Assembly: GCA_007922195.1 (NCBI GenBank)
Contig: ML681992.1
Coordinates: forward strand, 43,798,661-43,862,660
From: Podocnemis expansa
Lineage: Eukaryota; Chordata; Testudines; Podocnemididae
Direction: 5' to 3'
DNA: 64,000 nucleotides
The notes under the pieces were generated by a model. It saw only the letters and a program-made list of their open reading frames with translations. It searched no databases and was not told where the DNA came from. The translations under genes and the position numbers were made by a program. Positions 1 to 64,000 of this stretch are shown here, in pieces. Position 1 is the stretch's first letter, and every line of letters starts with the position of its first letter.

Positions 1-1757
1 ACGCCCCATCATCTCAGGCATTGGCACTCTTACTGCTGGCATATCTGGCTATGTGGACTCCCTCCTCAGACCCTATGTTATCAACATCCCTAGCTATCTT
101 CGAGACACCACGGACTTCCTGAGGAAAATACAGTCCATTGGAGAACTTCCAGAAAACACCATTCTGGCCACTATGGATGTAGAAGCTCTTTACACCAACA
201 TCCCATACAAAGATGGATTACAAGCTATTAAAAGAACTATCCCAGATGATGCCGCAGCACAGCTTGTGACTGAATTTTGTGACTTTATGCTCACCCACAA
301 CCACTTCAGATTTGAGGATCATTTATATCTCCAAATCAGTGGCACTGCTATGGGCACCTGCATGGCCCCACAATATGCCAACATCTTTATGGGTGACTTA
401 GAACAACGTTTTCTCAAGTCTCATCCCAAAACACCTCTTCTTTACCTACGCTACATTGATGACATCTTCATCATCTGGACACATGGCAGGGATGCTCTTG
501 AAGATTTTCACAGAGATTTCAACAATTTCCACTCCACAATCAAATTGAGCCTGGAACACTCCACACAGGAGATCCATTTTCTCGACACTACAGTACAAAT
601 CAGGGATAGACACATCACCACCACCCTATACCGAAAACCTACTGATCGGTATAGTTACCTACATCCTTCGAGCTTCCATCCTAAACACACCACACTATCC
701 ATTGTCTACAGCCAAGCCCTAAGATATAACCGCATCTGCTCTGATCCCTCAGACAGAGACAGACATCTTGAGGATCTCTGTCAAGCATTCTTGAAACTAC
801 AGTACCCACCTGGGGAAGTAAGAAAACAAATTGACAGAGCTAGACGGGTTCCCCAAAGTCATCTACTACAGGAGAGGCCCAAGAAAGAAAACAACAGAAC
901 ACCAGTAGTCACCACATACAACCCCCAAGTCAGACCTGTGCAACAGATCATTAAGGACCTACAGCCTATTTTAAAAGATGATCCCTCTCTCTCTCAAGCG
1001 CTGCGAGACAGACCTCTCCTTGCCTCCAGACAGCCGCCCAATCTTAAACAGATACTCACCAGCAACTACAGATCTAACAACGGGAACATTGAAGCAGGCA
1101 CACACCCCTGCAACAAACCACGCTGCCAAGTCTGCCCGCATATCTGCACAACAGACGCCATCATAGGTCCTAATCAAGCCTGCTAGTCCATCAAAAGCTC
1201 ATTTACCTGCTCCTCTACTAATGTGGTCTATGCCATCATGTGCCAGAAATGCCCCAACACCTTATACATTGGACAAACAGGATGATTGCTGCGCAAAAGG
1301 ATAAATGAACACAGAGCTGATATCAGAAATCACAGAACAAAGAAACCAGTTGCTGAGCACTTCTATCTTTCTAATCACTCAATAAATGATTTGTTAACAA
1401 CTGTCGTCAGAGATGTGGCTGGGACATCAAGACTTCAAAGAGAAACAGCTGAACTCGAATTAATGTGCAAGCTAAAGTCTGTGAAAGCAGGATTGAATCA
1501 AGACTATGGGTTCTTTTCCCATTACAAAAGGTAATTTGACTTCAGGCTTCCCATGGTTTGAGCCTGACAACTGCTTTGATTTGCTGTTACTGTATGACCT
1601 GATCCTATGTTTTACACCCCCTTGCATTTATTTTCATTTCATTCTATAAGTTCACCCATCTTTGAAGCGTCTGACGAAGTGGGATTTTCTCCCACGAAAG
1701 CTCATGCGAAAAATAAATCTGTTAGTCTTAAAGTGCCACACAACTCCTTGGCTTTTT
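1..1757 (+). mobile_element. Penelope-like retroelement, coding copy truncated by the window edge
   Basis: The copy runs from inside the reverse transcriptase, through a GIY-YIG endonuclease, to a 3' tail with the polyadenylation-like AATAAA context and the block TTAGTCTTAAAGTGCC near 1717-1735. Because the tail is physically joined to PLE coding sequence here, this copy identifies the many solitary tails elsewhere in the window as PLE 3' ends. The 3' untranslated part is about 1538-1757. The 5' end lies outside the window. Recognition of the family is strong; the exact 3' end is approximate. Confidence 0.93.
2..1537 (+). pseudogene. PLE reverse transcriptase-GIY-YIG endonuclease, broken by two in-frame stops
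   Basis: The frame is open from base 2, so the protein starts outside the window. Reverse transcriptase blocks appear in order: DVEALYTNIP (motif A with its catalytic Asp), GTAMGTCMAPQYANIF, then YIDDIF (motif C with the Asp pair), followed by the thumb-like FLDTTVQI region. A basic linker with a Cys-rich patch (KPRCQVC) leads to the endonuclease, seen as VVYAIMCQKC, then LYIGQTG, then RINEH. In PLEs this protein copies the RNA and nicks the target. Two stops interrupt one continuous frame: TAG at 1184-1186 before the endonuclease and TGA at 1283-1285 just after the YIG motif. No frameshift is needed between base 2 and 1534, so the copy is fairly young, but it cannot make the fused enzyme as it stands. 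Confidence 0.9.
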
Positions 1758-1904
1758 TAGCCAGACAACAGACATTATGATCACACTTTATGTTAAGGAT
1801 ACATTTGTAAGTAAATCATAAGTTAGACTGACATAAGCCAACAAGCCAATAGGCTAATGATAACCATCTGATTATTTGTTAATAGCTGTGTTCAAGTAAA
1901 TGGG

Positions 1905-2268
1905 TAACCCATCAAGACTTCAAAGGGAAACTGCAGAACTGGAACTGATATGCAAATCTGATTGTGTGAAAGCAGGATTAAATCAAGACTATGGTTTCTT
2001 TTCCCATTACAATAGGTGATTTGACCTCACCTTCCTCTATGTGCTGTTTCCAAGTGTTTGAATCTTAACAATGGCTTTAATTTGCTGTTACAGTATGACC
2101 AAGTCCCATGACTTACACTTCCTTGCATTTATTTTCCTCCCATTCAGTAAGTTCCCCCATCATCAAAGTGTCTGACAAAGAGGGATTTTCTTCCATGAAA
2201 GCTCATGCGATAAATAAATTTGTTAGTCTTTAAGTACCACAGGATTGCTTGTTTGTTTTCAGCAATTT
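1905..2268 (+). mobile_element. 5'-truncated PLE copy
   Basis: The copy begins in the last part of the GIY-YIG domain; its bases 1905-2015 parallel 1422-1535 of the upstream copy. It continues through the 3' untranslated region to the tail AAAGCTCATGCGATAAATAAATT and TTAGTCTTTAAGTACCACAGG. The tail differs from the first copy (CGATAAATAAATT against CGAAAAATAAATC), so at least two PLE subfamilies are present. The two copies are in direct orientation, separated by about 150 bp of unassigned sequence. Confidence 0.85.
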
Positions 2269-2379
2269 CTGGATCACAGGTTTGCAGGAGGGCAAGGAGT
2301 TCAGCAAGACATGGGGATTGCTGATAACAGGCTCATCTGGGTGGAGTGAGCCAGCCAGCATCTAATTGGTAATGTAAAA

Positions 2380-2763
2380 GGTTCTGACCTATTGGACATT
2401 GTGGTGATTCAGTAGGGTAGAAATGATCTGGGCCTTAGTCTGCAGGTGCATTTCATACAGTCCATGAGACCAGCTTTGAACCACATGGAAGATGGAAGTC
2501 CAGCAGCTGTGGTGGTTTTCTCTGATTTGGCTGAGTATCTAAATAATCGCTGCACAGACAATCTGCAAACTATTATTGTTCCTCTAGTGCTTATTAACTG
2601 GGACACTGGAGAGTTCACAGCTCACCAGAAGCATAGAAACATGATGAGCTTTGATGTCTCAATGTTTCCTGGCAGTGGGGTACATCCAGTGGATGGGGGT
2701 GTGAAGATCTGTCTGTTCAACCGGAAGGTGTCAGTATTTTGGAACAGAAACTTTGTCTGTGAT
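2380..2763 (+). pseudogene. Decayed SGNH-hydrolase-like reading frame
   Basis: One frame reads DLLDIVVIQ, a TAG stop at 2413-2415, then GRNDLG, VVVFSDLAEY and finally SGVHPVDGG. This order resembles SGNH esterase blocks: a hydrophobic strand before G-x-N-D, a strand ending in a W/F-S-D/E type motif, and the D/S-G-V-H catalytic His block near the C terminus. Such domains occur in vertebrate retroelements, including CR1 ORF1 and some tyrosine-recombinase retroelements, and as decayed copies in reptile DNA. The fragment lies directly downstream of a PLE tail, but no boundary or duplication links them. It could also be a chance open frame of 111 codons; the ordered motifs argue against that. Confidence 0.4.
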
Positions 2764-5100
2764 TCATCTCACCACGCCTGACACAATGCCACCTTCCAGC
2801 CATTCTGAACAAAGACCCAGAAAGCAGAATTTCAAAAATTCTCAGGACTTTAATGGGGAAGTGGCGAGTGGCTGCAGGGCAGTGGAGTTCAAACAAGTGG
2901 TCTTGATGGGCATTGTGGGACACTTCCTGGGGGTCAGTTACTGCAACATAACCAAGAAGAAGGTCTACCCTGATGCTTTGTTGCTAAAATATTAGCACAA
3001 AAAGCTCTATGCCTCTCATCAGGGTGGTCTTATTTTGTTGCAAAATCAGTGGCATTGGGTTAGGGGAGGCGGGCATTGCAGTATGTACATCATCACTGTT
3101 TTGGCACAAAAAGCGGACGTTGGTGTGCAAACATTTGTACTGTAGACCTAGGCCTTATTCTTCTCCCAGTTTGACTCTGGTAAATCAGGATAGGATGCTT
3201 AGGGGACACTGACCATCACAGACTGATAATCTTGTTGGAAAACTCACTTGAGAGGCCAAGCAATGAAATCATGATCGGAGATTGCTCTCAAGTGCTTTCT
3301 TCTACAACTCAGTTTTGTTTGAATAACAATATGTATGCACATGGAAGCTGAATGCCAGCCACTCCCTTTATTTTTACAGAAGGTGCTCAGCACCTCAAAG
3401 GATCATGTGCTTGATGTATGCAGCACTACTAGCTACTGTGTTTGTTAATCAATTTATTGTCACTGTGCGCTGCACTAAGCTAAGGGGTTCTGGTTATATT
3501 GTTACACTTTGTAGGCTAGTACTACAGAAGCTCTCTGTGTTCCTCTGTAGCTCACCAATCTGGGAAGCACATGAAACTGGATTACTCAGATTTTCCCATC
3601 TGTGCACATGTACTTAGATGGTGTTAAATTATCAGGGCGAGGGCCTGGTAGCTTCATAATATACACACACAGAGATTCCCACAGTTTTTTTTTTTTTTTA
3701 TTGAAGCCAGCTGAGTAAATTCACAGGAAGTTGTAATAGGACAAGTGAAATGAATACGCACGTTCCCTGGGAATACAAGAGCCTCTAACACACACAGTAT
3801 TTCATGTGAAATTTATTTTAGAAGACACTGTAACTACATAGTTGTAAAATGTAGTGATGAAAAAGTTATCACTTTCCAATGAAATGAAGCGACAGGATAT
3901 CCCTCCTCCCCACACATGTATATTTTTTAAAAGAAGAGATTAACGTCTCACTTATTCTGGGTCGTATTTCAAATTTACTACTAATAACACAACTGCTTCA
4001 AAAGGTAGCCTCAGTTCAAACTCAGCTGGAACAGCTTATTCTGTGTTTGAAATTATACTGGGGAAATTTCTCCATTCTGCTCTGCAATTTTTACTCTAAC
4101 TCAGATGTTCTTACTCCTCTGACTTGCCTTGGGTGTGTGGTCTGTGGCTCAGTTATTACCCAAGGACACTGAAGCTTTCAGTTCAGGGCCTACCCCTTTT
4201 GCTGACTGCCTCTGTGATCCTGCAGAACTTCAGATTCTCAGCCTCTGCTGGTCGAGTGGGTTATGTCGATTCATACCAGCTGAGGCTCAGTCTCTGTACC
4301 TCAACTACCTATTGTAGAGCAGGAGCATACATGGCTGCTCTGGCATTAGTAGGAGTCCTTGTAGTGACTTCAGTGACCTTTGAAGTGGGTCCAATGACAC
4401 TGATCTCAGAGGAGCATTGTGGAGAAGTCACTAATATTTGTGAGGTGCTCAGCTAGCTTGGGGGAATGGGCAATCTAATCTAGAAAGTATGCTGCTGAGT
4501 AAGGACTACTCCTGGGAGGAAGGAGTGGGATCCTGTTTTTGAGCAGCAGTTGGCAAGTTTACATTGCTTTTCTGATGTAGGCAAATATCTCCTAGGTGTA
4601 GGATCAGACCTCCACTGAATTTCTGTGTGACTTAACCCTGGGTCGGATTTCAGACTTCTAGGAGCGAACAGGTTAGGAGTTAATTCTGCAATTAAAACGT
4701 GCAAGTAATTTTTTACTCAAATTACAGGTTAAGCTGTAAGGGCACTTCAACCTGGAGGAACTGCTCCCACAAAGCGTTTGTTGCTCATGAGTGGCCCCAT
4801 TGACTTTATAGGAGCTGCTTTCGTGATTACAGTTGGCAGGGTTGAACTCCAAATGTTTAGCAGCTGTCAGAGTTTCTAAAAAGCTCATGCAATGTAAACA
4901 AACATAGCCCTTTGTATAGATCGCACTTGTAACCTGTGTGTTGGTGGGTGGGTGTTACAGGTTCCCCTCAGTGTCCCATCTGTAGAGGATGTGAGGGCTG
5001 GCTTACATTACATGGTTCAGTGGGCACACGCTGCTTTGCTTGACCTAGCTGGGGAAGCATCTTCACTTAAATTTGGCCCTCCCACCAATGCAACTGACTC
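2764..5100. other. Anonymous intergenic or intronic DNA
   Basis: No recognisable gene or repeat. A poly-T run of about 15 lies at 3685-3699. Short open frames (for example near 4124-4456) have no recognisable motif and no coding-like features. Confidence 0.5.
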
Positions 5101-5103
5101 TCT

Positions 5104-5452
5104 GGCTATGTCCACACATACATCATTATTTTGAAATGAGTTATTTCGAAATAAAGTCCTTATTTTAGATAAGTTAATTCGAATTAAGGGAAAGCCTGCT
5201 TTCGAAATAGCTGTTATTTCGAAATGGTTATCTCGAAATAAGGCTGTTTGGACATGTTGTTTCGAAACAACACATCCAAACGGCCTTATTTCGAAATAAC
5301 CATTTTGAAATAACAGCTGTTTCGAAATGATGGTTCTTATTTCGAAATGATAGAGCCTGTGATTTCGAAATAAGAAAACGCCGTGGACATTCCGTTTTTA
5401 TTTTGAAACAACCAGTGTTGTTTTGAAATACAAGACTCGTGTGGACGTACCC
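5104..5452. mobile_element. MITE with TTCGAA-cored palindromes (PIF/Harbinger-like)
   Basis: Ends are GGCTATGTCCACAC and GTGTGGACGTACCC, imperfect inverted repeats, flanked by TCT on both sides (5101-5103 and 5453-5455). The interior is built of short palindromes of the type TTATTTCGAAATAA and GTTTCGAAAC in both orientations, so the element can fold back on itself. There is no transposase. The 3-bp duplication and GGC...GCC ends suggest a PIF/Harbinger-type enzyme; this is inference. Open frames across it are artefacts of the palindrome. Confidence 0.75.
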
Positions 5453-6180
5453 TCTGTGCTTGTTTAGTACTACCACCTTCCTAACTGGTGTAGAGTCATG
5501 GTCAATGTAATTAGGCAGACACAGTGTCAGTGTAGGGAGTGCTGCTTACACCAACTGTTCCTGACTTTCAAGAGCCATCCTACAATGCCCTCAGGGGTCA
5601 GCAACCTTTGCCAACCCCCATGCCAGCTCCTACTCCCTAACCCTCAGCCATGCCGGCAGCCCGCTCTGCAGAAAAAAAAGTGGCCACTGCCTGAAAATTC
5701 TGTGGCAGTCATAGCTGGAGAGGTCTTTAGGCACATTGCCAAAAAAGCCCAGAGCAGCTTCTTTCACAGCATCCTTGGGGACACCCACCCCAGCCACCGG
5801 GAAAAGGAGCCACTGAATGTCGGCATATTTCAGCTATGGTGGGGAGTCCCAGGCATGCCACAGAGGGGGGCTGTTCCAAGCAGCTTCTTTACACAGTGTG
5901 CCTGGACCCACCCCCAGGCATGGCACAGAGAGGGGCAGCCTGGACCACCTTTTGGCAGCAGGAGCTGCAACTTCCACAAACCCACAGGATGCCACACACT
6001 GTTCAGAGTGGGCTTAGGTTCCATTCTTGGCATGTGTGCCAGGGGTTGCTGACGCCTGCCCCACACTGACAATAGTCAATGCAAGCACTCCTGGTGAGGA
6101 CACATATCACCAGCACAAGGAGCCAAGTGTGCGCACACACCCCAGTAATTTAATAATTGCTGAGGCTGTGTGCCAACATC
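5453..6180. other. Unassigned sequence between MITE and hAT
   Basis: The stretch has a moderately long + frame (5498-6052) rich in Pro, Cys and His, with overlapping open frames on both strands. It shows no domain motif and looks like GC-richer non-coding or old repeat DNA. Confidence 0.4.
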
Positions 6181-6188
6181 AGCTAAGG

Positions 6189-6508
6189 CAGGGGTCTTCA
6201 ACCTGAGGCTCTTTGGCTACTCCCTTGTAGCTCCAGGCTCTGGTACCCCCTGCTACCAGGGGACCCGGAAGGCAGCTGGCACTAGGCTCCTGGTCCCCAC
6301 CTACCACCAGGGGACCCTGCTGAGAGCCCACTCCTGGTTCCAGGTTCCCCACCACAACCAGGGGACCCTGCAGCAGATACTCTGACCCAGCTTCCAGTCC
6401 CTCCACACCACCACCAGGAGGCTACACCTGTTGTGGCTCTCAAAACACTTGGTTCTTGAAGGAATTTTTAAAAATGGTTCTTCTTATCTTTTGGTTTGCT
6501 GTCCCCTG
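6189..6508. mobile_element. Short non-autonomous hAT element, family 1
   Basis: Starts CAGGGGTCTTCAACCTGAGG and ends GCTGTCCCCTG, with 8-bp flanks AGCTAAGG (6181-6188) and AGCTAGGG (6509-6516), matching at 7 of 8. It shares the block CTCTCAAAACACTTGGTT and a downstream A/T-rich block with the elements at 21.1, 22.3 and 31.5 kb. It is 320 bp and has no coding capacity. Confidence 0.85.
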
Positions 6509-6516
6509 AGCTAGGG

Positions 6517-9500
6517 TGATGCAGCATAGATGTGGTCTGAGTCTATTACAACCACAACACGCACCTCACGATTTTAGCTCTGGAGGGTTCCGGTTCATTC
6601 CCTAGGGTGTAGGCCAAGATGGCGACTATCTTGCAATTACCTAGTACTGATACACTGATGCTTGCTGTCCTCTACTGCTCTGCTTTTTATTTAATCTTGT
6701 AAATAAATAAATTAATTTAAAAAAGCATTTATACTGGAAAAATTGCACTGGTGCTTTCAACATATTTGTAAAATATGTGCATTAATCTTCAGGAGCTGAG
6801 GTTAACATTAAGAGCCTGAGCTATGGTATTTATTCCCAGGAAGAGGTCTATCTTATAGGGTACCTGTACACTGCAGTCATGTGGTGTAACTGCAGCTTGT
6901 GTAGATGTCTGCATGCTAACTTTAATGTAACCAGCTCAGGGTCCAATGCAGTGAGCTTCAGCCCAGGTTAGCTGCCTGGGCAGACTTGTAGTGTGTTCAC
7001 CTTCAGCTTTGCTGCTTTGGTATTAACACTGGCGTGGTTATTCTGCACAAGCATCAGTCACATCCTGAGATTTGTTCTCTTGCATAATTTAAGAGTGGGA
7101 TTTTCAAACTGACCGCCAGGACCTAGGTGCCCCAGTCCCACTGAAACTCCCAGACTTAATTCATTCTGGTGAAAGTGGGACCTGCTCAGGCAACAGAGGG
7201 GTTGATGGATCAGATTCTCAATAACCTTATGTTCCAGAAATAGGACCCAAACCCAGTCACTTGCTTCAGGCTGTCCACATGGTTACTGTTCATCACAGCA
7301 CAGTGAGAGCTTAGGGCACTGAACAGCGGGATAGCTGTGCCACATGAACAAGTTCCCTGCCCTAAACAGCTAAGGGGCAAAATCTCAGTGATTTCACAGG
7401 GAAGGGTGCAGGATCTTGCCATAATAATCACCTCCTGTCTAGCTTGTGTATTGTCTCCCGCACTGAACATCCTGCTGTGCTATTCTGTTCCATCCTGGCT
7501 TGTACCCGCTGGACCTGCTCCTGTGTGGCGCTCAGCACTGGATCTAGTCAGAAACATTTCCGACAAAATATTTCTTCACCAGAATTTGCTGAGGCGTTGA
7601 AATTGAACTGTGTTGCGGAAATTATTCTGTTTTGACATTCTGACAGAAATCTGTCTGTCAGGCAGATGTCCACTGGAAATCCGCCTGGTTTCTGGCCAGC
7701 TCAGTCATGCTTCCAGGGCCTTCAGTTCTGGAACAGCCCACCAAGCAGAATATCCCAGAGCTAGAGCTCCTTTTCCTCTTAAGGAGAACTTTGAAAAAGT
7801 GGGGTTTCCTTCCAGATTAAAGTGAAAGCAAATTTCAAAATCCCCTGCAGAACAGAACCCCCTTTCTCCACACAGCTCTGCTCAGCTCCTCACCCAGATC
7901 AGGCCTTGGGGTTGTTATATTAGGGCCCAAGACTGTCTTCACTGGTTTCAACAAGAGCAGGCTCAGCCCCCTAGCCCTTCGGGGCAGGATCTTGTTCTTG
8001 TTTGGCACAGCTTCGTCTCCCACTGTTCAGAGTGCCATGTGCTCTTACGGTTCTGTGATAAGGCAGTGATCATGCTGACAGGCTGATGGAGTGGCTAGAC
8101 AGAGGGTGGCTAGATTTCCCTGGTGAAAAACCAGGATAATGGTGGGTGGAAACAAGGGAGGTAGAATCAATTGTCTTCATTAATGCTCCCCCTACCCCAC
8201 CAAATAATCACCCTCTCAATTACCGCTTCGCCATCAGGATTTGCCTGGTCTTAGCTCTCCAGCTGCTGCTTCTCTCGTCTATTGTCCTTAAAGGAGCAGC
8301 GCTTCTTGCTCCTTCATCCCCTCTTGTGAAAATAGCAATGGCTGTGGCGGCCTGTTCCACTCCTTCCCCTCTGCCTCTTGGCAAAGTAAAAGCTGTGGGC
8401 ATGGAGGGAGTCTCCCTCCCCTCCTGTTTAAAGCAAGAAAGACTTCTTGCTGGCCCCCCGCCTCCCTCCAGACTATCCCTTGTGCTGTCTGAGTGGAAGG
8501 AGGTGACCAGGCATTCCAGGTTGTAGGTGGGTCCTAGTTTTACTATCTAGTTATTAGTTGTCCATCACCTGTGGCTTCTGAGCTAGCATCAGCAAAATTA
8601 CCTGTGACCCCTGAACAGCCCCTGCGAACAGCAATGTCTGGTCACCTAACACTGAACAGTGTTTCTGGTGAGAACTCAGATTCTTTTCAAACTATATTTT
8701 CTCTCTCCTTGTTGAATGTTAAGAACTGAGAAGGTCACAGAGTGGGTTATGTTAGCTATATGCTGGCAGTAGTCTAGCTTTCCAGCATAGCTCTGTCAAC
8801 GCAGCTCAGTCTTGACCAGCAACACCCTTGAGCAATATCTGTCACTTGAGCTTAGTTTCCTAACCATGAAAAATATTTACTAGGGACTAAGTTGAAGTTG
8901 CCAGGTTAACCCATTCTCTGCCTGACATCCACGTACTTAAGATTTCCTTGTACACAAAGATAAGGAGTAGCTATAACACTCCGAACAGACGTTTAAAATA
9001 AAAATCTTGTCATAATGCTGCAGGAAGAGCAGAAAGAGTTGGCTCAGTTATTGATTCATGGTGTTTTGCAGCATGGTCCCGTTCTGAAATGAGATATTCC
9101 ATAACACTAATGACATGGGCTCCTTAAGCACCAGTTATTTATCATGCAGAAAATGTACAAGACGGCTGCTTTGCAACAGTCACTCACTCTGATTGCCAAA
9201 TCCCCCGCAGGATGATGAGAGTCCATTTTTATGATGTCTCCACAAGGTTATCAGCAAGTGAACAATAAACAACTCAAGAATGCAAGGTTCTGTGTGGAAG
9301 ACATAGCTAAAGTATTTGCCATCAAGAACTTGAAGAAGATTTGGTTCAAAACTTTCCAAAGATCTGCAACCACTGCTATATTTATATGTAGCTATAGGCC
9401 CACTCTCTCTTCCCCAAATTCTCCCACACAGATGCAACAATTTGCAAAGAAGAGCTTATGTTTAAATGGAGCTACAGAACACTATTCACTGGGGGCTGCT

Positions 9501-11252
9501 ATTAGATTACTTGGAGCTGACCCTCCACTCGAGTAAATCAGAATAACTCCATTCAAATCAGTGGGTCTGCCCCATTTAAATTTCTAACACTTAGTTTAAA
9601 AAGAAATAAGTTTGGAGAATTGTAATTTTAAACAACTCTATTATCGCTGTTGTGTGCATATACTTTGCATGTGAAAATCCCTTTAAATTCTGTTATTCCC
9701 ATCTCTCTTTTGCCTTGTGACATGCATTTAGTAATGTCACCTTCTAGGCATCCAATATTAAAATATATGTGACAAGCACCAGATCTGTTTTCATGCAGTT
9801 GAGCAGCACTTTTTTTTCCACATTAATGTGCTGTTACAATTTTTCTGTGCACAGTCGTCTAGAGATCAGATTCATCACACGTTCACTGTATGCTTTGGCT
9901 ACCAGGTCAAGAGCAATGGGGAGAAAGCTGAAGCCTGGGTGTTAACGATTCATGTTGATTCCATCAAACAGGCTCATCACATTTAGGGAATTATTTTTCC
10001 AGGCTCCCTTTACGGTTTTGTCAGGGAGGCTGACCACTTCATCAAGATTTAAGACTAGAAACACCATTTTGCTATGAGATAGTCACTGTCTACCATCAAG
10101 TGAGTTAATTTTATTTGGTACAAAATCTTATTCCAGATAATCCTAGTGTTTCTCATACAAAAAAAAAATCCTATAAATTGTTTGCTTTTGGATTTCACCT
10201 TTGAGAAAAGTTGAGTCAATGATAGAGTCATTGCCATAAGAAATTATTAAAGGGTCCACTGCTGTATTCATGCTCAATGTAGTAAATGGACATCTGGGGT
10301 TAGAATCAGTCTTAATTACATTAGCATAAGGGCAAAATTCTGCATACACTTCAACTCTTGCACACAGAGGCCAGCCATGCCTATGAGAGCTTCAGATTTA
10401 ACCATAAATCCAGAGCAATACGATTTAAATAATGATTACTTAAATTCACTAGGTTAAACTCAGTCCTGCTGTGAGTAGATGAAACTCCACTGAGTTTGGA
10501 CTCCAATGGGACCAGATTTTTCACTTTGAAAGGGGAACCTCTTCCTATTTAAATCTTCTGTAAGGAAATGAGGCAATTTCCTCAGAAGACACCTGGTAAT
10601 CCTCTCCATCTTTTTCAGTGAGATTTAAACTGTAGTCCTTCAGACAGGGAGTGGATTCTGTACACTCACTGTTATCATTTCAGTTTTCAGGGGATACCAG
10701 GCACCGACTTCCTGTCACACTCTGCTCTGGTTTGGATCAGATATATAAAGATATTCTTATCTAATTGCCATTGTTTCCTATAGCTGCTAGATACCTCAAG
10801 ACAGTGAAAGATGCCAAGTAAATTTGCACATCTCATCCATAAATCAATTATTTGACAGGTTCACCCTTTCCCTCTAATATTAGTGAGTATTTCAAACTTT
10901 GACTACTTAACCTTTTCCATAAACAGTGCCAAGTGCAAAGCCCTGAGGCTGCTGTTTAGCTACTGATGAATCTGACTTTTTATACTCCTACAGAAAACTG
11001 ATAGAGAAGTGCATCCTTCCATACTGTTAGATTCAGTTTGGTTAAATTCTGGCTCTGTACCTCTGGCCTTCAGAAAAGGTGTCTTCTTTTTCTTTTTCTT
11101 TTTTCCTTGGCGGGGGGGGGGGGGGGAATTATGTTTTCCTTTTTTCTAATTCAAGGCATGGACTTGAGTTGGAGTTTTAACATCACCAGATTTTGATGTT
11201 CTGGAATTTGTGTTTGGCTCCCTCTCGGCTTACTGTCCCAAAGCTTCAGATT
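6517..11252. other. Anonymous DNA
   Basis: No gene or clear repeat recognised over most of the stretch. An A/T-rich patch with tandem AATAAATAAATAAATT lies near 6698-6715. Blocks near 9505-9575 and 10440-10515 contain phrases such as AACTCCATTCAAATCAGTGG, resembling a widespread old amniote interspersed repeat; this is a weak call. A T-rich tract followed by a run of 15 G lies at 11088-11126. Confidence 0.45.
11112..11126 (+). repeat. Poly-G run
   Basis: Fifteen consecutive G following CTT-rich polypyrimidine sequence; seen directly. Such a run is prone to length error in sequencing and could form G-rich structures. Confidence 0.9.
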
Positions 11253-11264
11253 CTTCATAAGGCC

Positions 11265-11436
11265 CAACCAACAAGGAGTCCTGTGGCACTTTAAAGACTA
11301 GTAAATTTACTTATCACATGAGCTTTTGTGGGAGAAAATCATTAGAAGTGGGAGTTTTTTCCCACAGAAGCTCATGTGATAAAAAAAGGTGTTAGTCTTC
11401 AGGAGTGTTTTGCTGAACTAGAGTACCCCTTTAGCA
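11265..11436. mobile_element. Inverted PLE-tail pair with a 12-bp target duplication
   Basis: The left arm (about 11270-11342) is the PLE tail read on the - strand and the right arm (about 11353-11426) is the same tail on the + strand, joined upstream of the AGCTCATG block. CTTCATAAGGCC occurs perfectly on both sides, at 11253-11264 and 11437-11448. The left arm stops at CAAGGAGTCC; the right arm continues into GCTGAACTAGAGTAC, the terminal PLE sequence. The palindrome therefore looks like one integration. Confidence 0.88.
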
Positions 11437-11448
11437 CTTCATAAGGCC

Positions 11449-14400
11449 ATGCTGCATGTAAAGCTGTCTAATATACTGTAATATATTGTTGGCAACTCAA
11501 TCTGGGCACAGCTTTCTGTGCTAATTTTTTTTTTTTTTTTGGCCAGAAAAATGCAGATTTGGGTTGTAGACTTTAACTATTTGTTTATTTGGGTCAATTC
11601 TGTGTGTGCATATGCCTGCTCACATGTGCATGTATGTATGTACATGTGTGCACGCATTCAATAAAAAAATGAAATGTCAAAAGGCTTGTTTTGCATTTCC
11701 AATAATTTTTTCAACTTTTTTATTTTAGAAAGATATTTTGTTTCAGAATTTCACTATTCTGGGTTTTTAAAAATTTCATTTCCAGTGGAACACAATTGTT
11801 TTCAACCCCCAAATTATATTTTCGTTTTTGTTTTGTTTTTTTTTTGTTTCACCAGAAAAAATGGAAAAGTTGATCCAGAACAAATTCTTCTTTTAAGCTT
11901 TCTGTTCAGTCACTCAACTGGGGGAGGGGCCAGGGGGGAATCAGTGATTCACAGAGCTGTATCAGCAACACAGAGCAGCAGAGTTTTGCTTAGCAAACTC
12001 TCGGTTTTAATGATTAGTCAGGATCATTTGTGTGCTCTTCAGGAGAGTAGGAGTTTTGAAATGTCAGTCAAAATGCACTCTGACTAATCATCTTTTTTTT
12101 TTTCAACCCAGATTTGCTAACACCAATACTAACATGCAAGGGATTATTATATATGATGTTTCCAAAGCTGAAAGGGAAACATCTTTGGAAATCTACTCCT
12201 CCCTCACCACATGTGCATTAAATGCAAAACAAATAAGCACAAACCATGCAGAGTAGCTCCTACATGTTCCAGAGCTCCCGTCCCTGGCTTGTAACCAAAA
12301 TATCTATTTCTCTCTCCTGTGAGAGTAGCAACCTCTTCTTTTAAGCCTGAACAGTTTCAGCTGCATTTGCTTTGCTTGCCACTGATACCTCCTTTTGCTT
12401 GCTCTGAGCATTAACTTCAGAAGCTAGCTCATTGGGTGCTTTTTTTTTCAGAACCTACACCTGGGTTGGGGTAGACTAGGACTTGGGGTCCTCTTTAAGT
12501 AGCCAAAAGACTGTGCACTCTGTCACAAAGACAGTGAAGTCCACCAGTCTAAGGATGAGATCTACAAAAGTAGGGTTAGTTGCTTAAATCCCAGTTTCAG
12601 GAGCCACAAAATTCCTGCTCAGCTGCCACTGAATCCCATAGGCCCTAAATGCAATCAGCACCTACTAAATTTCTGCTGTAAATGTTCCCTAGACAACTAG
12701 GCACATGCAGTCTTGCCTCCCTCCAGTTATCTAGATGCCAAAGTCCCAGAGCCATTCATGACGCCAGGTAAGATAGATGTCCCTCAGCCTCTCTCACCAA
12801 TGGGCAGGCTTACTCTGCAGTCACCTACCAGATCAGGTCCCATTCAAAATCTAACTGGAGGAGGAAGAGCAGGAAGAGGTGGTTGCAGGGCTGGCCCACC
12901 CATATAGATGAACTCAGTGGTTGCATACGGTGCCAGGCATTAAGGGGCACCAAAGCAGATGGAAGTGAGAGGTGTGGGAGACCTTGCATCAAACCCCTTC
13001 TCCCTGGGGGCAGAGCTGTGGTTTAGGGGATGGTAGTTGGGATGACAACCCCAGGCTTCATGGTTTGGTGGGCCCCACCCATGCCCAGCTGTGTGTAGCA
13101 TCAAAACTGAATGTGTGATGATTTTGTTATTTGGGTTGTTCTGAGCATGCTCATCTATGTGCCAGAAACAGACAGATAATTCCTGCAAAACACTGTTTCT
13201 GGTGCTACACTCTGGCTGCAATATACTCCTCTAGGGGACCAGGGCCTTGATAACTACTTGAACGTGACCCATCCAGCTCACCTGGGCTTCAGCTTAGCAT
13301 GAGGCTCAGGGCAAGGGTGGACCAGGTGATCTTTAATTTCAGCTTGTTCTACAGTGGGCCTTTCAGCACCTTGTCTCATGTTAGTCCATCATTTTTCAGT
13401 CCCAGGCTGCCCCCTCTTCCCTCCCTTCTTGCTTCTAGCTGGATGATAATTTACAGCTCCAGAGAGCTGCCACCTTTGTTCAGCATCTGAGCGCAGAACA
13501 ATGCTGAGGCTCTTTGGCCAGGAGCAAAGAGGGGAAGGAGGTATTGGGGGGTGGGAGAGAGAGAGAGAGAGAGAAAGGGAAGAGGAGATGAGGTGGAGAG
13601 GAAGAAGAAAACAAGGGAGGAGTAACACACAGGGTGATGGTCACAGAAGCTGTTCTGTACTACAGCTCCCTTGCCCCTCTGCTGGGGCTGCCCCAGATTT
13701 TTGCCCAGGGGCTTCTCTAGCTATAGGCAAACTAGGAAGATGCTCCCTGTGACCAGCTGTTTTCTGGGGGAAGCAGCACCACAGACCAGTCTATGTGTGA
13801 ATTGCAAAGTGCTCTGTTGTATAGCACTCTAACTGCCCTGGGTAGACCTTGCTGAGGTAAACTGAAAGGTGTCCTGTACAGATGATACCTGTGAGGAAAG
13901 AGACACTCAACAACTGGAGAAAAAAAATGTGGACTGTTGTTGGTGCCATCAGAAAACTGATTTCAATACTTCTCCTGGGATGTGGTTATAAGTTCTCTTA
14001 CTTAGTACAGTCAAGGAATATGAGCTACATTTCAAAGAACTTGGTGTAAATTTATGCTTCTTCAATCCGGTATTTCACAGAATGGAATATGCTGAGGTGA
14101 TTTACAAAATGAACAGGTTATTAAAATGAATGGTTTGTTAAGGTACAGATCTGTCTAAACAGGATGAAAATATAATGATAAACTAAAACTATATAGGCAT
14201 ATACCTTGCTGTTTCAGCCTTTCATGAACAATGTATACTGGTTAACATCATAAGAGTCAAAGATGGGGATTTTAGGGTTATTTTTTTTAATTGGCTGTTT
14301 TAATATTCTTTTTTTAATTGCATGGCAGTATGGATGCTTCTGTTTGGTTTCTGGGACACAGCGACCTTGTTTTCAAGAGTGGCCTGTGTATTTGTGACAA

Positions 14401-15265
14401 CACTTGTTTGCATTTGGTGCCTTGCCACATAACTGGTGTATGCAAAGAAAACACAGTTTTTGTTCAAATTGCAAGTTTTCATGGGCAAAACTGTGGATTC
14501 AGGTATCAAGATTTGGGGTTTGATCCCCCGTTGCATAACTCCCCCCCTTTGCAGCAGTGTAAATCCTTTCATTTAGTTCCAGTACAATTACTCCAACTTG
14601 AAACTGGCGTAACATGGTGGTTACTCAAGAAGTTGGCTGAGATGCTTGTGAAAATTCAGTCAATATAGCATAAACTCACATACCACAGAGGCCCTGTGAG
14701 TAATTGCTGAAGTTAATGAAGGAAAGGTGTTAATTTTCATGATTAGCTGTCTGACATCAAGCAGGCAGAAAATGTCCTCTTGTGCACCTTTGTTCATAAT
14801 CTTGCTCTAGCAGAGAAGTCTATATAATCTTTTATTTTAGAATAAATTACTCAATACCTTTACAACTTTGAAGACTTTAAATGTAAAATCTGAGTAAAGT
14901 TAGAGACCAGTGTAAAAACTTTTCTGGAATCTTAAATGCATTATTTGAAGTTTGCAGAGACTATTAACATTGTAAACAGAATAATTTACTTGCACTGCCA
15001 ACTGGCTTTTTGACTAACTGCATGAGTGCTTCCAACATGTTGTGCTGAGTTACATACATTTTGTGTTGATATGATGTGTAATGTGTGAAGACTTAACTGC
15101 TGTTGTGCAAATTTTCTATTAGATAAAACTTATGGGTAAAACATTACATTGTGAAGATAGGTGCTTAATTTTATAGCGATCTCACACACACGCACAGTAG
15201 TTTCCGAAATCTCTCTCACATGACATAATGACCTACTTGAGATAACTTCTGTAGGGCTTCTGCAC
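11449..15265. other. Anonymous DNA with simple repeats
   Basis: Contains poly-T runs (11525-11540 and near 11836-11846) and a (GA)n tract near 13555-13576. GC-richer sequence at 12,886-13,250 begins CAGGGCTGGC, like a hAT end, but no matching terminus or duplication was found. No exon is evident. Confidence 0.45.
13555..13576 (+). repeat. (GA)n microsatellite
   Basis: About eleven GA units followed by imperfect purine-rich sequence to about 13620. Open frames across it encode Glu/Arg repeats and are not genes. Confidence 0.9.
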
Positions 15266-15277
15266 CATCAAATTTAA

Positions 15278-15835
15278 CAAAAGAAGCAAGGAGTCCTGTG
15301 GCTCTTAAAGACTAACAGATTTATTTATCGCATGAGCTTTCATGGGAGAAAATCCCACTTTGTCAGACACTTTGAAAATGGGGGAACTTGCAGAATGGGA
15401 TGAAAATAAATGCAAGGGAGTATAAGAAATGGGATCAAGCCATACAGTAACAGAAAATCAGAGCATTTGTTAAGATTCAAACAGTGGGAAACAGCACATA
15501 GAGGAGGGTGAAGTCAAATTACCTGTTGAAATGGGAAAAGAAGCCATAGTCACGATGTGACTATGCACTGCTTTCACACTGTGCTATTTCCCAGTGTTTG
15601 AATCTTAACAACTGGTCTGATTTGCTGTTACTGTATGACCTGATCCCATGTCTTACACTCCCTTGCACTTATTTGCATTCCATTGTGCAAGTTCCCACAT
15701 CTTCAAAGTGTCTGACGAAGTGGGATTTTCTCCCATGAAAGCTCATACAATAGATGAATCTGTTAGTCTTTAATTGCCACAGGACTCCTTACTTCTTTTG
15801 CTGAACTAGACTAACACAACTGCTCCTTTGGAACT
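15278..15835. mobile_element. Inverted PLE-tail pair, long arms, with a 12-bp target duplication
   Basis: The left arm (15278 to about 15550) is on the - strand, from the tail back to the end of the endonuclease region (complement of ACTATGG...TTCCCATT). The right arm (about 15575-15835) is on the + strand and runs to the true terminus CTGCTCCTTTGGAAC. The perfect duplication CATCAAATTTAA lies at 15266-15277 and 15836-15847. The left arm lacks the last 35 bp or so that the right arm has. The unit is flanked as a whole, so the inversion existed at or before integration. Confidence 0.92.
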
Positions 15836-15847
15836 CATCAAATTTAA

Positions 15848-17240
15848 GCACTGAATCCAGATACCATCCATGTGCAATGCCTTTTCAATCTAGTAAGTCA
15901 TGGTAAAAAAACTCAGGGCCAAATTTTCAACTGATATAATTAATCAAGTCAGTGGAATTATGTCAGCAGAGAATGTGACCCTTACTACATTCAATTGAAA
16001 CTGTACCTTTTGGTGTTCAGGAGGATGAAAGAGACTGTCCTATTTTATTGCTCACGGTGGGGAAACAGGGCCTAAAAGGTCAATACTATAAGGGATATTG
16101 GAGGAAGTTCCCACTTCATTCAGCGTATAACCAAAATATTTTTATAGTTAGCTCTCATAGAGGAAGTGAGGGATGTTGTCTCAGCACAGGCATAATGTGA
16201 GCTTTCTGGAGCAGGAGTTCTGCAAAAGTTTCAATTCCTTCAAAGAAGTGCTGCAGTACAGAGCCCTGCAAGTAATAGATTGCAGTACACCATCCAGGAA
16301 GTGATAACAAAATGCTTAAACATTTTCCTTTAGTTGATTGCAAATCATGTCCACTATCCTGCTAAAAGACGTTTGTAGCTGCTGTTAGTTTCCCTTTGTA
16401 TTTTCTAAATGGTTCAGCCAACCTTGATGGCATTCATAATGAGGACTTGGGCTCAGTTTGTCAACGCTCAAAGGTATTCTGGTACTTTAACTTCCTCTGA
16501 AGACACGGGCCATCAGCTTTGGGAAACAAGTCAAAAGCAGCTGGATGGGATTTTTCTTTTTACCAACGTTGTTACTCTGTTAGGTAGACCTCATTATGTT
16601 AAACTGTGATATTTTGTTGATCATCATAGAGAATGAAAACAAAGGGGTGTGAAATGCTGGCCTCATCAAAATCAGTGAGAGCTTTGCTACTGGTTTCCAA
16701 GAGATCAAGATTTTGCACAGTAGGCCTGATTCTCCCCACTCTGTTTCACCAGTTTTATGCAGGCAGGCATAGCTCCACTGACTCTCAGCTGGAGATAGGC
16801 AGGTCAGACAAATCAATCAGAGCAAAGCTGTGTTCCCAAACAGCATTAACAATTCTCAAGTCAAAATTCCACCAAACTGGCCATATTCTCAGCCTTTTAC
16901 AGCTTTCAAATTCCAAAAAGGATTAAGTCCCCTTTGTGAGTCTTGTAAAGCAAATTGAAACTTAACTGAAGGTTTAAAAAAAAAAAATTAACACTAAGAG
17001 GCACCAGCAAGAATGGGCTTTAGAATAGAAGGAAAGCAATCACAAATTCAAGAAACTTTAGGGAATTCTTCACTTACTTATTCCTATTCTCCCAGCACTG
17101 AAGGCCTTGTCTGCACACCCAATTTGCACGTTTTCCTTTATTTAAAAAAAAAAAAAAGCAAACTCCTTTCAGTTTCAGAGGGGCCAGTAGTGGTTTAGCT
17201 TACACCTAACATACGTGTAGTCAAACCAGTGCAACTATGG
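15848..17240. other. Anonymous DNA
   Basis: No recognisable gene. Short open frames are scattered on both strands. A poly-A run lies at 17144-17157. Phrases near 16040-16090 faintly resemble an old MIR/L2 tail but are too weak to call. Confidence 0.4.
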
Positions 17241-17246
17241 ACACAT

Positions 17247-18066
17247 CTACACAGGAAGTCAAACCATATTAACTAAAGGGGTGAACTTAAAATGCATTAA
17301 ATTCTTATATGCACACTTTTATTCGGAAGCAAAGTGGCCTGAATTTGCTTTTGATTCGGAAGTGAATTGAGCTAACCAAATTGGTCCTGCAATATCCATG
17401 AGTCTGAGCCTAAGGTTATGTCTATACTGCAAGAAAATTCCTATGGATAACCAGTCTTAACTGACTCAAGGTGCAAGACTATAAAATTGCAGTACAGACA
17501 TTCAGACGTAAGCTGATACCCAGATTCTGGCTCTCTACTGTTTTATAGTCCTGGAGCCCTAAGCCTGCTAAGCCAAGTCAGGTGACCCAGGCCAGCAGAC
17601 TGGGGTTTTGTTGCAGAGTAGGCACTTTGAGTTTCCTCTGAGTTTGAGCAAACCTGCTGAATCATCCCTGAGCCAGAATGAGCTGAGTCATCAGCAGGAG
17701 TTACCTGCAGCTCTTGTGATAAGCCTAAACCCCACGTCATTCAACCAGCATTCAGTCAATCCACAGGTGGTCCCAAGCCAAGACTAGCGGTTCCTTAGGG
17801 AAGTAGTCTTTCCAGTCTGCGCAGTGTCACTAGCTGATTGGGAATATTCTCGTGTCTGGTAGGTTTCAACAGGCTGCTCCAGTTGTGGACTGTGCTAGCC
17901 AATTCCAGCTTTACTTTGCATCTACGCCTGTCTCACTCAGCCAGCTGCCTGGCAATTCTGACAGCAGGCCCCCATGGGAAGTAGAGGGGGGAGGTGGCAA
18001 ATGCTGTTTAACTAATATTCTTTAACTTCACATCTTTCTGTTAATTTGGTTTAACTTCCCATGTAG
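17247..18066. mobile_element. Candidate DNA element with long inverted arms
   Basis: The left arm 17247-17305 (CTACACAGGAAGTCAAACC then TATTAACT) is matched in reverse complement by 18003-18066 (TTAATTTGG then TTTAACTTCCCATGTAGC). The arms are about 60 bp with mismatches. Inside, at about 17413-17627, is a second MITE-like segment starting AGGTTATGTCTATACTGC, related to the segment at 24.6-24.86 kb. No transposase or clear duplication was found. Confidence 0.45.
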
Positions 18067-20849
18067 CAATCCCAGAATTTCACTGGTTTAACTCAAGGTG
18101 TGTTAGAGAAGAGTCTGGGACAAGGTATTTGTAACTCCCTTCTAAAATTTCTTAACGTCTTTAGTTTTGGTGGCTTTTTTTAGTTTTCTTTGTGATGCTG
18201 CTGCTGTGGATTAAGTTTATCAATAGAGTCCTATTACATAGGAGCTGCCATAACAGATCAGCATAATGGTCCATTTAGTCCTGTGACCTGTCAATGACAT
18301 TGGCTGTTACCAGGTATTTCAGAGGAAAGTGAAAGAAATGCCTGTAACAGACAGTTATGACATAACATACTCACAGGAACATCAGCTTGTATGTGCACTT
18401 GTTGCCTGTTGCAACAGAGTTTTTTAGACTGCTAAAACCCCAGCCACTGATATGTAAACAAATACAGGGTCAGGAAAGCCAGTGGTCTGATCCCCTTCCA
18501 TTGACACTATGTTAAATTCAGAAGAGATTCGGGCCTGTGATCTCTAGCCCATACGTGCCATATAATAAAAATGGTTGTAGATCAGAGATGAAAAGTGGTT
18601 CTCAATTTCTTGACTCTTTTTTTGGTCCTCTTGAGTGCTGGAAGTGTTGCAGGTACACAGTGATATTAGTTATCACAATATTTTTTGCTTCCTAACAATC
18701 AGTCTAGAAGCAGGTACATTTCTTAGATCTTCTTTTGTTAAAAGCTCTGATGTCTTGCTCCCGTATATCCTGTTTAATTCTGTAATTCTGTAATAATTTT
18801 TATACCACACCTATCATTGTAGTCATCTGAGAACTCCCAGAATTGCATTAAGCAACATGACTAGCATATGTCATGTGTGGTTCTACCTTTCTCTGTTGTT
18901 CTCTGTAGGAGAGAAATGTTGTAAGATATCTTATAGTTTTTGTGTCAATTTTTTATTTTATTTTAAAATTAGTTTCTGTGTTGTGTCTGCTATGGTCTGT
19001 GTCCTTATTATTGAAGTTGAGGTCAGTGAAGTATGCACTTGGAAGAGAAAGTGGCAAGGTTTTTGGTGGCTTTTAGGTTCTGTGAAGTTCTTTCCACAGT
19101 CTTGGGCCAAGTGCACAGAAAGGTGACTCCTGTGCAAATGGGCTTTTCCCTTTCTGTGATCACGTGCATTATGCCTGTTTGATAATAGTCCTCATGCTGG
19201 AGTCTTAGGTGATGATAATGCAGAGCATGTCATGAGCATTCAGGAAAAGACGTTACATGGCATATTTTGCATTAAACCATACAATTACATTGCAAAGGTG
19301 AACAGAAAAGTTATACAAATCACATTACAGGGATATGATTGAGGGCATCAAGTCACAGAACTGAGTGGGAAGCAATAAAAGGCTGCTATTTATAGGATCA
19401 TTGAGTTGGAACCATAATCACAAGTGGACCTGGATCTCCTCACTGTTCAGTGGGTATGTGGCCAAAGCTCCCAAAAGCAGGTAAGACTATTTACTAAAAG
19501 TCCAGGAAAAGGGGTGGCATTTAAGACCCTCGAGGGGGACTGACTTTAAGGAGTGACCTGGTTGGAGAGCTGCAATACCAGAGAACAGGTAAAGACAAAG
19601 ATTCTTATGGGAGAAAACCTTGGGGGGCAGTGCTGTGAAACAGGACAAGGACAGATATAAAGCTAGCTCAAAAGGGGCTGAAAACTGAGCCAGAGCCAAA
19701 GGCACTAATTGAGAACTGAACTAGAAAAAGGGCAAGACTCCAAGAAGGAGACAGCAATAGGCGCTGTTTGACCCTGGAAGGGGTTCATTCACCCATTATT
19801 GACAGCGATTTGGCCAGAGGGCTAAACTCCATAAAACCTGCCTGATGAGGTCAACAACCAGTTGAAGGGTGCCAGGAGAAAACGAAAGTAGCAGCACCAC
19901 ACCCATCTTGCAGGAGGCACTCATAGGAAGTGAGTGCACCCTGTCACTATGGTGTAGAAGAGGGGCTGTAGTGTAAATGAGGTTTAGGTCCTTCATCTCC
20001 GTAAAGATCTACCTCAGTATGTTAGCCAAAACTGTACAAGAAAGAAATGGAGAGCTGGTCACAGTAAAAGCTATATATGAAATGTGTAACTGAGTGTGCA
20101 GTATGAGAATACTGACTCAATCCTATTTAGGAAAAAACTCTGCAGGACCAAACTGGATGGGAAATCCAGGCTATTTGCATTGATTTATTTCAAAAATCAC
20201 AATATGTGCTGAAAAACAATCCTCTTGGTACTTTAGGTGCTCTCTTTGTGGAGGAGTTCTACAGCAAAACAGTTTGAAAAAGTCCTTTTCTTGCCTTTAG
20301 AGAGAAAGCAAAGCTCTTAGGGCAAAATCTTGGACCTGCACTCTGGATTTCTTCTCCAAAGTGTGGTTATTACTGCGTATTTTTTTTTTCACTAGGACCT
20401 CCTGCAGAACTCCCATCAAGATCTGCAGTGAGGATCAAAGGCAGAGTTTTGCCTTAAGGGAGAAACAGGGCAATCCTCCATGGGTAATCTAACACCAGCA
20501 AATTCCCATGTCTGTATAACCTACAAGAAAATGTCTGTTTATTTGTTTCCAGAATTGTGAGTTCAGATAGTGGTGCCTTTTTATCTTGTTTTTCTCAGCT
20601 ACTGTATAGACCTTTTCTTTTCTCTCAGTCATGAGATTTTCAGATTTTAATTTAACTAGGTCAAGAAATCAGATCGAACTCGCTACATTGCTCAGGGTGG
20701 TGAAAATTGTCTCCAAGTTGGCTAGCCCCCAGTGTAGACATAGCTGGATTGACAGAAGAATTCGATTATATAAATCAACTGGAAAACCCCTTCTGACAGT
20801 GCAGGGAGCAAACATGTTACCATGCTGCAGCAGGTATAATGTAAATGTA
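18067..20849. other. Anonymous DNA
   Basis: No recognisable gene. The segment 20630-20850 contains CAGTGTAGACATAGC (about 20735) and GTAAATGTACCC at its right edge, resembling ends of the GGCTATGTCTACAC MITE group, but no clean pair was found. Confidence 0.4.
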
Positions 20850-20857
20850 CCCTAAAT

Positions 20858-21667
20858 CAGTGCTTCCTAACCTTACTGGCTGGAGGGCCACAGATATAAC
20901 TTTTACAATCCTGAACTAGACTGGACAAAACCCTTAAAAAAAAAATCTATGGTAGGGAACAACTTACCCTGAAGGGCCACCAGTCTCTGCCAGCAACCTT
21001 TCTCCCCCTGCTTTTGCCCCCCTCCTCGCTGATCTCCTGTCCCTTAGCTGCAGCAGGGAAACCACACCTCGCCTGTAGTCCAGGGCACTCCCGGAGTCAC
21101 TAGGTCAGAGATCTGCAACCCGTGGCTCCGTAGCCACGTACAGCTCTTTGGCTGCCCCTTGAGGCTCTGGGACACCCCCTCCCCACCCCTGGAGGACAGC
21201 CCATGCCCTGGGTCTGCCCCCCGGACCAGGGGCCCCGTGGCAGGTGCCCTGACCCCACTCCTAGCTCCCTCCGCCCCCCCATCAGGAGGCTACACCCATT
21301 GCAACTCTCAAAACACTTGGTTATTGAAGGAATTTTTTAAAAAATGGCTCTTCTTATCTTTTGGGTTGCTGACCCCTGCCCTGCACTGTGGCCGCCCTTG
21401 GCAGCCAGGGGGATGGGAGATCATTGTTCCCCTCCGTCCGATTCCAGCGATTCTTAGACCCAATGCCTAAGAGCCAGGCAGAGCTCTTTGCCATTCTCCC
21501 TTCAGCAGCCAGGGGAAGGGAATATTGATCTCCCGTGTCCGTCCCCTTGAAGGAAGGAGAAGCTTTCACCAGTCTCACAACCCTGTGGCAATGTGCTCTG
21601 CCTGGGTTGGGAGGGGTACGGCGAGCCACTTCGAAAACGCCTGATGGCTGTGGGTTGGGAGACACTG
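20858..21667. mobile_element. hAT element (about 0.8 kb) containing another hAT
   Basis: Starts CAGTGCTTCCTAACC and ends GGTTGGGAGACACTG, inverted repeats of the CAGTGGTTCCCAACC type. Flanks are CCCTAAAT (20850-20857) and CTCTAAAT (21668-21675), 7 of 8. The interior is GC-rich, without transposase motifs. A family 1 element lies inside at 21106-21378. Confidence 0.8.
21106..21378. mobile_element. Nested short hAT element, family 1
   Basis: Starts CAGAGATCTGCAACCCGTGG and ends GTTGCTGACCCCTG, with the shared block CTCTCAAAACACTTGGTT inside. No matching 8-bp flanks are visible, so the flanks have diverged or one end is altered. Confidence 0.65.
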
Positions 21668-22297
21668 CTCTAAATAATCCAATTTGTAGGATTTATGCTG
21701 ATTAACCAGCGCCCCATAAGATTGGTTGCAGTACAAAAACAGAGGTAATCAGTGTTTCCTCACAGAATACCATCACCCTGGTTCTAGTTCCCCCTATTAA
21801 CTTCACTTCTATGAAAAGTAATGTCAGAATTATTATTTTGCAACAGGCTCTGGCTACAATACAGCAGCAAGGCAAATATCTTGGCTCACTTCTTTTTTAC
21901 ATTCAGAAATCTGATAAGTCATCCAGGTTTCACCATGGGCAACAGGTATAACAGGCTTGGGGAGGCTAAACCTCCCCAAACAGCTGCAGTCTAGGAGTAC
22001 CTCCTGCACCTCGCCATCCCACCCACGCTCCATCTTAGATTGGCCGCAGCCCCACTCTCATTAAATCGCCTCCTCCAAGGCTTATCCACCTACCATTCAC
22101 ATCTCTTTACCCTCTCCCCTGAGAGGCACGAGCAGCAGGTGGGGGGAGCTCAGGGGAGGGGTTTGAGTAGGGATGGAGTATGGGCAGGATCTTGAAGGAC
22201 AAGCCAATGTCCAAGGACCCCCACCCCCAGCTTGGGCAGAGGCAGGAGTCACATGCTGCCCAAGGGTTTTCATTCATGCCAATGTTTGTGTCTAAGG

Positions 22298-22567
22298 CAG
22301 GGGCTGGCAACTCAAAAAATAAGAGCCATTTTTAAAATTCATTCAGTAACCAAGTGTTTTGAGAGCCGCAATGGGAGTAGCCTGTAGGAGGCAAGAGAAG
22401 GGAATCTGGACCAGGGCACTTGCCCCTTGGTCCCCTTGTGGTGAGAGGGAGTCCAGAGTCTGGCATTGCTGGCCTGCAGGGTCCCTCAGTGGTAAGGGGT
22501 GGAGAGGCCTGCAAGATGGCAGCCAAAGATCCACGTAAAGCTCTGGAGCCGCAGGTTGCAGACCCTG
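22298..22567. mobile_element. Short hAT element, family 1, reverse orientation
   Basis: Starts CAGGGGCTGGCAACTC and ends GTTGCAGACCCTG. Perfect duplication GTCTAAGG at 22290-22297 and 22568-22575. The interior carries the complement of the shared AACACTTGG block. It abuts a second hAT across a shared duplication. Confidence 0.92.
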
Positions 22568-22575
22568 GTCTAAGG

Positions 22576-22785
22576 CAGACATCTCAAACACGTAGCCCAT
22601 GGGCCACATGCAGCCCCTAAAGCTATTTCCTGCTGCCTGCAATGACACGATCCTTACCAATATTTGCAATATCATTGTATGGAAAGGTTTCAGGGGTACG
22701 GCCCTCAGGCTACTGTACTAATCCTCATGCGGCCCCCTACTAGTCCTCAGGCAGCCCTCGTGGTGATTTGAGTGTGAGACCCCTG
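22576..22785. mobile_element. Short hAT element, family 2, directly adjoining the previous one
   Basis: Starts CAGACATCTCAAAC and ends GTGTGAGACCCCTG, with GTCTAAGG at 22568-22575 and 22786-22793. The sequence (GCCC...CATGCAGCCCC, CTATTTCCTGCTGCCTGCAATG) is the reverse complement of the element at 26652-26839, establishing a family of about 190-210 bp. Confidence 0.92.
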
Positions 22786-22915
22786 GTCTAAGGGATACTG
22801 TACCTTCACAGACATTCAGTGTGTTTCTGGAACTAATTTTTTTACCTAGTGTGTCCCTGTTTGCTTGCAGACACTGGTAATGTGACAATACTCTATAAGC
22901 TCTCTAGTAAAGGGT

Positions 22916-23672
22916 TAAAAAAAGCAAGGAGTCTTGTGGCACTTAAACACTAAGGCTATGTCTACACAAAGTTATTTTGAAAGAAGTCATTTCGAAATGA
23001 CTTATTTTGAAATAAAACCCTTATTTCGAAATGACTTATTTCGAAATAAGGGAAAGCCTGCTATCAAAACGGCTGTTATTTCGAAATGGTTGTTTCAAAA
23101 TAAGACCATTTTGGACATGTTGTTTCGAACCAATGGTGTTGTTTTGAAACAACATGTCCGAACGGCCTTATTTCAAAATAACCAGCCGTTTTGAAACAAT
23201 GGTTCTTATTTTGAAAGGACAGGATCCGTCCTTTCGAAATAAGAAAACGTCACGTAGACCAAATTTCTTTTATTTCAAAATAACCAGTGCTATTTCGAAA
23301 TAAAAGTGCTGTGTAGACATAGCCTAACAGATTTTTTTACAGCATGAGCTTTCGTGGGAGAAGATCCCACATCGTCAAGACGCTTCGAAGAGGGGGAACT
23401 TACAGAATGGGATGAAAATAAATGCAGGGGAGTGTAAGACATGGGATCGGGTCCTACTGTTGCTGTTGCAACATGACCCGATCCCATGTCTTACACTCCC
23501 CTCCATTTATTTTCAACCCATTCTGTAAGTTCCCCCTCTTTGAAACGTCTGACGATGTGGGATTTTCTCCCATTAAAGCTCACGCTGTAAATAAATCTGT
23601 TAGTCTTTAAGTGCCACAAGACTCCCTGCTTTTTTTACCTGTTACTAGACTAACACGGCTGCCTCTCTGGAA
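22916..23672. mobile_element. Inverted PLE-tail pair with 12-bp duplication, split by a MITE
   Basis: The left arm (- strand) is 22916-22950 plus 23328 to about 23460; the right arm (+ strand) is about 23470-23672, ending CTGCCTCTCTGGAA. The arms meet around ATGGGATCGGGTC / GACCCGATCCCATG and are nearly symmetrical. CTAGTAAAGGGT is perfect at 22904-22915 and 23673-23684. The left arm again lacks the terminal 35 bp or so. A MITE (22954-23324) landed in the left arm later. Confidence 0.92.
22954..23324. mobile_element. TTCGAA-palindrome MITE inserted in a PLE tail
   Basis: Ends are GGCTATGTCTACAC and GTGTAGACATAGCC, perfectly inverted over 14 bp. TAA flanks it at 22951-22953 and 23325-23327. 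Removing the element and one TAA restores the PLE tail order CACTAACAG, which proves the boundaries. The interior repeats TTATTTCGAAATAA and its TTTTGAAA-type decay products. Confidence 0.95.
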
Positions 23673-23757
23673 CTAGTAAAGGGTGAATTTCAAGAGATGA
23701 GGAGTTTGGAATCTGATCGGATGATATTGCAGATGTCAGCTGTTGCTGGTGTTCTTA

Positions 23758-24488
23758 GGCTGTGTTCACACAGCATTTTTGTTTTGAAACAATGATGTTG
23801 TTTCGAAACAAAAAATACCATGTTCACACGACGCACAGTTGTTTCGAAACAACGGGAACCCGTTGTTTTGAAACAACAGCGTTGTTTCGAAACAAGTTAA
23901 ACCTAGTTTCTAGGCGAAACAACATTGTTTCGCAACGGTTGTTACAAAACAGCTCAGTGTGAACATGTTGTTTTGGAACAACGGCAATAACATTCGAAAC
24001 AACATTGGATCCTCAGCACCCTGGCCAGGGAACCCTCAGGACCCTGGCCAGGGTGCTGAGGGCTGTCCCTCAGCCCCAGAAAGGGGGCTGCAGCCCCTGG
24101 CAGTGGGGGTTGAGCTGCTGCGGGGAGGTTCAGCCTGCAGCCCGGGCTGCGGGCGGAGCCCAGTGCCCCCCACCCGCTGGCGGTGTCGGGAGGCAGCTCT
24201 GGAGGGGGGCTGAGCCACCCCACAGCGGCTCTCCCCCCCGCCCGTGGCTGCAGCCTCCTTTCTGGGGCTGCAGGGTGAGCCGCAGCAGTGGCTGCAGCCC
24301 CCCTGCAGCAGGTAACGAAATAGCATGTTCACATTGTGAACATGCTGTTTCGTTTCCCGCTTTTTCCCCTATTTTGAAATGACTTCTTGCTAATTCGAAG
24401 TAAGTCATTTCGAAATAAGGCGTTGTTTCGAAACAAGTTGTTTTGATACAACTTGTCTCGAAACAACCATCTGTGTGTGAACACAGCC
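23758..24488. mobile_element. Large MITE with GTTTCGAAAC palindromes and a GC-rich core
   Basis: Ends are GGCTGTGTTCACAC and GTGTGAACACAGCC, perfect 14-bp inverted repeats, with TTA at 23755-23757 and 24489-24491. The outer arms carry GTTGTTTCGAAACAAC-type palindromes. The core (about 24003-24320) is GC-rich with its own inverted repeats: 24071-24095 against 24246-24270, and CAGCACCCTGGCCAGGG against its complement at about 24014-24058. Open frames of up to 164 codons on both strands are a by-product of the palindrome. Confidence 0.9.
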
Positions 24489-24514
24489 TTAGAGTCTGCA
24501 GAGCTGATTTGAAA

Positions 24515-24602
24515 ATCTCTGGAGGAGATTTTCTCCCATGAAAGCTCATGCAATAAAGAAATTTTTTAGTCTTTAGAAGTGCCACCAGACTCCTTGTTTG
24601 TT
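24515..24602 (+). mobile_element. PLE 3' tail fragment
   Basis: Contains TTTTCTCCCATGAAAGCTC, then TTAGTCTTTAGAAGTGCC and GACTCCTTGTTTG. Strongly 5'-truncated, without the terminal 35 bp. Confidence 0.85.
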
Positions 24603-24858
24603 TAATTGTCTCTTTAAACTGCAATTAAACGCCCATAACTGGCCTGTGCTAGCTAAATCTGGATTGGTCAAAGGGGCTGTTCAGGTTCAGGCTGGAGAGC
24701 GGGTTCTACAATCCTGCAAAGTGAGAGGGTCTCAGAGCTTGGGCTGCAGTGCAGCCTAAGCCTGACCATTGCAGTGCAATTAAGCTGGCCCTCCAGCCAA
24801 GCCAGATTCAGCTGGCACAAGCCAACCAGGAATGTCTAATGGCAGTGTAGACATAGCC
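24603..24858. mobile_element. MITE of the CTGCAATTAAAC type
   Basis: The left side reads TTGTCTCTTTAAACTGCAATT; the right side reads TTGCAGTGCAATTAAGC and ends GTGTAGACATAGCC, followed by TAA. The interior has GGGCTGCAG and its complements. The left terminus is eroded, so the start is approximate. It belongs to the same end group as the GGCTATGTCTACAC elements but lacks TTCGAA palindromes. Confidence 0.55.
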
Positions 24859-24973
24859 TAATGGAAGGGGAAGGTTCAATGTCTCATTTGAATTGAAATG
24901 GTTCACCCAACACATTTTCTAGAAAGTCATTTGGGAATTGCACCCACAAAAGATTGGAGGGGAAGTTCTAGGC

Positions 24974-25104
24974 CCATGGCTCCCAACCTTTTTAATCTTG
25001 TGGACCCTGGACCAAATCCAGCCATCTCCCCAGCTCCCCAAGACTCACTTACCACCATCTGGTGACACAGCAATTTGTCCTGACACAGTGGTTGAGAGCC
25101 ATGG
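24974..25104. mobile_element. Short hAT element, CAGTGGTTCTCAACC type
   Basis: Inverted ends CCATGGCTCCCAACC and GGTTGAGAGCCATGG. Flanks TTCTAGGC (24966-24973) and ATCTAGCT (25105-25112) match at 5 of 8. About 130 bp. Confidence 0.55.
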
Positions 25105-25119
25105 ATCTAGCTTATCATC

Positions 25120-25563
25120 CTGCCAGTACAGAATTGTTCCCTACTGTTCATTTTTTAGTGTTTTCTCCAATCTAGTTTTTAAATAACTGACTTTCCACAG
25201 AGAACTTCTTCCCAGCCTACTATACGTCACTGTTAGGAATCATAGAATCATAGAATAGGAAGTTTGATGTTCAGCCAGACTTTTAATTTTTTAAACATTA
25301 CCTTATTGCTCTTGGCCACACACCCTCTACGATACTAAATAATTAACTCTCCCTCCTCTGTGTTCATATCAAATGTCCTTTTCTCTTAACACTTAGCTAG
25401 CTTATACATGGTTACAACTTTGAATCCTTCCTCATAAATCAACCCCAATCTCTTTTGTTGCTGTACTCTGAATGCCCTCCAATTTGTGAATGTTTTTCTG
25501 GCACTAAGGTGCTCAGTACTCGTGGAATTCCAGGTGGTCATATCAGAGTTGTTTACGACCATC
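25120..25563 (-). mobile_element. Old CR1 3' fragment
   Basis: Reads on the - strand. The complement of CTGAATGCCCTCCAATTTG and CTAAGGTGCTCAGTACT resembles the CR1 segment following the reverse transcriptase, as in the copy at 47.7 kb (CTGGACACAGTATTCCAG context). It includes a TCATAGAATCATAGAATAGG tract near 25239-25258 that looks like a CR1 3' end. Boundaries are uncertain. Confidence 0.5.
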
Positions 25564-25575
25564 TCATAAACAGGC

Positions 25576-25718
25576 GAAACAAGCAAGGAGTCCTGTGGCA
25601 CTTTTAAAGACTAATAAGTTTATCACATGAGCTTTTGTGGGAAAACTCCCACTTTGTCAGATGCTTTGAAGATGGGGAACTTAACATAAACGTATCAAAC
25701 ATATCATATCACACCATA
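25576..25718 (-). mobile_element. PLE tail fragment with a target duplication
   Basis: The tail is on the - strand from CAAGGAGTCCTGTGGCAC through CCCACTTTGTCAGATGC. TCATAAACAGGC (25564-25575) and TCGTAAACAGGC (25719-25730) flank it, 11 of 12 matching. About 35 bp at the far side are not recognisable PLE sequence. Confidence 0.75.
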
Positions 25719-25730
25719 TCGTAAACAGGC

Positions 25731-26608
25731 ATTTAGCTTTGGGAGCTGAGTATCACAAACTGTGCACTTCTGTAGTTTCTCTTGTTTTTTTTGTTTTTTT
25801 TTTAATTGTCAACTCTGAATCATCAGGCTAATGTTTTGTGTATTATTTGGACATCATGAAGATATTCTCAAGGACCCCACACCCCACACACCTTAAAGTA
25901 TTATTCTATTTTGAAAGCTGACTTGTTAAAGAAAACTTTCTTGCTGAGCTCTGTTTCTTGTCTCACTTATTCACAGATCCAATTTGATCACTTTACAAAT
26001 AAAGATCTTATTTCCCTCTGGCTGCCAGCTTTTCCAGCTTAATCTGGGATCTGAAAATTGAGCATAGGTTTTTCTTGCTCTTGCATCATCATCACCAGTT
26101 ATCCTGACCCTAATGAGATATAGTACTAGTGTAGTTAAGGTAAATTTGAGATGCGGTATAAAAATTCAAAAACATCTAAGTCTTATTTGCCAAAGTCCCT
26201 TTTGGCTAAGATCATGTGTAGTTCTGTTGACTTTCATAGTGTGTAAGTGACTTAGGCACTTTTGAGAATGGAAAGAGAACTTTTATTGCTAGTGAATAGA
26301 AAAATGTCTTGGAACCTGAGCACATCTGATCTGGGTATCCCTCAAAGGTAATTAACACAGAACCCCAAAATCCTGTTTTAAATAGAACTACATTCTAAGT
26401 AATGAGTAGATAACTTGTCCCACACCACAGCTGGTATTGGTCAGCATTCAGGGGAGATCACGGAAGTTATATTGACTTAAGCCATTTAACCCTGGACTGC
26501 ATTTTACCTTGAGTTTTGTCTAGGAATATTGTTAAATGTCTTGAATTTAAAGAGAAGAGCAAATCACTGCACCAGTGCTTTACTCTGTCAGCTAATGGAC
26601 TTTGTTTT
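25731..26608. other. Anonymous A/T-rich DNA
   Basis: Nothing recognisable; a T-rich run lies at about 25787-25803. Confidence 0.4.
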
Positions 26609-26651
26609 CATAGACTCTAAGGTCAGAAAGGACCAGTATGATCACCTAGTC

Positions 26652-26839
26652 CAGGTGTCTCAAACTCATATCACCACGAGGGCTGCATGAGGACTAGTGA
26701 AGGGCCAAATAGGGAATAGTATGTTAGCCCAAGGGCTGCATCACTAAAACCTTTTCATACAACATCACAAATATCAGTAAAAATAGTGTCATTGCGGGCT
26801 GCAGGAAATAGCTTTAGGGCCATGTTTTTGAGACCCCTG
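26652..26839. mobile_element. Short hAT element, family 2, inside CR1
   Basis: Starts CAGGTGTCTCAAACTC, ends TTTTTGAGACCCCTG; flanks ACCTAGTC (26644-26651) and ACCTAGCC (26840-26847), 7 of 8. The reverse complement matches 22576-22785 throughout. Confidence 0.9.
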
Positions 26840-27244
26840 ACCTAGCCTGACTTCCTGCACAATGCAGGCCTCAAAACCTCACCCAGCCACTCCAGCAATT
26901 AGCCTCTAACCAATGACTGAGTTATTCACCTCCTCAAATCATAATTTAAGGACTTTTAAGGTACAGAGTATTCACAGGGAGGTGAGCCATGCCCTGTGCT
27001 ACAAAGGAAGGTGAAAAACACCCAGAGGCCTAGTCAATCTGCCCTGGGGGAAGACTCCTTCTTAACCCTAAATAGAGTGATCATTTAAACCTTAAGCACA
27101 TGGGCAAGTCTCCCCAGAAAGAATTCTCTGTAATAACTCAGAAGCCAATGCAGCTACCCTCCCTTCTTAGGCCACTTGCACATCCACCACCATTAGTCAA
27201 AGATCACTCAGTTGCCAAAGTTGGCCATCCCCTCCATATCATCA

Positions 27245-27649
27245 TCATATCATCCCTTCCATAAACTTATCAAGCTCAGTTTTGAAGGCAGTTATGTTTT
27301 TTGCCCCCACAGCTCCCCTTGGAGGACTATTCCAGAACTTTACTCCTATGATGGTTAGAAACCAGCATCTAATTTCAAACCTAAATTTCCTGATGGACAG
27401 TTTATATCCATTTGTTCCAGTGTCCACATTGGTGCTGTACTCAAATAATTCTTTTCCCTCCCTGATATTTATCCCTCTGATGTATTTATAGAGAGCAATC
27501 ATCTCACCCCTCAACCTTCTTTTGGTTAGGCTAAACAAGCCAAGCTCCTTGAGTCTCCTCTCATAGGGCAGGTTTTCCACTCCACGGACCATCCTTGTAG
27601 CCCTTCTCTGCACCTGTTTTGTGGTGGAAAGGAAGCACTTTCTGTGCAT
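27245..27649 (-). pseudogene. CR1 ORF2 C-terminal fragment
   Basis: An open frame of 134 codons carries [26 protein letters not shown] and RRLRGEMIALYKYI, the standard CR1 segment after the reverse transcriptase fingers and palm. It ends with FKTELDKFM. The frame has no stop but lacks the endonuclease and the reverse transcriptase core, so it is a fragment of the truncated LINE and not an active protein. Confidence 0.85.
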
Positions 27650-27656
27650 CAGCCTC

Positions 27657-28305
27657 TTTGACTGCTGTTTTTTTTCTGTTACACTCTCTCATCAAAGGGT
27701 ATGTAATCACACAGCTACTGGCTAGCTGGTTGAAGTTCAGACAGAAACAGACATGTCTACTGTAGGTGAAAGCACTTCAAAAACGGCACTAATTACAACT
27801 GGCCAAATTCATCTTCACTGTGACATCACTGATTACTTTGGTATGATTGGCAGAGATACATTGATCTTATGTGTTGTTGTGACTGTGAGAATAACGGTGA
27901 AATTCAAACTGTGTTCTCCCAGAAACTAGTTCTAAAGGGACAGGCGCAGGGTCACTGCTGGCACCTGGCACACGGGGCACATGCCCTGAGTCTCGGCGCC
28001 AGTGCCCTGAGTGTCTGGGCCGGCCCCATCCCAGATCAGGGACCCGGACTGGGGTGCCCTCCACAACACCCGCCTCTCCCGGCCCCATCCCAGCCCCAGC
28101 TGGGAATTGAGGGTGGGAAACCCACAGGAACGTCTGCCTCTCCTGGTCCCGAAACCAGCTGGGGACCTGGGTCCAGGCTGGAGGTGACAGAAGCCCAATG
28201 AATTATTGGGCCCAGGCACCACAATGTGGCCAAGGGGGCGTGGCCTGGGCCCAGGGGGCATGGCCTGGGCCCATGCCCCAGGTCTTTTCCGGGGCCAACA
28301 ACGTT
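27657..28305. other. Unassigned stretch with a GC-rich part
   Basis: 27943-28300 is GC-rich, with overlapping open frames on both strands and a two-unit direct repeat GGGGGC(G/A)TGGCCTGGGCCCA at about 28235-28273. It may be an old DNA transposon; no ends were found. Confidence 0.4.
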
Positions 28306-28601
28306 CCTGGACAGCCGTGTTAGCCTAGTTCAGTAAAACAAACAAAAAGCTTAAAGACTACTTACAGAAGAGGAAGAAATAAATGAAGGGAAGTGTAGAT
28401 CATGGGATCAGGTCATACTGTAACAGCACTCTTACTGGTACACTGTTATTGTGTGACCTGATCTTATGACTTACACTGCCCTGCATTTATTTCCTCCCGT
28501 TCTGTAAATTCCCCCATCTTCAAAGCATCTGACGACGTGGATTTATCTCCCATGAAACCTCATGCAATGAATAAATTTGTTAGTCTTTAAATGCCAGAAA
28601 A
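28306..28601. mobile_element. Inverted PLE-tail pair, left arm internally deleted
   Basis: The left arm starts with the true terminus in reverse (ACAGCCGTGTTAGCCTAGTTC), skips from TTAAAGACT straight to TTACAGAAGAGG, and meets the right arm near CATACTGTAACAG / CTGTTATTGTGTGACC. The right arm runs to TTAGTCTTTAAATGCCAG. Here the left arm has the terminal 35 bp and the right arm does not. No duplication was seen. Confidence 0.8.
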
Positions 28602-29055
28602 GTAGAGCTCTTTGGGGCAGGGACCACTTTTTAGTTCTGTTTGTCTTGCACCTAACACCATGGTGTCCTGATCCATGATTAGCATTTCTTGACACTATAG
28701 TAACACTAGTAATAAACTCAGTCCTATAGTAACCTGATCCCACCCTAGGAAGGAATATGGAGAGTCAATTGTTGTAAACAGTTTTTAGTTACACACTAAG
28801 CCCGTCATCAGCTAACACATAGGGATGAAAAGTTGTAGGAGCCAAGGGAGAACAATTAGGCACTTAGAGAAGCAAGTTGCTAAGTATTTTTGTAGCCAAG
28901 TGAGGAAGTGCTTGAAGATAGGGTTGAAAACAAGGCACCTGACTTACTACTTACATAGTCCTAATTCTGATCTCAAGTTGGTCTCAAGAAGCATAACTCC
29001 TGTGGTACTGACAGTTTATGTTGTAACAGTTTGTTAAGCATTAAAGTTTTAATCC

Positions 29056-29124
29056 GTGTCATCTCCCACAAACACTCGTGCAATAAATACATTTGTTAGT
29101 CTTCAAAAGTGCTACAAACTCCTT
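29056..29124 (+). mobile_element. PLE tail fragment, first of a direct pair
   Basis: ATCTCCCACAAACACTCGTG, then TTAGTCTTCAAAAGTGC and ACTCCTTGTTT, directly followed by a second tail. Subfamily with GCAATAAATACATT. Confidence 0.8.
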
Positions 29125-29242
29125 GTTTCATCCATCTTCAAAGCATCTGAGGAAGTGGGATTTTCTCCCACGAAAGCTCACGCGAAAAATAAATCTGTTA
29201 GTCTCAAAGTGCCCCACGACTCCTTGTTGTTTTTTTATGAAG
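29125..29242 (+). mobile_element. PLE tail fragment, second of a direct pair
   Basis: Starts CATCCATCTTCAAAGCATC and ends GCCCCACGACTCCTTG. Its CGCGAAAAATAAATC block matches the coding copy at 1-1757, so it is a different subfamily from its left neighbour. Confidence 0.85.
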
Positions 29243-30497
29243 TAGTTTGGTACTTCCATAATTTCCAGCAACTTGGAACTAAAAAATGCTTAAAAGTCAA
29301 CATTAATTTTATTAGTCAAATTAATACAAAAAATATATCTTCCAGGTCTATGTGTAAACTAGAGCAGAATTTGGTCCCAAATATTTGTTCAAAGATATTG
29401 ACAGGCTTGCACAGTTTATAGTCATGCTATTAGGCTGGAAGGTGAGGTGTCAAACACTGAAAGGTTTTCCTGCTTTCTGATTTGGAGTTGTTCATTTGAA
29501 TCTTCACAAATTCACATATTTCCTAACAGCACTCTGTTGTGTTTTTGTAATTAGGCATATTTAGCTATGCCTTGTTTTACAGCTACAGGAAAAATCTCAT
29601 TTGTCAGCAATTTTAAGCTTTGCCAAAGAAAGGCTTATTGGCAAACTGCATTGAGCACTGTGATAATAACCCAAGTTTAGAAAACAAACACCCTGTTGTG
29701 TTGTATTCAAGCCACAGTTCTTTTGAAATAGAAAGGGGAGACAATGCCTGCTTTCAAAAACCAGAGGTTCTTTGTATTCCAATAAAAGCCTAAATTAACG
29801 TTTTAAAAGGTTATTGCTATTTTTTCCCAGTTAGCTGGCACTGTTTGTAAATTTTATTTAGACAAGGTCCTACGTTGTTTCAGTACTTAACACATCCACC
29901 AAAATCAGTTTGCCTTGAATTATATTTCTGAAATTCATTAGTCCATCCTGCTTTCTCATCTTTGTAATTTGATTAGAATGCTGTTTCTAGGCATTGAGGA
30001 GTCCATTCTATGATGTTCATTGTGACGACACCAACAGGGACTGCCAGTATTACTAAGGTAGCCTAAAGGACATATGGCAAAAATAACCTCATCGTGCCTG
30101 CATTTCAGATTGAATCATCCATGTGGGGTCCTTTTTATAAACCAAAGTAACAGAAACTATGTATAGTTTAATCTCTGGCTTTTGATACTTTTCCTTTGTC
30201 TTTTAAAGAGTCACCTAGAAAATGTAAAAATATACTGTCAGCTATGAAATTCTACAGTACTGATGCACTAAACCAATAAAATATTTTTGCATTAAATTGC
30301 ACTTTATGTAGTAATATAACCTTATGTAATTCTGAACTCTATAATCCCACCTTTAGATCCCAATCTGGGAGGTCAGTGAGGAAAGCAGAGGAATGTTTCC
30401 CACAGTTCGTTGTTCACATAGAGTGTGCGATTTGCCTGTGAACATGAGGGATGCATAAGGAACTTAGACTGAACTTTACCAATTCGTATTTACAGAC
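29243..30497. other. Anonymous A/T-rich DNA
   Basis: Nothing recognisable on either strand. Confidence 0.45.
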
Positions 30498-30500
30498 AAA

Positions 30501-30784
30501 GCCCTAGTCTACACTTGGCTGGTTTTCGGCAGCAGTTGACTGGCATTTACGCAAGACACGTAAAATGCCTTGCGTAAATGCTGGCAACTTTCTTAGGTGC
30601 TGGGACACACTCAGGAAGGGCAACCGCAATGCCGTGCAGTCAGCTTTCCCATATACCTGCTGGCCCCCAGGACTTCTGACGCTGACTTCCGGGAGTGCAG
30701 CAGCGACTTTGGACCTGCTGCTAAGTGCTCCTGGAATGTCGACTTGACGGTGGCAATTTTGCTGCTGTCAGTATAGACATACCC
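30501..30784. mobile_element. MITE-like element, GCCCTAGTCTACAC ends
   Basis: Left end GCCCTAGTCTACACTTGGC and right end AGTATAGACATACCC form an imperfect inverted pair; AAA lies on both sides. The internal palindrome CATTTACGCAAG / CTTGCGTAAATG is near 30544-30580. There are no TTCGAA arrays. Confidence 0.6.
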
Positions 30785-30787
30785 AAA

Positions 30788-31424
30788 TAATTCCTCTGAT
30801 TCCAGTCCCAGAACCTGACCCTGAGCAGTATCCTTACCTGAATTCTCTTTTCAGAAGCAGTTGTGGGGAGGTATCTTTCTGAAACTGCACCCAGTTTACG
30901 TAATGTTAAAGGAGGTTTTGGGGGGAGACAAGTTAGCATTATTGTTAACAGGCCACTGTATCACAGAAAATGTAAAGGCCAATGTAAGTCCAAACCATGC
31001 CAAGGATCAAGCCAAAGCAGAAAGACTTTTTGGGCCCCACCAGCCATTTGAGATGCTGACGCACCCTATGCCATATCTGGGAATGCTGTAAAGCACATCT
31101 GTTACTTTCTTCTGAGGTTAGCACTGCCAGTGCTTTCCGGCAGGGTCTGTCCTCAAATTACCCTCACACAGCAAGACGGGCAGTTCAGTGACAGGCCCAG
31201 GACTGTGCCTATCCTACACTTAGCCTGCTTTTTACTTGCCGCTAATTAGAGGCTGCACACAGAGAAAGGAGCCTGGTTTAGAAGTCACAAAACAGAGTGA
31301 GGATCATTAAACTATGGAGGGTACAGGCACAGCACTATAGAGGGAGGCATTCTGGTCTCTGGGGTTTAGAGGGACCATACTCACTGCTAGCAGCACCAAC
31401 TTATACCAGATTTTGTGTCCATTC
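30788..31424. other. Anonymous DNA
   Basis: No recognisable gene or repeat. Confidence 0.4.
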
Positions 31425-31437
31425 CCCTCTGCAGTGA

Positions 31438-31884
31438 CACTCCAAAGGGGTAGCCGTGTTAGTCTAGTTCAGGGGTCTGCAGCCTGCGGCTACAGTTCTT
31501 TGGCTGCCCCCCCCCCCCATGGCTGCAACCCTCCGTTTCTACCACCCCTACTGGGCGACCCTTGAGCAGCCCAGTTCAGGCTCTACTCGCCGGACCCTGT
31601 CACCAGGGGACCTTGTGGGTAGCCTTCACCAGGCTCCCACCCACCCATCAGGGGACCTTGTATCAGATGCCCTGGCCCAGCTCTCCCCACCAGGAGACCA
31701 CACTCATTGCAGCTCTCAAAACACTTGATTATTGAAGGAATTTTTAAAAAATGGCTCTTCTCATCTTTTGGGTTGCCAACCTCTGGTCTGCATCAGGAAA
31801 ACAAACAAGGAGTCCTGTGGCACTTTTAAAGATGAATACATTTATTAATTGAACAAGCTTTGGTGGGAGAAAAATCCCACAAAA
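31438..31884 (-). mobile_element. PLE tail fragment with a target duplication, split by a hAT
   Basis: The - strand tail begins with the true terminus in reverse (CCAAAGGGGTAGCCGTG), is interrupted by a hAT, then continues ACAAACAAGGAGTCCTGTGG. CCCTCTGCAGTGA is identical at 31425-31437 and 31885-31897. Confidence 0.9.
31470..31785. mobile_element. Short hAT element, family 1, nested in a PLE tail
   Basis: Starts CAGGGGTCTGCAGCCTGCGG, ends GTTGCCAACCTCTG. GTCTAGTT (31462-31469) and GTCTGCAT (31786-31793) flank it; the second copy has drifted but is in the correct place, since the PLE reads GTCTAGTTCAG at this point. Confidence 0.88.
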
Positions 31885-31897
31885 CCCTCTGCAGTGA

Positions 31898-32154
31898 GCT
31901 AATGATAGGAAGGGAGAGCAGTGCCATTGGCCTTCCAACCCCATGTGGGAGTGCCTATTAAGTTAGGCTGATGAAGTCTTGAGTACAAAGAGTCTGTCTG
32001 TATCAGGTCCCCGAGCAGGTGTATGCAGGGGCCTCCTAAAACACTCTCCATTGTCCCACCATTGAAGAACTCAGTGCAATATAGGATTTAAGTCCCATGA
32101 CTTTGCCATCCCCTGTGTATTGAATAGCACCAAGCATGCTGATGGCATTCATCA
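31898..32154. other. Anonymous DNA
   Basis: Nothing recognisable. Confidence 0.35.
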
Positions 32155-32159
32155 AATAA

Positions 32160-32350
32160 TGCTAATTATAAGAGTAATTTTGATACTCCCTATATCTCAA
32201 GGATCTTAAAGGGCTTTACAAACTCTGATTTAAGTAGCAAGTAGCAGTAGGGCAGCACTAAGTGGCATTATGATATCTATTATAAAGATGGGAAAAGCGA
32301 GGCACAAAAAAAGAATGACTTGCCTGCGTAGTCAGTTAATGATGGAGCAG
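32160..32350 (-). repeat. MIR/L2-type interspersed repeat
   Basis: Read on the - strand: a segment like GCCTCGCTTTTCCCATCTTT (complement of AAAGATGGGAAAAGCGAGGC), then GTTTGTAAAGCCCTTTAAG. This is the conserved order of MIR-type SINE tails. Strongly diverged. Confidence 0.6.
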
Positions 32351-33340
32351 GTAACAAACCTTAAGTCATGGTTTGCAATACGATGGGATTCAACTGACAG
32401 ATATCATTGCCTCAGAGCCAACTTTTATTTCAATATGGATACAAACATGATTAATGTGTTACAGAATTGTAATCTAAGGCATTAATGTCCTGGAAAGCCT
32501 GTTTATGCTGCGGTTGACACATTCAGTCTGATCTGTTTTTATTGATGCAAAGAGAACAAAAATCAGGCCAAAACTAACCAGAAATGACCAGGATGTTACA
32601 ATTACTCATCACCTCCTCAGGCTGAACTATAAAGAGCATTTTTGATAACTATAACCCCTGCCCTCCTAAAGATTATGAATGGCAAGAAAAGGAAAAGTTT
32701 TTATTTGCCTCTTTCTTTGCTACTATCCTGTCCTCAGTTCACCTTGTTGTACGTACAGTTTGTTTTGTGGGTGCCAAGATGAGTCTAATGCCATACATCA
32801 TCTATGCAGTAGGAACTAGAGATAAATGGATTTATTAAGGAGACCTGAATCATCTCTTGAGGCAGCAGGCAATTAGCCTATAGACAGCCAAACAGCCTCA
32901 GTGAGGAGCAACAAGAGCAATTTAGCCTTATTTTGTGCTGTAGGTTTTCAATAAACTTCCCTGATTTATGACAGCTTCCTTAATTCAATAGATTTTACAA
33001 GGGCTGAATTATGCCTCACTGCTCCATTAAAGGCCAAATATGTAGGGGGAATAATTTTCTTTTTAAAAGTGCGTGGGGGAACACAAAGATTCCTAATCTT
33101 TAATCTGCACCTTTTTTTCCCCATTAACCCTGTATCCCTTCCTATTGTCATCATCTGGTAATTCAGTGATTGCTTGTCAGGAGCCATTGTATGAAAACAG
33201 CTGAAACTAATAAATTTTGTCCAACATTATTCAAATAAAAGTTTAGTAAGATCTTTGCTTTTAAGTAATCTAAGGAAAATGAGGGTATCAAGTGATCTGT
33301 TGGGGCTAAATTCAGCTCCTTTTCACTTCAGCAGTCTGCC
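32351..33340. other. Anonymous DNA
   Basis: No recognisable gene; short open frames only. Confidence 0.4.
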
Positions 33341-33344
33341 CTCA

Positions 33345-34540
33345 CGGAAAAGTCCTAAAGAGCTAAATCAGTAGTACCAGAAGCAGTAGATGTAATATCT
33401 CTAGACTTTAGTAAGGCTTTTGATATGGTCTCACATCACCTTCTCATTAACAAAGTAGGGAAGTACAGCTTGGATGGAGCTACTATATGGGTGCATAACT
33501 GGTTGGATAACCATTCCCAGAGAGTAGTTATCAACGGTTCACAATCATGCTGGAAGGTCATAATGAACGGGGTACCTCAGGGACTGGCTCTGAGTCTTGT
33601 TCTTTTCAATATTTTCATCAATGATTTAGGTAATGGCTTAGAAAGTATGCATATAAAATTTGCAGATGATACCAAGCTGGGAGGTGTTGCAAGCACTTTG
33701 GAGGATAGAATCACAATTCAAAATGATTTGGACAAACCTGTGAAGTGATCTGAGGTAAATAGGATGAAATTCAGTAAGGACAAATACAAAGTACTCCACT
33801 TAGGAAAGAACAGTCAATTGTGTGAATACAAAAGGGGCAATGACTGCCTAGGAAGGAGTACTGCAGAAAAGGATTTGGGTGTCATAGTGGACCGCAAACT
33901 AAATATGAGTCAAGACTGTAACCCTGTAACAAAAAAAGCAAACAGCATTCTGGGACGTATTAACAGGAGTACTGTAAGTAAGATGTGAGAAGCAATCCTT
34001 CTGCTCTATTCTGCAATGATTAGGACTCAGTCAGAGTATTCTGTCCAGCTCTGGGCACCTCATTTCATGAAAGATGTGAACAAACTGGAGAAAGTCCAGA
34101 GAAGATCAACAAAAATGCTTAAAGACCTGGAACCCTTGACTTATGAGGGAAGATTGAAAGAATTGGGTTTGTTTAGTCTGGAAAAGAGGAGACTGTGAGG
34201 GGACATGATAACAGTTTTCAAGTAACTAAAAGGTTCTACAAGGAGGAGAGAGAAAAATTATCCTCTTTAACCACTGATGATAGAACAAGAAGCAATGGAC
34301 TTATTACACCAAGGGAAGTTTAGGTTGAACATTAGGAAAAAATTCCTAACTCTCCGGGTGATTAACCACTGGAATAAGTTGCCTAGGGAGGCTGTGGAAT
34401 CTTTGTCACTGGAAATTTTTAAGTGTAGGTTAGACAAACACCTGTTATGGACGGTTTAAGACACTTGGTCCTGCCATGAGTGCAGGGGACTGGACTTGAT
34501 GACCTCTCATGGTCCCTTCCTGTTTCTATGATTCTGTTGA
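33345..34540 (+). mobile_element. CR1 LINE, 5'-truncated, reverse transcriptase part to the 3' end
   Basis: Starts within the reverse transcriptase and runs to GGTCCCTTCCTGTTTCTATG / ATTCTG, the CR1 3' terminus. No poly-A tail, as expected for CR1. Confidence 0.9.
33395..34459 (+). pseudogene. CR1 reverse transcriptase, C-terminal two-thirds
   Basis: LDFSKAFDMVSH (motif A), GVPQGLALS (motif B region), FADDTKLGG (motif C with its Asp pair), AEKDLGVIVD, then [13 protein letters not shown] and [14 protein letters not shown], closing with INHWNKLPREAVE. Several in-frame stops interrupt it: near 33747, 33987, 34197 and three between 34223 and 34270. Apart from the stops the frame is almost intact, so the copy decayed without many indels. 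It normally makes the reverse transcriptase that primes on nicked target DNA. Confidence 0.9.
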
Positions 34541-34664
34541 AATTAAGGACCAGATTATGATGAGGTCAACCTCATAACCACACAGTGGCATTAACTTTGT
34601 GAGTAGCTCTTCACTGGTCTGAGTAGGATCTACACAATCTGCTCCATATTCATATACATTTAAC

Positions 34665-35224
34665 CAAGGCTGGATTAACAGAGGGGCTATAGGGGCTGAA
34701 ACCCAGGGTCCTGGCCTGAAAGGGGGCCCCAGGCTCCAGCCCCTAAGGCCCCTGCAAGATCCACCCCACCCCACCATCACACTTAGCCTTCACAGTGCCG
34801 TCAGGGCTTGACGGGTGCGGGGGGGCGCCTGTCAGTACTAAAGGCGGGCCTGGACCAGAGACCAGGCTCCGTGTTCCTGCCCCACCCCTGGGCTGGCTAG
34901 CCTGCCTCTGGGGGTGAGGCAGGCTGGCACGTGTTTGCTCCCCTTTGGGGGCGGAGCTAGCTGGCATGCAGTGCAGTCTCTGGCATGGCCTTCCAGGGCC
35001 CGTGGGTGTGAAGGGTCACACTGAAGGCTGCACTGTGCTCCAGCGGGCCCTGTCCCAGGTGGTAGACAAGCTGGACTGGGGCCAGAATGGGAGTGATGCA
35101 GAGAGTAGTCTTTGGACCTGCCCGTGCCAGTCCATCCAGAGACTGCCATGGTAGGGGGCCAGGGCTCTAGGCCAAGGGGGACCCACAGTGGTGGGGCAGC
35201 CCAAGGCCCCTTAATCCAGCCCTG
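34665..35224. mobile_element. hAT-like element, CAGGGCTGGATTAA ends
   Basis: Starts CAAGGCTGGATTAAC and ends CCTTAATCCAGCCCTG. Flanks CATTTAAC (34657-34664) and CTTTTAAG (35225-35232) match at 6 of 8. GC-rich interior; overlapping open frames on both strands carry no transposase motif. Confidence 0.75.
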
Positions 35225-35235
35225 CTTTTAAGTTC

Positions 35236-35560
35236 TGAAGGGTCCTTTATGATCATCTGGCCTAATTTTCCACATAACATAGGGCATAGAATTTCACTCA
35301 GTAATTCCTGCATTATAGGTTCCAGAGGCAGAAGAAGTCACTATCTTCATCTAGTTCTAGTCTGACCTCTTGCATAACACAAGTCGTGCAACTTCTCTGA
35401 AAAATTCATGGTTAAACCCAAACCCACCATCTACTCTTGATTTAAAGACATCCAATACTAGAATCCATCTTATCCAGTAGTTAACTACCCTAATAAAAAA
35501 ATTGACATTTTCAGTCTGAATTTATCTGGCTTCAGCTTCCTACCATGGGGTTCTGGGTTG
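35236..35560 (-). mobile_element. CR1 3' fragment
   Basis: The - strand matches the CR1 3' region: complement of TCATCTAGTTCTAGTCTGACC and of TCAGTCTGAATTTATCTGGC. Heavily diverged. Confidence 0.6.
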
Positions 35561-35570
35561 CCTTATTAAA

Positions 35571-35815
35571 GCTGGTCTACCCTGGAAACATACACTGTCA
35601 TAGCTATATGTTTCGGGGACAACTAATCCATACCCAAAGAGATACAGCTATGACAACCTAAGCCTGGTGTAGCCAGGGCTAGATAGATGGAAGAACTCTT
35701 CTGTCAACCTCACTAGTGCTTCCTGGGAGATGGGTTGACTAAAGCAATGGGAGAAGCCGCCCCCACCATAGACCATGTCGACAGTGAAACAGCATTTCAA
35801 GTATAGACATAGTCT
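35571..35815. mobile_element. MITE-like element with TATAGACATAG end
   Basis: Left GCTGGTCTACCCTGG and right GTATAGACATAGTC resemble the GGCTATGTCTACAC group. The interior has GTCATAGCTATATG and TACAGCTATGAC as an inverted pair. No duplication found. Confidence 0.45.
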
Positions 35816-37795
35816 CAGATTAACAAGGCCAGGGTGGAGCTATAGCAGTGGTGTGAGTTTGCTGCCGTGGGCAGAGGAGGAGCTGCGGGCAGACGGGCAG
35901 GGGTGGCTGCTCCTCCACCCACAGCTCTGGCCCCAAAGCAGGGGCTGGGCTGCCTCTCTGCCTCCCTCCTCTTCTCAATGCTCCACTGGGAAGTGGGCAG
36001 GAAGCTTCTGGTCACACAACTGGAAGCAGGACTGGCCAGGCCAACCCTAAAGAGTAAGGGGCCTGTCCAGAAAGCAGGAGTTAGCTACACCCCTGAGCGA
36101 GCCCTTTATTATTGGAAAGAACCTAGAAAGTATAATAGAGATAGGAGCCTTTCTACAGATTTTTAAAACCATGACATAATTCTCTATTGGAGATGTCATT
36201 TTTCTAATAATTCTGCAGACATTTCCATAAGAGAATTCTGTGAGTGGCTGAACATTCTTGATGGCTCAGCCCTCAAAGAGGACCTGAGCATCCTGCAGAA
36301 TTAGGGCCTTATTTGATATCTGTGTTCTGAATTGTCTGTCCAACCTGTCCCTTGCCCTGCTCCCCAAACACATATAGAGATTACATATGAGCACAGCGGG
36401 AGGTAAACCTGGTGAGGATGCGTACACAAGGGATTAGCAATGAGCCAGGTGGAAATTCATGTTTTGCCTTTCCATGAATAGTTTAACTAAGTGCTTGAGG
36501 TCTGCAGAGTGCCAAAGGACTCTGTAAATCCACCTTCTTCACAGCCTATACACAATGTGCCCCAGGTAGTGCATAGCCGGGATTCATCACCAAATTTGGA
36601 CCACTGACATTAGTTTCCAATGGTGAAGCATGACATGAATGCTGATCCATGTACTCCTGCAACAACACTGAAAAAGGAACATCAGTTAAGACAAGACAGG
36701 AAAATCTGAGCTGCATCAACCCACATTTCTGTCACAACACTCCAACCACACTCATTCTCCTTACAAAAGAACATTGATGCTCATTATGGGTTTAACAAGG
36801 TCTCAGAAATAGTCCCATGTTGAGGTAAATTTGTAGCATAAGATCCTCCTCAGCTGTAAAACAGCACCGTTGATCTTTGGCTGCCATTTCTCATATGCGA
36901 GCATACAAGACACTCAGAATGGGTAATGGTTTGGGTCCCCATTATAACAATAACAAACTTGTCTATGCTGCTGGGTTTTTCTTGTTTAAATTGTCAACCT
37001 TGATATTGTGGCTGCTTCATGTAGCACAAGGAACTGAAGCTTGTAAGGTAATATACTGTGTGTTCTTATAAATAAGTGTATATAGCTGGTAGCAGAGTAT
37101 TCTAAGTGGAAGGCCCATAAGTCCCTCCCTCTAGCATTATATCAGAGTCTGATTTTCAACCTGTGGTCAATATTTAATGGATTTCCAGGCCTATCTGTTG
37201 AGTGGGGTATATCATGTTTTGACTACTAGGCATTGAATTATATACTAACTAATTGTTACACTGAACAAAAGTGAGACCAATATGCAAAGTGAGAACTCCA
37301 TTATCTAAAGATGATCCTTGTTTGTTCCTATACCTTTCACACTAGAAACAAAAAATCCCTGTAGTGATTTGGATAAGATGGGCATACTCCTCTGTCCTCC
37401 TAAAAGCCTGTCCTCAAAAAACCTGACACACCAGGCAACATTCTTCTTGCCTAGGAGATTTTTGATGGCTAAGAGGAATTGCCAGTGCCCATATAAGATA
37501 TAGGCCTTTCCAGAGACTCCTGCATCAGAATCTGATGTCACTTATAGTGGTTTTATGCTTGTGACACAGTATAAGTAAAATCAGACTCGTGTCTATCATG
37601 CAACTCTGAGGACAGAATTAAACCTTTGAACTCAGTGTGTAAACTTTGTGAACCTAAGATTATCACTGATGGCTTAACACTGGTCATGAATGGTTGGGCC
37701 TTACTTGCATATGAATCTACTTACTCTGAAAATGACAGATGCATGCAGCCATTATGTTTTCCTCTACTTTTTTCTATCTTGCTAGCCCAAGCATT
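35816..37795. other. Anonymous DNA
   Basis: GC-richer at 35840-36070; otherwise nothing recognisable. Confidence 0.4.
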
Positions 37796-37803
37796 CATAA
37801 ATC

Positions 37804-38170
37804 ATGGTAACTTGCCTGCCGGGTGGGAAAGTTGTGGATCTCTTGAGACATCTAGACAGACTAATGTGCAGCGCTGGGCAGAAGCTGGTGGTTGTAATAC
37901 ATGTAGGTACCAATGACATAGGGAAAGACAGGAGAAAGCTCGTGGAGCCTAAAATTAGGCAGCTAGGTAACAGATTGAAATCTAGGCCCTCCATAGGAGC
38001 ATTCTCTGAAATGCTGTGAGTTCCATGGACAGAGGCATGGACAGACAGAACTGCAGGGTCTCAATGGGTGGATGAGATGATGGTGTAGGAAGGAGGGGCT
38101 TAGATTTATTAGGAGCCGTGGAACCTTTTGGGAAAGGGGGAGCCTATACAGGAAGAATGAGCTCCACCTA
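37804..38170 (+). pseudogene. CR1-type ORF1 SGNH esterase fragment
   Basis: Contains GQKLVVVIHVGTNDIG followed by a basic stretch. In the next segment NELHLN lies in the position of the catalytic His block (around 38155-38175). The N-terminal half is missing and stops interrupt the rest. The esterase of CR1 ORF1 is thought to assist the retrotransposition particle. Confidence 0.75.
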
Positions 38171-38439
38171 AATTAAAATGGAACTGAATTGCTGGCACAT
38201 AAAATTAAAGTTTACGGAACAATTTTTAAACTAAGGGCTGGGAGAAAGCTGCCAGATATGGAGGAGCATATGGTTCAGACAGACAAATTTCTTGGGAAGG
38301 ATCTATTTAATGGAGATTCTCTATGTCCTAGCAAGGAAGAGGATGGCAGAGGATAAAATATGGGTAGGATCTGCTGAGAAACAGTCAAGCGAAAATGAGA
38401 CCAATTCAGTTATATCACATAATGGTAGACAGCTAAAAC

Positions 38440-38720
38440 GTTACAATTTTTTTAAGTGCTTATATACAAATGCTAAAAGTCTAAATACTAAAATGGATTT
38501 ACCTGAGCACCTGATATTAAATGAAGGTACTGCTATAATAGGCATTGCAGAAACCTGGTGAAAATAAGATAATCAATGGGACCCAGTAATGTCAGGGTAC
38601 AATGTATTTCGGAAGGATAGAATAGATCAGGCTGATAGGGGAATGGCACTATATGTGAAAGAAAGCACAGAAAAGCAAGAATGTAGCAATGGGGATATAC
38701 TACCGACCACCTGACAAAGA
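38440..38720 (+). pseudogene. CR1-type ORF2 endonuclease fragment
   Basis: CLYTNAKSLNTKMDLPEHL, then IIGIAETW (N-terminal endonuclease blocks), a stop, then MSGYNVFRKDR and ALYVKES. This is an apurinic-like endonuclease that nicks target DNA in active elements. The remainder is lost or frameshifted before the hAT insertion. Confidence 0.8.
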
Positions 38721-40129
38721 CAGTGGTAGTGACTGTGAAATGCACAGGGAGGTTGGAGATACTCTAAAAATTAACAAAAAACTCAATAATAGTGGAAGAG
38801 TTGAACAGTCCGCACATGGAGTGGGCACATATCATCTCAGGATAAGATATAGAGATGAAGTTTCTTGACACCTTAAATGAAGCAGCTAGTCCTGGAATCT
38901 ACAAGGGGAAAGGCAATTCTTAATTTAGTCCTAAGTGGAGCACAGGCTCTGGTCCAAAAGGAGAATATAGCTGAGCTCAGCTGCTTGGAAATAGTGACCA
39001 TAACAGACCATAACATCAGTGGTTAAAGTTTTATTTGCTGGGCCCCAGAACCCTCCTAATCTCTGGTGCCCCTTCATGCATGTGTGTGCCCCAGTAATAA
39101 TATGAGTTCAAAAGAAACTGCTTGAGCCCCACCAGCTCTTTCCTCACAAATGAAGCACAGTCTCAAATCCACATCACCCCAACCTTGTCCACTAGTGCCC
39201 ACATCAGATGCCTCTTTCCCCATGTCCTCCTTAGCCCCATCCCCATTCCCTAAGCTTTGTGCCCCCAAGCCCCGCTCCAGCCCTCCTAACACCCACCCCC
39301 AGTCTTCACCCCCTTCATCCCCCAACTCCCTGCACGCCTTCCTAGCACTCTTCAGTCCCTTGTCTCCATTCCCACATTCCACTCTTCTGCAGCCCTCCCA
39401 ACCCCTTCCATAGCGCTCCAGCCCTCCAACCTCGCCAGCTCCTACCCAGTCCCCACTACAGCCCTTCATAGTCCCTTCCACCACTACTCAGCCCCCACCA
39501 GCCCCTACCAAGTTGTTCCCCACTACTAAGTGGGTTTCAGGTCCGGGATTCCAGTAGCAACAACCACCGAGATGCACATAGCAGGAAATGAAGTGTTCTA
39601 TTAACTAACAGATTGCTTAACTAAATATCCAGATAAAAGTGATATACCCAAAGTTAAACATAAAGCAATATAGACAGGCTTACAACCCAATCAGCAGTTG
39701 GGGACCCCACTTCACGACCGCGGGCTTCAGCAGGGGAGTGATGTCCTCCAAGGCACCATTCAAGGTCCTACCGCGAAGTCCAGTGAAGTCAGGGGAACAA
39801 GCTATTGTTATAGCCCATTACTTACAGGGAGGGGTGATCAGGCCCTCTCCTGGTCACCTAGACTGTCTGCTGGGGTGTTGATTCCCACCACCTTTATCCT
39901 ACAATCTAACACCTAGATAATTACTTGTTTACTACATAGTCTAGCAAAATGGAAATGTGTTTAGGGGAGGGGACCTCCATTGCCCACTATTGTTATACCA
40001 TCACAAAGTCTTCCGATTCCCCTACACAAGTCTTCTTGTCCCCATGCCCCCATCTTGACTCCTTGCTCCAGTGACTTGCAGTGCTCCAGACCCCTCCATT
40101 CCCACCCCCCAGTCTCCAGCTCAACTTGT

Positions 40130-40480
40130 CCACAACCTCCTGCTGGCACGGCACTTTGTGCTTCCCCTTTGGGCTCTCAGACTCCACAACCAGTGCGGCA
40201 AGCAGCAGCAGCAACACAGTCAGGAGCAGCAACTGCAAGGCGATGGCAGGTGGAAAGCACATGGCTAAGGCTGCCGGATTGGCTAGGAGTGGAGCAAGCA
40301 GGGGGATCATGTGTGTGCCACATGTGATCTCCCTACTCGCTTTGCTCTCAGACAACCCAGCAGCCCCACGCCATGTGCTCTCCGCCCATCGCCGGCTCTC
40401 AGTCACTGCTCCTGGCCGCACTGCTGCTTGCCCCACTGCTTGGGGTGTCTGAGACCCCAAAGGGGAAGCACAAGGTGGCA
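40130..40480. repeat. Imperfect 350-bp palindrome inside the hAT
   Basis: Around 40150-40180 the sequence TTTGTGCTTCCCCTTTGGGC, followed by CTCAGACTCC, is matched in reverse complement at about 40441-40475. The centre is near 40312. Open frames on opposite strands (115-155 codons) mirror each other because of this symmetry. Confidence 0.75.
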
Positions 40481-40621
40481 GGGGTTAAAGTAAGGGGGAA
40501 CATAACAGAATGCTGTGTTCTACTGCATTATTCTATTTTTAGGGGCCCCAGAATGCTGGCTCCTAAAATTTGTGGGCCTCGGAATGGCATTCTGGTGCGT
40601 TCCCCCTTACTTTAACCCCTG
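40479..40621. mobile_element. 143-bp unit with perfect 23-bp inverted ends
   Basis: 40479-40501 and 40599-40621 are perfect reverse complements starting CAGGGGTTAAAGTAAGG. Its right end coincides with the right end of the 1.6-kb hAT. Either a small hAT MITE sits at the edge or the large element's terminus was duplicated in inverted form. No separate 8-bp flank on the left. Confidence 0.8.
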
Positions 40622-41402
40622 CCTAACATAATAATATTTAATATTCCTATTTGGGGAAAAAACACCAAAGCAGCGCACCAGAGTAGCATTTAATTTCAGA
40701 AAAGAGAATTACACAAAAATGAGAAAGTTAAACAGAAATTAAAAGGTACAGTGCGAAAGTGAAATCCCTGCAAACTGCATGGAAATTTTGTAAAGATACC
40801 ATAATAGAAACTCAATTTTAATGTATACCCCACATTAAAAAAACATAATGTGCATAAGAAGACCAAAAAAAGGCCACTGTGACTAAACACCGAAGTAAAA
40901 CAAATGGTTAGAGGCAAAAAGGTGCCTTTTAAATAAGTGGACATTAAATCCTATTGAGGAGAATAGAGTGGAGCATAACCTCTAGGAAGGGAAGTGTAAG
41001 AATATAATCAGGAAGGCCAAAAGAGAATTTGAAGTACAGCTAGTCAAAATGTAATTAAAAAAAATATTTTTAAGTACAGCAAAAGCAGAAAGGCAGCTAA
41101 ATGAACATTGGGGGACACTGGACAATTGAGATGCTAAAGGAGAACTCAAGGAAGATAAGACCATGGTGGAGAAACTAAAAGAATTCTTTGCATTGGTCTT
41201 CGTGGCTAAGGATGTGAAGGAGATTCCCAAACATGAGCCATTCTTTTAGGTGGCAAATCTGAGCAACTGTGCCAGATTGTGGTGTATTTAGAGGAGATTT
41301 TGGAACATATTGATAAATCAAAAGAGTAATAAATCACTAGGACCAGATGGTATCCACCAAGAGTTCTGTCGGAACTCAAATGTGAAATTTCAGAACTGCT
41401 AA

Positions 41403-42660
41403 GTGATATGTAACCTATCATTTAAATCAGCTTCTGGGGATGAGTGGAGGGTAGCTTATGTGACACCAAAATTTAAAAAAGGCTCCAGAAGCAATCCTGG
41501 CAATTACATGCTGGTAAACCTAACTTCAGTACCAGGCAGACTGACTGAAACTATAGTAAAGAACAAAATTATCAGACACATAAATGAATTTAATTTGTTG
41601 GGAAAGAGTCGCCTTAGTTTTTGTAAAGGGAACTCATATCTTCCCAATGTACTAGAATTCTTTGAGAGGGTTGAGAACCATGTCGCTAATGGTAATCCAC
41701 TGGGTGCAGTGTAATTAAATTTTTAAAAAGCCTTTGACAAGGTTCCTTACCAAGGCTCTTAAGCAAAGTAAGTAGTCTTGGGATAAGAGGGAAGGCCCTC
41801 TCCTGGGACAGTAACTGCTTCAAAGACAGGAAAGATAGGGTAGGAATAAATGGTTAGTTTTCAGAATGGAGAGAGGTAGATAGTGGTGTCCCCCCAAGGA
41901 GTCTATAGTGGATCCAGTACTGTTCAACATTTTCATAAATAATCTGGAAAAGGAGGTGAACGGTGAGATAGCAAAATTTGCAGATGAGACAAAAATTACT
42001 CAAGTTAGAACAAACAAATCTATTTATCGCATGAGCTTTTGAGAGAGAAATCCCACTTCATGAGATGCTTGAAGATGGAGAACTTACAGAATGGGAGGAA
42101 AAATAAATAAATAAACTTAATATCATGGTTACCCCTTTGGAACTGCTCAAGAATAGTAAGCCCAAAGAAGACTGCAAGAATTTACAAAAGTATCTCACAA
42201 AACAGGGTAACTAGGCAAGAAAATGGCGGATGAAATTTGATTACTTTGATAAATGCAAAGTAATGCACATTGAAAACATAAACCCAACCATACATAAAAA
42301 TGATGGATCTAAATTAGCTGTTACCACTTAAGAAAAAGATCCTGGAGTCATTGTAGGTAGTTTTCTGAATATATTCACTCACTGTTCAATGGCAGTCAAA
42401 AAGGCTAATAGAATATTAGGAACCATTAGGAAAGGGATAGATAATAAGACAGAAGATATTTTATTGCTGCTTTATGAATCTATGGTATGCCCATATTTTG
42501 AATAGTGTGTGTAGATCTGGTTGTCTCATCTCAAAAAAATATATTTTGGAATTGGAAAAGGTGCAGAAAAAGACAACTAAAATGATTAGGGGTATGGAAA
42601 AATTTCCATATGAGGATGGTATAGAAAGTTTAGAATTTTTCAGCTTGGAGAAGAGATGAC
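41403..42660 (+). pseudogene. CR1-type ORF2 reverse transcriptase, decayed
   Basis: WRVAYVTPKFKKGSRSNPGN, then LVNLTSVPGRLTE and ETIVKNKI mark the fingers; later KKTTKMIRGMEKFPYED and LEFFSLEKR mark the C-terminal part. The catalytic motif region (about 41710-41990) is frameshifted, and the PLE insertion follows near 42000. The order matches the two better-kept CR1 copies in this window. Confidence 0.8.
42000..42139. mobile_element. PLE insertion with inverted layout inside the LINE
   Basis: Starts with a - strand tail (ATTTATCGCATGAGC, CCCACTTCATGAGATGC) and ends with the + strand terminus GGTTACCCCTTTGGAAC. CTCAAGTTAGAA on the left and CTCAAGAATAGT on the right may be a diverged duplication; a related LINE reads CAAGATAGTTAAG there. 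This would be a shortened inverted pair. Confidence 0.65.
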
Positions 42661-43112
42661 TAAGGGAGGATATGATGGAGGTCTATAAAATCATAACAGA
42701 ACTGAGAAAGTAAGCAAGGAATTGTTAATTACTCCTTCACATAATATGTGAATGGCGGGGGTCACCATATTAAAAGGTATCAGGTTTTCAATTAAGAAAA
42801 AGTAGAATTTCTAAACACAAAACAATCAACCTGTGGAGCTCCTTTCCAGAGGATGTTGTTAGGGGCAAGACTATAATGGAGTACAAATAAGAAGTAGATA
42901 GGTACACGGAGGATAGGTTCACCAGTGGCTATTAGCCAGGATAGGCTCAGATTGCTGTTTGCCAAAGTCAGGAAATGGCTGACATGATGGATCACTTGAT
43001 GATTACCTGTTCTATTCATTCCCACTGAAGTACCTGACATTGGCTACTGTCAGAAGACAGGCTAGGTGGATCACTGGTCTGACCCAGTATGGCCAATCTT
43101 ATGAATCTGGCT

Positions 43113-43753
43113 TAAAAATCAATTTTGGTTCCTTTTTGTCTTGTAGTTTTAACCTTTAAGGTTCACTTTTTCTCACATTTACCAGTTTTTCCCTGCAGCC
43201 GTGAGGACTTTAAACTTATCTCTCCCCCCCCACCAGCTGACATTCTTAATTCCATCTGACCCCTGCAGGCGGGGCACCAAATATTTTGCAATACATGATA
43301 AATCACAAGAACTGGCAACACAGCTGATGCAGTTTCTAGTCATGTTGGCTGAGAACTCAAGAACAGAAAAACAAAACTGTTAAGAAGGCTCTGACTTGGT
43401 GTCATGCCTATTAGAATGATTACTCTCCGTGGACTTTACCTCCAATCTATGGTAGCAAACTGGAGGTGGGGGCCATAGGTATATTTTGTCTTTTCATTTT
43501 TCCGTGCTCCCTTTGTTTTCATAGACATGGTTATTAAATGTGCAAACATTCGTTCTGGGAAAATTGAATACTTAAGTACAAATCTCAGAGAGAAATACTC
43601 CAGGCAGTTGGTACCCTTTGCTATAAATCACAATCACTTAGAAATTCAAATGTAGTACAAATGGCAAGTACACACATAATTACAATTGAATTGTAAGTTT
43701 ACAATGTGCAATAAACAACATTACGAATCACTGGACTCAGATGATGACAAGTT
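43113..43753. other. Anonymous DNA
   Basis: Nothing recognisable apart from a short C run at 43224-43230. Confidence 0.35.
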
Positions 43754-43852
43754 CTAGAGGAGTAGTAGCCTTGGTCTAGGTCAGCAAAACAAAGAAGGAG
43801 TCCTGTGGCACTTTTAAAAACTAACGAATTTATCGCATGAGCTTTTGGATTT
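43754..43852 (-). mobile_element. PLE tail fragment left of the DIRS-like element
   Basis: The - strand tail starts with the terminus in reverse (GAGGAGTAGTAGCCTTGG), then AGGAGTCCTGTGGCAC and TCGCATGAGC. It has the terminal 35 bp. An oppositely oriented tail lies at 47256-47297, across the DIRS-like element. Confidence 0.8.
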
Positions 43853-44491
43853 TACCCAAAATAAATAAATTCTTCTTCCAGTAATTGCTCCTGCTCATTC
43901 CATGCTACGTATGTACACGCCACGTGCATGGATCATCAGATAACTTTTTCCCCTAGAGTACCCATAGGGCTGGCTATGGAGCCCCTTGGAGTGATGCCAT
44001 TGTGACACTGTATATGAGGCTTAGCCAGCCCTACCCTTACCAGTTCCTTCCTCTGGCCCTGACAGTCCTGGAACAGCAGCTTGCTAGGATGAACAGCTTC
44101 CCTGTAGCCTAGGGCTAAGTGCTGGAGTACCTGTAAATTGTTAGTCATTAGTCTAAGTAGTTTAGTTAGTTAGTTCAGTGAAGCGAGCCTGCCAGCCCCA
44201 GGCTCGTAGATCCTGCCAAAGACCCATGCCTTTAGATCAGCGGTTCCCAACCTTTTCTCTGCTGTGGCACACCTTGATACCTTCAAACTTCTCGAGGCAC
44301 ACCACCATTAAAAACTCACAAATATTCAAATTAGCTCAAAATAACATGAATATTTACGAACCACAGCACAGTGGTTTGGAAATACTCCTGTGTGAGGTAG
44401 TAGGGAAGCAGATCAGGGATGGCAAGACAGGGGAGGTCAGGAGTTATTTCCAGTGGCAGGACTGAGTGTGGGGAGCCGAGCAGGGCAGGGG

Positions 44492-44591
44492 TAGGGCCAG
44501 CACAACCCAGTAAGCCTGGTAAGCACTGCAGGGGGGCGCTGGCACTTGCTCTGCTTGTAGGGGGGCGCCAGAAATGGTAGCACTGTTCCTG
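44492..44591. mobile_element. Small hAT element, family 3, nested
   Basis: Starts TAGGGCCAGCACAACCC, ends GCACTGTTCCTG; GGCAGGGG is perfect at 44484-44491 and 44592-44599. GGGGGGCGCCAGAAA is shared with the element at 60619-60785. Confidence 0.85.
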
Positions 44592-45228
44592 GGCAGGGGT
44601 GGCCAAAGACGACAAGGGCAGCCATGTGGGGAACAGCACAAGGGTGCCAAGAGAAGAGCGGAGAAAGGAGAACAGGAGTGGCTTTGGGGGGAGGTGGGGG
44701 GGAACCTAGGGAGTGGGAAGGTAGGGCAAGGGAGCACGGTGCAGCACCCACTTCCCACTTTCTCCACAGTGGCTCCCTGCAACCCAGGGCAAATTCTCAC
44801 CCTACTACTACTCCCTCCCACCCCAGTGGGTTCCATTCCCCCCTCCCCTAGCCCCCTGCTGCCTGTGATGGACCCTCCCATCACTGCAGGGGCCAGAACT
44901 ATCCCTCCAGGCCCCAGCTCATCCCCCCACAGCTACACCCCCCCAGCCAAACAGCCACCCCACAACCTCAGCTACACACCCTCTGCTAAACAGCCACTCC
45001 CACCCACCTCTGCTACACACATACCCCCTGCCCCCAACAAGCCCCAGCAGCCCCCCTCAAAGCCCTTACCTTGGCTGTTTGCAGGCTGGCTGACAGGCTG
45101 GGAGCTGCTTCCCTGCCACAAACTACTTTGTGGGGCCCCCTAAAGGGCTCACTCTCGGCCCCTACTACTACCTTCCCTGTGGCCCCACTCCCCCCCTGCA
45201 GCCCTAACCACCCCACACGACCCCCCAG

Positions 45229-45286
45229 GACACCTTTTTTGTTTTGCTGAACTGAACTAACGTGACTGTCTCTCTGGAACTTGTAA
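45229..45286 (+). mobile_element. PLE terminal fragment
   Basis: TTTGCTGAACTGAACTAACG and CTGTCTCTCTGGAAC: only the last 50 bp or so of the PLE tail, inside the hAT. Confidence 0.7.
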
Positions 45287-46140
45287 ATTATTCTTGTGTA
45301 TGATATTTTTAAAGATCTTCCCATCATGAAGCTTGTAAGTTGATCATCTTTCACTTAACATAAATGAGCTAATGCTGAACTACACAGTTAAAATGAATAT
45401 TTAAAATTTTTTTTAAAAAAGTATGAGCATTAACTAATAATTAAAAAGTGGTAACATTAATGATGGCTCAAAAATAACAAATACCACATTTAAAATGTTA
45501 GCAGTCAAATCTTACAAATGTTTCATATAGGCTTGAGTTTATGCGCACTAAACATTTAATACAAATAATTATAAGAAATAAAAATAAGTAAAAAAAGGTT
45601 CCTAGTGTGTAGCTATAAATGAAAAACACCAAATTTCAGTGAAATTCTCTGAAGTACTCAAGTTTATAAGACTCCGGCCCCCTCAAAAATATTAAATAGT
45701 AAGTACAGAAGAAGCTAAAAAATTACTTACCAAAAGAAAGACATACAGCACAGACATCACACACAGCTGTAATTATTGCCTAAGGGCAACACTGTATTTA
45801 TATGTAGCAGCCTATATGGACCTACCTGGTAAACTGATGTAACCAAAGCCAATGTAAAAATTGTCACAAAGTCAAAGGAAAAGGCAAAAGAACAGGTAAA
45901 AAAGAAAAGGAAAAGGCAATATTTCACAAAATTAAAAAATGGCAGAATAAATGGCCACGCTGAGGAATTAAAAGCAGAGCCCAAGGGAAAAGTTCTTACT
46001 ATTGTGCTGTCTGTTGCTTGCTCCTGCTTTTTTAGCATGTCAATGTGAAGGTGATGGGCAGGTAATGGTGAAATCTGCAATGCAGACGAAGCACAGATCC
46101 TAATGATAGTTTGCCTTGATGAGCCAAGAGTGAAAAGTGC
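45287..46140. other. A/T-rich interior of the hAT
   Basis: No gene recognised. Many A-rich tracts; short open frames only. Confidence 0.4.
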
Positions 46141-47255
46141 TTAGGCTTCTAGCCCTATTAGCTCTGCTATATGGGAACAATTTCTATATTTGCATTTCTG
46201 TCCACCAAATTGAGGACAGAACCCCTTATTGCTTGGGGCTTTAGGCGGCTGCTTGCTTCGCCTACCCCAAAAGCCACCACTGCTTTTTGCCAGCACTGCA
46301 CAGCCCACATGGCCGGACTGAGCAGGGAGGGAGCTCTCACTCCAGCTCTCCCAGATTCTCATGGCACACTTTGGGTGTTGCCACGGTGCACTAGTGTGCC
46401 GCGGCACACTGGTTGGGAACCACTGCTTTAGATGACCTGCAGAGCTCCTGTCATACTTGCTTGGGAGAGTCACATCTGAGAGAGAAGTGTAAAATCTGCA
46501 GAAGTTTTCAGCCACGGACTCAAAGAGACAGAACAGAGGCTAAGGATCCACATGAGGGAGGAGGCCCTCCACCCGGTTCCCTCAAGCCCAGTATCCATTG
46601 CAGCACCGTCAGTGAGTTGTGCACCTGCCACTCCCAGATCCAAAGATGCACTGAGTCACGGCACCACGTGGCAGTGGAGGCACCTCACACTTTGCAGTAC
46701 TGGTCGCTCTACCCAGCACCGTAAAAGAAGAGAAAGAAGACAGAGGTCACTCTCCGAAGAAGATGCCTAGACACAACAAGGGAGAAGACCATAAGCGGGG
46801 CCCAGCCTAGTCTGGCCTCACAGCTTACAGCACCGTCGAGTCTGTCTCCTCCCTGATGAGGGACATCCTGGAGAAGGAAATTCACCTCCCCTCCACGCCA
46901 GAGACTTTTGCCACAGCGTGGGAGCTCATAGAACATACAGCCCTGCGCATCTCAGAATGCTTGCCATCTCCAGCTGCTGAAAGACTGGGGCTGTCAAGAG
47001 TCAAGCCAGTGTTGGTTTGCCCAGATTCACCCCAACACCAGGCGCAAGAAGGAACTGAGGAGGGTGGGGCTGGCTGAGCCTTATATAGAGCATCACAATG
47101 GTGTCACTCCAGGGGGCTCCACAGCCAGCCCTAAGGGTATGCTAGGGGAAAAAGTTATCCGGCTATCCGTGCATGCAGCACGTGCACACCTAGCATGGAA
47201 TGGCCAAAAGCAACACATCTTGAAGAACACTGGTTACAAGTAAGTAACTGTTCCT

Positions 47256-47297
47256 TTGTTAGTCTTTAAAAGTACCACAAGACTCCTTGTCTGTAAT
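47256..47297 (+). mobile_element. PLE tail fragment right of the DIRS-like element
   Basis: TTAGTCTTTAAAAGTACC, then AAGACTCCTTGTCTG. Lacks the terminal 35 bp. With 43754-43852 it could be the second arm of an inverted PLE pair into which the DIRS-like element inserted. Confidence 0.7.
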
Positions 47298-47539
47298 AGC
47301 GTCTAGATAATCATAGAATCGTAGGGTTGGAAGGGACCTCACAAGGTCATCTAGTCCAAACCCCTGCCAAAAAAGCAGGACCACTCCCACTAAATTATCC
47401 CAGCCAGGGTTTTGTCCAGCTGGGCCTTAAACATCTCCAAAGACGAAGATTCCAACACCTCCCTAGGTAGCCCATTCCAATGCTTCACCACTTGCCTAAT
47501 GAGAAAGTTTTTCCTAATATCCAGCCTCGACCTCCCCAG

Positions 47540-49735
47540 CTACAACTTGAAACCATTGCTCCTTGTTCTGTCCTCTGTTACTACTGAGAACAGCCGAGCT
47601 CCGTCCTCCTTGGAGCATCCCTTCAAGTAGCTGAAGGTTGCTATCAAATCCCTCCTCAGTCTTCTCTTCTGCAGGCTAAATAAGCCTAGTTTCTTCAGTC
47701 TTTCTTCACAGGTCTTGTGCTCCAGCCCCTTGATCATTTTTGTTGCCCTCCACTGGACTCTAATTTGTCCACGTCCTTTTTGTAATGAGGAGCCCAAAAC
47801 TAGACACAGTATTCCAGACGTGGCCTCACCAGTGCCGAATAGAGGGGAATGATCACATCCCTCGATCTGCTGGCAGCACTTCTGATGCAGCCCAGTATGC
47901 CATTGCCTTTTTTAGCAGCAAGAGCACACTGCTGACTCATATCCAGCTTCCCATCCACCAGGACCTCAGGTCCTTTTCTACAGTGCTGCTACTTAGCTGA
48001 TCGCTCCCCAGCCTGTAGCAGTGCATGGGGTTTTTCCGTCTCAAGTGCAGGACTTTGCACTTATCCTTGTTGAACCTCATGAGATTTCTATTGGCCCACT
48101 GCTCCAATTCGTCAAGGTATCCCTGAATCCTGTCCCTGCCCTCCAGTGTGTCTACCGTTCCCCCCAGCTTGGTGTCATCCATAAACTTACGGAGTGTGCA
48201 GTCTATCCCATCATCCAGATCATTAATGAAAATGTTGCACAGAACTGGTCCCAGGACCAACCCCTGGGGCACACCACTCGTTACTGGTTGCCAACTAGAC
48301 ATGAAGCCATTGATTCCTACATGCTGAAACCATTGATCTAGCCAGTTCTCTATCCACTATACACTCCACACATCCAACCCATACTTCCTTAACTTGCCGA
48401 TGAGAATGCTGTGGAAAGCCATATCAAAAACCTTGCTAAAGTCGAGGTATATTACATCAGTGGCTCTTCCCACATCCACAAATCCAGTCATCTCATCATA
48501 GAAGGTGATGAGGTTAGTCAGGCATGATTTACTCTTGGTAAATCCATGCTGACCATTCCTGATCACTCCGTTTTCCTCCAAGTGTTTCAGGATGGATTCG
48601 TTGAGAACCTGCTCCATGATTTTTCCAGGGATTGAGGTGAGGCTGACAGGTCTGTAATTCCCTGGATCCTCCTTTTTGCCTTTCTTGAAGATAGGCACTA
48701 TATTTGCTTTTTTCCATTCCTCCGGCACTTCCCCTGTTCGTCACGAGTTTTCAAAGATAATGGCCAGCAGTATTGCTATCTCATTGGCCAATTCTCTCAG
48801 CACCCTCGGATGCAGGTCGTCCGGCTCCATGGACTTGTGCCCATCCAGCTTCTTTGAGTAGTTCCTAACCTGACCTTCTGTCACCAATGGCCTCTCTTCT
48901 TCTTTCCAATCTGGGAGCTGGCCCTGCCTGTGAAAACTGAAGTAAAAAACGCATTGAGCACTTCAGCTTTTTCCTCATCCTCCATCACAAGGATACCAGC
49001 CTCATTCATTAAGGGACCTACACCATCCCTGATTCTCTTCTTGTTATTGACATACTTGTAGAGCCCCTTCCTGTTATCCTTCACATCCCTTGCTAACCAC
49101 AACTCCAGCATCTTGAACTTTATTATCTCATGGTCACTGCTGCCCAGGTTGCAATTCACTTCTATTTCTCCAATTAATTCTTCTCTGTTTGTGTGCAGCA
49201 GGTCAAGAGGTGCAAGGCCCCTAGTTGGTTCCCCCAGCATTTGTACCAGGAAGTTGTCCTCAACACTCTCCAAAAACTTCCTGGCTTGCCTATGTACTGC
49301 TGTACTGGCCTCCCAGCAGATGTCAGGGTAACTGAAGTCCGCCATGAGGGTCTGTGATCTAGAAACTTCTGCCAGTTGTCCATAGAATGCCTCATCCACC
49401 TCCTCCTTCTGGTCTGGAGGTCTACAGCAGACACCCACCACCACATCCCCCTTGTTGCTCTCTCCTCTCAACTTAACCCACAGACTTTCAACTGGCTCGT
49501 TTCCACTTCCATAATGGAGCTCTGAGCAGTCATAGAGCTCTTTTACATATAGTGCTACTCCTCCCCCTCTTCTTCCCTGCCTGTCCTTCCTGAACAATTT
49601 ATACCTATCCATTGCAGAACTCCACGTCTCTGTTATTCCAGTTATATCATAGCCCCTTGTCTGCGCCAGTACTACCAATTCTTCCTGCTTGTTTCCCAGG
49701 CTCCTCGCATTCGTTTACAGGCACCTAAGATACCA
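47540..49735 (-). pseudogene. CR1 ORF2: endonuclease and reverse transcriptase
   Basis: The endonuclease frame (49735 to about 48880) shows DITGITETW, RGGGVALYVKEL, FSYPDICWE and NLGSSDHEII (the SDH catalytic block). The reverse transcriptase follows: PEEWKKANIVPIFKKG, PGNYRPVSLTSIPGKI, VIYLDFSKVFD, SGVPQGLVLGP and FMDDTKLGGT, in which the usual FADD reads FMDD with both Asp kept. The C-terminal [19 protein letters not shown] is last. A few frameshifts and stops (around 48880, 48360, 47937 and 47800) break it. Function in active copies: nick target DNA and copy the RNA onto it. Confidence 0.9.
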
Positions 49736-50009
49736 AGCTGTTTACCCTACTTTCCCGTGTCGATTTTCAATTCTGTTGCATCTACCTCCTTGCATTTTCT
49801 CCTGGCATTGTCCTCCTGCACTTGCCTCAGGTATTAAAGCTTCATTAGAACATCTAACACAATTATTTGATTGCCCCCCCCATGTTCCAACTACCCTCTC
49901 GTTTATCACTGGTGTTACAGTCCCCATTCCCCCCCAAGTTCCACCCCTTCCCCCAGGTCTCCCACATTATCACTCACTTGTGGGCTTTGGTCTCCTTCCC
50001 CCTTCAAAC

Positions 50010-50993
50010 CTAGTTTAAAGCCCTCCTCACTAGGTCAGCTAGTCGATGTTCGAATATGCTCTTCCCCTTCCTCGACAGATGGAGTCCATCTCTGCCTAGC
50101 AGTCCTTCTTCCTGGAACAGCACTCCATGGTCAAGGAAGCCAAAGCCCCCCTGATGACACCATCTTCACAGCCAGGCGTTCACCTCCAGGATGCATCTGT
50201 CTCTGCTCAGGCCCCTACCCTTGACCGGAAGGATTGAGGAGAACACCACCTGTGCTCTGAACTCCTTCACCCACATTCTCAGAGCCCTGTAGTCACCTTT
50301 GATCTGCCGAGGATCGCCTCTCGCAGTATCATTGGTTCCCACATGCATGAGTAGCATGGGGTAGTAGTCAGAGGGGCGGATGATTCTCGACAATCCCTCC
50401 GTAACATCTCAGATGTGGGCACCTGGCAGGCAGCATACCTCCGGAGAGGCCTTGTCAGCGTGACAGATAGGTGCCTCTGTCCCTCTCAGAAGTGAGTCCT
50501 CAAGCACCACAACCCTACGTTTCCTCCCAGCTGTGGTGGCTGTGATCCTCCCAGCCTCAGGGGTGTGTGGCATCTCCTCTTCCACCTCATCCATCGTCTC
50601 TAGTGCTGCGTAATGATTCTTCACCACAATGGAGGATAGGGTGTGAGCAGAGGTGGAGCACTGTCTGCTGCCAGAGGTAACCAGCTGCCAGTGTCCTCCC
50701 TCTGCCATAGGCATCCCATCCTTCTCCAGCAGTGCGGCAGAAGTCTTCGGCACCTGGATAGTATCCTCCTCCTTGCATGTCTCCTCGTAGATGCTATCAA
50801 GGAACTTCTCCAGGGCATGGATACTCCTTACCCTAGACACCTCCTCCTGTAACTCTCCCACCTGCCTCCTGAGAGATTCCACCAGAACACACCTGTCACA
50901 TTGATTCATCTCCCCTGCTTGATCATCTGAGACAGGGAAATGCAGGCCACAGTCCCTGCAAGTCCACACCAGCATCTGGTTAGAGATATGCAT
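50010..50993 (-). pseudogene. CR1 ORF1: zinc-binding, coiled-coil and SGNH esterase domains
   Basis: One frame of 328 codons ending at TAG 50012-50010, interrupted only by stops at 50411-50409 and 50168-50166. The N terminus has CRDCGL then CDRC, a paired-Cys zinc-binding motif, followed by a Leu-rich heptad region (LVESLRRQVGELQEEV). The esterase has VVVLEDSLLRG, where the usual GDS nucleophile block reads EDS with the Ser kept, then MHVGTNDTARG, and DGLHLSRKG as the catalytic Asp-x-x-His block. The start Met at 50993 precedes the zinc motif and is the likely start. Confidence 0.88.
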
Positions 50994-51510
50994 GCTCAGG
51001 ATGTACCTGTCTGGCTACAGGCACAGATGGAGGAGACAGAAAGGGCACTGGTGAAAGCAGTGCAGCTCTTCTTTACCATCATGGCCTCACCAACTCCTCC
51101 CCAAACTCTTTCTCAAACTCCCCTGTTTTCAGTCCCCCTTGTCGCTCAGCCACAGGCTTCTAAGACCTTTTCTGCCTATGTTAGCCCTTGTCCATCATTA
51201 AACACACAGGGGAAAGGTGATCACAAGGCTGATTGAAGCTGGTGATCAAAGGTGAGCAGGGAACAATGGTCCAAACCAGCCCCTAGACAATCACACAATC
51301 ACAGTCCCAATTCCCACAGTAACTGACAACTAACAGAAATCACCTGTAGGGAAAGACACAAGCACACAGTTCGCAATTCATTAACCCAAGCTTTGCTCCC
51401 TCTCTTGCTTCTTCAGCTAGGGAATTGCCTTCACCTCCTTCTCAGGGTTTCACCAACTCCTTCCCTCTCAAACTCCACTGTTTTCAGCCCCTTGTTCGCC
51501 AGATCTTCTC
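50994..51510 (-). promoter_or_regulatory. CR1 5' region with a repeated unit
   Basis: Two related blocks, about 51070-51150 and 51445-51505, share TCACCAACTCC, TCTCAAACTCC and CTGTTTTCAG followed by CCCCTTG. Duplicated units upstream of ORF1 resemble the promoter monomers of LINEs; promoter function is inference. Confidence 0.45.
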
Positions 51511-54500
51511 ATTCATCATCCATTCAGTGTATAATTGTTTCCTACAAAATATCTACAAGTGCATAATCTTGTGATTAATATGGAGTTTCTACTACTTCCG
51601 TTGGATGACTGTGGGCCAGCGATAAAAGAAAAAAATCAGATCACATCCAATATGTAGTTTCAGACTGTTATATAATAAAGCTAAAAGTTAATTTTAAAAG
51701 CTTGTATAGTGGAAAACTTCCATTTAAAACAAACAGCAAACCAGTTTTCTAGGGAAGACTTTCCTCATTCCCATTCAATCTTGGATCTTCGTTTTGGCAA
51801 AGGTTTTACATTCCACCTCCTCCCCTGTATTTTTAGATTGGGTATCCTATAGAGATTCCTTTCCTGAGTAAAGAATGAAGTGGTATTGTAGTTATGCAGC
51901 CTGTTTACAAATTTATCTGTTCAGTCTCTTATTGGCAAATCATTGCAAACTAAATCAAATTAGATTTATCCTACATGTGGAATTCCACTGCTCTGATTTA
52001 ATTACATTAATAGTAGAGGTTATGGGGGTCTGATTTTTACAATTGCTAACAGCCACCCAACTGCCTGCAATTCTGTACCTAATTTTCACATGCAGTTATG
52101 TTAATTGCACATTTGAATTGGGTAATTACATGCACAAATGATTGGATCTGATCATCTGCATACACAATTACTTAAGTTGCTCAAGCAGGCATGGTAACTG
52201 CACACTCAAATTAGGTGTGCAGTTTTGTCTCTAACCATTTTAAAAACCAAGCCTGAACTGTATATAATTCTACCAACAATTTTGTTGTTTGGAAGGCCTG
52301 TTGCAAACCATTACTAACATAAATTTCCACATGTAGTATGCATGCATTTGGTATCTACCAGTGCTGTGCATTGTCTGAAACTCATGGAAAATTGAGGACT
52401 TTGGGGTGCTTGTGCTGAGAATCTGTTGAGTTCCCTGGTGACTGTATTTTAAAAGCACTTTAGGAAAATTAACAGTGACTACTTAAATATGCGTTTGGAA
52501 TGTACTTTGGTTTATACAATTTATGTAGAGTTCATCCTCTCCGATTCAAGCCACATGCATGTAGATGATTTGACATTCTCCTGCAGTATAGAAACATAAA
52601 TAAACTGAGGAAAATAGAATAATTATTCTATGTTCAAGCTATTCAGTAGAATTCCTCCCTTCCAAGAGGTTTTCACTAACATAGATTGCTTTCTGAGTGA
52701 AAGGTCAGCTTTCAGAATAAGTGCAAAGTTATTTACAGGAAGTGAAGCGGAAAGTGGGTTTTCAGAGTTGCTCAAATGGCTCAGTTCTGCAGGGAGAAAT
52801 AGATTGTGCTACTTGTAGGCAGAGGCACAGAAGCCTGTCTTGATGTACTAACGAGCAACAAATCTCTAGCCTATAAAAATGTGTTCACTAAACAAAGCCT
52901 TTTGAAAAGACAAGGGTTTTATTCCACCTTTCTGGATGTGAAAGAGAAATATAAACAACTCCTGTAGATTAAATAAGCAGTGTGTGCATTAAACATAACA
53001 AGATACAAAGATATGAGTACTGTTCTACTGACATGGAGAGATTATAGTATTAAAAAGTAGCAAATATGTACTGAATTGAGCCTCATTCAGAGAGGTGCTG
53101 AATGTGATCAACTCACACTGAAGACCCTGGAGGCAGCCTCTGGTGTAAATTGTCATAGCAGCATGAAGTGGAGTTATGAGAATTTTCACTAGCTAAGGAT
53201 CTACCCCTGGAAGTTCAGGTCACTCAGAATCTCATAGTTGGTGCACAGCTCCTGGAAAGGGCATATAAATAACTAATATCCCCAGCTTCCTTTAGAAAAT
53301 TCTAGGGCTAGAGAAAGGTGTAATTAAATAATTGTAACCCTTCGGCCAGGGCAGGCTGGCAGAACAAGGGCTGGGTTCTATACCTAGGGGTTTCCCAATA
53401 ATCTAGCACCACCAACCGCTTGAGCCCCCATCCAGATTTCTGGGAATCCTGCACCCCAAAGGGGTAAGGGTTCTCCGCTCACATACACGAGACTGAGTAT
53501 AATAAACAGAACTTTCAGTAGTAGCAAAACAGAGTGCAAAAGGCCAAATAACATAAATAGTGCTGATCTAGCTAGTTGGTACAGAGCAAAGTTTCCAACA
53601 ACTCACACTGCATAACAGAACATACAAGACTTAATGGCAAAACCAGCACTGATCTGTGGAATCAATATTAACTAGGCTTCCAACCAACCCTAGGGTATGT
53701 AGGGAGTGTCTTTCACACCAGCTGTCTGCCGACGTCATCTACTGGTCACTCACTCCATCCTATAGAACTGTTCCATGGCTCCACCCATTGTTCACTGCTC
53801 CGCCCTCCGGTCACTCACTCCGCCCAGCTCACTGCTGGCCCCTGTCACCATCCACCAGCTCTTCCCACTGTCTGCTGGTTCTGCCTGCTTTCTCCATCTG
53901 CTGCTCCTCTTCAGAAATTTCAGCTTGGGGGGGGGGATTTCTTGTCAGCTCAGAGTCTGCCTTTCTTCATCACAGCAGTTCTTAAACATCCAACAGCATG
54001 CAAATACTTACTGCCCTTAACATAACAAAGGGCCTTCGATGAGCCCTAGCCAGAGCTGTCATTTGACAGAGGCTGAAGTGAGATAGGAATACCTCCAGCA
54101 TTTTGCTCTAAAAAGAGCTAATGTGAAACCTCACCCCATTTTTCTCTTTTTCAGGCTGAAATATACAGTCACCTTTCTTTCAAGTCTCTTTTTAACTAAG
54201 CGTAGTTTTTACCCTTTAACTAATCCAGACAGATTTGAAACAAACAGAGAGTAGCAATTTACAAAAAGAAAGTATTTTGTATTTCCTTTCAGTAGAATTA
54301 CAGATATTGACAGATCTGTGAGTAGATTGACCCCAAATACCATTACCCACTATGCTTTGCACCCAGTATGCAAATACCATACTAATACAGGACCTTACAG
54401 GACCCATGCAAATTAGTTGCTCCACTTCAGCAGCTGTTAGGCACAGTTCCTAAGCCTGCCTTACATAATAGAAATAACTGATGAGGTTGATTCTTATCGG

Positions 54501-55438
54501 AACAAGTAGTCCCATTGATTTCAGTGGGATTATTGCAGAATAATGTTTTACTCTGCCTGAGGGAGGGATGATGGAATCTAAGGAATCAGAAAACAAGGGA
54601 TTTTGTTAATTTTGTAGAGATACATTTTGACATCCTGGAGGCAAGTAGAAGGGCTCTGAAAAGGTCAGCTAAGGAGGGTGTGTTACGTGGAAGTGGCTAT
54701 TAATGATTGTTTGGGAAGCCGTGCTATCTCTTGTCTCTCTCATGTCTTTATATAGTGCTATTTGCCATAACTTCTAGGAACTACTAAGATTCCAAATGCC
54801 AAGTGCTGAAGAGAGCTGGGATACAAAACCAGGTCTATTAAATATGGAAAAGGTTCAGTTTGATCAAATGAAGAGCATATTAAGCACAACCAGAATGACT
54901 GATTTTAATGGCAAGAGATGCTGCATATGAAAGTTTGGAGTTGGCTCAGGTGAAGCATACAGCACTATGTCAAACTGAACCATGACGTTACAAACAAAGT
55001 CTATGAGTGGTAAATTAGTTTCCCTCCCCTTCTTCCACCACACCAAGTAAATTGCTAATTAGTGAAAATTAGTTAGTATGATTTACACTCTCTTCCAAGT
55101 GCTTAAATTCAACTAAAGCCCCAGCTCCCCCATCCCCTAGTCCTTCAATTGACTCTCGAGTTGTGCCACAGAAGCCCAGTGTCTAGTTGCAGAATGGGAG
55201 ATTTAGGGACAATTCTAGGGTACATTTGGAGATATTCTGCAGAATTTAGTGGAATTATTTTGGGTAGAGGGTCTGATATTGAGTTCACTAAAATCAGAGA
55301 AAAGATTATCATTGAAATCAATGAGGTTAGATCCAAACCCTTACTCCAGCATAAAATTAGAGCAGTATTTGGCTCTTAGGTTCCCATCCTCTTGTGAACC
55401 TATAACTTACATTCCCAACACTGCCTCTGAATCTAAAA
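51511..55438. other. Anonymous DNA
   Basis: No gene recognised. 53335-53650 (ACCCTTCGGCCAGGGC..., TATAATAAACAGAACTTTC) looks like an eroded interspersed repeat, possibly an LTR remnant, but no pair of ends was found. Nine consecutive G lie near 53927-53935. Confidence 0.4.
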
Positions 55439-55877
55439 GGCTATGACTACACCAAAAATCTTAGTTCGGACTTGGTTAGTCCGAACTAAGTAATTTGAAA
55501 GTTAGTTTGAACTAAGCGCAATTTTTTAGTTCAAACTAACTTTTAGTTCAAACTAACTGTGCATTTTTTTAGTTCAAACTAACTTTTTAGTTCAAACTAA
55601 CAAAGCGCAGTTAGTTCGAATTAAAAATTAGTTTGAACTCAAAAACCATGCTTAGTTCAAACTAACTGCTAGTTAGAACTTATTTAGTTTGAACTAGCAT
55701 GGCCTACATCATGCTAGTTTGAACTAAATTTCAAAATACATGCAAACTAAGCTTTGCTTAGTTCAAACTAAATTTTGTTTTTAGTTCTAGGTAGGCAAAG
55801 CTTAGTGGACACAGGGTTCAAAGTAGTCCAAACTAAACTTGCTTAGTCCAGACTAATTTGCTCGGGTAGACATAGCC
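55439..55877. mobile_element. MITE with TTAGTTCGAACTAA palindromes
   Basis: Ends GGCTATGACTACACC and GGGTAGACATAGCC. Flanks AAA / AAT do not match perfectly. The interior is an array of TTAGTTCAAACTAA and TTAGTTTGAACTAA, decayed forms of a TTCGAA-cored palindrome, in alternating orientation. No coding capacity. Confidence 0.85.
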
Positions 55878-58800
55878 AATTAAGTCTACTCTCGTGCATG
55901 TCACATGCTGAGGGGGTGAAAGAGTGAGACGTATCAGGAAAAAAAAAACTAATAGGTAGAAGTGCAGGCATGTGCAAATGGGAGAGCGGTTTTGCTCTCC
56001 CCCCAGCACAAAACAATAAAAAAGAACTTCTAACAAAACATATAATTTGTGAATACTTATGGGCTAGATATGGTGGAATTTTCTAAGCCTGTCCATACCA
56101 TGCTAGCACGTCTTGTCATACAAAAATGTATGAGTTGATGTCTCAGGTATGCAGATATCAGTGCCGTGAACTGTATATTTGATCCTGGGGGTAATCATGC
56201 TGGAAGGATTATGCTCTATGGCTTCTTTCAACATTGCAATGGGCTGGTTTGGACTTAGTACTCAGAGAGATGTTTAGAAGGTTATTTAAAATAAAATGGA
56301 ATTGTGTGCTGAGGCGAGCTCTGTGCTAGATTCAATGAGTTCCTTGAGCAAATACTCAAGCTGAAAATTGCAAACATGGTTGCCCAAAGTTAGGTACCTA
56401 AAGCCACATTTAGGTGCTTGAATTATGTGAATTTCAGGGGTACTCGCAGGGATGGCCCTAGCCATTTTGCCAGCCAGCAAGTCAGCAAAATAAAATAACC
56501 AACGTCCAAGCAGTACAGCACACCTGGAAACTGGTGCCCACCGTGATTACCCTGTTTGCCATCCCTTAGAACTGACCTTAAGTACTGGACACCTGCAAGT
56601 CCTTTTTTATCCAGTGGGAGTGATGAGTAGTCAGATTTAGTGACATAAAGATCTGTTTCTAATCCAGTGAAATGGTTTTAAATGAACCAAAACAAAGTGT
56701 TTTTATTTCTGTCTCAGACTGCAGTCATTTCAACAGCAGTTTCGGCAATTGTTTTGGCGCAGGTTCACCAATGTCAGCATCTGTGAAAGAGGAAAGGTCT
56801 CTTTAAAGTCATTGAATATTTTATTGCATTAGCACTCAGGGTCCTCAGCCAGGTGAGGGGCCCATTATGCTAGGTGTTGTATAAATATATTGTAAATGAC
56901 AGACCTGCACCAAAGACTTTATAGTCGACAAGTTTCCCTGAATCTTTCCTGTGGATTATATTCTTTGCACAGCGAGTTTGGGGCTGCGAGTATTCTGCCA
57001 CTCAGGAAAGACTTTTAACTCAGTTTTCAATAAATCAGGTTGTTGAGCAGTATCTGTTACTCTTCTTGGATGTCATATATTTAAATTGGTCTGGGACCAT
57101 GCTGCAGAGTCTGGAAACATTAAATAATGTAATATTCAGGTTTGTACTTCCTTGTGAACATCATTGCTGACATCTACAATAGAGGTGCTTTGCCAAGACT
57201 TTCTGAACAAAGGCAGTTTACTACATTGCATAAATGTATTCACAGTTCTCCAACTTATTTTATGTTCCTTTTTTTTTCAGTGCACCTATGCCCTTTGCTT
57301 AAAGCACCTGTTTAGCGCCAGAGCTGATTCTGATAGGCAAGTTTTTTGGGGGATTCAACCCAAAAGAGTAAGAACAAACTGTTGGTTCCACTGGAACAGC
57401 CAGCTTTATAGATTAATTAATAAATGGCAGTAATCCCTTATTTCAAGAAATCTTGTCAAATTTAAAACAAACCAAGAATGTAACTGTTGGCTGCTGTTGA
57501 AGACTGAGGGTTTGTCCTGTTTTCAGTATGGTGTAGTGAAGTGGGCTGCCATAAGATTGTATCTCTGCAGACCCCTAGAGAGTGAAAATTGCACTGAAGT
57601 GCATATATTGTTAATTATTTATCTTTGTCTTTAGGTGAGCAATTTGTGCTAAATTGGTTCATTGTACGCTGCTAAATAGTGAAGATGAATAAAATGCTTT
57701 CTTAAGGATGGGTAATTAGAAAATCTTCCAGTGTGATTCAACTCTGAAAAGTCAACATGTCAAAGTACCAGAGTTCCAAATGTATTGTGAAGTATGCTCT
57801 TATTTCTTGATTACATATGTTTATTTTACAAGTAGAAGTCATTGTTGTGTTCTTCTGACCTCCAGTCCTGCAAACTCAACCAAAGCTTTGAGTCACACTA
57901 AAGTCCCCCCCGTCCCCCCCTTGTGGCTCAAACCCAATGTTAAAAGTTCTGCAGGTAAAATTAGAGTCCCAAGTCACACAGGTACCAGCCTACAATCTAG
58001 CTTTGAACAGGTGGAATTGGTGAGAATTTACTAAAGAATTTTTAGTGATTCACAAAATGGAATAAACTCCATTTTCCTCTCCCTTAGCTATACAGACTTG
58101 TGCACGGCTAACAAGAGGGGAGGAAAAAAACTTTCTTTCCTTTAAAGCCCCCCCCCCCCCAACTTCCAGTAGTTATAATTCTGAACACACAAAGGAAACA
58201 GCTCATCTGAGCAGGAAGATACCAGTTTAATATAGTTAACAAACTCTAAGCCAGCTCACAAGCTAATACAAATCTGCAAGGTGTTACTGAAGACAAGCAA
58301 GCCAGTGTGTACCACTGGGGATCTGGCCCTTTAAGAATGAAAAGCCATATAAACCCATTTGATTCCCTTAAATTCTGACAGATCTGGGCGTCCGGAGCAG
58401 ACATGGGTTTAGACATCAGGGCCCACTGGGGAGTGAAATGGAGGACCAAAAAGTAAGGCCCAGGTTGGAGCACAGGGGTGCTGACTGTGGGTTAGGGGTG
58501 AGTATCAGGCAACAAAAAGGAGCAGTGGGTAGAAAGCTGATGAGGGAATTCAGTGTGGGAGGCAAATAAGGATGTTGAAGAGGGGGGAGCAGGTGCTGAG
58601 GGGTTTGCAGCATCAGAGTTCCTCCTCCATAAATGAATACAAAATGACTCCCTATATCTGCCTTGAGTCTTTTCCCTCACTCCGCTTTCCATTTTCTCTT
58701 TACCTCTCCTTTTAACGGAGCTTACTTCATCCTCAGTGGTTTTCACTGTTCTTTTCTTCAGGCTAAAGCTTGCATTGAGCTAAGTTGTTCGATCTCTTTC

Positions 58801-59886
58801 CTTGCCACCCTAAAGTTAAATGAAAACCCTGTCTCCAGATGAGACGGCACTGTCCTTGTCCTCAGAGATCCTTGTGTGTTGTGGTGCAAAGCTGATGCAT
58901 GCAGTAGCTGTCAGTCCAAAAAAAAGGCCATTTCTGAGAAGCTGTAGTTTGCCCTAGCAAACTTCAAGTAAATTAATTGTGGAACAACATGACATGTGTT
59001 TTTGGCCTCCTCAAATGGAACATGCTCCTTATAAAATAGGCATGCTGTAGAGTTCTGACATTTCCAAGTAAAACAATAGGGCCACTAGAATGGAAAGTTT
59101 GCAGGAACAGCAGACAAGGAAAGGAAGTTTAGGTTGAACAAAGGTTTTTTCATTTTTACAGCCCCTAGAGGCAGAACAATACTGTACAGAAGCAGTTAAT
59201 GATGGGCTGGATTGGAAGGCAGAAATCTGTGCCAAGATCTAAATGTGTTTTTGCTCTGAACTCTCCAGCTGTCCAGTTACAGTGCAGAATTTCCAACTGG
59301 TGCAAACCCAATGGAATTGTTGGATAGGAGGGGAAAAAAAAAAAAGGAGGGAAAAATCCACCACGCATTGTTCCCCTCACTTGCACCACTTCTCTCCTTC
59401 TTGATAAATTCAGTTAACTTCCGCTAAGCAGCAAGTTATTTTGTGCTGGCTGAAAAATATTTAGTTGACCTTAACTCCTAGGTTCTAGGAAGGAATTGTG
59501 TTGTACTGAACAGCTTGCATAGGTAACTATGGAAACTCTCCTCAGTTAGGATTTCTATGAACTGTTCATAAGTGAAAACAGCTTCAATCCACTGTTGCTG
59601 TTTAATAAATAATCCACTAGTAGAGGAAAAATTCAGAGTTGGGGAAATCATATTCTTTTAAACAAGGTACTACTAATAATTGGAAAATGAGTTGGAAAAG
59701 GCAGTTTTGCAATATTTCCATTACATGACTTTGTTCCTTCAGGATATTAAGAAATCACTCTCATACACATCCCCACAAGTCTGCACAGATGTGAAGAACT
59801 GGTAGAGGAACTCTTTAGGTCATTGCTGGTAGCTAGAAGAGAAGGGTTTAGATCCTGCTGCTAGAAATCCTTCAGTCATAAATCTG
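55878..59886. other. Anonymous DNA
   Basis: No gene or clear repeat. A poly-C run lies at 58148-58160 and a poly-A run near 59334-59344. Short open frames lack motifs. Confidence 0.45.
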
Positions 59887-59889
59887 ATA

Positions 59890-60313
59890 GGGTATGTCTA
59901 CACATCTCTTTTATTTCGAAATAACACTGGTTATTTCAAAATAAAAGAGATTAGGTCCACATGACATTTACTTATTTCAAAATGACAGGATCCGTCATTT
60001 CAAAATAAGAAGCGTCGTTTTGAAACAGCTTAAACCCCATTCATTTCAAAACTGCTGTTATTTCGAAATGATTATTTTGAAATAAGGCCATTTGGACATG
60101 TTGTTTTGAAACAACACCATTGTTTCGAAACAATTATTTTGAAACATGTCCAAACGGCCTTATTTTGAAATAACCATTTCAAAATAAGAGCCGTTTTGAT
60201 AGCAGGCTTTCCCTTAATTCGAATTAACATTTTCTTAATTCCAATTAACTTATTTCAAAATAAGGACTTCAAAATACTTATTTTGAAATAACGATGTGTG
60301 TGTAGACATAGCC
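59890..60313. mobile_element. TTCGAA-palindrome MITE at a PLE tail
   Basis: Ends GGGTATGTCTACAC and GTGTAGACATAGCC; flanks ATA (59887-59889) and TTA (60314-60316). The right flank continues as TTAGTCTTTAAAAG, the PLE tail, and the left flank reads ATAAATCTGATA, so the insertion is in CTGTTAGTC. The interior has TTATTTCGAAATAA-type palindromes, mostly decayed to TTTCAAAA and TTTTGAAA. Confidence 0.92.
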
Positions 60314-60388
60314 TTAGTCTTTAAAAGAGCCACAGGGATCCTTGTTTGTTTTGCTGAACTAGACTAACAGGACGCTCTTTTTGGAACA
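60314..60388 (+). mobile_element. PLE tail right of the MITE
   Basis: TTAGTCTTTAAAAGAGCC, then TTTGCTGAACTAGACTAAC, ending CTCTTTTTGGAAC at the full terminus. The left part of the tail, across the MITE, is only a dozen recognisable bases. Confidence 0.85.
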
Positions 60389-60618
60389 TCAGTCATACTG
60401 TAAAACTGATCTCATTATCTGAGGCCTGCATGACAGAATCAGAAATTTCCTTCAAATGCATAGTCCCACGAGGATTAATAGAGCTTCTCATATGCTTAAA
60501 GTTAGGCAGATATTTAACTACCTTGGAAAATCAGGGCCTTAGTTACCCTGGTGTAATTCTGTTGAAGTATATCTGGTTGACAGAATTGGATCCAAAGTGG
60601 TCTGCTGTTACAGCAGCT

Positions 60619-60785
60619 CAGGGCCGGCACAACGCGGTAACCAAGGTAAGCGTTGCAGGGGGGTGCTGACGTTTGAGGGGCGCCCAAATGGGGACTGTGC
60701 CATTGTGCTGCACTGTGATGTCACTCGTCTGCCCGGGCGTCTGTTGCGCTCCAGGGGGGCGCCAGAAACCCTAGCGCTGTTCCTG
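60619..60785. mobile_element. Small hAT element, family 3
   Basis: Starts CAGGGCCGGCACAACGC, ends GCGCTGTTCCTG; CAGCAGCT is perfect at 60611-60618 and 60786-60793. Shares its ends and GGGGGGCGCCAGAAA with 44492-44591. Confidence 0.9.
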
Positions 60786-60793
60786 CAGCAGCT

Positions 60794-62728
60794 TACATTT
60801 TGTTTGAATTTTTGACAGTCTCACAGAACATGTTTTGCTTTCTTTTAAGCTGGCTGAGATGAAATATGTTTGGAAATTGTGATGAAATTTCATGGAAATT
60901 TGTGAAAAGATATGTTCACCAAAAATCGTCAACATTTTCTAATAAGCTCAGCTTGCAGCATTTTTATTGAATCTGGTCAGTCATCTGCTTCATGGGAAAA
61001 CCTGGAGGGGAGAGGGTTTACACAATTTTTCCCATAGAGAGGTCTTCCAGAACAATCCTAGGTGTGGCGAAGCTTTCCTCACTGCTTCTAAGCCATCAGT
61101 AGATTTGACACCCACAAATCTTAGGAGAAATGCTCAAGGCCAGAGTCATATTTACATCTCCCCATTCAAGCTTCAGCTCCCCCTTGTATGCCACAGAGCG
61201 TCTCCATGAAAGCACACTCCCTGTTGCCAAGACCTTCATTCGGGGCTGCTCCAGAGAAGACCATACTGCACAAGGTAGAACATCAACTTTAATGTTTGTT
61301 CCATCAAAATGAGCTTTCTTGGGGAATCCATGTACAACTGAGAGATGGTAATGCAGCACCCGTTCTGTAGCTCCTTACTACCCCAAACCCAAGGATTAGA
61401 TTTCAGTATTGTTCCTTACAGACCCGTGTTGAGGGACGCCCTCCTCTGCATAAATTATTTTGACTATTTACTTGTTCAGCGCATTAGTTGTGACTTTAGT
61501 GGCAAGCTTGTTTATAGTAGAGCTACTCTGCATTCTGGATTGGGAATCAAAGCCCTCTGTAGGACCCAGACTTGATCTCAATGACTTCAGTAGTAGCCCG
61601 AACACTTGAAATCTTGGCTTAGGTGAAACCTGAAAGAAATCCAGTACGCAGTTATTTCCTGCAATAAATAGGGAAGAAGGCTGGATGTTTGCACTATTTA
61701 ACTGGGGCCAAATAAGTATGTCTGAAGAGCAACAACCATTGTTATGAGTACATAAAACTTCTGCTCTGAGCTCTACAGTGGCTATTTGTCCATTGTAAAT
61801 GCAGCTCAAGGGGCAGGCTAGGATCCTCGCTGCCTTTTTCATTAGTGTACTATCTCACCTCAGCAATTAAGATCTGCTAAAAAGATATGGCTGCTGTGGG
61901 TTCTTGTAATGGACCTCTTCTTGACCAGTGGCAGAGCATTCTCAGTAGAAGACCCTTTCATGGGGTACCTGTTGTTACTGCCACAGTCAAGAACAACTGG
62001 TTTAAGGGGACAGTTTATAGCTGATCCTTTTAATAGCTCTTCTCAGTTCTCATAGAATTCCCATCCCTGTAGTATGTGAGCACCTCTCAATCTTTATCCT
62101 TCCAACACACCAGTGAGGCAACAAAGCACCCTCCTTTTCACTTTACAGATAGAGAAGTGAGACACAAAGACCACAGGTCAAATTTTTAAAGCTATTTAGG
62201 CACTTTCCCTGGGCACCTTTATGCACTGTGAGTTTCAGAAGTGTCCGAAAATCTTACTGTGAGCCTGTCTGCATCCTTATGTGCATCTCTACCTCCAGAA
62301 AACAGTCAGAAGCTCATTGGAGGAGGAGTCTTCTTGTTCTGTTTGTTGATATTGTGCATAGAGCAGTGGAGTCCTCGTCCAGGCTTAGATGCTATGGCAG
62401 TACAAATAACAATTGGAGTTTCGGTGCTCAAAGTAAAGTGTGCTTGTGTCTGCAGGACTGAGCCCTAAGTTGCCTTAATCAAAAAAGAGATTCTTGACAG
62501 AACAAAAATAAAACCTTGGCCCTGATCTTGTGAACTGATCTTTGAGGATGGACCGTTGTGCGTTTGCAGAAAGGTGTTGACTTCAGCAAATCCTCAGTGC
62601 ATTCAAGAGCTGTCTGTGTGGATCAATCCACAGACTGACTGAAAAACAAGAATGGGCCTGGGCACTAGCCCAGGACTTAAGCCTTGTCTACCCTGGGGGT
62701 GGTGTTATAATTTGATTTTAAGCTGTCA
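60794..62728. other. Anonymous DNA
   Basis: No gene recognised. 62075-62180 (CACTTTACAGATAGAGAAGTG) resembles a reverse-strand MIR tail but is weak. Confidence 0.4.
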
Positions 62729-62740
62729 AATTGCAGAAGT

Positions 62741-63057
62741 TCCAAAGGAGCAGCCACGTTAATCTAGTTCAGTAAAACAAACAAGGATTCCTATGACACT
62801 TAAAGACTAACAAATTGCTATATTGCATGAGCTTTCATGGGAGAAAATCCCACTTCATCTGATGCTTTGAAGATGGGGGAATTTATAGAATGGGAGGAGA
62901 TAAATGCAGGGAAGCGAAAGTCATGGGATCAGTTCACACCTCCCTGCATTTATTTCCTGCCATTCTGTAAGTTCCCCCATCTTCAAAGCGTCTCCCACAA
63001 AAGCTCATGCAATAAATCAGTTTGTTAGTCTTTAAGCACCACAGGACTCCTTGTTTG
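62741..63057. mobile_element. Inverted PLE-tail pair with an imperfect target duplication
   Basis: The left arm (- strand) starts with the true terminus in reverse (TCCAAAGGAGCAGCCACG) and runs to about 62935; the right arm (+ strand) ends CAGGACTCCTTGTTTG without the terminal 35 bp. AATTGCAGAAGT (62729-62740) and AATTACAGAAAGT (63058-63070) flank it. Confidence 0.85.
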
Positions 63058-63070
63058 AATTACAGAAAGT

Positions 63071-63597
63071 GGAGGTGAGTGATCACAGCAAATTGCTTGC
63101 TTGGGGTCCCATGTTTTTGTGTTATTGCTCACATTACTTCCTGAAATGCATTATAATAGGTGCAGAGGGTTGGAGGGGAGGCAGTTGTCCTCCATTGACT
63201 CCTCCTCCCATCTTCTCTAAAGAGAAAGAAAAGCGGAAAAAGCTTTCCTTGCTGTCTCTCTGCCACAGACACAACAGACAGGCACATTGCTTCGTGCAGA
63301 GAAATTATTTGAAAACTTCCTAGGATTGCAAACAAGTAAGAAGCTACTTGTCATGGCAAAGGGGACAGGAGAAAACAGTTGAGCTATGTATCTCTGTCTA
63401 GATGGACCTGTGTTGGAATTGCAGTTTGCAACCTCCACCACTTGCAAGGATTACGTTAAGGTGGCAGTCAAATTTTACAGTTCCATTTTTTGTTAACTCT
63501 ACTGCTCTAACAGTGTAGACACAAGCTGCAGAAGGTCAGGTAAGCAGCATTATGTTGAACTTCATTGTCAGCGTAGACCAGTCCCCTGACTACCCTG
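63071..63597. other. Anonymous DNA
   Basis: No recognisable gene; short overlapping open frames on both strands. Confidence 0.35.
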
Positions 63598-63715
63598 GTT
63601 CAAGTCCCTGCTTTTCCTCAATTTCACTTGTGACCTTAGTAAAGTAATTTAACCTTTCTGTGCTTCAGTTCCCTATCTGTAAATTAACATTTATCTCATA
63701 GGGATAGTTTCTTGA
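63598..63715 (+). repeat. MIR-type SINE
   Basis: GTTCAAGTCCCTGCT (tRNA-like B box region), then TGTGACCTTAGTAAAGTAA, TTTCTGTGCTTCAGTTCCC and ATCTGTAAA, then CTCATAGGGATAG. This is the MIR order with moderate divergence. It is shared by amniotes and probably the oldest readable repeat in the window. Confidence 0.8.
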
Positions 63716-64000
63716 GAGTGATCACAGTGGAGGGTAATGTGTACCTTAAATAGGATCAGAGCTTTAGAATAGTACAGATCTTACTGTTATTCAGGGAGGA
63801 AAGCTGTTCAAAATCTAAAACCAGTTCAGTTTCTTGACCTGTCTGTGAACTCCTTCCTATCCTTTCTATACAGCCAGACCTATTTTACACATAGGGAGAT
63901 AGGGACACCAGGAGCCCAGTTTTGCCTTCTCTTATATCTGTCATCAGTTAAGCATGCATGTAAATGTTTTCATGATCTAGGCTTAATCTTATATCAATTT
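63716..64000. other. Anonymous DNA to the window edge
   Basis: No recognisable feature. Confidence 0.35.

Follow-up and report, generated by a model that had tools for sequence, protein, structure and literature searches.

The window, a stretch of 64,000 nucleotides of the Podocnemis expansa assembly GCA_007922195.1 (contig ML681992.1, positions 43,798,661 to 43,862,660), carries several places where two 3' tails of a Penelope-like element (PLE) meet head to head. The question raised by this locus is whether such an inverted pair enters the genome in one integration, and by which route. The pairs of the window were analysed together with those of a genome sample, composed of the window and 82 stretches of the same assembly, which were the best-scored matches to two queries and not a random selection.

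The element and its tails in the window

The first 1.5 kb of the window contained the 3' part of a PLE open reading frame (copy B, positions 2-1534, plus strand) and continued directly into the same tail as that of the palindromes (1477-1758, plus strand, with a short outer edge 36 nt before the full end). A reverse transcriptase domain (RVT_1, E 2.7e-11) and a C-terminal GIY-YIG endonuclease domain were found in this one frame, both being traits of EN-containing Penelope-like elements. The frame had two in-frame stops ahead of the terminal one; the endonuclease matched PF01541 (E 3e-6) with an X placed at an in-frame stop, and no PF01541 match was obtained when it was searched as two separate pieces. 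Against the PDB, the three best chains for the RT were telomerase RTs, weakly matched (E 0.02), followed by retron and group II RTs (E 0.04-0.09). The protein had 1675 homologues at E<=0.001, and among the best 120 of the 1675 the top named ones were from turtles. Further PLE traits were tandem or inverted pLTRs (43 head-to-head pairs after duplicate removal, and same-strand neighbours too) and a 30-40 nt tail on some 3' ends only, here of 35 nt and with bimodal edges. A hammerhead-like core (CTGANGA, a stem and GAAA) was recognisable by eye in the pLTR; the Rfam search of the window gave no hammerhead match at E<=1, its 21 matches were all under the gathering scores and nearly all miRNA hairpins, and no known RNA family was accepted in the tail. 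Only one of four copies folded better than shuffled sequences over its terminal 74-76 nt (z -2.16; the others +0.46, +1.41 and +1.71), so no structural claim is made for the tail end. A pattern scan of one genome-contig and one viral-contig collection gave no match. Copy A, 5'-truncated and with a short outer edge, lay at 1871-2259 (plus strand); a target-site duplication (TSD) was looked for around copies A and B, and none was convincing.

All five head-to-head pairs listed in the preliminary description (11.3, 15.3, 22.9, 28.3 and 62.7 kb) were found, together with the perfect 12-bp duplications reported around three of them and the imperfect one at 62.7 kb. One correction concerns their symmetry: one arm carried the full 3' end and its partner ended about 35 nt earlier. 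The 11.3 kb unit consisted of a short-edge arm (11265-11340, minus strand; outer gap 38 nt and inner end 113 nt from the full end) and a full-edge arm with internal deletions (11345-11436, plus strand; inner end at 120 nt), between duplications at 11253-11264 and 11437-11448 (12/12); the local alignment of the full arm ended 22 nt before the end, the remainder was placed by eye, and the unit was unreadable under the automatic rule. At 15.3 kb, a short-edge arm extending into the final ~18 ORF codons (15278-15579, minus strand; outer gap 35, inner end 332) adjoined a full-edge arm (15580-15835, plus strand; outer gap 0, inner end 257), enclosed by 15266-15277 and 15836-15847 (12/12). The 22.9 kb unit comprised a short-edge arm (22916-23460, minus strand; outer gap 36, inner end 207), interrupted at about 22954-23320 by a nested inverted-repeat element, and a full-edge arm (23460-23672, plus strand; outer gap 0, inner end 215), enclosed by 22904-22915 and 23673-23684 (12/12). 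The order was reversed at 62.7 kb, where a full-edge arm (62739-62939, minus strand; outer gap 0, inner end 204) preceded a short-edge arm (62940-63057, plus strand; outer gap 40, inner end 182) between duplications at 62729-62738 and 63058-63067 (9/10). No TSD was readable for the 28.3 kb unit, in which a full-edge arm with an internal deletion (28301-28428, minus strand; aligned to 9 nt before the end, the rest by eye) faced an arm that had lost its outer end (28443-28602, plus strand; outer gap 56). The 42.0 kb unit, previously taken for a shortened version, fitted that anatomy, with one arm of eroded outer end (42005-42108, minus strand; outer gap 69) and no more than the terminal 24 nt of a full-edge partner (42121-42144, plus strand), but its duplication was marginal (7/8; a match as good occurred in 7 of the 182 cross-locus pairings and in 24 of the 400 random placements).

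The absence of any coding part had been regarded as characteristic of these palindromes. Pairs of tails only were the short end of a continuum: the 15.3 kb arm reached the ORF, and other pairs of the genome sample contained up to about 1.4 kb of element in one arm. The two arms within a window pair were 9-22% diverged, so the palindromes are not sequencing artefacts, and a fold-back artefact of assembly or sequencing was ruled out.

Single tails were also present. A short-edge arm at 25574-25703 (minus strand) had a decayed TSD (14/16, or 16/18 by eye when extended), and two full-edge arms had perfect ones: 31441-31880 (minus strand, with a nested insertion; 13/13) and 60314-60387 (plus strand; 9/9). 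No TSD was found for the full-edge arms at 43750-43845 (minus strand) and 45223-45281 (plus strand), for the short-edge arms at 24527-24603 and 47257-47294 (both plus strand), or for two tails in tandem at 29062-29245 (plus strand; upstream edge short, downstream edge ambiguous at 26 nt).

Outer edges and target-site duplications

The outer edges of the 23 window arms fell into two classes, with a distance to the full end of 0-3 nt in 8 arms and of 34-41 nt in 10; the remaining five edges (9, 22, 26, 56 and 69 nt) were deleted or ambiguous. The fetched loci showed the same two classes, with a few intermediate values. Nine of the 52 pairs were dropped as duplicates or paralogues (L001, L042, L047, L041, two in L071, one in L050, L006 and L022; that of L050 by judgement, as the same structure on the same contig), and 13 of the remaining 43 had one or both edges unreadable, including the 11.3 and 28.3 kb units of the window, which left 30 readable independent pairs; the 42.0 kb unit was missed by the automatic rule. 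One full and one short edge were combined in 29 of these 30 (exact P 1.4e-7 given the margins) and no readable pair had two full edges. The exception, L038, was short + short, with a weak TSD and a left arm of 75% identity that by eye resembles an older subfamily. Counted separately, L022 gave 29/31: it was short + short by the rule, yet is a paralogue of L006 and L024, where that end is full. Exclusion of the L043 pair (2208-2315), which sits in a repeat array, gave 28/29. The edge classes were fixed after most loci had been viewed and the fresh test comprised five pairs only: 11 loci fetched after rule-fixing yielded six pairs, five of them readable and all five mixed. Within the window the test was weak (P 0.23 for four pairs; 0.07 for six, eroded ends taken as short), so the rule is strong only because of the genome sample. 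Orientation was balanced among mixed pairs (full edge on the left in 15, on the right in 14). Tail-to-tail neighbours, used as a control with duplicates not removed, followed no rule (four with two short edges, three with two full edges and seven mixed; 14/20 readable). Clean singles had a short edge in 21 cases and a full edge in 30; since singles start at either site, coupling is not required for insertion. One-sided tails on inverted pLTRs were already known; the near-obligate combination of one full and one short edge was not found stated in the PLE literature searched.

Each of the duplications at 11.3, 15.3, 22.9 and 62.7 kb outscored all 182 cross-locus flank pairings, and a score as high as that at 62.7 kb, or higher, was obtained in 1 of 400 random placements. 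In the genome sample, a TSD score of at least 7 was found around 19 of the 30 readable pairs vs. 13 of 870 cross-locus controls, leaving 11 pairs below it, and a score of at least 9 around 15 of 30 vs. 1 of 870. Thus, most inverted pairs shared a duplication at the looser threshold, but only half at the stricter one. Supported TSDs in the genome sample had a median of 12 bp, only roughly in line with the “fixed length” proposed previously, as they ranged from 8 to 15 bp, and singles also had TSDs. Scores of at least 8 were more frequent in pairs (13 of 24) than in clean singles (8 of 51; Fisher p 9e-4), the latter count being a lower bound that missed the window singles at 25.6 and 60.3 kb, whose edges were placed by hand.

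Arm kinship and the origin of the pairs

The two arms of a pair clearly resembled each other more than they resembled arms from other loci: rare variants common to both arms numbered 32 in 4135 columns (27 pairs) vs. 142 in 104552 across pairs, and none of 10000 partner permutations reached the sharing seen within pairs. In a tree, the two arms of a unit grouped at 15.3 and 22.9 kb (UFBoot 92 and 96) and, with a support of 64 only, at 28.3 kb, but not at 62.7 kb. Derived variants in the window were shared by a left arm with the right arm of its own locus, not with other left arms. Enclosing TSDs and shared rare variants together strongly support the earlier proposal of one integration instead of two hits. 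The inner junctions differed among independent loci; the only repeated one was that of L006, L022 and L024, whose flanking DNA is partly homologous, so that these three probably arose by duplication along with the DNA around them. Among the remaining pairs, inner ends lay at 35 to 1435 nt in full arms and at 71 to 1406 nt in short arms. The sequences show a single integration, one edge of each kind, a common template source and variable junctions. Among the 29 mixed pairs, the short arm reached more than 20 nt further inward in 15, the full arm did so in eight, and the two were within 20 nt in six. Arm lengths were within 40 nt of equal in 12 of the 29, vs. 4.9 expected (as many in 12 of 20000 permutations); their coupling, reached by 6 of 720 permutations in the window alone, was mild in the larger sample (rho 0.47, 128/20000).

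Each inverted pair is probably the product of one two-sided target-primed PLE insertion. A PLE enzyme, which we infer to be dimeric, would cut both strands and leave 3' overhangs of about 12 nt, and the 3' end of each overhang would prime reverse transcription of PLE RNA, either the same molecule or two sister RNAs. A distal start would give the full tail, and a proximal start, 35 nt inside, the short edge. Both cDNAs would extend inward over variable lengths, end joining would unite their free ends at small overlaps or through filler, and overhang fill-in would generate the TSD; palindromes without coding sequence would be events where both cDNAs halted early. A bolder version, to which we lean slightly less than to its denial, is that the two RT start sites on PLE RNA exist since each serves one strand of the break: the dimer would copy one RNA twice, one cDNA per strand, with one site each obligatory, the 35-nt “tail” would reflect how far apart the two active sites sit on a single template, and insertion from both sides, rather than one-sided TPRT, would be a normal PLE mode.

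Shared variants and the excess of near-equal arm lengths would also be expected if the first cDNA had folded back, primed itself and been copied into the second arm, and palindromes at junctions are among the structures reported in Adineta vaga (PMC3846280). However, short arms extended more than 20 nt beyond the full arm in 15 of the 29 mixed pairs, which a copy of the full arm could not do without later loss of sequence from the full arm itself, and the short arm, with its tail missing, could not be the template either. Full arms of just 35 nt (L043) and 24 nt (42.0 kb unit), single short-edge arms with a TSD (25.6 kb, L008, L018) and the correspondence of the short edge to a start site, not a stop, point the same way; by the sign of the arm-length difference self-priming is already largely refuted, and we consider it unlikely. 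Template switching, suggested in the preliminary description, was not supported: a switch onto another sense RNA would be expected to yield tandem copies. A switch of the first cDNA to an antisense PLE RNA with its 5' end at the short edge would account for the inverted orientation, the constant short edge and the similar arm lengths, and bidirectional promoter motifs have been proposed for the A. vaga pLTRs (PMC3846280). This route is just as doubtful: it requires a precise antisense transcript, the proximal start site known from measurements on sense RNA already matches the short edge, and the route offers no reason for short-edge singles being nearly as common as full-edge ones (21 vs. 30).

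The other origin suggested previously, a self-standing fold-back family copied as hairpin RNA, was not supported and is very improbable. The one inverted junction common to L006, L022 and L024 would suit it, but their flanks are partly homologous; such a family would share its inner junction, yet the junctions differ, with inner ends widely spread, and left arms in the window did not descend from left arms. Two separate insertions, or a later rearrangement placing tails head to head, might be imagined where PLE tails are as dense as here and 11 of 30 pairs are without a TSD at the looser threshold, but one TSD around most readable pairs, the edge rule, the variants shared by arms and the lack of any rule in tail-to-tail neighbours make this explanation scarcely credible.

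PLE integration is poorly known, and if the edge rule holds genome-wide, fossil insertions would be a readout of its mechanism. If true, the rule would explain the one-sided tail, the common inverted pLTRs and the head-to-head meeting of arms, would offer a prediction that can be tested directly on the purified enzyme of Anolis, and would give PLEs a two-ended insertion chemistry unlike that of R2 and LINE-1.

Comparison with known systems

In LINE-1 twin priming, reverse transcription is primed at either end of a single break and inverted cDNAs result, the second primer annealing internally at a variable place. Inverted arms inside one TSD agree with a second cDNA for which the opposite strand at that break would have served as primer; unlike in LINE-1, both cDNAs of the turtle pairs start at fixed positions within one 3' region, and the second edge stays near 35 nt.

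A close biochemical parallel is PAc (Poseidon of Anolis carolinensis), an enzyme that cuts both target strands and extends each of them (Frangieh et al. 2024, PMC11167929). Its two adjacent RT start sites delimit a tail of 30-40 nt, starts lie most often 111-118 nt inside the ORF, and, counted on the printed template, the start site lies 117-124 nt from the hammerhead core (PMC11167929); in the turtle, 35 nt separate the two edges, and the full edge lies 125 nt from the hammerhead-like core. Start-site spacing, two-strand cutting and extension, a predicted dimer and a comparable hammerhead distance are alike, but top and bottom strands of PAc were read separately in vitro, not per molecule as in the turtle pairs (PMC11167929). 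In the start-site results of that paper, the two strands did not differ and no coupling is reported, which counts against the model of coupled starts; its authors present their work as a starting point, with validation of the later steps still to come (PMC11167929).

Three cases of inverted Penelope fragments within 100 bp were described in Drosophila virilis introns, and the mean Penelope fragment on the dot chromosome was 199 bp; in the sections on these pairs, TSDs, edges and mechanism were not analysed (PMC1431729). Inverted pLTRs are noted for PLEs in general (PMC8969392), and in A. vaga an inverted pLTR lies ahead of the PLE copy in Pen2a and other GIY-YIG Penelope elements, inverted repeats for which self-priming on an antisense template was proposed (PMC3846280). 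In the cases named there, one inverted pLTR has a 31-bp tail, an inverted pLTR is 37 bp shorter than full ones, and TSDs are 8, 9 or 10 bp, with some copies lacking them (PMC3846280), compared with the median of 12 bp in the turtle. In the A. vaga examples presented, an ORF or other sequence separates the pLTRs, and the tail is described as “optional” (PMC3846280), whereas in the turtle both arms may be tail only and a pair almost always combines one full with one short edge.

Penelope-like elements and inverted tail pairs in the window

Bases up to 1534 of the window (64 kb, 43% GC) corresponded to the 3' part of a Penelope-like element (PLE) ORF, with an RT domain (RVT_1, E 2.7e-11) and a GIY-YIG endonuclease (E 3e-6, with an X placed at an in-frame stop). 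Among the matches listed, the nearest named homologues of the protein were from turtles, the top one from Chrysemys picta (78% identity). The ORF continued straight into the tail found at other loci in the preliminary description, and this linkage ties the tail to a PLE.

Five head-to-head pairs of PLE 3' tails had been described (11.3, 15.3, 22.9, 28.3 and 62.7 kb), and all were present, with the 5' ends of the arms meeting inside, the 3' ends facing outward and inner ends that varied by locus. The 42.0-kb unit (one arm plus the final 24 nt of the other) fitted the proposed shortened pair. The enclosing target-site duplications (TSDs) were likewise found: three perfect 12-mers and one 9/10 match, a score reached by 0 of 182 cross-locus controls. 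The 28.3-kb pair had lost one outer end, and its right flank (28610-28660) resembled the 3' terminus of what is probably an ancient LINE-like repeat, which may account for the absent TSD.

Window arms were aligned to a 335-nt tail consensus, edges being measured from the full end. Two outer-edge classes held 18 of the 23 arms: full (0-3 nt, 8 arms) and short (34-41 nt short, 10 arms); the remaining five edges (9, 22, 26, 56 and 69 nt) were deleted or unclear. The pairs at 11.3, 15.3, 22.9 and 62.7 kb, whose edges were readable by eye, each had one full and one short edge, with the full arm on either side, an asymmetry missed in the preliminary description.

Other features were also observed. 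In the 15.3-kb short arm, the two halves of a perfect 9-bp inverted repeat enclosed a loop of 3 nt (15545-15565); the PLE copies at 1871..2259 and 2..1758 read differently there. Five inner ends in copies at 11.3, 24.5, 29.1 and 31.8 kb lay 108-120 nt from the full end, within the stem of a hammerhead-like motif, as if reverse transcription stalled there. Three nested inverted-repeat elements (about 22954-23320, 23757-24493 and 59891-60313), rich in TTTCGAAATAA or similar, had ends resembling GTGTAGACATAGCC, and TTA or TAA seemed to be duplicated; PLE arms were interrupted by two of these elements. A 277-aa ORF (48881-49714, minus strand) resembled the endonuclease region of a LINE, probably of the CR1 type.

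Outer edges and duplications in the genome sample

The sample comprised the best-scored matches in the 2.39 Gb assembly to two queries, both without the terminal 35 nt of the tail: for the 15.3-kb query, 40 of 7786 first-look candidates were scored and all 40 listed matches were used; for the 22.9-kb query (1543 candidates, 40 scored), 41 of 42 listed matches were used, the 42nd lying inside a fetched locus. Each locus was taken with ~1.5 kb of flank. A fixed script joined a minus arm to the neighbouring plus arm when the distance between their inner ends was -15 to +60 nt, and then assigned each outer edge to a class; of 52 pairs, 9 were excluded as duplicates or paralogues and, among the other 43, an edge was unreadable in 13, leaving 30.

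Mixed edges were found in 29 of these 30 pairs (15.2 expected; exact P 1.4e-7); one pair, in the sampled stretch L038, was short on both sides and none was full on both. Because the edge classes were defined after most loci had been viewed, the last 11 loci served as a clean test (6 pairs, 5 readable), and 5/5 were mixed. The crowding control, tail-to-tail neighbours with duplicates kept (14 of 20 readable), gave 4 short-short, 3 full-full and 7 mixed.

TSDs scoring at least 7 enclosed 19/30 pairs against 13/870 cross-locus controls, and those scoring at least 9, 15/30 against 1/870. A length of 12 bp was typical (median), but the fixed length claimed earlier held only roughly, supported lengths being 8-15 bp. 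At a score of at least 8, 8 of 51 clean singles had a TSD versus 13 of 24 pairs in the then-current sample, a count that missed two window singles having TSDs and in which the inner ends of singles were harder to place.

Further PLE arrangements were seen in sampled stretches. The same inverted junction occurred in L006 (850-1800), L022 (170-1790) and L024 (1480-2500); as part of the flanking DNA was homologous, one inverted insertion seems to have been copied along with its surroundings. L043 (1799-2247) held six same-direction copies of the terminal 40-50 nt of the tail at ~80 nt spacing, possibly a satellite seeded by the tail. In L035, L064, L067, L080, L025 and L024, the distance from inner end to full end was repeatedly about 389-391 nt, which might reflect a favoured 5' terminus of the template RNA or a discontinuity in the reference.

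Relationship between the two arms

Within the window, left-right pairing within loci ranked 3rd of 120 by identity, and 13 derived states were common to the arms of 5 pairs versus 11 in 40 comparisons across loci. Rare variants in the sample were held in common at 32/4135 columns within 27 pairs versus 142/104552 across, a result reached by 0 of 10000 permutations. Of four units tested in a tree, the arms of the 15.3-, 22.9- and 28.3-kb units grouped (UFBoot 92, 96 and 64, respectively); those of the 62.7-kb unit did not. Arm lengths were mildly coupled (rho 0.47; 128/20000 permutations) and near-equal in 12 of 29 mixed pairs versus 4.9 expected, as expected if both cDNAs can extend to the 5' terminus of a single RNA or of similar RNAs.

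Origin of the pairs and comparison with known elements

From arm polarity we infer that a single staggered break would prime reverse transcription at both of its 3' ends, the antisense arm on the top strand's 3' end and the sense arm on the right flank being two first strands. The lower TSD rate in singles fits the loss of an overhang unused as primer. Snap-back copying, in which the first cDNA folds back and the second arm is copied from it, is very improbable: in 15/29 pairs the inner end of the short arm lay deeper than that of the full arm by more than 20 nt, and full arms only 24-35 nt long occurred. The junctions of 24 pairs, judged from the ends of alignment pieces, had gaps (up to 37 nt) or overlaps (up to 4 nt), as in end joining.

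Inverted pLTRs, one of which may bear a tail, are described in Adineta vaga (PMC3846280), and self-priming on an antisense template was proposed there. For an Anolis PLE, Frangieh et al. (PMC11167929) showed cleavage and extension of both strands by the protein; the available text contains no report of the edge coupling found in the turtle pairs. Synthesis in Anolis begins at two adjacent internal sites that bound the tail, with 111-118 nt into the ORF the most frequent position; the turtle edges, 35 nt apart and at distances of 125 and 90 nt from a hammerhead-like core, match this closely. Frangieh et al. saw no start-site difference between the Anolis strands, in agreement with either turtle arm being full (left in 15 pairs, right in 14).
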